From Pegea sp. RAD2-039 (taxonomy: Eukaryota; Chordata; Thaliacea; Salpida; Salpidae): a stretch of 64,000 nucleotides of DNA. Of the stretch, positions 1 to 64,000 are shown piece by piece. The stretch's first letter is position 1, and every line of letters starts with the position of its first letter. The notes beneath the pieces were generated by a model. It was not told the origin of the DNA, ran no database searches, and saw only the letters and a list, made by a program, of their open reading frames with translations. The DNA lies in the NCBI GenBank assembly GCA_034620365.1, contig JAQGEQ010000357.1, positions 124,001 through 188,000 on the forward strand. The letters are read 5' to 3'. A program made the position numbers and the translations under genes.

Positions 1-685
1 CAAAAATTTTCAAAAATTTGTTAAAATGAAATATTTTTAAACACGATGTAATACATCACAAAATAACTTGACAAATATAATAACTTTTTTATTAATAAAA
101 TTATAATTTTATACGCGCATTTTAAACAAACAAAAATACAATTTTAACCTTTTGTGTTAAATCATGTGTAAATATAAGTTCGAAAACAAAGACCACAAAA
201 AATCTTTTTGGTTTCCTTCATGTTTAGTCTCATATTTTGTCTATGAAGTTAGTACAAGTTATTCACCCATGAACTTTTTCAATTAGCTCTTTAAAACATA
301 ACTTTAAATTTATCTATGTCGACTAAAACAGAATAGTTTTATTTGTTAAAAGCTAAAGAAGTAAAATAAATTAGAATTTTTATTATATATTATTTTATAT
401 ATAGAAATTATTATTAATTTTTTATGTTTGAACTAAATCAGTGTTTCTTATTTATACTTTTTTAATTTTTTAAAGTTTGTTTTGAAATGTGTTTATTTTT
501 GTTATGTTGTTTATAAGCACTGCTTTTATTACATGAGAAATAGTTTTACATTTTTAGGCAATAATCTTTTAATAACATTTAATTCTAAATTAATAACCAA
601 GTAATCATAATAAGTTCTAAATGTTTAAGAAAATCAAATGTTTGTTTCATTTATTTTCAGGTTTAAGTTTTGATGTTGAAGTAAC
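1..685. other. Upstream region of the lysyl hydroxylase gene, no gene seen
   Basis: AT-rich sequence with no coding-like frame. It ends in a good splice acceptor (TTTATTTTCAG, up to about 660), 25 bases before the ATG at 686. No upstream exon is recognisable, so this could be a 5'UTR intron or a trans-splice (outron) acceptor. Confidence 0.5.
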
Positions 686-3600
686 ATGATGAAGTGGTTT
701 TGTTTTTTTCTATCGTTTTGTGTTTTTACTTCAATTTGTTTTCAAACAACTTTATCTAATTCTATTGATGGTAAGTTACTTTAAAGTTGTTATACTATAG
801 TTAATTAAAATAAATCTAGAACCTCTAAAAAACTATTTTAGATTATTTCAGAGTTTACTGTTGATTAGGGAGTCAGTTTAAGATGAATTTAAGTTTAAAA
901 ATCTTTTAATGAAAGCTCTGTTGAGACTTAGTGAAGATAAGAAAATAAAAAGATTTTTCAAACATCTTCAAAGTTTGCTATTCTATTATATTCTAAATAA
1001 GTATAAAACTTATATTTTAACAACGATAGTTTGTAGTTTACTTTTTAGTTTAACTATACGCTTTTATTAAAAGTGTAAAAGTTTGTTATTAAAGGATGAT
1101 TTTAGTAAAAAGTCTAATAAATTTCTGATGGATAAATTCATTAAAATTTCAGAAAATGTTTAATACTTGAAACAGAAAGATATTTTTCAGAGATATTTAA
1201 TTAATGTTTCAACATTTCTAAATTTAAAGATATTAGCCAATTATTTAGTAATCAAAATCAAATTAGTTATGGATAAAAGTTATTAAAATTATTTTATTAT
1301 TATTTGTGTCTTAGGACTTGATCTGCTAGTTGTTACCGTAGCAACAGAAGAAACAGATGGATTTGTTCGATTTAAAAAATCTGTGAATGTTTTAGGACAT
1401 GATCTTTTGGTAAGAAATATTTAATATTGTACATCATCTTATAATCATCCTTACTTTTCTATCCATTTTTTTCCTTTCCTTTTCTTGTAGCAAGAAACTA
1501 ACTAAAAACTTTTTTTGATATTTTTCTTGAAATTTTATTTTTAAAAAGATTTTGTATAAGATAAGTTTGTAATCATATGTGATCTGTTTTAAAAGATTAA
1601 GATATTTGTAAATATTTAAACTATTTTTGTTATATTGTATGGGGACTACTGAAATACAACATTTGGTTTTGTTACACTAAAAATACTTGATAAAAATAAA
1701 ACTTTAGTTGCTATTAACATTTTATATAATTGTTCACTGTTATATGCTTTGAGGACTACTGAAATGCCATGTGTTACATCATTTGCTCTCTATATTTCTA
1801 ACTTAATAGATGTTATTTGCGAAAATATGTGTTAGCGAGAGGTGCTCTTTTCCGGCACCCTCCTTCGCGTTTATTGTAATAAATAAATAATTTTTCTAAA
1901 ATTACATCTAAACATGAAGTGTAATTTCTAAAGAAATTGAAATAAAACTTTTTGATGAAATTAATGATTTCAAATTGTTCAACTTGTAACAGGTTTTAGG
2001 AATGAATGAAAAATGGCAAGGTGGCGATGTCCGTGTTTCTGTTGGAGGAGCTCATAAGATTAATTTGATGAAGCAAGGACTTGCTCAATACAAAGATAAA
2101 GATAATCTAGTCATCTTCTTCACTGACAGGTGCAATAAACTCTTATTTATTCTTCTTTTTCACTCGCTTTTTTCAGTTATGACGTCATCTTTGCTGCCGA
2201 CAAAGAAGAAATTTTGACGAAGTTTGTTTCAAAAAATGCCAAGTTAATATTTTCAGCTGAAAGTACCGTGTGGCCTGATAAAAGTCTCAAAGTAATTGAC
2301 ATCTCCTCGACTATTTGATCTTTTATCTAATATTTTATAGAGTAAATATCCACCAGTGAAAGAGGGGTACCCATATTTATGTTCAGGTGGCATCATTGGA
2401 TATGCCTCGACTTTATGGCAAGCTCTGAATGCTTGGCAAGTTGCTAATACTGATGATGATCAGCTTTATTATACTTTGATTTATCTTAATGAGACTTTAA
2501 GGGTAAGATCTTTCCAACTTCTTCATCAGTCTTTTGAAATATATTTTCAGGTTGATCTTAACATGACTCTTGATCATAAAGCAGATTTGATTCAGAACCT
2601 AAACTTTGCTCAACGTAAGTGTGATGGTTGCTAACGTGATGGTTGCTAACGTGATGGTTGCTAACGTAGTGGTTGCTAACGTAATGGTTGCTAACGTGAT
2701 GGTTGCTAACGTGATGGTTGCTAACGTAATGGTTGCTAACGTAATGGTTGCTAACGTAATGGTTGCTAGCGTAATGGTTGCTAATGTAATGGTTGCTAAT
2801 GTAATGGTTGCTAGCGTAATGGTTGCTAACGTGATGGTTGCTAGCGTAATGGTTGCTAACGTAATGGTTGCTAGCGTAATGGTTGCTAATGTGATGGTTG
2901 CTAGCGTAATGGTTGCTAATGTGATGGTTGCTAGCGTAATGGTTGCTAATGTGATGGTTGCTAACGTGATGGTTGCTAACGTAATGGTTGCTAACGTAGT
3001 GGTTGCTAACGTAATGGTTGCTAGCGTAATGGTTGCTAATGTGATGGTTGCTAACGTAGTGGTTGCTAACGTAGTGGTTGCTAACGTAGTGGTTGCTAAC
3101 GTAGTGGTTGCTAACGTAATGGTTGCTAACGTGATGGTTGCTAACGTAATGGTTGCTAACGTAATGGTTGCTAACGTGATGGTTGCTAACGTAATGGTTG
3201 CTAACGTGATGGTTGCTAACGTAATGGTTGCTAATGTAATGGTTGCTAATGTAATGGTTGCTAGCGTAATGGTTGCTAATGTAATGGTTGCTAATGTAAT
3301 GGTTGCTAACGTAGTGGTTGCTAACGTAGTGGTTGCTAACGTAATAGTTGCTAACGTAATGGTTGCTAGCGTAATGGTTGCTAATGTGATGGTTTCTAGC
3401 TTAAAGCTTTAGTTTCTAAAGCTCATAAAACTATTCTTCCAGATGAAGTTGAAGTGACTGAAATTGAAGATCATTCCCGTCTGAGAAATGAGAGGTTTAT
3501 GACGTTGCCTTGCGTTATTCATGGCAACGGTCCATCTAAAGTAAGATCTACTATTTCCAGCAAGTCCTTCAACATATCCTTGTGTACAGGTCGTGCTAAA

Positions 3601-5542
3601 CAGAATCGGGAATTACGTGCCACGTGGTTGGCATAGTGATTATGGATGTCGACAATGTGATAAAAATTTACTTCATTTATCTTTAGATAAAGTAAGTGAT
3701 GTAGATATGAAGATCAAATTAAGATCGGAAGTTAATTGTAGATGCCACTTTTACAAATCGCCATATTTATCTCAACTCCTGCTCCCTTCATCAAAGAGTT
3801 CTTTGATCGAATTGCTGCTCTTAACTACCCTAAATCTCAGATCAAAATCTTCATCTACAACCAAGTGAGTCTTCCTTCTCATCTTTCACTTCTAAACTTT
3901 CTACTTGTAGATGGAGAGTGCTGAAAAGCATGTTCACCGCTTCTTACTTCAATATCGTAACGATTACAACGAAGTCTTCGATTTAGATATCCACTCGAAC
4001 TTCGATGACGTCAGCGCGCGAAATCTCGCAACGTGAGTTTGTTGATCATCTTTATTTCATCTCAATTATCTTCATCCATCTCCAGCAAGAGAGCAGTTGA
4101 TGACGGATGTGAGTATCAATTCAGCATCAACGCCAACATCCAACTGCATAATCCCAACACCATCACTTATCTGATGCGTCAGAACAAAAAAGTCTTGATC
4201 TCTAATCAATTTCATCATCTTCATCACTCTTTATCTTCAGATCATCGCTCCTTTACTCAACCGAGAACAAACCAATTGGGCAAACTTTTGGGGCGCTTTG
4301 AATGAAGATGGTTACTACTTGAGATCCGATGATTACTTGTCAATTGTCCATCAAGAGAGGATGTAAGAGATGAAGATCTGATCAGTAATTTTGTTATCTT
4401 TTTGTTTATCAGAGGAATTTGGAATGCTGCTTATATAGCCGAAGCATATTTACTCAAGACAAGTATGTTGAAGTGGGTTGAAAGTCGAACTTCAAGTCTT
4501 GACTTGTATTCTGGTTATTACGAGTCTGATATGAACTTCTGTCAGCATCTTAGAAACGAGGTACTTCCCCCCTCCTACATGTCATCACCACGTAATCACT
4601 TGTTGCCATGACAGGGAGTGTTTATGTACGTCACTAATCAACTGCAATTCGGCCGAACTCTTCTGGCTGATAAAGTCATTGAAAAAGCAGGACACCCTGA
4701 TCTTTGGCAGATCTTTGCTAATCCCACGGTAATCTTCCTCTTTCATTTAACTCATCTCATCCTGAATCTTCTGCTTCTTTAGGATTGGGAGAGCAAATAC
4801 TTGCATCCAAAGTTCTGGGACACAGTCCAACTATCAGTAGAGGACATCCGGCAGCCTTGTCCAGATGTCTTTATGTTCCCGCTCTTCACGGAGCAAATGG
4901 CGGACGCAATCGTGGACACAATGAACGAGTTTGGGTCATGGTCCAGTGGTTCAAACGAGGTAACCATGACAACTCATCACGTGATCGCGTTTCGATGTGA
5001 ATCGCGTTTAGGATGACCGAATATCAGGAGGTTATGAGAATGTACCAACGCGCGATATTCATATGAATCAAGTTGGATATGAAAAAGAGTGGCTTCATCT
5101 ACTTGCTAAATATCCAAGCAGAATAGTTGAGAAAGTCTATCCCGGTTTCTACACCAAGGTACCACATCAAATTCACATGTACCACTTCTCATCTGTCCAC
5201 TGGTCCAGGCCCATTCGATTATGATGTTTGTGGTACGGTACAAACCTGATGAACAACCTTTCTTGCGTCCACACCACGATGCATCAACCTGGACCATGAA
5301 TGTAGCCCTCAACACCCATGGTACTGATTTTGAGGTCAGTTATTGATTACTAGTGACCAGAAACACGTGACAAGTGTGGTTTGTAGGGAGGTGGTTGCCG
5401 ATTTCTTCGTTACAACTGTTCAGTTATTGGAATCCCCAAAGGCTATGCTCTTATACATCCAGGACGTTTAACTCACTACCATGAAGGTTTGTATACTACC
5501 AGGGGCACCAGGTACATATCTGTTAGCTTTGTGGACCCCTAA
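686..5542 (+). CDS. PLOD: Procollagen-lysine 2-oxoglutarate 5-dioxygenase (lysyl hydroxylase)
   Basis: Multi-exon gene. Phase-consistent exons: 686-770, 1315-1409, 1993-2129, 2177-2291, 2341-2502, 2551-2614, 3443-3540, 3590-3691, 3742-3864, 3911-4032, 4086-4191, 4241-4362, 4413-4560, 4615-4728, 4783-4959, 5012-5158, 5209-5334, 5387-5542. They give 732 residues, close to human PLODs (about 730-740). Residues 1-28 are a signal peptide, so the enzyme enters the ER, where the family hydroxylates collagen lysines using Fe(II), 2-oxoglutarate and ascorbate. The N-terminal glycosyltransferase-like half keeps the FTDSYDV metal-binding motif (D105, D108). The C-terminal dioxygenase keeps HHD (H661, D663), HYHEG (H713) and the 2-oxoglutarate arginine R723 in GTRY. 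The protein ends in SFVDP, as usual for the family. Most introns are 46-55 bp, but introns 1, 2 and 6 are 544, 583 and 828 bp; intron 2 holds a LINE-like tail and intron 6 a minisatellite. The single invertebrate-type gene cannot be assigned to PLOD1, 2 or 3. Confidence 0.96.
1738..1893 (+). mobile_element. LINE-like 3' tail in PLOD intron 2
   Basis: The sequence runs through a hairpin-forming GGTGCTC...CGGCACC block into a TTATTGTAATAAATAAATAA tail, as expected of a 5'-truncated non-LTR retrotransposon 3' end. The same sequence occurs inverted at 28095-28262, and shorter relatives lie at 63043-63135 and in some LTRs of the right-hand array. A degenerate second copy of the GGACTACTGAAAT block lies just upstream at about 1640. 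Confidence 0.65.
2621..3400 (+). repeat. 15-bp minisatellite, 52 units, in PLOD intron 6
   Basis: Perfectly phased tandem array of a 15-mer of the type GTGATGGTTGCTAAC. The 780 bp divide into exactly 52 units with no insertion or deletion. Variation is almost confined to three sites: GTG/GTA, ATG/GTG, and AAC/AGC/AAT. It starts 6 bases after the splice donor and fills nearly the whole intron. Because 15 is a multiple of 3 it makes a long open frame (repeats of V-M-V-A-N). That frame is not coding: the flanking exons splice in phase 1 across it and match the enzyme family directly. Confidence 0.97.
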
Positions 5543-6420
5543 ACTACTGGAAGACACACAATTGTTAGCAAAAGGAACTTGTTTCCAATAATTTTTAATC
5601 TCTGATCAGTTTTCTAGCACAACTTAAATTTGAATCAGCATTTTGTCAACTTTTCTTCCAGCACTCAAGTTCTATTTTTTATCTTTTTAAACCAATCAAG
5701 GTGTTTTAGTAACAAATAATTATCTTAAGAAACTGTTTTATCTATTTTTATATCAACTTTTTCAGTCATCTGATTTTTGAAATTATTTTAATTTTAGAAT
5801 TTAACTCGCGTAACTTTTCTTTATTCTCTGCAGTATTCAAATCATGATTTCATCTTTCAATTATTAGCTCAAAATTTAAACGTTTCTGAAATTTAATTAA
5901 CAAAATATTCAAAATGTGTTTCATGTAAGATGTAGAAAGTAGAATCCTCAGTAAAACTAGAAAAAAATCAAAACTGAATCCAAAAGGCCAAGATAATTTG
6001 CTTCACTTGTGTTTTGTTGTCGAGGATGCTTAAGAGACACATCATCAAGTGTTTATAGACTGAAACATTTATTTAATTCTTTTAGAAGCAGTTATTTAGT
6101 TGGTTAATCAAACAAATATATTTCGAATTTTGATGAGAGCTTCTAGCTTTAAGACAATAAATTACAAAATTTCCAAACAAATTCTTTCATCACATCTACT
6201 TAAAACTAATCCTATTTTTATTACAAACTTCAAAATACAAACTGTTTATTTAGTTGTTAAAAACGCCACTAATCGTAACAAGCTTATATATAAGTGTTTC
6301 TTAAAAAAAAAACAATATTTCAGCATCATTAACATTAGGTGCTTGATAAGAAGAAGTAGTTTTCATCTAGTAATCAATAGTCAGTTGGTTTAGTTGCAGA
6401 TTGAACAGATAATTTGTTAA
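5543..6420. other. Intergenic region between PLOD and the lectin-like gene
   Basis: AT-rich. A TATATATAAG box at about 6285-6294 lies 127 bases before the ATG at 6421 and may be the promoter of the lectin-like gene. The open frame at 6100-6393 has no recognisable similarity and low-complexity composition, so I do not call it a gene. Confidence 0.45.
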
Positions 6421-7164
6421 ATGGATTCTTGTAGATATCATTTAGTAACAGAAAGACTTCAGGTTCGAATTGTGGACACTCAAATGAATTTACAGGATTC
6501 TATAGAGTACTGTGAGAGATTTGGTGAGGTTTTAGCACCAATTAATAACGCAGTTAAGTTAGAAGAAACTTTGAAACATCTGCAGAACTGTTATTCTGAC
6601 CAAATGAGAGGCAGGTCACTTCGGGCCTACTCTTTTTATCGAATTGGACTGTTTTTTAACAACTCTGTCGGTATGTGGTCCAATGGGCAAGTATATAACA
6701 CAAACAAGGACAGCGAAATTTTCATTTATAATGCTCCACCTAATCTGGACTTCGATGAAAAAGCTTTTTTTATCACTAGAAGCTTCTCGAAAGGAATTTG
6801 TTTCTCATCATACTCAAATTCGTTCCCCTTACCATTTTTATGTTCCAAATTAGTTTTAGAACCCGCAGCAACTTTCAACAACAATTTAGCGAGTAAAAAT
6901 CAATCTATAATCAAGAAAATGTATAATTCTTCAACAAACACATCAACATCATCTCTCTATTACCAAGCAAACGCATCTACAGTGACAGGAATCTTTCTAT
7001 TTGTTGTTTTATTAGTTTCAGTAGTTACATTTGTGGTCTATAAGTTCAGAGAAAAATCGAAAACTTCACAAATTCTTGAAGTAAGTTCTTTAGTCGGTGG
7101 TTATGCTACAATGAGTTTAACCTCTGCAAAAGATTCTCTGCAGACTAATTGCAGCAGAAATTAA
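6421..7164 (+). CDS. Single-pass membrane protein with C-type-lectin-like domain
   Basis: Single-exon frame of 247 codons. Residues about 20-143 read like a divergent C-type lectin domain: C31 in a helix-like stretch followed by GEVLAPINN, then YRIGLFF and MWSNGQ where the family has its WIGL and W-x-D/N-G motifs, and a closing FLCSK. The canonical carbohydrate-binding EPN/WND pattern is not evident, so sugar binding is doubtful. A serine/threonine/asparagine-rich stalk (150-187) with several N-x-S/T sites leads to one hydrophobic helix (about 188-207) and a basic cytoplasmic tail of 40 residues. No N-terminal signal peptide is seen. Either an upstream signal exon is missing from this model or the true start differs. 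The family assignment is by pattern only. Confidence 0.7.
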   Translation: MDSCRYHLVTERLQVRIVDTQMNLQDSIEYCERFGEVLAPINNAVKLEETLKHLQNCYSDQMRGRSLRAYSFYRIGLFFNNSVGMWSNGQVYNTNKDSEIFIYNAPPNLDFDEKAFFITRSFSKGICFSSYSNSFPLPFLCSKLVLEPAATFNNNLASKNQSIIKKMYNSSTNTSTSSLYYQANASTVTGIFLFVVLLVSVVTFVVYKFREKSKTSQILEVSSLVGGYATMSLTSAKDSLQTNCSRN

Positions 7165-9321
7165 TGCTTCAGTAAACTTAGCTTTTGTGAAAATTCTTTC
7201 TATGAGTTTGCTAAGTTCTATTCCTTTTGTTAATCGTATTAAATTTCCACAAATTATTCTAAATAAATATTTTAAGTCTTTTAACAAATCTTTCTTGTAA
7301 AGTTGTAATTCATAATTATTTCTCATAAGTTGAACTAATAAAAAGTTGTAATTGCTTATAAGTCTACCAGCAACAATTTTAGGGATAATTTGTTTTATAA
7401 TCGATTTTAAAATGAATATTTTTGTAACTTATTTGAAGTTATCAAAAAGAAATACAAAAATAAATTAATCAAATAAATTTAAGTTAATTATTTTATCTAT
7501 ATTTTGTTTATCTTCAGCGTATATAGAATATTTATACAATAAAACTGGCATGTCATTCTTTACATGTCGGTATAAAATGTTTCTCTCGCTTTCGAGAAAC
7601 TTTTTATGATGATAAACTACTTGATAAGATTCTAATGCAGTTAACAAGTTGTTCAAGAGTACAAATATTTCTACAAGCGTTTTCAATACTTGAGGAGGTT
7701 TTACAAGTTAAAAAACTGAATTCATCAAACTAAAAAAAGCACTTCAAAGTTTGTTGGAATCAATCTAGAGTTTTTTGAATAATTTTTGCAACACCAGTGA
7801 ATGTATTTAAGTCAATTAATCATATTTAGTCAGTTTTCTGTTACAAAAGCTTATTGCTTCCAAACATATATCATCCTTATTAAAAGTTTTTAGTAGTAAT
7901 TTGAACTAATCTATTAAAATTGAATTATTTAAAGTTTTGTATTAAACAATTAGATCTGATTGATATATTGAAGCATATATTATCAATCATACATCACGAA
8001 AAAATCAAAAAAAATTTTAAAGAAAATAAAAAAATGTAAAATTTTTCTACCACAAAATAGAAATAAGGAATTTATTGAGCTGTTGCCAGATATTTCAGAC
8101 AGGATAAACCTATTACCGCAGTTTAATAGTTTGAATAAGATTGCGTTAAATCTATCATTAAATTTGAAATAGTTTTTTATCAATTCACTTTCAACGCAAA
8201 ATTGCTTAAATGATGATTTGAAATTAATTTTGTTGACGAGTTGAAGTCAACTGAAATATTTTTAATAACATATCTAATGTCTTCATTTGAAATAATTTTC
8301 TTAAAAATTAATTTGAGTTATTTTAAAATAAGTTCTCAACACAGCGTTCGTACTGAAGTAATAAAATATATTGAAGAAGATTAAAAATGTCTTCTGAATT
8401 TAAATTATACGGTAATTACCAGACAGCTTAATATAAAAACAAGCATATTAACAAGTTCCCCGTCCAGGTTTCTGTTTGTATAGAAACTACGAAGACTCCG
8501 GTTTCAAACATTGATGAGGAGTAGTTAGGGTAGCAATCTCAACTAATTAAAATCTTCAAAGTTCCAACTGAAGTTAGATCTATCATCTCATCATTAATTC
8601 TGAATTTAATCATTATCTGATATTATTTAAGGACTAAAATGGAAAAAGGGATTTATGATATCAATTTTATTTTTGGGAAACCATCTTAGAGAATATTTTT
8701 ACAGATAAGTTTACGAAATTTGACTTCATTAAAGATTCTTTCAGCTGTGTATCCTCATTATTAAAGATTAAAATCAAATTAATTTTATATTATCAGCAAA
8801 ATCAATGGTTTAAAAAATGTCCCTACAAATAATTCTTTCTACACTACTACACTTAGGAGCCACAAGCTTAATTTTCCGCTTCTAAATCTTATTCTTTATT
8901 CTTAAGCAAAATACCTGTGTAAAGTTGAAACATCTTTCTAAAAGTCTTTAAAATATTTTATTGTCACAAGACCAACCATTTTTCAAAACTCTCTTAAAGG
9001 TTTCATATAAAGTTTCAGTATAAATTTTCACTTTAGATTTGTTGGATTTGAGATCTGATTTTTTAAATACATTTATTTTATACAAGGGATAAATAATGCA
9101 GCTCTTATAACAAACATAAACAATTTGACTATAGAAAAGTAACTAATTTATCTTACAATATATAGAAACATTAAAATAAATATAGAAATATTGCAAGGCA
9201 TAAGTCAAATATCAATTGAAAGTTAAAGGTTCAAAATAATAAAACAAGTGACGAAAATAACTCGAAGTGATATGACACGTTAAAGAAATTACTTAAGTCA
9301 CATTTTTCAACAAAATTTTGA
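7165..9321. other. Intergenic AT-rich region, nothing recognised
   Basis: No coding-like frame with family resemblance, no structural RNA and no clear repeat. Short open frames on the minus strand (for example 7465-7686) have compositions expected of AT-rich noncoding DNA. Confidence 0.5.
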
Positions 9322-9364
9322 TAGCTGTAGTGGCTACCAGGCGAGAGGTTCCTGGTTCGAACCC
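9322..9364 (+). repeat. tRNA-like pol III promoter boxes (possible SINE head)
   Basis: TAGCTGTAGTGG (9322-9333) resembles a tRNA A box. GGTTCGAACCC (9354-9364) is an excellent B box, 20 bases further on, and is flanked by CCT...AGG-like pairing. There is no anticodon arm of normal size, so this is not an intact tRNA gene. The arrangement fits the head of a tRNA-derived SINE or a decayed tRNA pseudogene. It is followed at 9412 by a dispersed repeat. Confidence 0.45.
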
Positions 9365-9411
9365 TGGTGGAAACATACTTGCGAAAAGAAAAATTCCACT
9401 TAAAATACAGG

Positions 9412-9600
9412 TAAAAGGGCCCTATAAGTCTGGTTAATGACAACTCTGAAAACGCAAAATTACAAATTTAAACCCGGAGTTGGAGCCTCGTATTCAGTAC
9501 TCAATGTCGTTCTGGCAGCTCCTGCGATGCCAGCTGGGAGTATCTGTGTCAGTTCATCTATTCCGTTGCATAACCTGGCTGGCGTTGAGAGTGGAATCCC
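9412..9600 (-). repeat. Dispersed repeat related to the LTR promoter block of the right-hand array
   Basis: Read on the plus strand, 9420-9520 contains TAAGTCTG, AATGACAA, GTT..AGCC and TTCTGGC in the same order and spacing as the minus-strand GC-richer block of the array LTRs (for example 40500-40670). The inner part (about 9515-9560) also matches 22040-22110 in inverse orientation, around CGCAGGAGCTGCCAGAAC. I take it as an old solo relative of the same element family. Confidence 0.5.
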
Positions 9601-11156
9601 GCTGTGTGGGTAACAACTGGATCTTCATAATTTTCGCCTCAGTTTTCAGCAAAGGCGTTTTCAGCCGAAGCAGGATAAAAAAGTACTGCTAGCAAATGTT
9701 ATTTTGTTTTGTAAGGTAAAGTCATAGTAAATGTCTTAAAATGAGCAAATAATTAACTTACAATTAACTTATTTTAAATTATTGTTTTTATAGCTTTTAA
9801 CAATTCAACAAAAATCTTTTAATCCATTTTGTATAGAGTATTTTTACGGTTGTTAAGTCTTAACTAGTAATCCTTCATAATGTTTACAGAATTTACTTGT
9901 GGCAACTTGAATTTCTAAAATTTTTCCATTTTATGGTTTCATTACAATTTTATCTTATGTTAGTAGTAAATGAGCAAACGCAAAGTAATTTTTGTACAAG
10001 CTCTAAAATATAATTGATAAGATGATAAGGCACCAATAAGTGATTCATGAAGAATTTTAACAAACATTTTCTTAGAAAAAATTTTCCGTTAATTATTCAA
10101 AATCACTATTTTCTAACTTTCAAGATATAAGTTAAAAGACTTTCAGATATATCCAATTTGAGTAACTCTATTAATCGCCATATGAAATGTTTGCAGCCAA
10201 TTTAGTTTGCAGCCAATTTAGTTTGCAGCCAGTTTGGTTTGCAAAGATCCTATTTATTCACCGCGGTTAGTTCAATTTATGTCTTCTACAATAACTCCTT
10301 TATGCATCACACTGTGAGCTGAGAATAATGAAAATTGAAATAGTGATCAACATTTGAAGTTTATTTTAAAGAAAAAATAGGTTTGAGCATTTTCGTTATC
10401 TTTTAACATTGTTTTATTTATTGATTTTCACTTATCTAATTGAATGGCTATTTGTTAAATATTTTCTAGATTATGTGTTTTTATTTTAATCGTTTTAAAT
10501 CTGTTATTTGGTTATTAAGCAAGTATTTTTATTAAAACAAGCTTTCAAAATTGATCTAAAAAATGGTAACTGTTTTTTTTTCTAAAACTAATTTCATTGC
10601 AGAATCAGTGCAAATATTTTAATCAAATTAATCAATTAGAAAATAAATTTTATTTTAAATTAATCTATTTTATTTTTTTCATCTTTTGTATGCTTTATTT
10701 TCTAATCTATCTTCATAAAGATTTGAGGTTTATGAGAAATTTTCTTTCTAGCATTTACTAAATATGCTATCTTACTTTTTGTTAATTTGATTTTCAATAT
10801 TATGAAATAGAAGTTTATTATTATCAAATATATAAATTTGAGTTACAATTAAATTAAGAAGCTTTTAAAAAATGACATTTATAGTTATCTTTATTATAAT
10901 TGAAATATATGTTTTTATCTAAACAAATGTATAATCATTTACAACAATACATGAATGTATTTGCAATTATATTTTATTATAATTAATATTTTAGATAACT
11001 AATAATTAAGTTGATTAATTAATTATTCTTTTAAGATTAGATTAAACTTAAGAAAACAAAGTTTCTGGTAATTATCTTTTAAATTAAAATTATTAATCAA
11101 TAATTGTTCTAAAATTAATTATTAATTGTTTAATTAAAGTTTATATTTGACTGTAG
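9601..11156. other. Intergenic AT-rich region
   Basis: Apart from the short 18-bp tandem repeat there is nothing recognisable. Composition becomes extremely AT-rich between 10600 and 11130, just upstream of the next gene. Confidence 0.5.
10193..10246 (+). repeat. 18-bp short tandem repeat, three units
   Basis: Three successive copies of TTTGCAGCCAATTTAG-type sequence, the last with substitutions. It is intergenic, with no further structure seen. Confidence 0.75.
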
Positions 11157-13894
11157 ATGGTGTCAAAATTTATGGAATCTTCTATTAATGCTAAGAAAGT
11201 TTACAACAAAAAAGATACACTTTTTTTTAAAGGTTTGTCTCTTTTGGTTTATAATTTTTGAAAATATGTAGATGTGCTTTTGAAACATTTTAAAGCAAAA
11301 ACTCCATGATAATTATCAAAATCTTTAATTCGATAATTAGATAAACTTTTTTTGAATCATCAAACTTTGATATTAAAATGATAAAAATATTTTTATTTAC
11401 AGAAGGTGAGAATCCTCTCAAAGTTGAGAAGATACAGACTCAAAAAGTCTCTTACAAAAATTTCCTTAATTATTCAAGATTATCTGATTATACATCTTCT
11501 AATCATCTTTCAATCTCGAAAAGTCCGTCAGAGTCTGTCATTTACTCCCGTATAAACTCACATAAAGAAGTTGAACGATTTAAAGAAAAGAAATATTTTC
11601 CATCCAGAAACTCTACATCAATTTCCCAATCTTCTTTTTCACTAAATCAATCTTCAAATTTATCTTCTCCAAAATCTTCTCAATCTTATTTAAAAGTTGA
11701 AACCAATCATTCGGAACCAAACAACTCTAATCTTGTTATAAGAAATCCCCCAGTTTCTTTCAATCGAATAAAAGCTCCTCAAAGATCCGTCTGTAAATTA
11801 GAAGATTGTAGCAAGAAGCTGATGATCTCTTTATGTGATGGAAGAGGGAACTTGTTGATGATTGATGGATGTAAAGAGTCTCCGAGAAGATTTTTGGATG
11901 TTGTCAGAAATGAAGAATTAAAGTGAGAAGTGATTCTAAAAAATCTGCTGAATTTATTTCTAAGTTTTTTTTTTCAATGTGACCTTTCCACTTTGTTTTT
12001 TGAGCTTTTAAAGTAAAGTTTACAAAAAAGTGAAAACTGAGACAAACCTATTTGCGTTGTAACTTTCAACTTGTCGAAATTTACTTGAACTTTCTCTAAA
12101 AGGTTTAACTACTATTATTCAAAAAATATTCTTTTGTTTATTGAAATACTTAAAACCCAAAAGACATTACCAGAGATTGACTTTTCTTGTACTAAAGCCT
12201 TTTGCAAATTAGTTCAAACAATTTGAACTGTTGTTATTTCAACCTTACCTTTTATCAACAAAACCCTTTCTACAAATTTGCGGTTTACTCAAAGTGTCTT
12301 ATCTTTTCAACCAATTTCAGCATTTTTTTGCTGAAAATAAGTTTTTGAATTTTCAATTTACTAGAAATGGTTTCATCACTAAATCTTTAATGAAGAAAAA
12401 AGGAAATAAAGAGAAGAAACCAAGTCCGAAGAAGATCAAAATGAAGAAGTTGCAAAACTTAACATCCAAACGAAATGATCTTCAACCAGATTTTATTTGT
12501 AACTTTTCAGGTAATTTTCATTTCAAATAAATAATTTCTTTGATGTGAAATGAAAGAGTTTTAGAAGATTATTCAATAAATGAGATGCTCTTGTAGTTAA
12601 TCCCTGTCTCTGAGTTTTAATCTCCTTAAAAACTCTTCTGCTTTGTTCAAGTGGAATAATGAAATATTTGTAGCAAGCCTATGATCACCACAACTTCATC
12701 ACGTGATTTCTGAAGATGTTTGTTTTAGTCATCTTTTGTTTAGTTTACCTACTTCATCTTGTAATCAGCTGTTCGCTGTGGAAAACTTCTCAAATTAAAT
12801 CTTTGGTTTCATATTAAAAACTTTCATTTATTTCATATTTATTGAAAATAGATCTCAATGAGGAGTGTGAAAGTCTTTACGGAGGAGAAAAATCTGTAAG
12901 AACTCAAATGGAGGAACTAGGATTAAACAAATCTCTGTTAGATGAGGATCAACTAAATGATCTCACGTCAGTCTTCAGATGTTTGTTGTTGATATACTTT
13001 CAAGTTTTAATTTCAAATAATTATTTTGTTGATCGATTTACAAAACCTCTTCAAGTTTCATTTCCGTTTTGATAATCATTTAATCGAAACTTCTGAATTT
13101 CCACTGCTCAACAGCACCATCTAGCGGGTTTCAAACCTAAGTAAAAAAACAGAAATTTATCAACAAGTTTTCAAATGAAAAGTTGTTCTATAAAAGTCTT
13201 GTAACTTATGGAGCAGCTTCTTTTCCTTTTGAGTTATTCACGGATCAAAGATAAACTAAATAAGACATTCTTGTAATCAAGTTGGGAAATGCGGTTCTTT
13301 CTCCGGATAAATAGTTCAATTTTTGAAATAACTTAATGAAGTATTTTATACACAATCATCAGGTCATCATATTTGGTGACAACTTTCCAGCTTGCAAAGG
13401 TTTCGTGTAATTATTCAAAGGATGAAGTAGTTCTTGCGTTGCCTTCGAGATTTCTTTTGAAAGTTGAGATTTAAATGAATTTTTTTAGAGGTAATCATCA
13501 ATCAACAAGTCACGTGACATCTTCGTCTCGCAACAAGTCTTTCACTAACCACGTGACCACCTCACCTCACTACCGCGGTTCTCATGACAACAACAAACCT
13601 GATGTGAGTCATCACATGCGTCATTAGTGTGCATTCAAGCGGAACGTATCTTCATCGTTGCCAACTCTTCATGACGCATTGCTTGGCAACGAACGCTGTT
13701 TTTGCTTTTATAAAAGTTTCCAAAAAACATTTTTGTAGAAACCATCTGATCACGTGGCTTCTCGACAGATGCTTCCAGCTTCGACGCGTCGAGTCCCTGT
13801 GCAGATTATATGTGATCCAATTACTGATTTTACTCCAAGTTGGAAGATCCGAAGACCTTTAACAGCACCAACAAAATATCAGCCATGTGTTTGA
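11157..13894 (+). CDS. Unrecognised serine- and lysine-rich protein, six exons
   Basis: Phase-consistent model: 11157-11232, 11403-11922, 12365-12510, 12852-12966, 13489-13603, 13769-13894, giving 365 residues. The start follows an acceptor-like TGTAG directly, so an upstream exon or trans-splicing is possible. Exon 2 is serine-rich (residues about 60-140) and then has a more ordered stretch with two cysteines (around VCKLEDC) and LMISLCDGRGNLLMIDGC. Exon 3 is very basic, with a run of lysine-rich motifs. Exon 4 is acidic and helical. The C-terminus (VPVQIICDPITDFTPSWKIR) looks folded and conserved. I do not recognise the family. The acceptor of exon 3 is the weakest join; the alternative is that exons 1-2 and 3-6 belong to different genes. 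A polyadenylation signal AATAAA lies at 14001-14006. Confidence 0.6.
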
Positions 13895-14021
13895 AGCAGG
13901 CCATTTTCATTTTTTGCCATTTTTTCTCCGTTGTAAACTGCCAACGCTTTAAAGTTTAAGCTGCTCAAAATCAATCGTCAACTTTTTATGCAATCTCGTC
14001 AATAAAATATTCAAAATATCA

Positions 14022-14520
14022 ATCTACTGGTTGTCGATTGGTTCTACTGGTTGCTGACTGATTTTACTGGTTGGTGATTGGTTTTACTGGTTGTTGATTG
14101 GTTTTATTGGTTGGTGATTGGTTCTACTGGTTGTTGATTGGTTCTACTGGTTGCTGGTTGGATCTACTGGTTGTTGATTGGTTCTGCTGGTTGTTGATTC
14201 GTTCTACTGGTTGCTGATTGGTTCTATTGGTTGCTGGTTGGTTCTACTGGTTGGTGATTGGTTCTAATGGTTGGTGATTAGTTCTACTGGTTGTTGATTG
14301 GTTCTACTGGTTGCTGACTGATTTTACTGGTTGCTGATTGGTTCTACTGTTTGCTGATTGGTTCTACTGGTTGCTGGTTGGTTCTACTAGTTGTTGATTG
14401 GTTCTGCTGGTTGTTGATTGGTTCTATTGGTTGGTGATTGGTTCTACTGGTTGGTGATTGTTTTACTGGCTTCTGATTGGTTTTGATAGTTGACTCTGTT
14501 GGTTGATGATTAGTTCTACC
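14022..14520 (+). repeat. 20-bp minisatellite, about 24 units
   Basis: Tandem repeat of CTACTGGTTGCTGATTGGTT type, with substitutions mainly at the GTT/GCT/GGT and TTCTAC/TTTTAC sites. It lies between the polyadenylation signal of the preceding gene and the promoter of the next. Near 14460 and 14495 the period becomes irregular. Confidence 0.95.
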
Positions 14521-14624
14521 TGAATAGACTTGACTATTGTGAGAAGAAGTTTAGAAGCACTGAAGCGGAACGCGCGAGAAGTTTTTTGTGATTATTAGAG
14601 ACTCTTAAAGCTTGAACGAGTCGA

Positions 14625-14631
14625 TATAAAG
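14625..14631 (+). promoter_or_regulatory. TATA box of the first FN1-like gene
   Basis: TATAAAG lies 40 bases before the ATG at 14671, a normal distance for a short 5'UTR. There is no splice acceptor between it and the start codon. Confidence 0.65.
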
Positions 14632-14670
14632 CATCGAAGATGTAAACTTCCATCACAACTCACGAGCTCA

Positions 14671-15773
14671 ATGAAGTTGTTTCCTCTTTTCATACTTCTC
14701 ATCGTTCAAACAGGTTAGTGATTACTTTCATCTTCTTTTCATCATCGAATTCTGTTACAGATGCCAATTTCATCTGCAATGCCACTAATTTGATCCTCAT
14801 CTCTCAGACTACTTTACTCCTAAACTTTTCCGACACCAGAGGCAGTAGTGAGCAGTTTGCATGCGCTTGTAACAACTTCCAGTGCGATCGGTTGTCATGT
14901 AATCTCAACAAAGATGTCAACACGCGCGTCTTAGCGCCTAAACCGCCTCCTAAACCCTCATCAAGTCTTTCAAATCCTTGTTACGATGATGTGAATAATA
15001 AAATGATACCACGTGGAAGTAGTTTTATGAGAGGGGGTTTCCCCTCGCATGGATGTGAATGTCCTGAAGAGGGAGAGCCCCAGCTGATTTGTGTCCCGCT
15101 TCAATGTCGATATGATATCCCTCCAGCAAGTCCTGCTCCTCCTCCACAGGACCCACAAGGTCAGTAAACGCCCCTAAACTCACCCAACAACTCATCAGTG
15201 ATGACGTAGACTGCGTGAACGCGTGGACACAAGAACTGCATCACCATGGTGACGCGTTCAACTTCTCGCTAGTCATCAACAAGTTCCAACAACTGTCCAA
15301 TCAGGTCACGTGTTCATGTCGCGATGGGTTGGTCAAATGTGATTGTGAGTTTTCTGATATTCGGTTTCCATGGTTACCGGAATCTTCTTCAGTTGCTGCG
15401 GGACTCTGTTGTGATGACAAAAGTGGTGAACTGAAGCGGAACGGAGATCGCGTCTTCAAACGTCATCCGACTCTTCCTTCAGTCTTTGTCATCTGTATTT
15501 GTGCTCCAAATGAAATGGAATGCTCCTTGGAGGCTCGAGATGAGGATACAGGTGATCTTATTGTGACGTCATCATACGCTCATCGCGACTCTTGCAGCAG
15601 CTCGAAAAGTGACTCGGAAAAGATGTCGAGATAAGACTAGCGGGATGAAGTACAACGTCGGCGAGTCGTTTCGACGTTTCCATGGCGACGGATCAGTTTC
15701 GAGATGTCGTTGTGTGATGAAGAAGAGGAGAGGGACACGAAAAGCGCATTTGAAATGTCGTCGAAAAACGTAA
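14671..15773 (+). CDS. Secreted protein with five tandem fibronectin-type-I-like modules (paralog A)
   Basis: Exons 14671-14713, 14761-15159, 15210-15344, 15393-15551 and 15598-15773 give 303 residues. Every intron is phase 1 and 46-50 bp. Residues 1-14 are a signal peptide. Five modules follow, each with C...G...C-x-C...C spacing: FACACNNFQC (1), CYDD...RGSSF...GCECPEE (2), DCVNAW...TCSCRDGLVKC (3), LCCDDKSG...ICICAPNEMEC (4), CRDKTSGMKYNVGESF...CRCV (5). Module 5 has the FN1 signature C-x-D-x-x-x-G-x-x-Y-x-V-G. A proline-rich linker separates modules 1 and 2, and another follows module 2. The last exon is strongly basic. The intron at 15345-15392 is 48 bp and free of stops, so retention would keep the frame. 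The acceptor at 15209 was chosen because the nearer AG at 15198 gives an immediate stop. Function is unknown; extracellular matrix or binding is inferred. Confidence 0.85.
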
Positions 15774-16915
15774 AGATTTTTCGCGGTTTCGCGAATAAAA
15801 TTCGATCCCGATATTTGGAGACGAGATTGTGATTAATCATAGGAGCAGGAGAGATTTTATAGAAGATCAGATGATGTAGAGAGCTTTCAGTAAAAAGAGT
15901 CAAAAATATTTCAACTTAAAAAAGTTTTAATTTTTAAATCAGAAGAAAAAATTTAATAAAAAGTTTAAAAATATTTCCAAAAATGTAAAAAGTTGTTTTT
16001 TTGAACTTATCGAAACTTTCAGAGGAAGACAAAAACAACAACTGATCATCAAATCACTCTTCCAGTAACTAAACACAATTTGATGTCCTAATTACTTTTG
16101 AAGAAGCGCATATTCTGAATTGATTAATTTAAATTTCTTGGAAACTAAAAACTTTATAGAACAAAACCACATCTTAAAGACGACAACAAAAAGATTAAAA
16201 TAAGATTTTCTCATTTCTGAACAAAAAAACTTTTATTTTATTTTCTTCAATAGTTTCTTATTTGAATATCATTCAAAACAAATGATAAAAAATTGATTTT
16301 TATAAAACTTTTATTTAAAAAACATCTAATTTTTTAGGCACAAAATTGCTTTATTTGAAAACTTAAAAAATCTTTTTTATTTTTAATGATGTAGACTTTG
16401 AATAATTTCTGATGACAAATATTCAGTTATCGATTTTGTAAACGTCAAAATACTAATTTTTAAACTGCTGTTTTAAGAACTTTAAAACATTTAGCTATTT
16501 AAACTTTCATTTCTATGTTTGATTAGTTAATTAACTGTTAAAATATTACTATCGACTTAACAGCTTCCAACAAACTTAAAAAGCAAAACCCCTTAATTGG
16601 GAGTCGTCATTAAACTAACTTAAAATCCCGCCAAAAATGTAAATTAAAAAAGCAAATAGTTGATGGGCCAATTGCAGTTGCGGCAAAGCTTCAAAAAACA
16701 TACAGAATGGAACATGAGATCAAATAATTTAAAAGTCGTTTCAAGACTTTGTAAAGATGATGAAAGTTTTTCAAAGTTTGAATACAATTCTCAAGTGTTT
16801 AAAGAGTTCAGCGAACAAACTTTACACATGACTGAAACTCAATCAACTTGTCATCACTGCTGCATCTCATATGCTCAATGAAGCATAGAGAACTTTTTCC
16901 TTAGACTAAGAGCTG
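15774..16915. other. Intergenic region between the two FN1-like paralogs
   Basis: AT-rich from about 15900. The frame at 16660-16881 is open but has no similarity and ends just before the TATA box of the next gene; I regard it as chance. Confidence 0.5.
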
Positions 16916-16923
16916 TATATAAG
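16916..16923 (+). promoter_or_regulatory. TATA box of the second FN1-like gene
   Basis: TATATAAG lies 55 bases before the ATG at 16978, the same arrangement as for paralog A. Confidence 0.65.
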
Positions 16924-16977
16924 CCAACATCAGCAGATAACTTCATCTAACTTCTTTAATTAGCATCAAGTTTAAAA

Positions 16978-18230
16978 ATGGAGTTAATCAGATTTTGCTT
17001 TTTGCTAATTTCTTTCAGTGCAGTTGCTAGTAAGTTTGTAGTTCAAAACTTTCATTAAAAGTTGAATAGTTTGACAAGATTTTGTTGCTTGCAGTCGCTG
17101 TACCAGAAGCTAATTGCTTCTCAGTCGGGTCTGAGAGCATCACTTTCAATCACAGAGACACTTTCACCATCAGCTTGACAAATGGTGGGGAATTAGGGTC
17201 CAAGAAGTATGCATGTACTTGTAATGGCTACACAAACAGTTGTGCAAGACTCGATTGTCGACTAGAAGAGCCAGAAGAACCAATTATTGTTGTTCCTATG
17301 CCAACCGGTAACGAAGAAGAGGAGGAGGAACCTCAATCAATCTTTAGTAAGTGAAGATTAGGAAGATGACGGAGACTAATTGTTAACTCTAGTCGGAGGT
17401 TCTTGCTATGATGAGACGACTAAACAGTATTATGAACGAGGACAAACTTTTATCCGAAAAGGGACACCTTCAATGGGCTGTAAGTGTCCAGAAAGTGGTA
17501 GCCTGGTCATCAAATGTGTTACTATGAGCTGCCAATTGGCCCCAACTCCTAATCCACCTCTACCAGATGATATAAACATGTTCGGTAAGATATGGTTTTC
17601 ACAAACAGCGCCGTTTAGTGACGGAATTTTTCAGATTGTTTTGACCCTTGGATGAACTCAGTTGTGGATCACGGAAGCTTTTACAACAGATCACGTCGAA
17701 TGAGCGAGTTCGATACCGAGAGCGGAGTCTACTCTTGCTCTTGTAGTAGAGGAAGAGTCAGATGCACTGGTGAGTAAACTAATCATGAGATTACCAACAT
17801 CAAAGACCTCATCTGCAGCAATTGATATCCCTTGCTGTGATGAACTAAGCGGAGAATATCGCGGTAAGGGTGAAGATGTTACAGTGAGCATACAAGGGAC
17901 ATTAATGGGATGTACTTGTTTTGGAGGAAGATCTTCTTTCAGAAACTGTCAATATTACAGAAAACGGACTACTACGATCCCAACTACAGGTTTGAGACCT
18001 ATTTTTAGCTCTCTGCTTCTAATCCTGATCTTCTCGAAGCTCGTATCCTCCCTACAACAGCTTCCACTACTGCTACTTGTACTGATCGCTACAGTGGAAG
18101 ACGATATCGCGTCGGGACCTTCTTTATACAAAAACGACCTTCGTCAGGGACCTATCGGTGTGAATGTGTTCAACGTTTCCACCCATCAGGCGGCAGTTTT
18201 ATGCAAACACGATGTCGGCGAAGGGTGTAG
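16978..18230 (+). CDS. Secreted protein with five tandem fibronectin-type-I-like modules (paralog B)
   Basis: Exons 16978-17029, 17095-17346, 17393-17584, 17635-17769, 17819-17989 and 18040-18230 give 330 residues. All introns are phase 1. Residues 1-17 are a signal peptide. Modules: YACTCNGYTNSCARLDC (1), SCYDE...YYERGQTF...GCKCPES (2), DCFDPW...YSCSCSRGRVRC (3), PCCDELSGEYRGKG...GCTCFGG (4), CTDRYSGRRYRVGTFF...YRCEC (5). Module 5 fits the vertebrate FN1 pattern C-x-D-x-x-x-G-x-x-Y-R-V-G well. Exon 4 is 135 bp, exactly the length of exon 3 in paralog A, which supports tandem duplication. Here modules 1 and 2 are separated by an intron that paralog A lacks. An acidic linker (NEEEEEEP) sits at that place. 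A simple read-through of exon 5 would shift frame, so the intron 17990-18039 is needed to recover module 5. The alternative domain name is VWC-like. Confidence 0.86.
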
Positions 18231-18245
18231 ACGCTTTGTCATGGT

Positions 18246-18251
18246 AATAAA
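18246..18251 (+). terminator. Polyadenylation signal of FN1-like paralog B
   Basis: AATAAA lies 16 bases after the stop codon. It faces a minus-strand AATAAA only about 20 bases away. Confidence 0.7.
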
Positions 18252-18272
18252 ACAATGTTGATCATGAAGAAT

Positions 18273-18278
18273 TTTATT
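18273..18278 (-). terminator. Polyadenylation signal for the minus-strand perilipin-side transcript
   Basis: TTTATT on the plus strand is AATAAA on the minus strand. It lies 106 bases beyond the minus-strand frame 18384-18668, suggesting that the minus transcript runs through that frame. Confidence 0.55.
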
Positions 18279-18383
18279 GATTGATTCACCACCAAGCAAA
18301 ATTAGTTACAAAACAGAATGAAAAAATCTGAGATTATATTAGAAAGGAATATCTACAAAAATAATCAGTTTGATTCATTGGAG

Positions 18384-18668
18384 TCAAGTACTCTCAGTTG
18401 GCTCGTTCTCCCCACAAACGTTTGAATCGTTTTGATCTTCGGATTGATTGGATTCTGATGATTCCTGTAAATTAGCATAAAATCGTAAACGTTCAAGATG
18501 AAGATGAGGTTTTAGCAAAAAGAAAAATGAAGTTAAAAAAATATTCCAACAAAAATGAGATATCGATGAGAAAGCTGTTTGCAGATTAAATGAAGCCATG
18601 ACAACGAGCCAAGAGTTAGAGGAAGTCATGCAGAGAATGACGTCAGAGGTAGTAAGTGACCACGGCAC
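18384..18668 (-). CDS. Possible small membrane protein downstream of perilipin
   Basis: Uninterrupted frame of 94 codons, 108 bases after the perilipin stop and before a minus-strand polyadenylation signal. It has a hydrophobic stretch (about residues 38-52, WNIFLTSFFFLLK) and an acidic, serine-rich C-terminus (ESSESNQSEDQNDSN). No family is recognised. It could be a second cistron of a short operon-like pair, an alternative perilipin last exon (an acceptor-like TTTACAG sits before the acidic tail), or 3'UTR. Length and composition alone do not settle it. Confidence 0.35.
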   Translation of the reverse strand: MPWSLTTSDVILCMTSSNSWLVVMASFNLQTAFSSISHFCWNIFLTSFFFLLKPHLHLERLRFYANLQESSESNQSEDQNDSNVCGENEPTEST

Positions 18669-18776
18669 GACAAAATAGGCCAGTTAAATAAAAATTGAAT
18701 TTATAATTGAAATGAAGAGTGATTAGGACATGTAGGACACAAACGTGCATTTGGTTACCATATGACCACAAACCAA

Positions 18777-20488
18777 CTAGTCCCTTAGACCAGGTACATT
18801 TAACCACCCACCAGCGTATTCCTGTTGGTGTCTAGGATAGACCATGTCACCGTTCAGCAAGATGCTTTCAAGTTCATCTGCCGCTAAACCTCCGAGAATA
18901 TCGACTTCAAGGTCGGCAGACTGTCATTTATTTTCCGATCGTTCAAAATTTGGTTTTTAACAAAGTTTATTTTGATGGGATTTCTATTTAAGTTAATTGA
19001 AATGAAATTTTGAACCCACAAAAAAACCTCCCTTTTGTATATGATGAAGAAAACGATGGAAAAATTAAGTTTGAAAACTTACAAGCCACTTTAGAGGAGG
19101 ATAATCAACTAGTTTGTCTGTGATATTCAGAAGAAGTTGGTTGAGTTGGTTGATGTTGTTTTGAGTGGTTTCAATCATTACTGTTGAAAGATTAGTGATG
19201 GAGTTGACACCAGCAAAAGTATTGTAAAGATCTTTACTCAATTCCTTCGCTTTTGAAGCCTATAATAAAAAGAATTGTAAATTTTGCGTTGAGTAGAAAA
19301 TAGGATGACTTTTTCAAGCAAGTTCTGGTACTTTTCAGATGATTGAAAATAGGTAAAGTACTTGGTGCAAGTCTCCATTAGCTGCTTACTAAACTTCTCA
19401 GCATTCGCCAAAACCTTACTTTCCCATTTCTGCTTATCACAAATGATTAATTTGAATCAAGATTGAAAAACGTCTTACCTCAGAAAAGGCGGAGGCAACG
19501 GTGGTGATACCTTCTTTAGCAGTGGACATTTTTTGGTGAACATTGTTGACTGAATGAGTAATGGTATTGGTTGTAGCTGTTAGACCAACTTGGGCTAACT
19601 TGATCTAAAAATTGATTTGAAATAAGAGGTTGAAAGTTGGTTGAAAAGTTACTGACTAAGTTGACAGTGTAGTCGAGACCTGACAGGCTAGCTTTACTAT
19701 CTCCACTCAAAAATGAAAGTCGACGCATAGCTCGTTGGTATGACCGTTTCTTGACCTGGACAAACATGTTAATGGCGGTCTAATTGGTCCACATTGACCA
19801 CAAACCTTTGCTGAGATGCCAGTCAATCGCTTCTTGGTCCCTTCAACTTTGTTGCTCTGGCAACTATCATCTGTATCAAAAGAAGATTATTTGGTGAATT
19901 TGATTGGCTAAATAAGACCTTCTTCGCCACTTAAACCATTTATAGTTTGTTCATCTTCTTCAGGAAGATAATAATCAACAATATTCTCAGTGTAACCCAA
20001 AAGCTCATTCAATATGTCTGAAGCTTTATCTTTAGTATCCTCAAAGACCTGATGAGCTGGTTTTTGAAGTTGCGGAATCTTATCCTCTAATTTATCCAAT
20101 CCACAGTTCGCATAACTATTCAAAGTATTTCCATACTTATCAACTACAGGTTGAGATGAAGTAATAGCCAAATTAGCAGCTGCATTTGTAATTCCTTCAG
20201 CAGCCTTTAGAATAAACCAATTAAATTGTAAATTCAAATAAGATTAAATCAAACTCACTTCTAAATATGGAGTTACAGTCGGGTAAGATTTTTTCAAACT
20301 CACATAATATGATCTAAAAGCATCATAGGTTGAAATCAACAGAGGTAGCTTACTGACTCTTTGAAGAGCATTAGGAAGTTCCTTAAAAACAGTTTAGTTG
20401 TAAAATTGAGTTGTTTTTGTTAAGAAAATACCTCGCCATTTAATTTAGGGTCAAAGTCCAAACTTTCAGCAATATTTTCATTAGACAT
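18777..20488 (-). CDS. PLIN: Perilipin family lipid-droplet protein
   Basis: Nine exons on the minus strand: 20432-20488, 20259-20381, 19919-20204, 19806-19870, 19657-19755, 19479-19604, 19310-19432, 19083-19259 and 18777-18920, all in phase, giving 399 residues (vertebrate PLIN2/3 about 435). The PAT region is clear: RVSKLPLLISTYDAF, then SLKKSYP, then CGLDKLEDKIPQLQKPAHQV, matching the family pattern GLD+IE++LPIL+QP. YTENIVDYYLP corresponds to the family's SELLVEQYLP. The later exons match the four-helix-bundle part (RSYQRAM; QLLLNITDKLVDYPPLKWL). These proteins coat lipid droplets and control lipase access. The last exon (18777-18920) has no counterpart in the family; it joins in phase after a 162-bp intron but is the least certain part. 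The family normally ends shortly after the KWL-type motif. Confidence 0.9.
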
Positions 20489-21980
20489 TATCACCAGCTT
20501 ATGATATGCTCTTAAAACAATTTAATAAATTTTATTAGTTAAAAATTATAAGATAAAGTTTAATTAAAAATATCAAAATAAAATATTTTTATTAGTTCTA
20601 CTAAAAATAAAATTATATCATCTCCTAAAACTATAATTAAATCAAAACATATAATTCTGTATGGAATTGTTGTAAATAAATAAAAGCTGTTGAAAAAATA
20701 CTGAGACAAAAATAAAACTGAGATGAAAGTGAAGATAATAAACAAGGAAGTTGAACCTAAAAAATCACTTTCTTTTGAACAATGAATTCACATTTAAGAA
20801 ACAAATATAAATATTTTTAAAATACAAAAAAAAGTACAGTATTTAAATGTTAGGAATAATCAATAATATAAAAACAACTTTCAGAATTTTTAACTTGAAA
20901 AAATGAATTTTTGATTTTATAAAACTATTCATGAAACATAAAGCTAAAAATAAGTTTAAAAAACAAAAAACTATGTGAAAAATTCAAATAAATCATAATA
21001 AAATCAAACTCTCTCCAATCTTTGCTCCAAAACATTTTAATAAGATTCATTTAGTAAGCTTATACAGACTAAAGTTCACTAAAAGCTTTTATGAGGAGCA
21101 AGTGCTTATTAAAGTTGTAGAATGGACTTTGTTCTGATTACATTATTTAATTTTTTTATCATAAATCACTTTATTTGAAAAAGTAAAATGAGAATTGTAC
21201 TATTTGAAGAAGTTATTAGAAAATTCTTTTTTTCCAAGAAGTATATTAGTTATTTATAAAGTAAACTATTATTTCACAAGTAAAGTATTTCTTTCCACAT
21301 ATCTACTCACAATTACAAATATTTTAGAAATAAAATCAATAAAAACCAGACACACGTTTAAAATTTTGAACTTTGATTGTTTGCTAGGAAATGATAAAAG
21401 AAAACGTCACTAATTACTTTGAAAATTTATGACTTAATTTCTATTGTAAGAAAAAATGTTATGCTAAAAAATTTGTCATAAAAAGAATAAACAAATATTT
21501 CACATTATCTAAAAGATTAAAAAAAGTTTGAATTTTTTCCGACAGTAACTTAATAAGTGAATATTTAATTCATAAAATACAAAGTAATTAAAAGATTAAT
21601 TAAATTTTTATATATAATAAACAAAAATATATATTTTTTTAATTTCATTTATTTTCTAATTTCTATTTAGGAACTTTATAATGACAATTACACCAACGAC
21701 TTAAAAATTTGTAATTTAGTTTAAATTATTAGAAACCAACTTTTTTATAACTCATATGAAATAATTTTACAGAAAAAAATGGTACCTCTTGTTAATTTAA
21801 TAAAAATAGCTAGAGTTTTTCTACAGCAGTATGTTATTAAAACAATAAGTAGTCCTGTTTATAAGTAAGCATACTAAAAATAGTTGAACAAAAATTAACT
21901 TTTAAATAATATCGAAAAACTTTTCTTCCTTTTTTGGCCTGCCGAAAACGACCATGCATAATATATTTACATATATGCCA
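20489..21980. other. Intergenic region, divergent side of perilipin
   Basis: Very AT-rich. Open frames at 20560-20745 (-) and 21195-21413 (+) are low-complexity and show no family resemblance. No RNA gene is seen. Confidence 0.5.
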
Positions 21981-21984
21981 GGGC

Positions 21985-22140
21985 AGATACTATAGAAACC
22001 CAGTTATTGCCCATGCAGCAGGACTCTACTCTCCACGTTAATAAGATTTGCAGCGGAACATTTGGACTGATGCAGCTGCGCCCGGCTGGCGTCGCAGGAG
22101 CTGCCAGAACAACATATAGTGACAAACTGCCTACGAGGTT
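21985..22140 (+). repeat. GC-rich dispersed repeat, relative of 9412-9600 and of the array LTR block
   Basis: CGCAGGAGCTGCCAGAAC (about 22092-22109) and its flanks match 9412-9600 in inverse orientation. The end, CAGAACAAC...GTGACAAACTGCC-ACG, parallels the array LTR block (CAGAATGTC...GTGACAAACTGCCCACG). The sharp GC rise inside AT-rich DNA marks it as an insertion. Confidence 0.55.
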
Positions 22141-23009
22141 CAATTTTTGGCTTTAAGAGTTTCTTAATAAAAATATTTAAACTTTTCTCTTTTTTACTAA
22201 TCCAACGTAATACGATATATGAATTTTCAAGAGCTTTAACTGTAAGATATTCATGAAAAATTTCTTAATAAAAGTCAGAAGTATTTGAGCTTTTTATTTT
22301 AATTTAAAGAGGATTACATCTGTACTGATACCACAAATGTCTTCTGAAAAGTTGTGGATTTAACAAAAAAGCCTTGATCATCCACTACAAGGGAAGCTAT
22401 CCTTGACTCAGAGACCTAAAATACTGATTTAAAGGATATTCAACTTTAAGATTTGTCAGATGTACGACTATTAGAAGCTGTTTAGAAAAATGCTCAGTTC
22501 TTATTTTTGTTGATAAATTTAAGGTGATATTGAAATCTTTCCTGCTACTAAAACACAAAGAAACTAGAAACAATAACTTTTGGACAAGGCCTACTTTTTG
22601 AAAATCGCCTGACAATGTTTTTCCTGATTCAAAATTATATCAACAACTCGTAAAAGAACTCTTCTTATCATAGAGGCAAAAAGAAATTTTGTTGGAGTAA
22701 AAGGACATTTAAAAGTTTAACTCACAAATACTGGCTAATGTTACTATTAAGCTCTACATAATCTGAAATCCAACTTTGTGAAAGACCAATTTCACCTATT
22801 TAGAAGTCTCAGTATATATCACTAGTACAAAGTTGATTTGTTTGTAGGTAAAATTTTATTCTATATCTAATTACTCAAAAACATGTAACTAACAAAAAGT
22901 TACAACATTTTCAGCATTTTTATAAACAATTAGTAAATTTGTAGTATAATTGTAATTGAAAAATATAATAACAATAGGTTCAAACAGATTTTAATAAACG
23001 GAAAAATGA
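22141..23009. other. Intergenic region at the 3' side of the glucosidase gene
   Basis: No coding-like frame. TTTATT near 22856 could be the minus-strand polyadenylation signal of the glucosidase gene. Confidence 0.4.
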
Positions 23010-26000
23010 TTAACTAAGTTCAATTAGCCAATTAGAAGCCATATTTACAGCTGGTTTACGAATTGTTACCGTTCTTGTACTTGATTCATATTCAAAACCT
23101 AACATTGTCTTCTCACCACCTACAAAACAATAAACCAGTCAGCAACCAATCAGAAAACATCACAACAAACCATCTGATTTAATAGTGACAAGTTTTGGTT
23201 CATCTGTTCCCATAACAACCACTCTTTCCAACCACGACCTTGTTGGCCACGCGTCTTTTGGCGTCAGAAGCCTAAACAACAAAATGGTCGATTTTATTTC
23301 ATCCCCACATTTTGCTAATAACTCACTGAGATGTCAAAATGGAATTTTTGAAGCTAAATTGGATTCGATTGAAGCTTCCAGACTGATACTCATACGAACG
23401 ACCATCATCCATATAGAGGTCTCCCGAAGACTCATTCTGACGTCATAAACAAGATCAGCAAATAGAAAAGAAGAGTAAATGATGAACCTTGTGATCAAGA
23501 GCAACAAAGAGTGTGTAAGGATCATGTATCATTAGTGATGAAGAGCGACGAATGCGCATCTTTCGCGGGAGCACCGATCCGCCGCGTTGTAAAACAGCGA
23601 TCTGCCAAAAAACGAGTCAGTCACGTGACCAGTGAAACGAGTCACTTGCCTTCTCGAGTGGTGTTGCCATGGTGATGGTTTGAGGGCTGGTGAAATGGCG
23701 TCTAGTGTAGACATCGAACCATCCTTGGTTGCCTAGAAACAAACAAGTTTGCTTGGCGACCAGTTACAAGCGGTGGTTACCTGGTAGATAGACTTGAGAG
23801 GTGATAACATTAGGTGAAGTCACTGGATGCACCAGAAGCGCTGAACCAACCATGAAGCTGTCATCTTTCGCGAACAAGCTCGCGTCTGAGGGGAACTCGT
23901 ACCAAAGAGGGCGCATTGGGGGTTCCCCTGTTTTGTGAGCATGATAGAAGAGAGTGTACCTGAAATATTTGATAAGTTGGGAGTGGATGGAATTGGCGGG
24001 AAAACTGACCAATAAGGAAGTAGCTCGTAGCGTTGACGGACAGCTTCACGCATCACTGATTTGTGTTTGTCATCATATAAGAAAGGTTCACGTCGGGCGG
24101 TATCAATATGAGCATGTGATCGAACAAAAGGTTGATAGAAAGCCGCTTGGTACCAACGGGTTAGTAGTTCAGCATCAGGATTTCCGAAGAAACCTCCAAT
24201 ATCAGCTGGAGATGAAAGAACAACATCAAATCGAGATGATTGGGGCGAAAAAAGAGTCCCAACCTCCACAATGAGCGATTCCAGATAAGCTGATTGTGAG
24301 TAGCATAGGGATGGTGGCAGCGAGATGGGACCATTTAGCTGTGTTGTCCCCGGTCCAAATAGCTCCTGTGGGACAAATGGGGTCACTAAAAGTCAAGTTA
24401 AGGACAGAAGAGAACCATATTTTTGGGTTCCAACAAAGAAAGCGCGCGATAACACGAAAGGTCTCTCATTGCCACTGGATCGCGATAAAAGTCCTTTGAA
24501 GGTTGACATTTGCTGCAAGTAGCGAGAAGTGATGACGTCATGAACACATGGACCAATTGTCTTTTACCATCAGTGACCCGTACATGTTATGGACGTTTCG
24601 GTGCTCCCAACCATGTCCATGTTTTGCGTCCTTGTTCATTGTTATTTCTGGTCCGTTAAAAACACTCGGTTCGTTCATATCATTCCACGTGAACAGGTGA
24701 CGCGTAGATCCCTCATACAGCGCCGTCGAGAACTGCGATGCCCACCATTCCCTATCAAGTGTTTAAGTTAGAACCAATCAGAAGGAAGATGTGGACCAGA
24801 ACCTGACAGACGGTAGAGTAAAGTCGAGATAGGATGAGTCCCCGGACCAGCACCAGCCCTTGAACTGCTGGTCGTTACTGTCTTTGACGAAATAATTGTT
24901 TTGTTTCGCTGCACTGAAATACAAACCTTTAATTGTGGTCACTAGCGGGCGCTAGAGAGAACCTGTAAATGTGGTAGTTGGAGTCGACCTTTATATGCGG
25001 GTCGATAATTGTGACCATTTTACGGCCTTTAGCGGCCACGGCCTCTTGCATTTTAATCGGAGTTGGAAATTTAGCTGTGTCCCATGTAAAGTATCTATAA
25101 CCACATCAGTTGTGGGACAGTGGTCATCAAATCATTTTGTGACCAACCTTTTACCATTTGTATGTTCAATATCTAACCATAAACAATCATATGGAATTTC
25201 ACTATCATCAAAACCCGCGTCCACTTGTTCCACATCTTGTTCGTCTTTATAGTTCCATCTGGACTGATGGTATGCAGTGGACCACTCTGGTGGCATGTAG
25301 CTGGTCCCGGTCAGAGTTGTGTATTGACGCATGACATCTTTAGGTTGTGGACCAGTCATCACAAACACGTCAATCAGACCACTTTCTGACATCCAGTGAA
25401 CATCTACCCGCTACCATATCACGTTGGTAACCATAGCAACCACTTGATGGCGGGACTTACCTCAGGACTCTCATCGCTATTGGCAAAGAAACCAAAGAGA
25501 CCTCCAGAGCTGCCACTCGCGTGCTTCTGAACATCAACCCAAGTTTCAGCTGAGTTCAACCACAGCAGTCCCACGGTCCGTTTTGTGCTACAGACGTGGT
25601 TGTGAATGAAGAGTTAGAGGTCTGAAATTGCTTACTTGTGGGCAATAATCAGAGGAATGGAACCATACAATGCAGCCCTGCTGTCTAGTTCATATTCAAA
25701 AACGTCCAAATTGTAAAGACGATATGGTTCTGAGCCAGAAGTGTCCTTCAAAGACATCTGGTCCGCATGTTCAGGGACTCCGTACACGTCAGTGAAATTG
25801 AAAAAGCAAGTGTCCATACCAATGGACTCAGGGCCTAAAGTGTTAAGATGGTCAAATTAAAGCGTGGGTCGTTTCGTGACCACCTCGTGGCTTTTTATCT
25901 GTAAAAGTTTTGAAAGTCTCTTCCCACATTCCAGGTTCTTCTTCTTCCTCTTCTTCTTTTTCAGCTTCTTTCGCTTCTTCACTCTGCTGAAGATCACAAC

Positions 26001-26900
26001 ATAAAATATACTCGTAAAAATTCAGCTGCAAACCTCTTCATCTGATCCTGTCTCTTCCCTATTCAAAGATAAATTAATAAGATCTTTGAGTGAAGTTTAG
26101 GGTCTTACTTGTTGGGTTCAGATTTTTTTCGTAAATGTTCAATCTTTAATTGGCTCTTTGAGTTTAGACTAATGATTGGTTCATCTTCATCTAACACATC
26201 AATCCGTAGAGGATGACAATTGATCTTGACTTTAATGTTTGGTTGATCTTTTAATGTTAGAGTTATTATTTCTGATGATTTTACTGATTCAATATTAAAC
26301 CTAAAAATGATTCTATAAATTTTATGATTATTTTGTCTCAAAAATACTTTTGAAATTTTAATTCTTCAATTGTGTCAGGAACATCAAATCTTGGTAGTAT
26401 AGGTGATGCTTCATTTATTCGAATTCTAACAGATCCATCTTTTAAAGGCCATATTTCCATATTAAAGGGATGGCCATTATCTATGTTGGTGAGTTCTAAC
26501 ATTACTTTGCCATTATTATCAGTTTTTAGTGATTCAAAGTCAGCAACATATGGTGAAGTCTCTGGGCTATAGGCTCGTTGACGCCTAAAAAATATTAAAC
26601 CATTTTGTAGGATGCTTAGAAATATTTTGAAAAAAATAGACTTTGATAGATTTGTTAAACTATTATTGTCTGATAATTTATTATAATTTTATAACTGCTA
26701 CATAATTTATAGTACGAAAAAAGAAAATATTAAATTATCAATTTATATTTTAGTATTATTTGATGAATAATAATTTTAAAAAAAGTTGTCTCAAAGTTTT
26801 ACTTGCAAAAAGAGCTTTGGTCACACTTCTTAAAATTCCCAGCATCAAAACCTAAAGTCAGATTTAATGAAAATAACAATAAAAATAAATAGTAAACCAT
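23010..26900 (-). CDS. GANAB: Neutral alpha-glucosidase AB, glucosidase II alpha subunit (GH31)
   Basis: Twenty phase-consistent exons on the minus strand: 26803-26900, 26348-26584, 26109-26300, 26034-26058, 25884-25986, 25636-25834, 25461-25587, 25148-25410, 24963-25094, 24803-24913, 24568-24751, 24416-24512, 24264-24365, 24010-24205, 23781-23959, 23650-23732, 23488-23601, 23327-23436, 23171-23271, 23010-23119. They give 920 residues (human about 944). Residues 1-17 are a signal peptide; the family acts in the ER, trimming glucose from N-glycans with a beta subunit. [11 protein letters not shown] after the signal matches the family N-terminus. An acidic linker (exons 4-5) precedes the catalytic domain. 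The GH31 nucleophile motif WNDMNE is present (D520), as is the acid/base motif TGDN (D596), and HCGADIGGFF and RSHAHID fit the active site. The C-terminus ends near [11 protein letters not shown]. Most introns are 47-58 bp; intron 1 is 218 bp. Intron 16 (23602-23649) starts with GCAAGT, a GC-AG intron. Confidence 0.97.
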
Positions 26901-28094
26901 CTTTGTCTAAAAATCTCTGCAAAAAATTAAAGAAATTTCAGTTATAAATTACTAATTATAAAATAAGATTTGATAATTTTGAATATCTAACAAATTGTGA
27001 ATACAATTTGAAAAAATAAACATAATAAAAAATAACTTTTATAAAGATCAATTATTAAATCAAAAACTATGAGTTGTAATTTAAAACATTTTTGGTGATA
27101 ATAATTAACTTTTCTCTTAAATTAAACTAATTTAGAAAAAAGTAATAATTTAATTTATTTTTAAGTTTTTTATTTTTTAAATTATTTTTAAGATAAATTT
27201 GTTTGTTTGCTAAATCAAATTTTAAATTGAATTATTTCAGATATAGAACATTATGTTAAAAAGAATAAGAGAAAATAACAATAAGAAAGATTCACTAACA
27301 AGAATATTAAATCTTTCTCCACGTAAATTGATGATAATCTACGTCAACATAAACTATAAAACGTTTTGACACAGCATTGTACAAACATTTAAAATAAAAG
27401 CCAAAAACGTAAAATAAATATTAAATTGTTAAAAAAATTATACTTTTAAAATCTATTTAAATAAATTTTTTTTATTTTTTAAGTGTAAATTTTTGTGAAT
27501 ATTTCAACTTTATTTCTGTAATAGTTGTCCTAAATCGTCCAAAAATTCTGATTCATCTTTTCTATAACAACTCACTCAAACTTATTTAATTAGGGTTCAT
27601 TATTCTAAGATCTTCCAGTGATCATCTGTTGTCCTGTCTTTATTAGTAACTGTGTTAATCAGCAAATCATAAAACTACTTGTTTTAATTTAGATTTAAAT
27701 AATTTATAACATTAATAAGATGAGCCGCTATCACAAATTTTAATTTTTCTGTAATTTTGCAGCACTCATATTCTTACACTTAAGCTTCTAATTTGGTTTA
27801 AATGAGTTTTCGACTTTAGATTTGTTGTATAAGAGATGCTTTCCATTTAATAAACATAAAATCTGAGGTGAAGTTACAATAAAAATTTTGTAGGAAATAG
27901 TTTCTAGTGGAAGAAACCATAAATAGAATTAGTCAAAACTTCGATGCAATTTTCATAAAAAGATTCTTTATAAATAGATCGTTTAACATTCAGTTAAAAA
28001 AGAATAGATGCTTATCATGATTTGAAGTGGACCCACCATATAAATTATTTTTTCAGAAATTGATTCATCTTTTTTATTACAAGTTTTCAAGTTT
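26901..28094. other. Intergenic AT-rich region upstream of the glucosidase gene
   Basis: No gene recognised. On the minus strand an acceptor-like ATTTTTAG lies 7 bases before the glucosidase ATG, so the 5' end may be trans-spliced or carry a 5'UTR intron here. Confidence 0.45.
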
Positions 28095-28262
28095 ATTTAT
28101 TATTTATTAAAATAAATGCAAAGGAGGTTCCCTTAAGAGAGCACCTCCCGCTAACATACATTCTCACAAATATCATCTATTAAGTTAAAAAATAGAGAGC
28201 AAATGATGTAACACATGATATTTCGGTAGTCCTCAACGCATATAACAGTGAACATTTGCATA
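28095..28262 (-). mobile_element. LINE-like 3' tail, inverted copy of 1738-1893
   Basis: Read on the minus strand it shares the CTAACTTAATAGATG-type block, the hairpin with GAGGTGCTC and an AATAAATAAT tail with the copy in PLOD intron 2. It also shares the ACATCATTTGCTCTC and AGTCCTCAA blocks. Confidence 0.65.
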
Positions 28263-28419
28263 GAATTATAGTAATATTAAAAAAAGAGAAAACTTTGCAG
28301 TTTAAAAATGGCAATGTTGGCAATATTATAACGGTTCAACTTCTACTTGAACAACGCGAGTGATTCTAACATGACAATCATTTCTGACAAAATCTTCTAT
28401 GAGCATAAGTATTTGGACA

Positions 28420-28890
28420 CTATTATACTTTTAACCAACAACTAACGTCTCAAATAGAGTATAACTCTTCAGTATGGGGCTCTCAACTTGAAAAAGATAT
28501 TATAAAGCTTGCAACAGTTCAACAATTTTTTTTTACTAAGAAACCATTCCTAAAATGTGGAATACCATTCTCTTCAAACAAAATCGTCTCAATAAGCTTG
28601 TTATTAAATCCTGGCAATACTAACGACCAAAACTCGGAATACTAGTTACAATTATCAATGGTTTTTGCCAACTTAACACTGAACTCTTTAAAGGATGCAA
28701 TCTTTCATATGTCTTCAGAGATTCGTCACTTAAAATTGACCCGTTTATTACTGTTTACAACACCTAGTGAATTAAAGTTTAAGTTAAATTTTCAATTGGG
28801 TAACTACCGTTTGGAACAACACTGCAATGAAATCTATCTATTACAAGTTTTTTTTGGAAAATATTTTATAATTAATATCGTCTGCAAGTA
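28420..28890 (+). pseudogene. Decayed LINE reverse-transcriptase C-terminal fragment
   Basis: In one frame from about 28452 the sequence reads YNSSVWGSQLEKDI...LATVQ.FF, the pattern of the post-RT region of non-LTR retrotransposons (EYNSSVWSPxLKKDIxxIExVQRRF). It is followed by frames broken by stops, including 28658-28891. It lies next to, but in opposite orientation to, the LINE-like tail, so the two need not come from one insertion. Confidence 0.5.
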
Positions 28891-29005
28891 ATATAAAAGG
28901 TTAGTTTACTTTTATCTCTACAGCATTTTTAATTTCTTTTTTATATTAATTTAGGTTAAACTGTGATACATAAAACCTACCTTTCAACTCAAATTGTCTT
29001 GTTTT

Positions 29006-29245
29006 CTATAAATAAATATTTAAATAATAAAAGTGTTCTATAAATAATAATAGCAGTGCAAAAAATAAATAAGTATATAAATAATAAAAGTTTTCTATAT
29101 ATAATGTTAGCCGAACAAAAAATAAATAAATATATAGATAATAAAAATTTACTATAGATAATGTTAGCCGGGCAAAAAATAAATGTATAAATAAATAATA
29201 AAAGCTTTCTACAAATAGTGTTAGCCGGGCAAAAATTAATAGTAA
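29006..29245 (+). repeat. Tandem repeat, four units of about 60 bp
   Basis: Units contain AAATAAATA...TAATAAAAGYTTTCTA...ATAATGTTAGCCGGGCAAAA. The last two units keep GTTAGCCGGGC; the first is more diverged. The minus strand shows a spurious open frame of repeated hydrophobic residues because of the period. Confidence 0.85.
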
Positions 29246-29249
29246 AAAC

Positions 29250-30059
29250 ATTTTGTGACAGTCTTGAAAACTATATTTAATTGGTCAGATTAATTATGAG
29301 ATTACAAGTATTTGAAGCATTAACTTATTCTAGATTTCAAATTTATATTCAAAACTCTTTCAGCCTCTACGCAAGTCTGAATTTTTGATGGTACTGTGAT
29401 TAAGATTAGGTTTGATACTTGCAAATTGTCTGAAAAAGCATAAATCAAGAAGTTGGAATGAATTTGAAGTTTTATTTATTTTATTAATGGGCAATAAAAA
29501 TCAAATAATTCAAGACATAACTTGATGATTAAAACCGCTAAATAAATATCAGAGTTTACATCTTCACCACTCTATAAATTTCGTTGTCGAAGAAATCAAA
29601 ACTTGTTGACCTGTTTATTAGATACAAAGACATTATGCATCGTTTTTTAAGACTTATTTTTTAAAGATTTAATTTTAGCTTTAATCAGTCAATCAGTTGT
29701 AAAAATTTTTCTTCTTTTTTTAATCTATCTCAATTATTTTTATGACAAAATATTTTCAAAATGAAAAAGTACTTTTAGTATGACACTTATATTTGTCTCT
29801 AGCAACCAAACATGCTTCTTCAGAGTAAACCCTTCTCATAAACAATAAATTTGAACCGTTTGGGTCTTTACTATTTGTGTCTTCATATTTATTTATATTT
29901 TTCGGGCAACTTCTAAAATAACTGGAACTAACTTTTTACAACTAGAGTTAACCATGGGTGTTATCAAATCAAGCAAAACAAGTTTAGCAAGATGACAAAT
30001 CGTGAATATAAACAATAAAAACATTAAAAGAATGATAATCTTGGTCATAAAAAGTCTCA
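29250..30059. other. Region before the inverted array
   Basis: No gene recognised. Weak inverse similarity to the window end (about 63850-63920) begins near 29950-30060, so the array arm may start within this stretch. Confidence 0.4.
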
Positions 30060-30429
30060 GATCCATTATTATAAACCAGACAGCTTAAAAGTATAAAATG
30101 ATGAAATTTAAAAATATAAAACTACATTGATTAATGTATAAATTCAACAAAACGAAATATAAAATTTTATACAGAATAAATAATATCTGATAAAAAAACT
30201 TTAAAATATTAGACAGTAATTTAATTGATATGATATTTGATAAAAATCTAATTATAGGAAGAAAAAAGGAATGAAAATAGTTTATTCTAAAAATATTAAC
30301 TCTTTAAATAATCTTTCCATATAATTAAAACTTAAATGATTCAAAATAAATTTCCAATTCTTGATAATTCCCTAAACAAGTATAAAAAAGAAAATGGAAA
30401 TAGATTTATAATTAAAATTAACTTGTCAT

Positions 30430-31610
30430 CATTTATTATAAAGATTTAGTTGGTTCTGACAACATATTTCTACTTTTACTAAATTTCATTTATTCTAAAC
30501 TATGAATAATGTTGAAAAAACAGTCTTATCTAAATAATTAGTTCTAAAACAAAATAATTTTAAGCCAATCAGGTTACAGAGCTTCTCAACACAAACAGAA
30601 AAATGAAGACATAGGATTTGGGTGGGTCACATTATCTATTAGAAGCTAAGTTTGTTTGGATTTTTAAAAGTTAGAAAAAGTTTCAAATTAAAAAACGCCT
30701 CCTAATATTTTGTTTTTACTTTCAGCTTTTTGAATTATATTAATTTTTTGTGGTCTGATTAGCCAATCACAGCTAGAAGGTCATTATTTTCCAAACTAAT
30801 TTTATCTAAGTATTGTTTGAATCAACAAGCGAATAAAATAAAGTATTATGAAGTTGAACAAGTTTGAAAATATATTTCCAAAATTAATTTATACAAAATT
30901 TTCAGTTCATTATTGTCAATGCATGTATCATTATATATATTATTATGTTATTTTAAATTTAATAAATAAAAATGAATTCATTTCTAAACGACTTGCCCAT
31001 GGCAAATTCAAAATTAAAGAACTGTTAGGTTAAATAATCTCTAATTGTACATTTAATATATGTAGAAATTGAAGCATTTTAGTTAGAAAAAGAAAGTTTT
31101 AAACAATAAATTATTTGGATAATTTTTGAAAGTAAAATATGGACAAAAAATAAGATACATTTATAAGCAAAAACATCAACTAGATCTCAACAATCAACTT
31201 TTTTAAAAGTAATAAAAAACAGATATTTTTAAAAAACATTTCTTGAGATATAGTGAATGCATCACAAACACATAATATCTGTATTAGTTGAAGCATCAAT
31301 TTAGAGGAACAAATAGATAGCACAATTAGAGTATAAAGAAATTAGAAATCAGCTGACAAAATAATCCAAGCAGTAATCAAATTTTTTTGTAAGAAATAAA
31401 AAAATTGCTCAAAATATATTCTAAACTATTTTTTCAAACTCTTCACCTAACTAAACTGTCTAAACTTATTTAATATCTAAATTTAATTAATTTAATATTG
31501 CCTCAACACTTTTACTTAAGATTTAATTTTTCATTTTTAAAGTAAAAGTTTCCTGATTAAACAGAAAAAAATTGATCACCTTAAATAAATTTAAATATTG
31601 GTTATTAAAC
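30430..31610 (-). mobile_element. Degenerate LTR flanking U1 at the left edge
   Basis: On the minus strand it begins with GTTTAATAAC at 31610 and follows the LTR consensus for about 570 bp. It then passes into diverged sequence and picks up a later LTR piece near 30430-30540 (TTATCTAAATAATTAG). It is the mirror of 62626-63560. Confidence 0.6.
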
Positions 31611-31719
31611 TCAACCTACTATATTAAAGATAAACTTATTTTATTAGTTGCCAACCCTTTTTAATCTATCACCATACTTGTAATGTACTTCTACTAGTGG
31701 TAGCCAGATATGGGTTTTA

Positions 31720-31836
31720 GTTGACAGTGACTGCTGCAGGTATATCACTAGTTTTGCATTCCACCGTGAATGGTAAAGCTTCATTAATGGAATGTAATAG
31801 TGACTGGGTGATGTATTTCTTCATATGTTCAATATC
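31720..31836 (-). pseudogene. RNase H fragment, U1
   Basis: 39 sense codons containing LPFTVEC and SDI.AAVTVN, the start of the retroelement RNase H domain (family pattern LPFxVExDASDxAIxAxLNQ). The usual catalytic aspartate position reads KTSD rather than DASD. It shares diagnostic bases (TTTTGCATTCC on the plus strand) with U7 only. Confidence 0.6.
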
Positions 31837-31940
31837 CTGAATCTATCTTCTCTTCATAGGTAATTGGTTTTAAATCGCATAAACTTGTTTGTAAAGTTAC
31901 AAATATGAAGGTTCTAGGTGACAGACAGCTTTGTATTCGT

Positions 31941-32365
31941 TTAGTATTTCTTTAAAAGTATGATGTTAACTCTACAAAATTTATTTATTTGACCAACATT
32001 AGACGGTTGAGCCATTTCCACATAAAATTTGCTTCCAAGTTTAAGATTCTTCAAAATCTGAGCAATTATTCGATATTTAAAGCTGTTCGAGGATCCGGTA
32101 TCTAAAACTGCCTTTAAAACCTTACTCTCCATAGAAATCTGCACCATGGAATATTTGAATATCTTGGAAAGTGAAGTAAGTCCCAGTACTTTACACATAT
32201 ACTGCAGGTAAATTTCTTTGTCTGGCTGACCTTTTCTTCGAAGACCCTTCACAAAGAAATCATGCTTTCTATAATATAACATACAGGCTATAATGTTTCC
32301 TTTGTCTACATTTCAAAGGCGTATTTGTTCCGACTCGACATTAAAGAAATGAGATGCTACATCCA
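31941..32365 (-). pseudogene. Retroelement aspartic protease remnant, U1
   Basis: Frame 31941-32282 contains VLDTGSSNSF, the D-S/T-G active-site turn of retropepsins, followed by KYRIIAQILKNLKLGSKF. The segment before it looks like the end of a gag-type region, but no zinc knuckle is visible. No reverse transcriptase lies between this and the RNase H fragment 104 bases away. Confidence 0.65.
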
Positions 32366-33099
32366 TATTTTGTCATTTCTTTGTTTGCCAGATTCTAAAA
32401 AGGATTATTCTATAACAAAACTAACAACAGTAATTTAAGATAGACAATATAACTGTAGACTAGACAAAGAACCCTATAAAGAATTAAATTCGTATTTAGC
32501 AACCTTATAATCAGATTTACGCATTTGGTAAAATAATATTCTGTAATACAGTTTAAATATACCAGAATGATAAAGGCCATTTTTTTCATTATTTTGCTTT
32601 AAATAACCTTGAAAACATATCATAAGTTTAACCTATTTAATATTGTCTTAAGATTTATGCTTTTGATTTAAATTTTATTTGTAGAGTATACGTTTCAATT
32701 AATGGATTACAATAAACTGACCACATTTAAAGAAAATTAGGCAATAATACTAAGAGTCAACTGTTTATAATTGAGAGCTTATAACTCTCTTTGATTTGAT
32801 TGAATTTCCTAACAAACTATTTAATTCTATGCTGAGAGAATGTATCAAAGAACTAAATTGCTTTTATCTTTGTTACTAACACAAAAGATTAATGACTTTT
32901 GAATTGAGCTATAAATCTTAGTATTGTAGATTTTTGTTAAATTTTGGGAAGAGGTTTTGTTTAAATCAACAATTATTTAATGGAACAATTTATTAACCGT
33001 CGGTTTTGAACATTTCATTTATTAAATCAATTGACACGTTGCCAGTCTGAGAGATATATGTTCATCCTAATTTTTGTCTAATTTTGTATTTGAAGAATA

Positions 33100-33645
33100 A
33101 AGCACACTATTTTGGAAAAACTCGGTCAGTCTGACTTCCCTAAGGAGTATTCCTGGAGATTGAACGAACGTTTTTATGGTGGCTTTACTGGTTTAAATAA
33201 AGCTGAAACCGCCAAGAAGCTTGGAGATGAACAAGTAACTCTACTATTTTTATTTCTGTGATCTAATTATATTTTTAGGTTCATATATGGCGTCGTAACT
33301 ATAATGTTCCCGATCCAGTCATGGATGAATCTAATCCCTATTATCAAGTGATTCACAAGGACCAGAAATTCAAGGATGTCCCTAAAGAATCTATATCATG
33401 AGAGCTTAGAGCTCGCTATCAAACGCACTTTGCCTTTTTGGGAAATCAAAACTGTTTCAATTATTTACCCAGCAAGCAATTTATAATTATCCCACAAGGA
33501 AACAGTTTAAGAGGAATCGCAAAACATCTTGACGGTTAGTTTGAAGTGGAAGCTGAATGAGGAATTTAACAACTTATTTAGCAATTTGTGATGAAATGGT
33601 ATTGTGCACTATTGAAGAAATGAAGCAAACAATTAAACGAGAAGT
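33100..33645 (+). pseudogene. Captured phosphoglycerate mutase (dPGM) fragment, U1
   Basis: Reads [36 protein letters not shown], then a 44-bp GT-AG intron (33235-33278), then VHIWRRNYNVP, LPFW and, after a frameshift, GNSLRGIAKHLDG. These match the middle of cofactor-dependent phosphoglycerate mutase ([30 protein letters not shown]). The catalytic His before GNSLRG is Gln, and the N-terminal catalytic His region is absent. It lies antisense to the protease frame of the same unit. Confidence 0.85.
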
Positions 33646-33672
33646 AATCATTTCTTTTTAACTATTCTTTAT

Positions 33673-34170
33673 TTAATTTTCTCTTTTTATATTCGATTTA
33701 AATTTTTTACAAAAATCAAACTTTTCAAATTTAGAAAAAAAAGTATTCGTAGAATGTTTCCTATAATAGGCATTTGTCATTTCAGTTAACAAAGTCTTGT
33801 TTTCTTTTTCGAGCCGTTGTTTCCTCCTAAAGTGAATAAGAATTTCATCATCTGTATAATGTTTGATTGGATCATCTAACTTTTTATTTTTTTCTAATAC
33901 ATCTTTTCGAAATGTGATTACATCTTTTCGAATTGTAATTACTTTTTTTTGAATTGTAATTACATCTTTTTCACTTGCAATTTCATCTTCTTCATATTCT
34001 ATATCCTTTAGCTTATTCATTTGATAGTCTTGAACCATTTGACTGACAACCGTGATAAACACGTATATCAAAAATTCATAGAAAAAATGTTCAGAAAAAA
34101 AATCCCTGGTTACCAAAAATATTAAGGCTATATGAAATACAACCCGCGCCAGAAAATATATCAAATTCAT
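33673..34170 (-). CDS. Novel 165-residue frame of the repeat unit, U1 copy
   Basis: Intact frame. Residues about 5-21 and 30-46 are hydrophobic (possible membrane helices). An acidic patch EYEEDE follows. Then come four back-to-back heptads (KDVITIQ, KKVITIR, KDVITFR, KDVLEKN) predicted to form a coiled coil, and a basic C-terminus. It starts about 36 bases into the internal region from the LTR end, the place where a retroelement's first frame would sit, but it has no gag features. No homolog is recognised. Differences between copies are mostly amino-acid changing, so recent selection for function is not evident. Confidence 0.5.
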   Translation of the reverse strand: MNLIYFLARVVFHIALIFLVTRDFFSEHFFYEFLIYVFITVVSQMVQDYQMNKLKDIEYEEDEIASEKDVITIQKKVITIRKDVITFRKDVLEKNKKLDDPIKHYTDDEILIHFRRKQRLEKENKTLLTEMTNAYYRKHSTNTFFSKFEKFDFCKKFKSNIKREN

Positions 34171-34205
34171 AGTTTTTAATCTTATAATAAAATTTAAAAT
34201 AATAC

Positions 34206-35938
34206 TAAAAGCAAGCTAAAGAAAATGAAATCAAAAATGAAATATAATATTATTTTGAATTATTTCAGCCAGAATGTCCATGCTGTACGAACAGTGACAA
34301 ACTGCCCACGTGGCTATAACACTCGCTTTAAATTAGTATTGTCATTTAACAGACTTACAGGCCTTTCCAGCCGGGTTTTAAGTCGACATTTCTTTTGTCA
34401 CGTGTTTGGCGGGTGTAATTGCCGTTACACTGTACAAGAAGATAATATCTTAAAATAACATAAAACCATAAATAAAACTAAATCAACAAATTGATTACAT
34501 AAACAAAGTTAACAAACAAAAATTAAAAAATAAAGTTATTTACATGATAGGAAAGAGACAAATATGTGATAAAAAATGTAAAACTTTGACTTGTTATTGT
34601 TTAAATAATATAAAAATATCGAAAGTAAAGTTAAAGTAGTTGTCTTCAATCATTATACAGTTTTAATTTCTTCTGACAACATAATTTTACTTTTACAAAA
34701 TTCTATTTATTTTAAACTATCCAAAAAGCTTGAAGAATAGTCTTATCTAAATAACTAATATAATAACTAATAATACAAATTTCTGATTATACTTTCTAAA
34801 AAGAAAATATGCTAGGGAATATAATAATACCTTATGAGATATTATATACACATAACAAAAATTATTATCATATGTATAATAATATATATTAAGTGTACAT
34901 AAAAAGCAGAAGACCTTTGTCAAGCTGTAGCAATCATCTTAAGAAATTATGAATACAGGAGTAACGTAGGAAACATTCAAAAATTAGCTATACAAAATAC
35001 CAAAGCGGTTCAAGAAAATTTTTTTTGGAAAAAAAACAATATTCTCCGAAAACATTCTAACCTCACATTTTCAAAAATTAATTCTAAAAATTTCTGAAAC
35101 CTTAATTTAATCAAACTTAATTTATTTCATATAATTCATATCAATATAACATTTGTACAGGTTTTTTGATTGAATCAAAAAGAACCACACTAAAATAAAA
35201 TTTAATATTATTAGTTAATTTCAACATAATATTATTGAAAAACAGAAACAAAATTCAATATCTAGAAGATTTTCGGTGTAATTTGATAAGTCTAACTAGA
35301 AATATCAGTTTAAGAATATTCTAGCGGAAATAAAAATGGATTATTTAGAAATAAATTATGCTGAGCAGAAATACGATAATTGTGAATAAAATAAAAATTA
35401 AACACTTTAGAAAAAGAAAGTTTTAAACGATAAATAATTTGGATGGATTTATGAAAGTAAAATCTAGACAAAAATGAAGTTATATTTATAAAAAAAAACA
35501 CCAACTATATCTCAACAATCAACTTTTTTAAAATTAATAAAAAACAGATATTTTTAAAAAACATTTCTTGAGATATAGTGAATGCATCACAAACACATAA
35601 CATCTGTATTAGTTGAAGCATCAATTTAGAGGAACAAATAGATAGCACATTCAGAGTATAAAGAAATTAGAAATCAGATGACAAAATAATCCAAGCAGTA
35701 ATCAAAGATTTTTGTAAGAAATAAAAAAATTGCTCAAAATATGTTCTGAACTATTTTGTTTTCAAATTCTTCACCTAACTAAACTGTCTAAACTTATTTA
35801 ATATCTAAATTTAATTTATTTAATATTGTCTCAACACTTTTACTTAAGATTTAATTTTTGATTTTTTAAATAAAAGTTTCCTGATTAAACAGAAAAAAAT
35901 TGATCACCGTAAATAAATTTAAATATTAGTTATTAAAC
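34206..35938 (-). mobile_element. LTR-like repeat, type I (1733 bp)
   Basis: On the minus strand it runs from GTTTAATAAC to the end motif AGCTTGCTTTTA. It contains the GC-richer block with CACGTGAC and AGGCCTGTAAGTCTG near its downstream end; the TATA position reads TTAAAA-like and is degenerate. The plus-strand 77-codon frame inside it (34225-34458) recurs in most copies and is probably not a gene. Confidence 0.8.
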
Positions 35939-36544
35939 ATAAAAGTAAACTAAAGAAAATGAAATCAAAAATGAAAAATAATATTATTTTGAATTATTTC
36001 GGCCAGAATGTCCATGCTATACACATAGTGACAAACTGCCCAAGTGGCTATAACTCTCGCTTTAAATTAGTATTGTCATTTAACAGACTTACAGGCCTTT
36101 CCAGCAGGTTTTTATATCAACTTTTCTTCCGTCACGTGTTTGGCGGGTGTAATTGCCGCTACACTGTACAAGAAGATAATATCTTAAAATAACATAAAAC
36201 CATAAACAAAACTAAATCAACAAATCGATTAAATAAACAAAGTTAACAAACAAAAATTAAAAAATAAAGTTGTTTATAGAATTTTAAAAAGGAAATATTT
36301 GATAAAGGGAAAAATCGGATTTCTAAAAATAGTCTTGATTATAAATTACTTCTTTTGTTTTTTAGATTTCTAACTTAATAGATATATTTTGTGAGATTGT
36401 GAGCTGTAGGTGCTCTCATCAATAAATAAATACATAAACGTTATTTAATAGAATATGTTCTTTATAATTAAAAAATATTATTTTTCTATTAATTACTAAA
36501 TATAACTTATTCAAAACTATTAATTATGTAAATTATATTTTTAA
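35939..36544 (-). mobile_element. Truncated LTR-like repeat, type II
   Basis: Abuts the previous LTR directly. It carries TATAAAAA-type sequence (plus-strand TTTTTATATCAAC near 36110) and a roughly 300-bp insertion with a LINE-like tail (36372-36435). It is cut at 36545, where it joins the 3' end of the 165-codon frame of U2. Confidence 0.7.
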
Positions 36545-36630
36545 TAAATTCTTTTTTTTTCTAAATTTGAAAAGTTTGATTTTTGTAAAAAATTTAAATC
36601 AAATATAAGAAGAGAAAATTAAATAAAGAA
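36545..36630 (+). pseudogene. 3' remnant of the 165-residue frame, U2
   Basis: Only the last 25 or so codons remain (FDFCKK-type end). The breakpoint into LTR sequence is the same as that at 58005 in U6, in mirror orientation. Confidence 0.7.
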
Positions 36631-36649
36631 TAGTTAAAAAGAAATGATT

Positions 36650-37203
36650 ACTTCTCGTTTAATTGTTTGCTTCATTTCTTCAATAGTGCACAATACCATT
36701 TCATCACAAATTACTAAATAAGTTGTTAAATTCCTCATTCAGCTTCCACTTCAAACTAACCGTCAAGATGTTTTGCGATTCCTCTTAAACTGTTTCCTTG
36801 TGGGGCAATTATAAATTGCTTACTAGGTAAATAATTGAAACAGTTTTGATTTCCCAAAAAGGCAAAGCGCATTTGATAGTGAGCTCTAAGCTCTCATGAT
36901 ATAGAATCACATCTTTAGGGAAATACTTGAATTTCTGGTCCTTGTGAATCACTTGATAATAGGGATTAGATTCATCCATGACTGGAGCGGGAACATTAAA
37001 GTTACAACGCCAGATATAAACCTAAAAATATCATTAGATCACAGAAATAAAAATGGTAGAGTTACTTGTTCATCTCCAAACTTCTTGGCGGTTTCAGCTT
37101 TATTTAAACCAGTTAAGCCACCATGATGACGTTCGTTTAATCTCCAGGAATACTTCTTAGGGAAGTCAGACTGACCGAGTTTTTCCAAAATAGTGTGCTT
37201 TAT
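36650..37203 (-). pseudogene. Captured phosphoglycerate mutase fragment, U2
   Basis: Same fragment as in U1, read on the minus strand, with intron and GNSLRGIAKHLDG. This copy reads AERHHGG-like sequence with [18 protein letters not shown], closer to the canonical NERHYGGLTG motif than U1. Confidence 0.82.
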
Positions 37204-37936
37204 TCATAAAAACAAAATTAGACAAAAATTAGGATGAACAAATATTTCTCAGACCGGCAACGTGTCAATTGATTTAATAAATGAAATGTTCAAAACTGTC
37301 GGTTGATAAATTGTTCCATTAAATAATTGTTGATTTAGACAAAAACTCTTCCCAAAATGTTACAAAAATCTACAATACTAAGATTTATAGTTCAATTCAA
37401 AAGTCATTGATCTGTAGTGTCAGTTACAAAGATAAAAGCAATTTAGTTCTTTGATACATTCTCTCAGCATAGAATTAAATAGTTTGTTAGGAAATTCAAT
37501 CAAATCAAAGAGAGTTATAAACTGTCAATTATAAAAGCTAAGTTTAAACAATGTTGCCTAATTTTCTTTAAATTTGGTCAGTTTATTGTAATCCATTAAT
37601 TGAAATGTATACTCTACAAATAAAATTTACATCAAAAACACAAATCTTAAGGCAATATTAAATAAGTTAAATTTTACTTATGATATGTTTTCAGGGTTAA
37701 TTTAAGAAAATTATTGAAAAAATTGGCTTAAATTTTTCTGGTATATTTAAACTGTATTACAGAATATTATTTTACCAAATGCGTAAATTTGATTATAAGG
37801 CTGCTAAATACGAATTTAATTCTTTATAGGGTTCTTTGTCTAGTCTACAGTTATATTGTCTATCTTAAATTACTGTTGTTAGTTTTGTTATAGAATAATC
37901 CCTTTTAGAATCTGGCAAATAAAGAAATGACAGAAT

Positions 37937-38355
37937 ATGGAGGTAACATCTCATATTTTTAATGTCGAGTCGGAACAAATACGACTTTGAGATGTAAACA
38001 AAGGAAACATTATAGCCTGTATGTTATATTATAGAAAGCATGATTTCTTTATAAAAAGTTTTCGGAAAAAAAATCAGCCAGACAAAGAAATTTACCTGCA
38101 GTATATGCGTAAAGTACTGGATCTAACTTCACTTTCCAAGATATTCAAATATGCCATGTTGTAGATTTCTATAGAGGGTAAGGTATTTAGGCACTTTTAG
38201 ATACCGGATCCTCAAACAACTTTAAATATCGAAGAATTGCTCAGATTTTGAAGAATCTTAAACTTGGAAGTAAATTTTATGTGGAAATGGCTCAACCGTC
38301 TAATGTTTGTCAAATAAATAAGTTTTGTAGAGTTAACATCAAACTTTTAAAGTAA
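37937..38355 (+). pseudogene. Retroelement aspartic protease remnant, U2
   Basis: Contains LLDTGSSNNFKYRRIAQ in one frame, but the upstream part is broken by stops and frameshifts (TGA near 37987; TAG near 38161). Confidence 0.6.
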
Positions 38356-38465
38356 TAGTAAACGAATATAAAGCTGTTTGTCACCTACAACTTTTATATT
38401 TGTAACTCTACAAATAAGTTTATGCGATTTAAAACCAAATACCTATGAAGAGAAGATAGAATCAG

Positions 38466-38582
38466 GATATTGAACATACCAAGAAATACATCACCCAGTC
38501 ACTATTACATACCATTAATGAAGCTTTACCATTCACGGTGGAATGTAATACTAGTGATATATCTGCAGAAGTCACTGTCAAC
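38466..38582 (+). pseudogene. RNase H fragment, U2
   Basis: 39 codons with LPFTVECNTSDISA, ending in a stop after TVN, as in the other units. Confidence 0.58.
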
Positions 38583-38691
38583 TAAAACCCATATCTGGCT
38601 ACCTCTAGGTGAAGTACATTAAAAGTATGGTGATAGATTGAAAATGGTTGGCGACTACTGAAATAAGTTTTTCTTAAGTATATTAGGTTGA

Positions 38692-40719
38692 GTTTAATAA
38701 CCAATATTTAAGTTTATTTACGGTGATCAATTTTTTTCTGTTTAATCAGGAAACTTATATTTTAACAAAACAAAAAATTAAATCTTTAGTAAAAGTGTTG
38801 AGGCAATATTAAATAAATTAAATTTAGATATTAACTAAGTTTATACAGTTTAGTTAGGTGAAGAGTTTGAAAAAATAGTTTAGAACATATTTTGAGCAAT
38901 TTTTTTATTTCTTACAAAAAACTTTGATTACTGCTTGGATTATTTTGTCATCTGATTTCTAGTTTCTTTATACTCTAAATGTGCTATCTAATTGTTTCTC
39001 TAAATTGATGCTTCAACTAATACAGATGTTATGTGTTTGTGATTCATTCACTATATCTCAAGAAATGTTTTTTTTAAATATCTGTTTTTTATTACTTTTA
39101 AAAAAGTTGATTGTTGAGATCTAGTTGATGTTCTTTATTATAAATGTATCTTCATTTTTGTATAGTTTTTACTTTCATAAGTCCATCCAAATTATTTATT
39201 GTTTAAAACTTTCTTTTTCTAAAGTATTTATTTTTTATTTTATTCACAATTGTCGTAATTCTGCTCAGCCTAATCCATTTCTAAATAATCCATTTTTAAA
39301 TCCGCTAGAACATACTTAAACTGATATTTCTAGTTAGACTTATCAAATTACATCGAAAATCTTCTAGATATTGAATTTTGTTTCTGTTTTTCAATTATAT
39401 TAAGTTGAATTTAACTAATAATATTAGATTTCATTTTAGTCTGGTTCTCTTTGATTCAATCAAAAAACCTGTACAAATGTTATGGTGATATGAATTATAA
39501 AAAATAAATTAAGTTTGATTAAATTAAGGTTTTAGAACTTTTTAGAATTAATTTTTGAAAATGTGAGGTTAGAATGTTTTCATAATATATTAATTTTTTT
39601 CCTAAAAAAATTTTCTTGAACCGCTTTGGTATTTTGTATAGCTAATTTTTAAATGTTTCCTACGTTACTCCTGCATTCCTAATTTTTTAAGATGATTGCT
39701 ACAGCTTGACAAACGTCTTCAGCTTTTTATGTACACTTAATATCTATTATTATACATATGATAATAATTTTAATTAAATGTATATAATTTTTATTAAGGT
39801 ATTATTATATTTGTCAGCATATTTTCTTTTTAGAAAGTATAATCAGAAATTTGTATTATTAGTTATTATATCAATTATTTAGATAAAACTGTTCTCCAAG
39901 CTTTTTGGATAGTTTAGATTAAATGAAGCTTACTAAAAGTAGAATTATGTTGTCAGAAGCAATTAAAACTGTATAATGATTGAAGACAAGTACTTTAACT
40001 TTACTTTCGATTTTCGATGTTTTTATATTATTTAGAGAACTAGTAATTTACATTAAAGTTAAGTTACATTACAACTTATTATTAAGCAATAGTTTACATT
40101 TCAGTTTTTTTAATTAATTAAAAATATAATTTACAGAATTAATAGTTTTATAAGTTATATCTAGTAATTAATAGAAAAGTAATATTTTTTTAATTATAAA
40201 GAACATATTCTATTAAATAACGTTTAAGTATTTATTTATTGATGAGAGCATCTACCGCTCACAATCTCACAAACTATATCTATTATGTTAGAAATATAAA
40301 AACCAAAAATGTAATTTATAATAAAGACTTTTTTAGAAATCCGAATTTTCCCTTTATCAAATATTTCCTTTTTAAAATTCTATAAATAACTTTATTTTTT
40401 AATTTTTGTTTATTAACTTTGTTTATTTAATCAATTTGTTGATTTAGTTTTGTTTATGGTTTTATGTTATTTTAAGATATTATCTTCTTGTACAGTGTAG
40501 CGGCAATAACACCCGCCAAACACGTGACGGAAGAAAAGTTGATATAAAAGCTGGCTGGAAAGGCCTGTAAGTCTGTTAAATGACAATACTAATTTAAAGC
40601 GAGAGTTATAGCCACGTGGGCAGTTTGTCACTGTGCGTACAGCATGGACATTCTGGCCGAAATAATTCAAAATAATATTATATTTCATTTTTGATTTCAT
40701 TTTCTTTAGCTTGCTTTTA
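38692..40719 (+). mobile_element. LTR-like repeat, type II (2028 bp) with TATA box
   Basis: Starts GTTTAATAAC and ends GCTTGCTTTTA. It carries a roughly 300-bp insertion including a minus-oriented LINE-like tail (40232-40312). CACGTG (40521-40526) and TATAAAAG (40543-40550) lie about 170 bases before the LTR end and point into U3, as an LTR promoter would. Confidence 0.8.
40543..40550 (+). promoter_or_regulatory. TATA box in the type II LTR
   Basis: TATAAAAG, 17 bases after an E-box CACGTG, and followed at a normal start-site distance by AGGCCTGTAAGTCTG, which contains a splice-donor-like GTAAGT. Matching boxes occur at 58236-58243 and 60194-60201. Confidence 0.55.
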
Positions 40720-40754
40720 GTATTATTTTAAATTTTATTATAAGATTAAAAACT

Positions 40755-41265
40755 ATGAATTTGATATATTTTCTGGCGCGGGTTGTATTTCATATAGCCT
40801 TAATATTTTTGGTAACCAGGGATATTTTTTCTGAACATTTTTTCTATGAATTTTTGATATACGTGTTTATCACGGTTGTCAGTCAAAAGGTTCAAGACTA
40901 TCAAATGAATAAGCTAAAGGATATAGAATATGAAGAAGATGAAATTGCAAGTGAAAAAGATGTAATTACAATTCAAAAAAAAGTAATTACAATTCGAAAA
41001 GATGTAATCACATTTCAAAAAGATGTATTAGAAAAAAATAAAAATTAGATGATCCAATCAAGCATTATACAGATGATGAAATTCTTATTCACTTTAGGAA
41101 GATACAACGGCTCGAAAAAGAAAACAAGACTTTGTTAACTGAAATGACAAATGCCTATTATAGGAAACATTCTACGAATTCTTTTTTTTCTAAATTTGAA
41201 AAATTTTATTTTTGTAAAAAATTTAAATCAAATAAAAAAAGAGAAAATCAAATAAAGAATAGTTA
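40755..41265 (+). pseudogene. Frameshifted copy of the 165-residue frame, U3
   Basis: Identical in layout to the intact copies up to the heptads. A one-base loss in an A-run near 41045 then brings a stop at 41046-41048; the remaining C-terminal sequence is present in another frame. Confidence 0.75.
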
Positions 41266-41274
41266 AAAAGAAAT

Positions 41275-41830
41275 GATTACTTCTCGTTTAATTGTTTGCT
41301 TCATTTCTTCACTAGTGCACAATACCATTTCATCACAAATTACTAAATAATTTATTAAATTTCTCATTCAGCTTCCACTTCAAACTAAGCGTCAAGATGT
41401 TTTGCGATTCCTCTTAAACTGTTTCCTTGTGGGGCAATTATAAATTGCTTACTGGGTAAATAATTGAAACAGTTTTGATTTCCCAAAAAGGCAAAGCGCA
41501 TTTGCTAGTGAGCTCTAAGCTCGCATGATATAGAATCACATCTTTAGGGACATCCTTGCATTTCTGGTCCTTGTGAATCACTTGATAATAGGGATTAGAT
41601 TCATCCATGACTGGAGCGGGAACATTAAAGTTACAACGCCATATATGAACCTAAAAATATACTTAGATCACAGAAATAAAAATGGTAGAATTACTTGTTC
41701 ATCTCCAATCTTCTTTGCGGTTTCAGCTTTATTTAAACCAGTTAAGCCACCATGATGACGCTCGTTTAATCTCCAGGAATACTTCTTAGGGAAGTCAGAC
41801 TGACCGAGTTTTTCCAAAATAGTGTGCTTT
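41275..41830 (-). pseudogene. Captured phosphoglycerate mutase fragment, U3
   Basis: Minus-strand copy with [13 protein letters not shown], the short intron, VHIWR-type second exon and GNSLRGIAKHL. It has the shared frameshift after ALPFW. Confidence 0.82.
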
Positions 41831-42566
41831 ATTCATAAAAAACTAAATTAAACAAAAAATAAGATGAACAAATATTTTTCAGACCGGCAACGTGTCAATT
41901 GATTTAATAAATGAAATGTTCAAAACTGACAGTTGATAGATTGTTGTATTAAATAATTGTTGATTTAGACAAAAACTCTTCCCAAAATGTTACAAAAATC
42001 TACAATACTAAGATTTATAGTTCAATTCAAAAGTCATTGATCTGTAGTGTCAGTTACAAAGATAAAAGCAATTTAGTTCTTTGATACATTCTCTCAGCAT
42101 AGAATTAAATAGTTTGTTAGAAAATTCAATCAAATCAAAGAGAGTTATAAGCTCTCAATTATAAACAGTTGACTCTTAATATTATTGTCTAATTTTCTTT
42201 AAATGTGGTCAGTTTATTGTAATCCATTAATTGAAACGTATACTCTACAAATAAAATTTACATCAAAAACACAAATCTTAAGGCAATATTAAATAAGTTA
42301 AATTTTATTATGATATGTTTTCAGGGTTAATTTAAGAAAATTATTGAAAAAATTGGCTTAAATTTTTCTGGTATATTTAAACTGTATTACAGAATATTAT
42401 TTTACCAAATGCGTAAATCTGATTATAAGGCTGCTAAATACGAATTTAATTCTTTATAGGGTTCTTTGTCTAGTCTACAATTGTATTGCCTATCTTAAAT
42501 TACTGTTGTTAGTTTTGTTATAGAATAATCCCTTTTAGAATCTGGCAAATAAAGAAATGACAGAAT

Positions 42567-42985
42567 ATGGAGGTAACATCTCATATTTTTAATGTCGAGT
42601 CGGAACAAATACGACTTTGAGATGTAAACAAAGGAAACATTATAGCCTGTATGTTATGTTATAGAAAGCATGATTTCTTTATAAAAAGTTTTCGGAAAAA
42701 AAATCAGGCAGACAAAGAAATTTACCTGCAGTATATGCGTAAAGTACTGGATCTTACTTCACTTTCCAAATATTCAAATATGCCATGTTGCAGATTTCTA
42801 TAGAGGGTAATATACTAAAGACACTTTTAGATACCGGATCCTCAAACAACTTTAAATATCGAAGAATTGCTCAGATTTTGAAGAATCTTAAACTTGGATG
42901 TAAATTTTATGTGGAAATGGCTCAACCGTCTAATGTTTGTCAAATAAATAAGTTTTGTAGAGTTAACATCAAACTTTTAAAGTAA
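42567..42985 (+). pseudogene. Retroelement aspartic protease remnant, U3
   Basis: The last part (42785-42985) is open and contains LLDTGSSNNFKYRRIAQILK. The upstream part is interrupted by the same stop as U2 (TGA after the RIRL position) and by other breaks. Confidence 0.62.
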
Positions 42986-43095
42986 TAGTAAACGAATATA
43001 AAGCTGTTTGTCACCTACAACTTTTATATTTGTAACTCGACAAATAAGTTTATGCGATTTAAAACCAAATACCTATGAAGAGAAGATAGATTCAG

Positions 43096-43212
43096 GATAT
43101 TGAACATACCAAGAAACACATCACCCAGTCACTATTACATACCATTAATGAAGCTTTACCATTCACGGTGGAATGTAATACTAGTGATATATCTGCAGCA
43201 GTCACTGTCAAC
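43096..43212 (+). pseudogene. RNase H fragment, U3
   Basis: 39 codons with LPFTVECNTSDISAAVTVN, then a stop; the same layout as the other units. Confidence 0.58.
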
Positions 43213-43321
43213 TAAAACCCATATCTGGCTACCTCTAGGTGAAGTACATTAAAAGTATGGTGATAGATTGAAAATGGTTGGCGACTACTGAAACAAGTTT
43301 TTCTTAAGTATATTAGGTTGA

Positions 43322-45048
43322 GTTTAATAACTAATATTTAAGTTTATTTACGGTGTTAAATTTTTTTCTGTTTAATCAGGAAACTTATATTTTAACAAAA
43401 CAAAAAATTAAATCTTAAGTAAAAGTGTTGAGGCAATATTAAATAAATTAAATTTAGATATTAAATAAGTTTAGACAGTTTAGTTTGGTGAAATATTTGA
43501 AAAAAATAGTTTAGAATATATTTTGAGCAATTTTTTTATTTCTTACAAAAAACTTTGATTACTGTTTGGATTATTTTGTCAGCTGATTTCTAGTTTCTGT
43601 ATGCTCTAAATGTGCTATCTAATTGTTTCTCTAAATTGATGCTTCAACTGATACAGATGTTATGTGTTTGTGATTCATTCACTATATCTCAAGAAATATT
43701 TTTTTTAAATATCTGTTTTTTATTACTTTTAAAAAAGTTGATTGTTGAGATCTAGTTGATGTTCTTTATTATAAATGTATCTTAATTTTTGTATAGTTTT
43801 TACTTTCATAAGTCCATCCAAATTATTTATTGTTTAAAACTTTCTTTTTCTAAAGTATTTATTTTTTATTTTATTCACAATTATCGTATTTCTGCTCAGC
43901 CTAATCCATTTCTAAATAATACATTTTTATATCCGCTAGAACATACTTAAACTCATATTTCTAGTTAGACTTATCAAATTACATCGAAAATCTTCTAGAT
44001 ATTGAATTTTGTTTGTGTTTTTCAATTATATTAAGTTGAGTTTAACTAATAATATTAAATTTCATTTCAGTTTGGTTCTTTTTGATTCAATCAAAAAACC
44101 TGTACAAATGTTATGGTGATTTGAATTATAAAAAATAAATTAAGTTTGATTAAAATAAGGTTTTAGAACTTTCTAGAATTAATTTTTGAAAATGTGAGGT
44201 TAGAATGTTTTCAGAATATATTGTTTTTTTTCCTACAAAAATTTTCTTGAACCGCTTTGGTTATTTGCATAGCTAATTCGTGAATGTTTCTTACGTTACT
44301 CCTGTATTCATAATTTCTTAAGATGATTGCTACAGCTTGACAAATGTCTTCTGCTTTTTATGTACACTTAATATCTATTATTATACATATGATAATAATT
44401 TTTATTAAATGCATTTAATATTTATTAAGGTATTATTATATTCGTCAGCAAATTTTCTTTTTAGAAAGTATAATCAGAAATTTGTATTATTAGTTGTTAT
44501 ATTAATTATTTAGATAAGACTATTCTGAAAGATTTTTGGATAGTTTAGAATAAATGGAATTTTGTAAAAGTAAAATTATGTTGTCAGAAGAAATTAAAAC
44601 TGTATAATGAATGAAGACAACTACTTTAACTGTACTTTTGATTTCGATGTTTTTATATTATTTAAACAATAACAAGTCAAAGTTTTACATCTTTTTTCAC
44701 ATATTTGTCTCTTTCCTATCTTGTAAATAGTTTTGTTTTGTTAAGTTGATTTATTTAATCAATTTGTTTATTTAGTTTTGTTTATGGTTTTTTGTTATTT
44801 TAAGATATTATTTTCTTGTACAGTGTAGCGGCAATAACACCCGCCAAACACGTGACGGAAGAAAAGTCGATTTAAAACCCGGCTGGAAAGGCCTGTAAGT
44901 CTGTTAAATGACAATACTAATTTAAAGCGAGAGTTATAGCCACGTGGGCAGTTTGTCACTGTGCGTACAGCATGGACATTCTGGCCGAAATATATCAAAA
45001 CAATATTATTTTTCATTTTTTGATTTCATTTTATTTAGTTTACTTTTA
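43322..45048 (+). mobile_element. LTR-like repeat, type I
   Basis: 1727 bp, from GTTTAATAAC to ACTTTTA. No LINE-tail insertion. The TATA position reads TTTAAAAC. Confidence 0.8.
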
Positions 45049-45049
45049 T

Positions 45050-46782
45050 GTTTAATAACTGATATTTAAATTTATTTACGGTGATCAATTTTTTTCTGTT
45101 TAATCAGGAAACTTTTACTTTAAAAATTAAAAATTAAATCATAAGTAAAAGTGTTGAGGCAATATTAAATAAATTAAATTTAGATATTAAATAAGTTTAG
45201 ACAGTTTAGATAGGTGAAGAATTTGAAATAAAAATAGTTTAGAATATATTTTGAGCAATTTTTTTATTTCTTACAAAAATCTTTGATTACTGCTTGGATT
45301 ATTTTGTCAGCTGATTTTTAATTTCTTTATACTTTGAATGTGCTTTTCATCTCTTCCTCTAAATTGATGCTTCAACTAATACAGATATTATGTGTTTGTG
45401 ATGCATTCACTATATCTCAAGAAATATTTTTTTAAATATCTGTTTTTTATTACTTTTAAAAAAGTTGATTGTTGAGACATAGCTGATGTTCTTTTTTATA
45501 AATGATTCTTAATTTTTGTATAGTTTTTACTTTCATAAGTCCATCCAAATCATTTATCGTTTAAAACTTTCTTTTTCTAAAGTGTTTAATTTTTATTTTA
45601 TTCACAATTATCGTATTTCTGCTCAGCATAATTCATTTCTAAATAATCCATTTTTATATCTGCTAGAACATTCTTAAACTGATATTTCTAGTTAGACTTA
45701 TCAAATTACACCGAAAATTTTCCAGATATTGAATTTTGTTTCTGTTTTTCAATTATATTATGTTGAATTTAACTAATAATATTAAATTTTATTTTAGTTT
45801 GGATCTTTTTGATTCGATCAAAAAACCTGTACAAATGTTATGGTGATATGAATTATAAAAAATAAATTAAGTTTGATTAAATTAAGGTTTTACAATTTTC
45901 TAGAATTAATTTTTGAAAATGTGAGGTTAGAATGTTTTCAGAAAATATTTTTTCTTTTCCTAAAAAAATTTTCTTGAACCGCTTTGGTATTTTGTATAGC
46001 TAATTTTTGAATGTTTCCTACGTTACTCCTGTATTCATAATTTCTTAAGATGATTGCTACAGCTTGACAAACGTCTTCTGCTTTTTATGTACACTTAATA
46101 TATATTATTATACATATGATAATAATTTTTGTTATGTGTATATAATATCTCATAAGTTATTAGTATATTCCCTAGCATATTTTCTTTTTAGAAAGTATAA
46201 TCAGAAATTTGTATTATTAGTTATTATATTAGTTATTTAGATAAGACTATTCTTCAAGCTTTTTGGATAGATTAGAATAAATAGAATTTTCTAAAAGTAA
46301 AATTATGTTGTCAAAAGAAATTAAAACTGTATAATGATTGAAGACAACTACTTTAACTTTACTTTCGATATTTTTATATAATTTAAACAATAACAAGTCA
46401 AAGTTTTACATTTTTTATCAATATATTTGTCTCTTTCCTATCGTGTAAATAACTTTATTTTTTAATTTTTGTTTGTTAACTTTGTTTATTTAATCAATTT
46501 GTTGATTTAGTTTTATTTATGGTTTTATGTTATTTTAAGATATCATCTTCTTGTACAGTGTAACGGCAATTACACCCGCCAAACACGTGACAAAAGAAAT
46601 GTCGACCTAAAACCCGGCTGGAAAGGCCTGTAAGTCTGTTAAATGACAATACTAATTTAAAGCGAGAGTTATAGCCACGTAGGCAGTTTGTCACTGTGCG
46701 TACAGCATGGACATTCTGGCTGAAATAATTCAAAATAATATTATATTTCATTTTTGATTTCATTTTCTTTAGCTTGATTTTA
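45050..46782 (+). mobile_element. LTR-like repeat, type I, directly abutting the previous one
   Basis: 1733 bp, head-to-tail with 43322-45048 with a single base (T) between them and no internal sequence. Ends at the start of U4. Confidence 0.8.
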
Positions 46783-46817
46783 GTATTATTTTAAATTTTA
46801 TTATAAGATTAAAAACT

Positions 46818-47315
46818 ATGAATTTGATATATTTTCTGGCGCGGGTTGTATTTCATATAGCCTTAATATTTTTGGTAACGAGGGATTTTTTTTCTGAACA
46901 TTTTTTCTATGAATTTTTGATATACGTGTTTATCACGGTTGTCAGTCAAATGGTTCAAGACTATCAAATGAATAAGCTAAAGGATATAGAATATGAAGAA
47001 GATGAAATTGCAAGTCAAAAAGATGTAATTACAATCCAAAAAAAAGTAATTACAATTCGAAAAGATGTAATCACATTTCGAAAAGATGTATTAGAAAAAA
47101 ATAAAGGATTAGATGATCCAATCAAGCATTATACAGATGATAAAATTCTTATTCACTTTAGGAGGAAACAACGGTTCGAAAAAGAAAACAAGACTTTGTT
47201 AACTGAAATGACAAATGCCTATTATAGGAAACATTCTACGAATTCTTTTTTTTCTAAAGTTGAAAAGTTTTATTTTTGTAAAAAATTTAAATCGAATATA
47301 AAAAGAGAAAATTAA
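46818..47315 (+). CDS. Novel 165-residue frame of the repeat unit, U4 copy
   Basis: Intact. It differs from the U1 copy at about 8 residues (for example ASQK for ASEK, KGLDD for KKLDD, DKIL for DEIL). It has the same two hydrophobic segments and heptads. No homolog recognised. Confidence 0.5.
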   Translation: MNLIYFLARVVFHIALIFLVTRDFFSEHFFYEFLIYVFITVVSQMVQDYQMNKLKDIEYEEDEIASQKDVITIQKKVITIRKDVITFRKDVLEKNKGLDDPIKHYTDDKILIHFRRKQRFEKENKTLLTEMTNAYYRKHSTNSFFSKVEKFYFCKKFKSNIKREN

Positions 47316-47334
47316 ATAAAGAATAGTTAAAAAG

Positions 47335-47890
47335 AAATGATTACTTCTCGTTTAATTGTTTGCTTCATTTCTTCAATAGTGCACAATACCATTTCATCAC
47401 AAATTACTAAATAAGTTGTTAAATTCTTCATTCAGCTTCCACTTCAAACTAACCGTCAAGATGTTTTGCGATTCCTCTTAAACTGTTTCCTTGTGGGATA
47501 ATTATAAATTGCTTACTGGGTAAATAATTGAAACAGTTTTGATTTCCCAAAAAGGCAAAGTGCATTTGATAGCGAGCTCTAAGCTCTCATGATATAGAAT
47601 CTTTAGGGACATCCTTGAATTTCTGGTCCTTGTGAATCACTTGATAATAGGGATTAGATTCATCCATGACTGGATCGGGAACATTATAGTTACGACGCCA
47701 TATATGAACCTAAAAATATAATTAGATCACAGAAATAAAAATAGTAGAGTTACTTGTTCATCTCCAAGCTTCTTTGCGGTTTCAGCTTTATTTAAACCAG
47801 TAAAGCCACCATAATGACGTTCGTTCAATCTCCAGGAATACTCCTTAGGGAAGTCAGACTGACCGAGTTTTTCCAAAATAGTGTGCTTTA
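47335..47890 (-). pseudogene. Captured phosphoglycerate mutase fragment, U4
   Basis: Minus-strand copy. [24 protein letters not shown] is preserved here, with intron and second exon. It shares the FTGL variant with U1. Confidence 0.82.
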
Positions 47891-48620
47891 TTCTTCAAAT
47901 ACAAAATTAGACAAAAATTAGGATGAACATATATCTCTCAGACTGGCAACGTGTCAATTGATTTAATAAATAAAATGTTCAAAACCGACGGTTAATAAAT
48001 TGTTCCATTAAATAATTGTTGATTTAAACTAAACCTGTTCCCAAAATTTAACAAAAATCTACAATACTAAGATTTATAGCTCAATTCAAAATTCATTGAT
48101 CTTTTGTGTTAGTCACAAAGATAAAAGCAATTTAGTTCTTTGATACATTCTCTCAGCATAGAATTAAATAGTTTGTTAGGAAATTCAATCAAATCAAAGA
48201 GAGTTATAAGCTCTCAATTATAAACAGTTGACTCTTAGTATTATTGCCTAATTTTCTTTAAATGTGGTCAGTTTATTGTAATCCATTAATTGAAACGTAT
48301 ACTCTCCAAATAAAATTTACATCAAAAACACAAATCTTAAGGAAATATTAAATAAGTTAAACTTATGATATGTTTTCAAGGTTAATTAAAGCAAAATAAT
48401 GATAAAATGGCCTCAATCATTGTGGTATATTTAAACTGTATTACAGAATATTATTTTACCAAATGCGTAAATCTGATTATAAGGCTGCTAAATACGAATT
48501 TAATTCTTTATAGGGTTCTTTGTCTAGTCTACAGTTATATTGTCTATCTTAAATTACTGTTGTTAGTTTTGTTATAGAATAATCCTTTTTAGAATCTGGC
48601 AAACAAAGAAATGAGAAAAT

Positions 48621-49043
48621 ATGGAGGTAGCATCTCATTTCTTTAATGTCGAGTCGGAACAAATACGCCTTGGAGATGTAAACAAAGGAAACATTATAGC
48701 CTGTATGTTATATTATAGACAGCATGATTTCTTTGTGAAGGGGTTTTCAAGAAAAAGTCAGCCAGTCAAAGAAATTTACCTGCAGTGTATGCGTACAGTA
48801 CTGGGACTTACTTCACTTTCCAAGATACTCAAATATTCCATGGTGCAGAGTTCTATGGAGAGTAAGGTTTTAAAGGCAGTTTTAGATACCGGATCCTCGA
48901 ACAGCTTTAAATATCGAAGAATTGCTCAGATTTTGTAGAATATTAAACTTGGAAGTAAATTTTATGTGGAAACGGCTCAACCGTCTAATGTTTGTCAAAT
49001 AAATAAGTTTTGTAGAGTTAACATCAAACTTTTAAAGAAATAG
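48621..49043 (+). pseudogene. Retroelement aspartic protease remnant, U4
   Basis: Best-preserved upstream part: open from the ATG at 48621 to a single stop at 48936-48938, past AVLDTGSSNSFKYRRIAQIL. The same frame then continues to 49043. Confidence 0.65.
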
Positions 49044-49150
49044 TAAACGAATATAAAGCTGTTTGTCACCTACAACTTTTATATTTGTAACTCTACAAAT
49101 AAGTTTATGCGATTTAAAACCAAATACCTATGAAGAGAACATAGAGTCAG

Positions 49151-49267
49151 GATATTGAACATATCAAGAAATACATCACCCAGTCACTATTACATTCCAT
49201 TAATGAAGCCTTACCATTCACGGTGGAATGTAATACTAGTGATATATCTGCAGCAGTCACTGTCAAC
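49151..49267 (+). pseudogene. RNase H fragment, U4
   Basis: 39 codons with INEALPFTVECNTSDISAAV. The stop after TVN is followed in frame by NPYLATS, which resembles the next RNase H strand region. Confidence 0.58.
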
Positions 49268-49375
49268 TAAAACCCATATCTGGCTACCTCTAGGTGAAGT
49301 ACATTAAAAGTATGGTGATAGATTGAAAATGGTTGGCAACTAATAAAATAAGTTTTTCTTAAGTATACTAGGTTG

Positions 49376-49800
49376 AATTTATTAACTAATATTTAAGTTT
49401 ATTTACGGTGATAAATTTTTTCGGTTTAGTCGGAAAATTTTTACTTTAAAAATACAAGAAATCAAATCATAAGTAAGAAGTGTTGAGGCAATATTAAATA
49501 AATTAAATTTAGATATTAAATAAGTTTAGACAATTTAGTTAGGTGAAATGTTTGATAAAAAATAGTTTAGAATATATTTTGAGCAATTTTTTTATTTCGT
49601 ACAGAAAACTTTGATTACTGCTTGGATTATTTTGTAAACTAAACTGTCTAAAGTTATTTAATATCTAAATTTAATTTATTTAATATTGCCTCAACACTTT
49701 TACTAAAGATTTAATTTTTTCTATTGTTAAAATATAAGTTTCCTGATTAAACAGAAAAAAATTCATCACCGTAAATAAACTTAAATATTAGTTAATAAAC
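49376..49800. repeat. Central inversion junction of the array
   Basis: A plus-oriented LTR start (49376-49636) meets a minus-oriented LTR start (49637-49800). The left part runs about 100 bases further into the LTR than the right, so those bases form an asymmetric spacer. Both LTRs are truncated to their first 160-260 bases. Confidence 0.85.
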
Positions 49801-49910
49801 TCAACCTAGTATACTTAAGAAAAAACTTAATTTAGTAGTCGCCAACCATTTTCAATCTATCACCATACTTTTAATGTACTTCACCTAGAGGTAGCCAGAT
49901 ATGAGTTTTA

Positions 49911-50027
49911 GATGACAGTGACTGCTGCAGATATATCACTAGTATTACATTCCACCGTGAATGGTAAAGCTTCATTAATGGAATGTAATAGTGACTGGGT
50001 GATGTATTTCTTGATATGTTCAATATC
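49911..50027 (-). pseudogene. RNase H fragment, U5
   Basis: Same 39-codon segment on the minus strand; the final VN codons are altered (GATGAC on the plus strand). Confidence 0.55.
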
Positions 50028-50133
50028 CTGAATCTATTTTCTCTTCATAGGTATTTTGTTTTAAATTGCATAAACTTGTTTGTATAGTTACAAATATGAA
50101 AGTTGTAGGTGACAGACAGCTTTATACTCGTTT

Positions 50134-50550
50134 ACTATTTCTTTAAAAGTTTGATGTTAACTCTACAAAACTTATTTGTTTGACAAACATTAGACGGTTG
50201 AGCCATTTCCACATAAAATTTACATCCATAATTAAGATTCTTCAAAATCTGAGCAATTCTTCGAAATTTAAAGTTGTTTGAGGATCCGGTATCTAAAAGT
50301 GCCTAAATACCTTACCCTCTATAGAAATCTGCACCATGACATAATTTAATATCTTGGAAAGTGGATTAAGTCCCAGTACTTTACGCATTAACTACATTTC
50401 TTTGTCTGGCTGACTTTATATTCGAAGACTCTTCACAAAGAAATCATGGTTTCTATAATATAACATATCGGCTATAATGTTTTCTTTGCCTAAATTTCAA
50501 AGGCGTATTTGTTCCTACTCGACATTAAAAATATGAGATGTTACCTCCAT
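50134..50550 (-). pseudogene. Retroelement aspartic protease remnant, U5
   Basis: Contains the DTGSS turn, but this copy has several breaks and a short deletion around 50390-50410 relative to U1. Confidence 0.58.
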
Positions 50551-51289
50551 ATTTCGTCATTTCTTTATTTGCCAGATTCTAAAAGGGATTATTCTATAAC
50601 AAAACTAACAACAGTAATTTAAGATAGACAATATAACTGTAGATTAGACAAAGAACCCTATAAAGAATTAAATTCGTACTTCGCATCCTTATAATCAGAT
50701 TTACGCATTTGGTAAAATAATATTCTGTAATACAGTTTAAGTATACCAGAATAATATAAGCCAATTTTTTCATTATTTTGCTTTAATTAACCTTGAAAAC
50801 ATATCATAAGTTTAACTTATTTAATATTGCCTTAAGATTTGTGTTTTTGATGTAAATTTTATTTGTAGAGTATACGTTTCAATTAATGGATTACAATAAA
50901 CTGACCAAATTTAAAGAAAATTAGGCAATAATACTTACAATCAACTGTTTATAATTGAGAGCTTATAACTCTCTTTGATTTGATTGAATTTCCTAACAAA
51001 CTATTTAATTCTATGCTGAGAGAATGTATCAAAGAACTAAATTGCTTTTGTCTTTGTGACTAACACAAAAGATCAATGAATTTTGAATTGAGCTATAAAT
51101 CTTAGTATTGTAGATTTTTGTTAAATTTTGGGAAGAGGTTTAGTTTAAATCAACAATTATTTAATGGAACAATTTATTAACCGTCGGTTTTGAACATTTC
51201 ATTTATTAAATCAATTGACACGTTGCCAGTCTGAGAGATATTTGTTCATCCTAATTTTTGTCTAATTTTGTATTTGAAGAATAAAGCAC

Positions 51290-51840
51290 ACTAATTTGGA
51301 AAAACTCGGTCAGTCTGACTTCCCTAAGGAGTATTCCTGGAGATTGAACGAACATTTTTATGGTGGCTTAACTGGTTTAAATAAAGCTGAAACCGCCAAG
51401 AAGCTTGGAGATGAACAAGTAACTCTACCATTTTTAATTCTGTGATCTAATTATAATTTTAGGTTCATATATGGCGTCGTAACTATAATGTTCCCGCTCC
51501 AGTCATGGATGAATCTAATCCCTATTATCAAGTGATTAACAAGGACGAGAAAATCAAGGATGTCCCTAAAGATTCTATATCATGAGAGCTTAGGGCTCAC
51601 TATCAAACGCGCTTTGCCTTTTTGGGAAATCAAAACTGTTTCAATTATTTACCCAGCAAGCAATTTATATTTACCCCACAAGGAAACAGTTTAAGAGGAA
51701 TCGCAAAACATCTTGACGGTTAGTTTGAAGTGGAAGCTGAATGAGGAATTTAACAACTTATTTAGTAATTTGTGATGAAATGGTATTGTGCACTAGTGAA
51801 GAAATGAAGCAAACAATTAAACGAGAAGTAATCATTTCTT
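51290..51840 (+). pseudogene. Captured phosphoglycerate mutase fragment, U5
   Basis: Plus-strand copy with [18 protein letters not shown], short intron, VHIWRRNYNVPAPVMDE and GNSLRGIAKHLDG. Same frameshift and His-to-Gln change. Confidence 0.82.
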
Positions 51841-51856
51841 TTTAACTATTCTTTAT

Positions 51857-52354
51857 TTAATTTTCTCTTCTTATATTTGATTTAAATTTTTTACAAAAAT
51901 CAAACTTTTCAACTTTAGAAAAAAAAGAATTCGTAGAATGTTTCCTACAATAGGCATTTGTCATTTCAAATAACAAAGTCTTGTTTTCTTTTTCGAACCG
52001 TTGTTTCCTCCTAAATTGAATAAGAATTTCATCATCTGTATAATGCTTGATTGGATCATCTAATTTTTTATTTTTTCCTAATACATCTTTTCGAAATGTG
52101 ATTACATCTTTTCGAATTGTAATTACTTTTTTTTGAATTGTAATTACATCTTTTTGACTTGCAATTTCATCTTCTTCATATTCTATATCCTTTAGCTTAT
52201 TCATTTGATAGTCTTGAACCATTTGACTGACAACCGTGATAAACACGTATATTAAAAATTCATAGAAAAAATGTTCAGAAAAAAAATCCCTGGTTACCAA
52301 AAATATTAAGGCTATATGAAATACAACCCGCGCCAGAAAATATATCAAATTCAT
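51857..52354 (-). CDS. Novel 165-residue frame of the repeat unit, U5 copy
   Basis: Intact. It is close to U4 (ASQK) but with VLGKN, LIQF, LLFEM and AYCRK changes, and RREN at the end as in U7. It has the same hydrophobic segments and heptad block. Confidence 0.5.
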   Translation of the reverse strand: MNLIYFLARVVFHIALIFLVTRDFFSEHFFYEFLIYVFITVVSQMVQDYQMNKLKDIEYEEDEIASQKDVITIQKKVITIRKDVITFRKDVLGKNKKLDDPIKHYTDDEILIQFRRKQRFEKENKTLLFEMTNAYCRKHSTNSFFSKVEKFDFCKKFKSNIRREN

Positions 52355-52389
52355 AGTTTTTAATCTTATAATAAAATTTAAAATAATAC

Positions 52390-54118
52390 TAAAAGCAAGC
52401 TAAAGAAAATGAAATCAAAAATGAAATATAATATTATTTTGAATTATTTCGGCCAGAATGTCCATGCTGTACGCACAGTGACAAGCTGCCCACGTGGCTA
52501 TAACTCTCGCTTTAAATTAGTATTGTCATTTAACAGACTTACAGGCTTTTCCAGCCGGGCTTTAAGTCGACATTTCTTTTGTCACGTGTTTGGCGGGTGT
52601 AATTGCCGCTACACTGTACAAGAAGATAATATCTTAAAATAACATAAAACCATAAATAAAACTAAATCAACAAATTGATTAAATAAACAAAGTTAACAAA
52701 CAAAAATTAAAAAATAATGTTATTTACACGATAGGAAAGAGAAAAATATGTGATAAAAAATGTAAAACTTTGACTTGTTATTGTTTAAATTATACAAAAA
52801 TATCGAAAGTAAAGTTAAAGTAGTTGTCTTCAATCATTATACAGTTTTAATTTCTTCTGACAACATAATTTTACTTTTAGAAAATTCTATTTATTCTAAA
52901 CTATCCAAAAAGCTTGAAGAATAGTCTTATCTAAATAACTAATATAATAACTAATAATACAAATTTCTGATTATACTTTCTAAAAAGAAAATATGCTAGG
53001 GAATATAATAATACCTTATGAGATATTATATACACATAACACAAATTATTATCATATGTATAATAATATATATTAAGTGTACATAAAAAGCAGAAGACGT
53101 TTGTCAAGCTGTAGCAATCATCTTAAGAAATTATGAATACAGGAGTAACGTAGGAAACATTCAAAAATTAGCTATACAAAATACCAAAGCGGTTCAAGAA
53201 AATTTTTTTAGGAAAAAAATCAATATTCTCTGAAAACATTCTAACCTCACATTTTCACAAATTAATTCTAAAAATTTCTAAAACCTTAATTTAATCAAAC
53301 TTAATTTATTTCATATAATTCATATCAATATAACATTTGTACAGGTTTTTTGATTGAATCAAAAAGAACCAAACTGAAATGAAATTTAATATTATTAGTT
53401 AAATTCAACATAATATTATTGAAAAACAGAAACAAAACTCAATATCTAGAAGATTTTCGGTGTAATTTGATAAGTCTAACTAGAAATATGAGTTTAAGAA
53501 TGTTCTATCGGATATAAAAATGGATTATTTAGAAATGGATTAGGCTGAGCAGAAATACGATAATTGTGAATAAAATAAAAATTAAACACTTTAGAAAAAG
53601 AAAGTTTTAAACGATAAATAATTTGGATGGACTTATGAAAGTAAAATCTAGACAAAAATTAAGATACATTTATAAAAAATAACATCAACTAGATCTCAAT
53701 AATCAACTTTTTTAAAAGTAATAAAAACAGATATTCAAAAAAATATTTCTTGAGATATAGTGAATGGACCACAAACACATAATATCTGTATTAGTTGAAG
53801 CATCAATTTAGAGGAACAAATAGTTAGCACATTTAGAGTATAAAGAAATTAGAAATCAGATGACAAAATAATCCAAGCAGTAATCAAAGATTTTTGTAAG
53901 AAATAAATAAATTGCTCAAAATATATTCTAAACTATTTTTTTCAAACATTTCACCTAACTAAACTGTCTAAACTTATTTAATATCTAAATTTAATTTATT
54001 TAATATTGTCTCAACACTTTTACTTATGATTTAATTTTTCATTTTTTAAATATAAGTTTCCTGATTAAACAGAAAAAAATTGATCACCGTAAATAAATTT
54101 AAATATTAGTTATTAAAC
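52390..54118 (-). mobile_element. LTR-like repeat, type I
   Basis: 1729 bp, minus orientation; the mirror of 45050-46782. Contains a 77-codon plus-strand frame at 52409-52642 that I do not regard as a gene. Confidence 0.8.
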
Positions 54119-54119
54119 A

Positions 54120-55846
54120 TAAAAGTAAACTAAATGAAATGAAATCCAAAATGAAAAATAATAATATTCCGAATTATTTCGGCCAGAATGTCCATGCTGT
54201 ACGCACAGTGACAAACTGCCCACGTGGCTATCACTCTCGCTTTAAATTAGTATTGTCATTTAACAGACTTACAGGCCTTTCCAGCCGGGTTTTAAGTCGA
54301 CTTTTCTTCCGTCACGTGTTTGGCGGATGTAATTGCCGTTACACTGTACAAGAAGATAATATCTTAAAATAACATAAAACCATAAACAAAACTAAATCAA
54401 CAAATTGATTAATAAAATAGTTTTATCAAAACAAAACTATTTACACGATAGGAAAGAGACAAATATGTGATAAAAAATGTAAAACTTTGACTTGTTATTG
54501 TTTAAATAATATAAAAAAATCGAAAATCAAAAGTAAACTTAAAGTAGTTGTCTTCATTCATAACACAGTTTTAATTTCTTCTGACAACATAATTTTACTT
54601 TTACAAAATTCTATTTATTCTAAACTATCCAAAAAGCTTGAAGAATAGTCTTATCTAAATAATTAATATAATAACTAATAATACAAATTTCTGATTATAC
54701 TTTCTAAAAAGAAAATATGCTGACAAATATAATAATACCTTAATAAATATTATATACATCTAATAAAAATTATTATCATATGTATAATAATAGATATTAA
54801 GTGTACATAAAAAGCAGAAGACGTTTGTCAAACTGTAGCAATCATCTTAAGAAATTATGAATGCAGAAGTAACGTAGGAAACATTCAAAAATTAGCTATG
54901 CAAAATACCAAAGCGGTTCAAGAAAATTTTTTTAGGAAAAGAAAAAATATATTCTGAAAACATTCTAACCTCACATTTTCAAAAATTAATTCTAAAAAAT
55001 TCTAAAACCTTAATTTAATCAAACTTAATTTATTTCATATAATTCATATCACCATAACATTTGTACAAGTTTTTTGATTGAATCAAAAAGAACCAAACTA
55101 AAATGAAATTTAATATTATTAGTTAGATTCAACTTAATATAATTGAAAAACAAAAACAAAATTCAATATCTAGAAGATTTTCGGTGTAATTTGATAAGTC
55201 TAACTAGAAATATCAGTTTAAGAATGTTCTAGCGGATATAAAAATGTATTATTTAGAAATGAATTATGCTGAGCAGAAATACGATAATTGTGAATAAAAT
55301 AAAAATTAAACACTTTTGAAAAAGCAAGTTTTAAACGATTAATAATTTGGATGGACTTATGAAAGTAAAAACTATAAAAAAATTAAGATACTTTTATAAT
55401 AAAGAACATCAACTAGATCTCAACAATCAACTTTTTTAAAAGTAATAAAAAACAGATATTTAAAAAAAATATTTCTTGAGATATAGTGAATGCATCACAA
55501 ACACATAACATCTGTATTAGTTGAAGCATCAATTTAGAGGAACAAATAGATAGCACATTTAAAGTATAAAGAAACTAGAAATCAGCTGACAAAATAATCC
55601 AAGCAGTAATCAAAGTTTTCTGTAAGAAATAAAAAAATTGCTCAAAATATGTTCTAAACTATTTTTATCAAACATTTCGCCGAACTAAACTGTCTTAACT
55701 TATTTAATATCTAAATTTAATTTATTTAATATTGCCTCAACATTTTTGCTTAAGATTTAATTTTTTGTTTTGTTTAAATATAAGTTTCCTGATTAAACAG
55801 AAAAAAATTCATCACCGTAAATAAACTTAAATATTAGTTATTAAAC
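54120..55846 (-). mobile_element. LTR-like repeat, type I, directly abutting the previous one
   Basis: 1727 bp, in direct tandem with 52390-54118, separated by a single base. The mirror-image counterpart of the LTR-LTR junction at 45049. Confidence 0.8.
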
Positions 55847-55955
55847 TCAACCTAATATACTTAAGAAAAACTTATTTCAGTAGTCGCCAACCCTTTTCAA
55901 TCTATCACCATACTTTTAATGTACTTCACCTAGAGGTAGCTAGATATGGGTTTTA

Positions 55956-56072
55956 GTTGACAGTGACTGCTGCAGATATATCACTAGTATTACATTCCAC
56001 CGTGAATGGTAAAGCTTCATTAATGGAATGTAGTAGTGACTGGGTGATGTATTTCTTGGTATGTTCAATATC
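55956..56072 (-). pseudogene. RNase H fragment, U6
   Basis: Minus-strand 39-codon segment with the SDISAAVTVN pattern. Confidence 0.56.
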
Positions 56073-56179
56073 CTGATTCTATCTTCTTTTCATAGGTATT
56101 TGGTTTTAAATTGCATAAACTTATTTGTAGAGTTACAAATATAAAAGTTGTAGGTGACAAACAGCTTTATATTCGTTTA

Positions 56180-56615
56180 CTATTTCTTTAAAAGTTTGAT
56201 GTTACCTCTACAAAACTTATTTATTTGACAAACATTAGACGGTTGAGCCATTTCCACATAAAATTTGCTTCCAAGTTTAAGATTCTTCAAAATCTGAGCA
56301 ATTCTTCGATATTTAAAGTTGTTTGAGGATCCGGTATCTAAAAGTGCCTTTAAAACCTTACTCTAAAACTTTAAAACCCATAGAAATCTGCACCATGGAA
56401 TATTTGAATATCTTGGAAAGTGAAGTAAGATCCAGTACTTTACGCATATACTGCAGGTAAATTTCTTTGTCTGCCTGATTTTTTTTCCGAAAACTTTTTA
56501 TAAAGAAATCATGCTTTCTATAATATAACATACAGGCTATAATGTTTCCTTTGTTTACATCTCAAAGTCGTATTTGTTCCGACTCGACATTAAAAATATG
56601 AGTTGTTACCTCCAT
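56180..56615 (-). pseudogene. Retroelement aspartic protease remnant, U6
   Basis: Contains the DTGSSNNF turn. A small local duplication near 56360-56385 (CTTTAAAACC repeated) disrupts the region. Confidence 0.58.
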
Positions 56616-57349
56616 ATTCTGTCATTTCTTTATTTGCCAGATTCTAAAAGGGATTATTCTATAACAAAACTAACAACAGTAATTTAAGATAGGCAATACA
56701 ATTGTAGACTAGACAAAGAACCCTATAAAGAATTAAATTCGTATTTAGCAGCCTTATAATCAGATTTACGCATTTGGTAAAATAATATTCTGTAATACAG
56801 TTTAAATATACCAGAAAAATTTAAGCCAATTTTTTCAATAATTTTCTTAAATTAACCCTGAAAACATATCATAAGTAAAATTTAACTTATTTAATATTGT
56901 CTTAAGATTTGTGTTTTTGATGTAAATTTTATTTGGAGAGTATACGTTTCAATTAATGGATTACAATAAACTGACCACATTTAAAGAAAATTAGGCAATA
57001 ATACTAAGAGTCAACTGTTTATAATTGAGAGCTTATAACTCTCTTTGATTTGATTGAATTTCCTAACAAACTATTTAATTCTATGCTGAGAGAATGTATA
57101 AAAGAACTAAATTGCTTTTATCTTTGTAACTAACACAAAAGATTAATGACTTTTGAATTGAGCTATAAATCTTAGTATTGTAGATTTTTGAAACATTTTG
57201 GGAAGAGTTTTTGTCTAAATCAACAATTATTTAATACAACAATCTATCAACCGTCGGTTTTGAACATTTCATTTATTAAATCAATTGTCACGTTGCCGGT
57301 CTGAGAGATATATGTTCATCCTAATTTTTGTTTAATTTAGTATTTTATG

Positions 57350-57905
57350 AATAAAGCACACTATTTTGGAAAAACTCGGTCAGTCTGACTTCCCTAAGAA
57401 GTATTCCTGTAGATTAAACGAGCGTCATCATGGTGGCTTAACTGGTTTAAATAAAGCTGAAACTGCCAAGAAGTTTGGATATGAACAAGTAACTCTACCA
57501 TTTTTATTTCTGTGATCTAATAATATTTTTAGGTTCATATATGGCGTCGTAACTTTAATGTTCCCGCTCCAGTCATGAATGAATCTAATCCCTATTATCA
57601 AGTGATTCACAAAGACCAGAAATTCAAGGATGTCCCTAAAGATGAGATTCTATATCATGAGAGCTAAGAGCTCACTGTCAAACGCGCTTTGCCTTTTTGG
57701 GAAATCAAAACTGTTTCAATTATTTACCCAGTAAGCAATTTATAATTGCCCCACAAGGAAACAGTTTAAGAGGAATCGCAAAACATCTTGACGGTTAGTT
57801 TGAAGTGGAAGCTGAATGAGGAATTTAACAACTTATTTAGTAATTTGTGATGAAATGGTATTGTGCACTATTGAAGAAATGAAGCAAACAATTAAACGAG
57901 AAGTA
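57350..57905 (+). pseudogene. Captured phosphoglycerate mutase fragment, U6
   Basis: Plus-strand copy. [19 protein letters not shown], short intron, VHIWRRNFNVPAPVM, then DEILYHES, where this copy keeps codons that others lost. GNSLRGIAKHLDG closes it. Confidence 0.84.
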
Positions 57906-57924
57906 ATCATTTCTTTTTAACTAT

Positions 57925-58005
57925 ACTTTATTTAATTTTCTCTTCTTATATTTGATTTAAATTTTTTACAAAAATCAAACTTTTCAAATTTAGAAAAAAA
58001 AAGAA
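57925..58005 (-). pseudogene. 3' remnant of the 165-residue frame, U6
   Basis: Only the C-terminal codons remain. The break at 58005 is the same as at 36545 in U2, followed by the same LTR-derived sequence (ATTTATTAAAAATATAATTT). Confidence 0.7.
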
Positions 58006-58412
58006 TTTATTAAAAATATAATTTACATAATTAATAGTTTTGAATAAGTTATATTTAGTATTTAATAGAAAAATAATATTTACTTTATTTTTTAATTTTT
58101 GTTTATTAACTTTGTTTATTTAATCAATTTGTTGATTTAGTTTTGTTTATGGTTTTATGTTATTTTAAGATATTATCTTCTTGTATAGTGTAGAGGCAAT
58201 AACACCCGCCAAACACGTGACGGAAGAAAAGTTGATATAAAAGCTGGCTGGAAAGGCCTGTAAGTCTGTTAAATGACAATACTAATTAAAAGCGAGAGTT
58301 ATAGCCACGTAGGCAGTTTGTCACTGTGCGTACAGCATGGACATTCTGGCCGAAATAATTCAAAATAATATTATTTTTCATTTTGGATTTCATTTTATTT
58401 AGTTTACTTTTA
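58006..58412 (+). mobile_element. Truncated LTR-like repeat with TATA box
   Basis: Downstream part of a type II LTR with CACGTG (58214-58219) and TATAAAAG (58236-58243). It lacks about 200 bp, including the LINE-like tail present in its mirror partner 35939-36544. It abuts the next LTR at 58413. Confidence 0.7.
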
Positions 58413-58413
58413 T

Positions 58414-60370
58414 GTTTAATAACTAATATTTAAATTTATTTACGGTGATCAATTTTGTTCTGTTTAATCAGGAAACTTTTACTTTAAAAATGAAAAGTTA
58501 AATCATTAGTAAAAGTGTTCAGACAATATTAAATAAATTAAATTTAGATATTAAATAGATTTAAACAGTTTAGTTAGGTGAAGAATTTGAAAAAAAAATA
58601 GCTTAGAATATATTTTGAGCAATTTTTTTATTTCTTACAAAAAACTTTGATTACTGCTTGGATTATTTTGTCAGCTGATTTCTAATTTCTTTATACTCTG
58701 AATGTGCTATCTATTTGTTCCTCAAAATTGATGCTTCAACTAATACAGATGTTATGTGTTTGTGATGCATTCACTATATCTCAAGAAATATTTTTTTTAA
58801 ATATCTGTTTTTATTACTTTTAAAAAAGTTGATTATTGAGATCTAGTTGATATTTTAATTTATAAATGTAACCTAATTTTTGTCTAGTTTTTACTTTCAT
58901 AAATGCATCCAAATTATTCATCATTTATAACTTTCTTTTTCTAAAGTATTTATTTTTTATTCTATTCACAATTATCGTATTTCTGCTCAGCATATTTCAT
59001 TTCTAAATAATCCATTTTTATATCCGCTAGAACATTCTTAAACTGATATTTCTAGTTAGACTTATCAAATTGCATCGAAAATCTTCTAGATATTGAATTT
59101 TGTTTCTGTTTTTCAATTATATTAAGTTGAATTTAACTAATAATATTAAATTTCATTTCAGTTTGGTTCTTTTTGATTCAATCAAAAAACCTGTACAAAT
59201 GTTATATTGATATGAATTATATGAAATAAATTAAGTTTGATTAAATTAAGGTTTTAGAAATTTTTAGAATTAATTTGTGAAAATGTGAGGTTAGAATGTT
59301 TTCAGAGAATATTGATTTTTTTCCTAAAACATTTTCTTGAACCGCTTTGGTATTTTGTATAGCTAATTTTTGAATGTTTCCTACGTTACTCCTGTATTCA
59401 TAATTTCTTAAGATGATTGCTACAGCTTGACAAACGTCTTCAGCTTTTTATGTACACTTAATATCTATTATTATACATATGATAATAATTTTAATTAAAT
59501 GTATATAATATTTATTAAGGTATTATTATATTTGTCAGCATATTTTCTTCTTAGAAAGTATAATCAGAAATTTGTATTTTTAGTTATTATTGTTCTCCAA
59601 GCTTTTTGGAACTAAAAGTTTAGATAATGATTGAAGACAAGTACTTTAACTTTACTTTCGATTTTCGATGTTTCTATATTATTTAGAGAACTAGTAATTT
59701 ACATTAAAGTTAAGTTACATTACAACTTATTATTAAGTAATAGTTTACATTTCAGTTTTTTTAATTAATTGAAATATAATTTACAGAATTAATAGTTTTA
59801 TAAGTTATATTTAGTAATTAATAGAAAAATAAAATTTTTTTAGTTGTAACGAACATATTCTAATAAATAACGTTTAAGTATTTATTTATTGATGAGAGCA
59901 TCTACCGCTCACAATCTCACAAACTATATCTATTAAGTTAGAAATATAAAAAACACAAAATGTAATTGATAATCAAGACTTTTTTAGAAATCCGATTTTT
60001 CCCTTTAGCAAATATTTCCTTTTTAAAATTCTAAAAATAACTTTATTTTTTAATTTTTGTTTATTAACTTTGTTTATTTAATCAATTTGTTGATTTAGTT
60101 TTGTTTATGGTTTTATGTTATTTTAAGATATTATCTTCTTGTACAGTGAAACGGCATTTACACCCGCCAAACACGTGACTGAAGAAAAGTTGATATAAAA
60201 GCTGGCTGGAAAGGCCTGTAAGTCTGTTAAATGACAATACTAATTTAAAGCGAGAGTTATAGCCACTTGGGCAGTTTGTCACTGTGCGTACAGCATGGAC
60301 ATTCTGGCTGAAATAATTCAAAATAACATTATTTTTCATTTTTGATTTCATTTTCTTTAGCTTGCTTTTA
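58414..60370 (+). mobile_element. LTR-like repeat, type II (1957 bp) with TATA box
   Basis: Starts GTTTAATAAC and ends GCTTGCTTTTA. Carries the insertion with a minus-oriented LINE-like tail (59883-59945), CACGTG (60172-60177) and TATAAAAG (60194-60201). It lost about 60 bp near 59590 relative to 38692-40719. Confidence 0.8.
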
Positions 60371-60405
60371 GTATTATTTTAAATTTTATTATAAGATTAA
60401 AAACT

Positions 60406-60903
60406 ATGAATTTGATATATTTTCCGGCGCGGGTTGTATTTCATATAGCCTTAATATTTTTGGTAACCAGGGATTTTTTGTCTGAACATTTTTTCTATGA
60501 ATTTTTAATATACGCGTTTATCACGGTTGTCAGTCAAATGGTTCAAGACTATCAAATGAATAAGCTAAAGGATATAGAATATGAAGAAGATGAAATTGCA
60601 AGTCAAAAAGATGTAATTACAATTCAAAAAAAAGTAATTACAATTCGAAAAGATGTAATCACATTTCTAAAAGATGTATTAGAAAAAAATAAAAAATTAG
60701 ATGATCCAATCAAGCATTATACAGATGATGAAACTCTTATTCACTTTAGGAGGAAACAACGGTTCGAAAAAGAAAACAAGACTTTGTTATCTGAAATGAC
60801 AAATGCCTATTATAGGAAACATTCTACGAATTCTTTTTTTTCTAAATTTGAAAAGTTTTATTTTTGTAAAAAATTTAAATCAAATATAAGAAGAGAAAAT
60901 TAA
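60406..60903 (+). CDS. Novel 165-residue frame of the repeat unit, U7 copy
   Basis: Intact. Differences include PARV for LARV, DFLS for DFFS, YAF for YVF, TFLK for TFRK and LLSEM for LLTEM. It is the only intact copy placed downstream of a TATA-bearing LTR. Confidence 0.52.
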   Translation: MNLIYFPARVVFHIALIFLVTRDFLSEHFFYEFLIYAFITVVSQMVQDYQMNKLKDIEYEEDEIASQKDVITIQKKVITIRKDVITFLKDVLEKNKKLDDPIKHYTDDETLIHFRRKQRFEKENKTLLSEMTNAYYRKHSTNSFFSKFEKFYFCKKFKSNIRREN

Positions 60904-60924
60904 ATAAAGAATTGTTAAAAAGAA

Positions 60925-61485
60925 ATGATTACTTCTCGTTTAATTGTTTGCTTCATTTCTTCAATAGTGCACAATACCATTTCATCACAAATTACTAAAT
61001 AAGTTGTTAAATTCCTCATTCAGCTTCCACTTCAAACTAACCGTCAAGATGTTTTGTGATTCCTTTCAAACTGTTTCCTTGTGGGGCAATTATAAACTGC
61101 TTACTGGGTAAATAATTGAAACAGTTTTGATTTTCCAAAAAGGCAAAGCGCGTTTGACAGTGAGCTCTAAGCTCTCATGATTTAGAATCACATCTTTAGG
61201 GATATCCTTGAATTTCTGGTCTTTGTGAATCACTTGATAATAGGGATTAGATTCATTAATGACTGGAGCGGGAACATCAAAGTTACGACGCCATATATGA
61301 ACCTAAAAATATTATTAGATCACAGAAATAAAAATAGTAGAGTTACTTGTTCATCTCCAAGCTTCTTGGCGGTTTCAGCTTTATTTAAACCTGTTAAGCC
61401 AATATAATGACGTTCGTTCAATCTCCAGGAATAATTTTTAGGGAAGTCAGACTGACCGAGTTTTTCCAAAATAGTGTGCTTTATT
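60925..61485 (-). pseudogene. Captured phosphoglycerate mutase fragment, U7
   Basis: Minus-strand copy with short intron and both exons. The NER..GG motif is degraded ([16 protein letters not shown]). Same frameshift. Confidence 0.8.
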
Positions 61486-62217
61486 CATAAAAACACCATT
61501 AAACAAAAATTAGGATGAACAAATATTTCTCAGACCGGCAACGTGACAATTGATTTAATAAATGAAATGTTCAAAACTGACGGTTGATAAATTGTTCCAT
61601 TAAATAATTGTTGATTTAAACTAAACCTCTTCCCAAAATTTAACAAAAATCTACAATACTAAGATTTATAGCTCAATTCAAAAGTCATTAATCTTTTGTG
61701 TTAGTCACAAAGATAAAAGCAATTTAGTTCTTTGATACATTCTCTCAGCATAGAATTAAATAGTTTGTTAGGAAATTCAATCAAATCAAAGAGAGTTATA
61801 AACTGTCAATTATAAAAGCTAACTTTAAACAATGTTGCCTAATTTTCTTTAAATGTGGTCAGTTTATTGTAATCCATTAATTGAAACGTATACTCTACAA
61901 ATAAAATTTACATCGAAAACACAAATCTCAAGGCAATATTAAATAAGTTAAATTTTACTTATGATATGTTTTCAAGGTTAATTTAAGCAAAATAATGAAA
62001 AAATTGGCTTAAATTATTCTGGTATATTTAAACTGTATTACAGAATATTATTTTACCAAATGTGTAAATCTGATTATAAGGTTGCTAAATACGAATTTAA
62101 TTCTTTATAGGGTTCTTTGTCTAGTCTACAGTTATATTGTCTATCTTAAATTACTGTTGTTAGTTTTGTTATAGATTAATCCTTTTTAGAATCTGGCAAA
62201 CAATGAAATGACAAAAT

Positions 62218-62374
62218 ATGGAGTTAACATCTCATATTTTTAATGTCGAGTCGGAACAAATACGCCTTTGAAATTTAGACAAAGAAAACATCATAACCTG
62301 TATGTTATATTATAGAAAGCATGATTTCTTTGTGAAGGGTCTTCGAAGAAAAGGTCAGCCAGACAAAGAAATGT
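62218..62374 (+). pseudogene. Aspartic protease remnant, U7, truncated before the active site
   Basis: Runs from the ATG equivalent to AAAGAAAT, then jumps to the RNase H side (ATAGATTCAGG). The DTGSS region and the following 600 or so bases of the other units are deleted. Confidence 0.65.
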
Positions 62375-62399
62375 AGTTATTGCGTAAAGATAGATTCAG

Positions 62400-62516
62400 G
62401 ATATTGAACATATCAAGAAATACATCACCCAGTCACTATTACATACCATTAATGAAGCTTTACCATTCACGGTGGAATGCAAAACTAGTGATATACCTGC
62501 AGCAGTCATTGTCAAC
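62400..62516 (+). pseudogene. RNase H fragment, U7
   Basis: 39 codons. GCAAAACTAGTGATATACC here matches the inverse of U1 rather than the other units. Confidence 0.58.
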
Positions 62517-62625
62517 TAAAACGTATATCTGGCTATCTCTAGGTGAAGTACATTACAAGTATGGTGATAGATTGAAAAGGGTTGGCAACTAATAAAATAA
62601 GTTTTTCTTAAGTATACTAGGTTGA

Positions 62626-63560
62626 GTTTAATAACTAATATTTAAGTTTATTTACGGTGATAAATTTTTTCTGTTTAATCAGGAAATTTTTACTTTAACA
62701 ATAAAAAATCAAATCATAAGTAAAAGTATAGAGGCAATATTAAATAAATTAAATTTAGATATTAAATAAGTTTAGACAGTTTAGTTCGGTGAAATGTTTG
62801 ATAAAAAATAGTTTAGAATATATTTTGAGCAATTTTTTTATTTCTTACAAAAAACTTTGATTACTGCTTGGATTATTTTGTCAGCTGATTTCTAGTTTCT
62901 TTATACTCTAAATGTGCTAACTATTTGTTTCTCTAAATTGATGCTTCAACTAATACAGATATTATGTGTTTGTGATGTATTCACTATGTCTCAAGAAATG
63001 TTTGTAATAAATATCTGTTTTATATTACTATTAAAACAGTTGATTTATTTATTTATTTATTACAATAAATGTGAAGGAGGGTGCCTAAAAAGAGCACCTC
63101 TCGCTAACACACATTCTCACAAATTAGATCTATTTGACGTGTAAACGAAAAAGCATATGACAATGAAGAACTGCACAGAATCATAGTATTGTAAAAGAGA
63201 AAAATTCACAGTTTAGAAGATTGTTGTGATTTAGTTTGTTTTTTCTTATAAATGTATCTTAATTTTTGTCTAGTTTTTACTTTCATAAATATATCAAAAT
63301 TGTTTATATTTTAAGACTTTTTTTTCTAATTAAAATTATTCAGTTTCTACATATAGCAAATGTATAAGTTGAGATTATTTAACCCAACAATTCTTTAATT
63401 TCAAAAACTAATTATTTAGATAACACTGTTTTTTTCAACTTTATTGATAGTTTAGAATAAATGAAACTTAGGCAGAAATATGTTGTCAGAACCAAATAAC
63501 CTTGTATAATAAATGATGACAAGTTAGTTTTGATTATAAATTTATTTTTCATTTTCTTTT
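62626..63560 (+). mobile_element. Degenerate LTR at the right edge with LINE-like tail
   Basis: Starts GTTTAATAAC and follows the LTR for about 400 bp. A minus-oriented LINE-like tail interrupts it (63043-63135, TTTATTTATTTATTA...GAGCACCTCTCGC), and it then resumes in pieces. It mirrors 30430-31610, which lacks this insertion. Confidence 0.6.
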
Positions 63561-64000
63561 TTATACTTGTTTATGGAATTTTCAAGAATTAGAAATTCAT
63601 TTTGAATCAGTTTAGTTTTAATTCTTTGAAAGATTATGAGGATTAAGAGAATTTGATGGAGTTAATATTTTTAGAATAAACTATTTTCATTCCTTTTTCT
63701 TTCAAAGATTATATTTTTAGTATTACCAAATATCATATTAATTAAATTACTGTCTAATATTATAAAAATTTTTATCAGATATTATTTATTCTGTATAAAA
63801 TTTTTAATTTCGTTTTGTTGGATTTACCCATTAATGAATTTAATTTTATATTTTTAGATTTTATTAGTATAAATTCTTAAATTGTCTTGTTTCTGATAAT
63901 GGACTTGATAATAATAGATCTGGTATTGCTTTTTGTACCCAATATTCTTTTTTTATAGTGTTTGTAATGTATATAGTTACAGTTTGTTTTCTCTTTGAAC
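63561..64000. repeat. Right outer flank, inverse of 29950-30430
   Basis: Plus-strand GATATTATTTATTCTGTATAAAATTTTT and neighbours match the inverse of 30120-30200. Similarity is still detectable, though weaker, up to about 63920, so the palindromic arm probably continues to the window edge. Confidence 0.6.

Follow-up and report, generated by a model that had tools for sequence, protein, structure and literature searches.

A single-locus mirror-image array beside a phosphoglycerate mutase gene in Pegea, probably built by local inverted and tandem duplication

Results

Features of the locus

The window, i.e. the whole 64,000-nucleotide stretch analysed here, corresponds to positions 124001-188000 of a 569-kb contig (C71) of Pegea sp. 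RAD2-039; the genome searched comprises 105.7 Mb in 387 contigs. The window matches a PLOD glycosyltransferase domain (2341-2634), a GH31 glucosidase and a perilipin, and neither Rfam nor tRNA scans gave a hit in the window. Short tandem repeats at 2618-3404, beside the PLOD match, have offsets that are multiples of 15 bp, are ~90% alike and are open in three frames; those at 14022-14519 have offsets in multiples of about 20 bp and are ~84% alike. A short dispersed repeat is found at 1719-1886, 28100-28266 and 63046-63218 and also beyond the window, its pieces being 75-90% alike. Two of its copies, 28043-28378 and, past the right end, 65623-65945, are mutually inverted (78%). Another tandem repeat, with a 57-bp step (84%), occupies 29008-29248.

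The latter lies just outside the left end of the structure which is the subject of this study, a mirror-image array of ~34 kb at 30062-63903. It consists of a left arm (30062-49635) and a right arm (49637-63903) arranged around a centre at ~49636. Taking the unit U1 as reference orientation, its modules are B (528 bp), INT (2595 bp), A (368 bp) and C (805 bp), and some copies contain a 244-bp segment, "gap1", between A and C. The features are:

30062-30543, plus strand: left outer inverted repeat, pairing with 63406-63903 (83.0% identity, 11.4% mismatch), with weaker similarity outward to 29926
31083-31610, plus: module B, copy 1
31611-34205, plus: INT copy U1, with a retropepsin-like remnant, a phosphoglycerate mutase (PGAM) fragment and a 180-aa open frame
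31941-32312, minus: retropepsin-like open frame in U1
33104-33546, plus: PGAM fragment in U1
33673-34215, minus: 180-aa open frame in U1
34206-35938, plus: A-C-B block (the "LTR" of the sequence-only reading)
35940-36550, plus: A copy 2 and gap1 segment, up to the inversion junction
36553-38691, minus: INT copy U2, truncated at INT 2132
38692-40719, minus: B-C-gap1-A block
40720-43321, minus: INT copy U3, 180-aa frame interrupted
43322-45048, minus: A-C-B block
45050-46782, minus: A-C-B block
46783-49376, minus: INT copy U4
49378-49800, no strand: centre, a partial B (minus, 49378-49635) facing a partial B (plus, 49637-49800), one base between them, asymmetry ~95 bp
49801-52389, plus: INT copy U5
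52390-54118, plus: A-C-B block
54120-55846, plus: A-C-B block
55847-58001, plus: INT copy U6, truncated at INT 2132
58004-60370, minus: gap1 piece-A-B-C-gap1-A; the junction 58001/58004 is the same as 36550/36553
60371-62625, minus: INT copy U7, internal deletion
62626-63329, minus: B, split by a 173-bp stretch (63046-63218) with a copy of the dispersed repeat at the right end of the array
63406-63903, minus: right outer inverted repeat

Architecture of the array

INT is present in seven copies, two of which (U2 and U6) are cut at INT 2132 while U7 lacks INT 240-598. Of the other modules, there are 9 pieces of A, 7 of C (one of them split) and 11 of B, in addition to an isolated 111-bp end of B at 63219-63329. 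They can be grouped as 5 A-C-B blocks lacking gap1, 2 in which gap1 separates A from C, and 6 lone pieces of A or B. From the centre outward, the left order is U4, ACB, ACB, U3, A-gap1-C-B, U2, inversion junction, gap1-A, B-C-A, U1, B, outer repeat, and the right order is U5, ACB, ACB, U6, the same inversion junction, gap1-A, B-C-gap1-A, U7, B, outer repeat. Departures from the mirror order are an extra left INT-B-C-gap1-A unit of 4.63 kb (36547-40034 and 41177-44664 are 95.8% identical), the U7 deletion, smaller truncations in the right arm, and variation in whether gap1 is present. A collinear chain links the left arm with the reverse complement of the right one; of its 13,504 ungapped columns, 717 (5.3%) are mismatched, and it takes in 95% of the right arm and 69% of the left. 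The palindromic match 41177-58007 has 94.5% identity. The junction between INT 2132 and gap1 at 36550 (U2) recurs at 58003 (U6), the overlapping printed stretch being identical when compared by eye.

What the sequence-only reading had claimed about layout is thus borne out: seven internal units, about 13 LTR-like repeats (5 + 2 + 6), a mirrored order around ~49.64 kb with one extra left unit, shared breakpoints (here the junction common to U2 and U6), and an inverted array of at least 33.8 kb, the outer inverted repeat reaching slightly further. Mirrored order and a shared junction are not expected from seven separate insertions, which supports the proposal, made in the same reading, of segmental inversion-duplication of a preformed cluster. 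A rearrangement found at both 36550 and 58003 was most simply formed once and copied with its surroundings.

Divergence between the arms and outer ends

Divergence is 4.7-6.4% in the interior of the chain, whereas in its two outermost pieces (~650 columns) it is 11.4% and 13.7%, about twice as much. The shift is sharp, near 31192/63045, where the right side holds the 173-bp stretch with the dispersed repeat. Further out, 29926-30559 and 64056-63389 are 77.8% identical over 677 columns, with similarity fading outward, and little weight attaches to a second inverted patch (29503-29637/64749-64608; 68%, E 3e-12), in a list where other AT-rich pairs score E 1e-7 to 1e-9. The outer pair is therefore either older than the interior or has escaped its homogenisation, and values of 11-14% outside and 5-6% inside are not accounted for by one inversion-duplication of the entire 33.8 kb unless conversion or more than one step is invoked. 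Growth in stages is thus likely.

Palindromes are a known type of fold-back assembly error, and an artefact could have arisen either from fold-back reads or by joining two haplotypes head to head. However, an interior difference of 5-6% and the 4.6-kb unit found in one arm only show that a single molecule was not read twice. The two flanks are also unlike each other, and the sole PGAM-family match on the contig outside the array is on the right side. We thus regard an artefact as improbable.

The PGAM fragment and its intact neighbour

Each INT carries a ~449-bp PGAM piece made of parts of two exons and a 44-bp intron. An intact PGAM gene lies at C71:190666-191821, on the minus strand, ~2.8 kb beyond the array. 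All seven pieces are 87.8-89.8% identical to this gene, with 6 gap columns in U1, U4 and U5 and 1 in the other four. A one-base gap in the coding part is common to U1, U3 and U7, the three of seven copies aligned in full, and U1 has an extra 5-base gap; given these gaps, the piece reads as a pseudogene. Among the best 120 protein relatives of PGAM, the first named one is a sturgeon record marked as an unverified contaminant (68%); the next named ones are from the tunicates Styela (75%) and Clavelina (74%), and an environmental protein reaches 86%. A captured host gene had been proposed. With the intron kept and the parent gene adjacent, a local DNA copy of part of that gene, intron included, is the better reading.

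Genome-wide copies and the mobile-element readings

Match counts in the genome are lower bounds, only the best candidates having been scored. For the A-C-B block, 19 of 19 scored matches (at least 19) fall at this locus (C71:154-187.9 kb), as do 9 of 9 (at least 9) for the left end. Among the best candidates for INT, 11 of 34 are on the same contig, one of them being the PGAM gene. The off-contig matches lie in INT 42-632, the retroelement-like part (22 of 23, 66-78% identity), and in INT 905-954 (1). INT carries a retropepsin-like stretch with DTGSS, and five of seven fetched dispersed sites (L021-L025) resemble the retropepsin remnant at the protein level. L022 has a CCHC-type knuckle before the protease, and L023 has a damaged one. 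By these comparisons, only the retropepsin-like remnant of INT is related to dispersed debris. L025 also contains a separate 1.17-kb inverted repeat (319-1478 and 3770-4921, 87%) whose arms enclose a retropepsin remnant. Alignment of six modules to both flanks, with 20 shuffles each, gave one clear excess besides the PGAM piece, between INT 730-1416 and 27037-27744 on the minus strand (65.9 versus a shuffle maximum of 42.9), a likeness perhaps due to AT-rich low complexity. Modules B, A, C and gap1 scored 0.5 to 10 points above shuffles in some combinations and at shuffle level in the rest.

These data bear on the reading first proposed for the locus, namely that an LTR retrotransposon captured PGAM, inserted and was then rearranged. 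INT is indeed flanked by 1.73-kb direct repeats and has the retropepsin-like stretch, with its protein-level likeness at the dispersed sites. LTR retrotransposons end in direct terminal repeats with TG...CA. Here, the presumed LTR ends are ...TTATTAAAC and (A)TAAAAG..., with small variants, and TG...CA is absent at the 7 B/INT, 5 INT/A and 4 B/A junctions read. Moreover, the repeats have no copy outside the locus among scored candidates, the PGAM piece retains its intron with the parent gene next door, and a Pfam scan of four array translations returned no family above cut-off. Of gag-pol, a retropepsin-like scrap was seen. An LTR element, now very unlikely, was therefore rejected on its single-locus matches and its ends. 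It is scarcely credible that the outer inverted repeats, of roughly 500 bp, are the ends of a giant fold-back/TIR transposon, since inverted similarity runs without a sharp end past 30062/63903 to 29926/64056 and the 9 scored left-end matches are all local; no target-site duplication was seen by eye in the array flanks. Helitrons have TC...CTRR ends in an AT target; INT starts with TC but has no CTRR end, and this reading was also rejected.

Relationships among the copies

Pairwise identities between INT copies range from 93.1 to 96.9%. U2, U3 and U6 form one clade (bootstrap 100), and U4 is closest to U1 (96.5%) and less close to its mirror partner U5 (95.1%). Of six INT trees compared by the AU test, the five alternatives to the best were rejected (p 0.0001-0.036), including three with U1-U7 and U4-U5 paired (p = 0.0001, 0.010 and 0.021); the more lenient SH test retains one of the five, a tree pairing U4-U5 alone (p 0.076). 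Pairing of units across the mirror, which the sequence-only reading had predicted, thus fails for U1-U7 and U4-U5, while U2 and U6 do share a clade, together with U3. Accordingly, the arms are not simple sisters throughout.

Informative sites with the same split occur in runs, at INT alignment columns 71-147 (U1+U7), 750-761 (U1+U4) and 1154-1187 (U2+U7; 7 sites with two others between). Counting adjacent informative sites with the same split against 10,000 shuffles per module, clustering was found in INT (28 versus a shuffle mean of 7.5, p <= 0.0001), C (10 versus 3.0, p 0.0002) and A (4 versus 1.0, p 0.0096); it was not significant in B, two partial copies being left out (1 versus 0.2, p 0.16). 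This clustering suggests patchy gene conversion between copies, which would explain both the failed mirror pairing and the preserved mirror order. We attribute the failed pairing to gene conversion and not to independent insertion.

Small open frames

Two small frames recur in the array. The 180-aa frame reaches its start in five copies, four of them open and U3 interrupted; U2 and U6 keep only its last 23 residues. Among U1, U4, U5 and U7, it is less variable than the compared rest of INT (25/498 versus 139/1613 columns, Fisher p = 0.007; retropepsin-like columns and columns gapped in any of the four left out). The retropepsin-like columns are themselves more variable among these copies (27/127) than other columns. 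Variable sites in the 180-aa frame are spread over codon positions as 8, 9 and 8, mean dN is 0.026 and mean dS 0.037 (6 pairs; ratio ~0.7), and chance alone would give no stop in 25 changes with probability 0.28 and no indel with probability 0.12, the latter using the rate of 9 indel events elsewhere in INT. The even codon positions, the ratio and these chance values do not amount to proof of coding. The frame has a weak resemblance to a short one located, in extended coordinates, at 64126-64257 (tblastn E 5.6e-5 in 103.5 kb); this resemblance is not significant genome-wide (E 0.45), and the nucleotide alignment scores 38.0 versus 38.9 for the best of 200 shuffles.

The 86-aa frame is stop-free in 8 of 9 array copies, with mean dN (0.068) above mean dS (0.049; 28 pairs from 8 copies, A8 with its stop left out) and thus no sign of purifying selection. 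Strong matches of both frames are at this locus only; outside the array, the 86-aa frame is matched only marginally, at three places on contig C50 that all contain a stop (E 0.06, 52% over 48 residues). Protein searches requiring shared exact 5-residue words found nothing at E <= 1 for either (22 candidates scored in one search and 1 in the other). By these measures, there is no convincing coding constraint on either frame.

Discussion

Proposed origin of the array

We conclude that the array is most probably a single-locus complex segmental duplication with local inverted and tandem copies. The sequence-only interpretation is thus supported for segmental duplication and not for the LTR element; the array looks like a slowly decaying local duplication, not a family of jumping elements. 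We infer the following order of events. A segment beside the PGAM gene, carrying a truncated PGAM piece and retroelement scrap, would have been duplicated in tandem (as a monomer A-INT-B-C, or A-B-C without INT) and inverted. One inversion junction would then have arisen between gap1 and INT, and the cluster bearing it would have been copied whole, inverted about ~49636, giving the mirrored arms; the 4.63-kb unit would be a gain on the left or a loss on the right. The inversions may have formed by fold-back or template-switch. Patchy gene conversion would have mixed the ancestry of the copies and could account for the lower divergence of the interior relative to the outer ends.

An apparent "LTR element cluster" can be a purely local, multi-step inverted amplification, recognised as such only by whole-genome search. 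The locus also illustrates, on a small scale, the duplication of an inversion junction among copies whose sequences no longer follow the expected mirror phylogeny.

Comparison with known systems

Clustered local segmental duplications with gene fragments form a general class. The array shares with them the single locus, tandem and inverted copies, shared breakpoints and a truncated neighbour gene, but its mirror order is unusually regular.

No function is evident for the array. Loci of hairpin RNAs (hpRNAs) originate by inverted duplication carrying pieces of another gene, and yield 21-22-nt RNAs from the hairpin. Here, PGAM pieces are present in both orientations within an inverted duplication, and of the 742 21-mers in the PGAM coding sequence, 117 have an exact match in the array when both strands are considered. 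It is conceivable, though improbable, that this is a natural hairpin locus whose small RNAs tune the adjacent PGAM gene, and, by extension, that both small frames are novel genes of this lineage that multiplied along with it. Were this so, read-through from U4 to U5 would place both PGAM orientations on one transcript, and the small RNAs could tune a glycolytic gene next door. Loci of this kind are described in Drosophila (PMC10317233). What hpRNA loci and the array have in common is an inverted duplication with pieces of another gene.

Finally, ampliconic palindromes are sex-linked structures with functional multicopy genes. Sex-chromosome examples come from human Y (PMC3723533) and willow (PMC7023750), and the array resembles them in its large inverted arms, its multiple internal units and its evidence of conversion between copies. 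Like these, the array has collinear inverted arms at one locus, with gene conversion indicated indirectly by the clustered splits in INT, C and A, though not B. Unlike them, its units carry pseudogene pieces, and its arms are ~95% alike, compared to >99.9% stated for human Y palindromes in PMC3723533.
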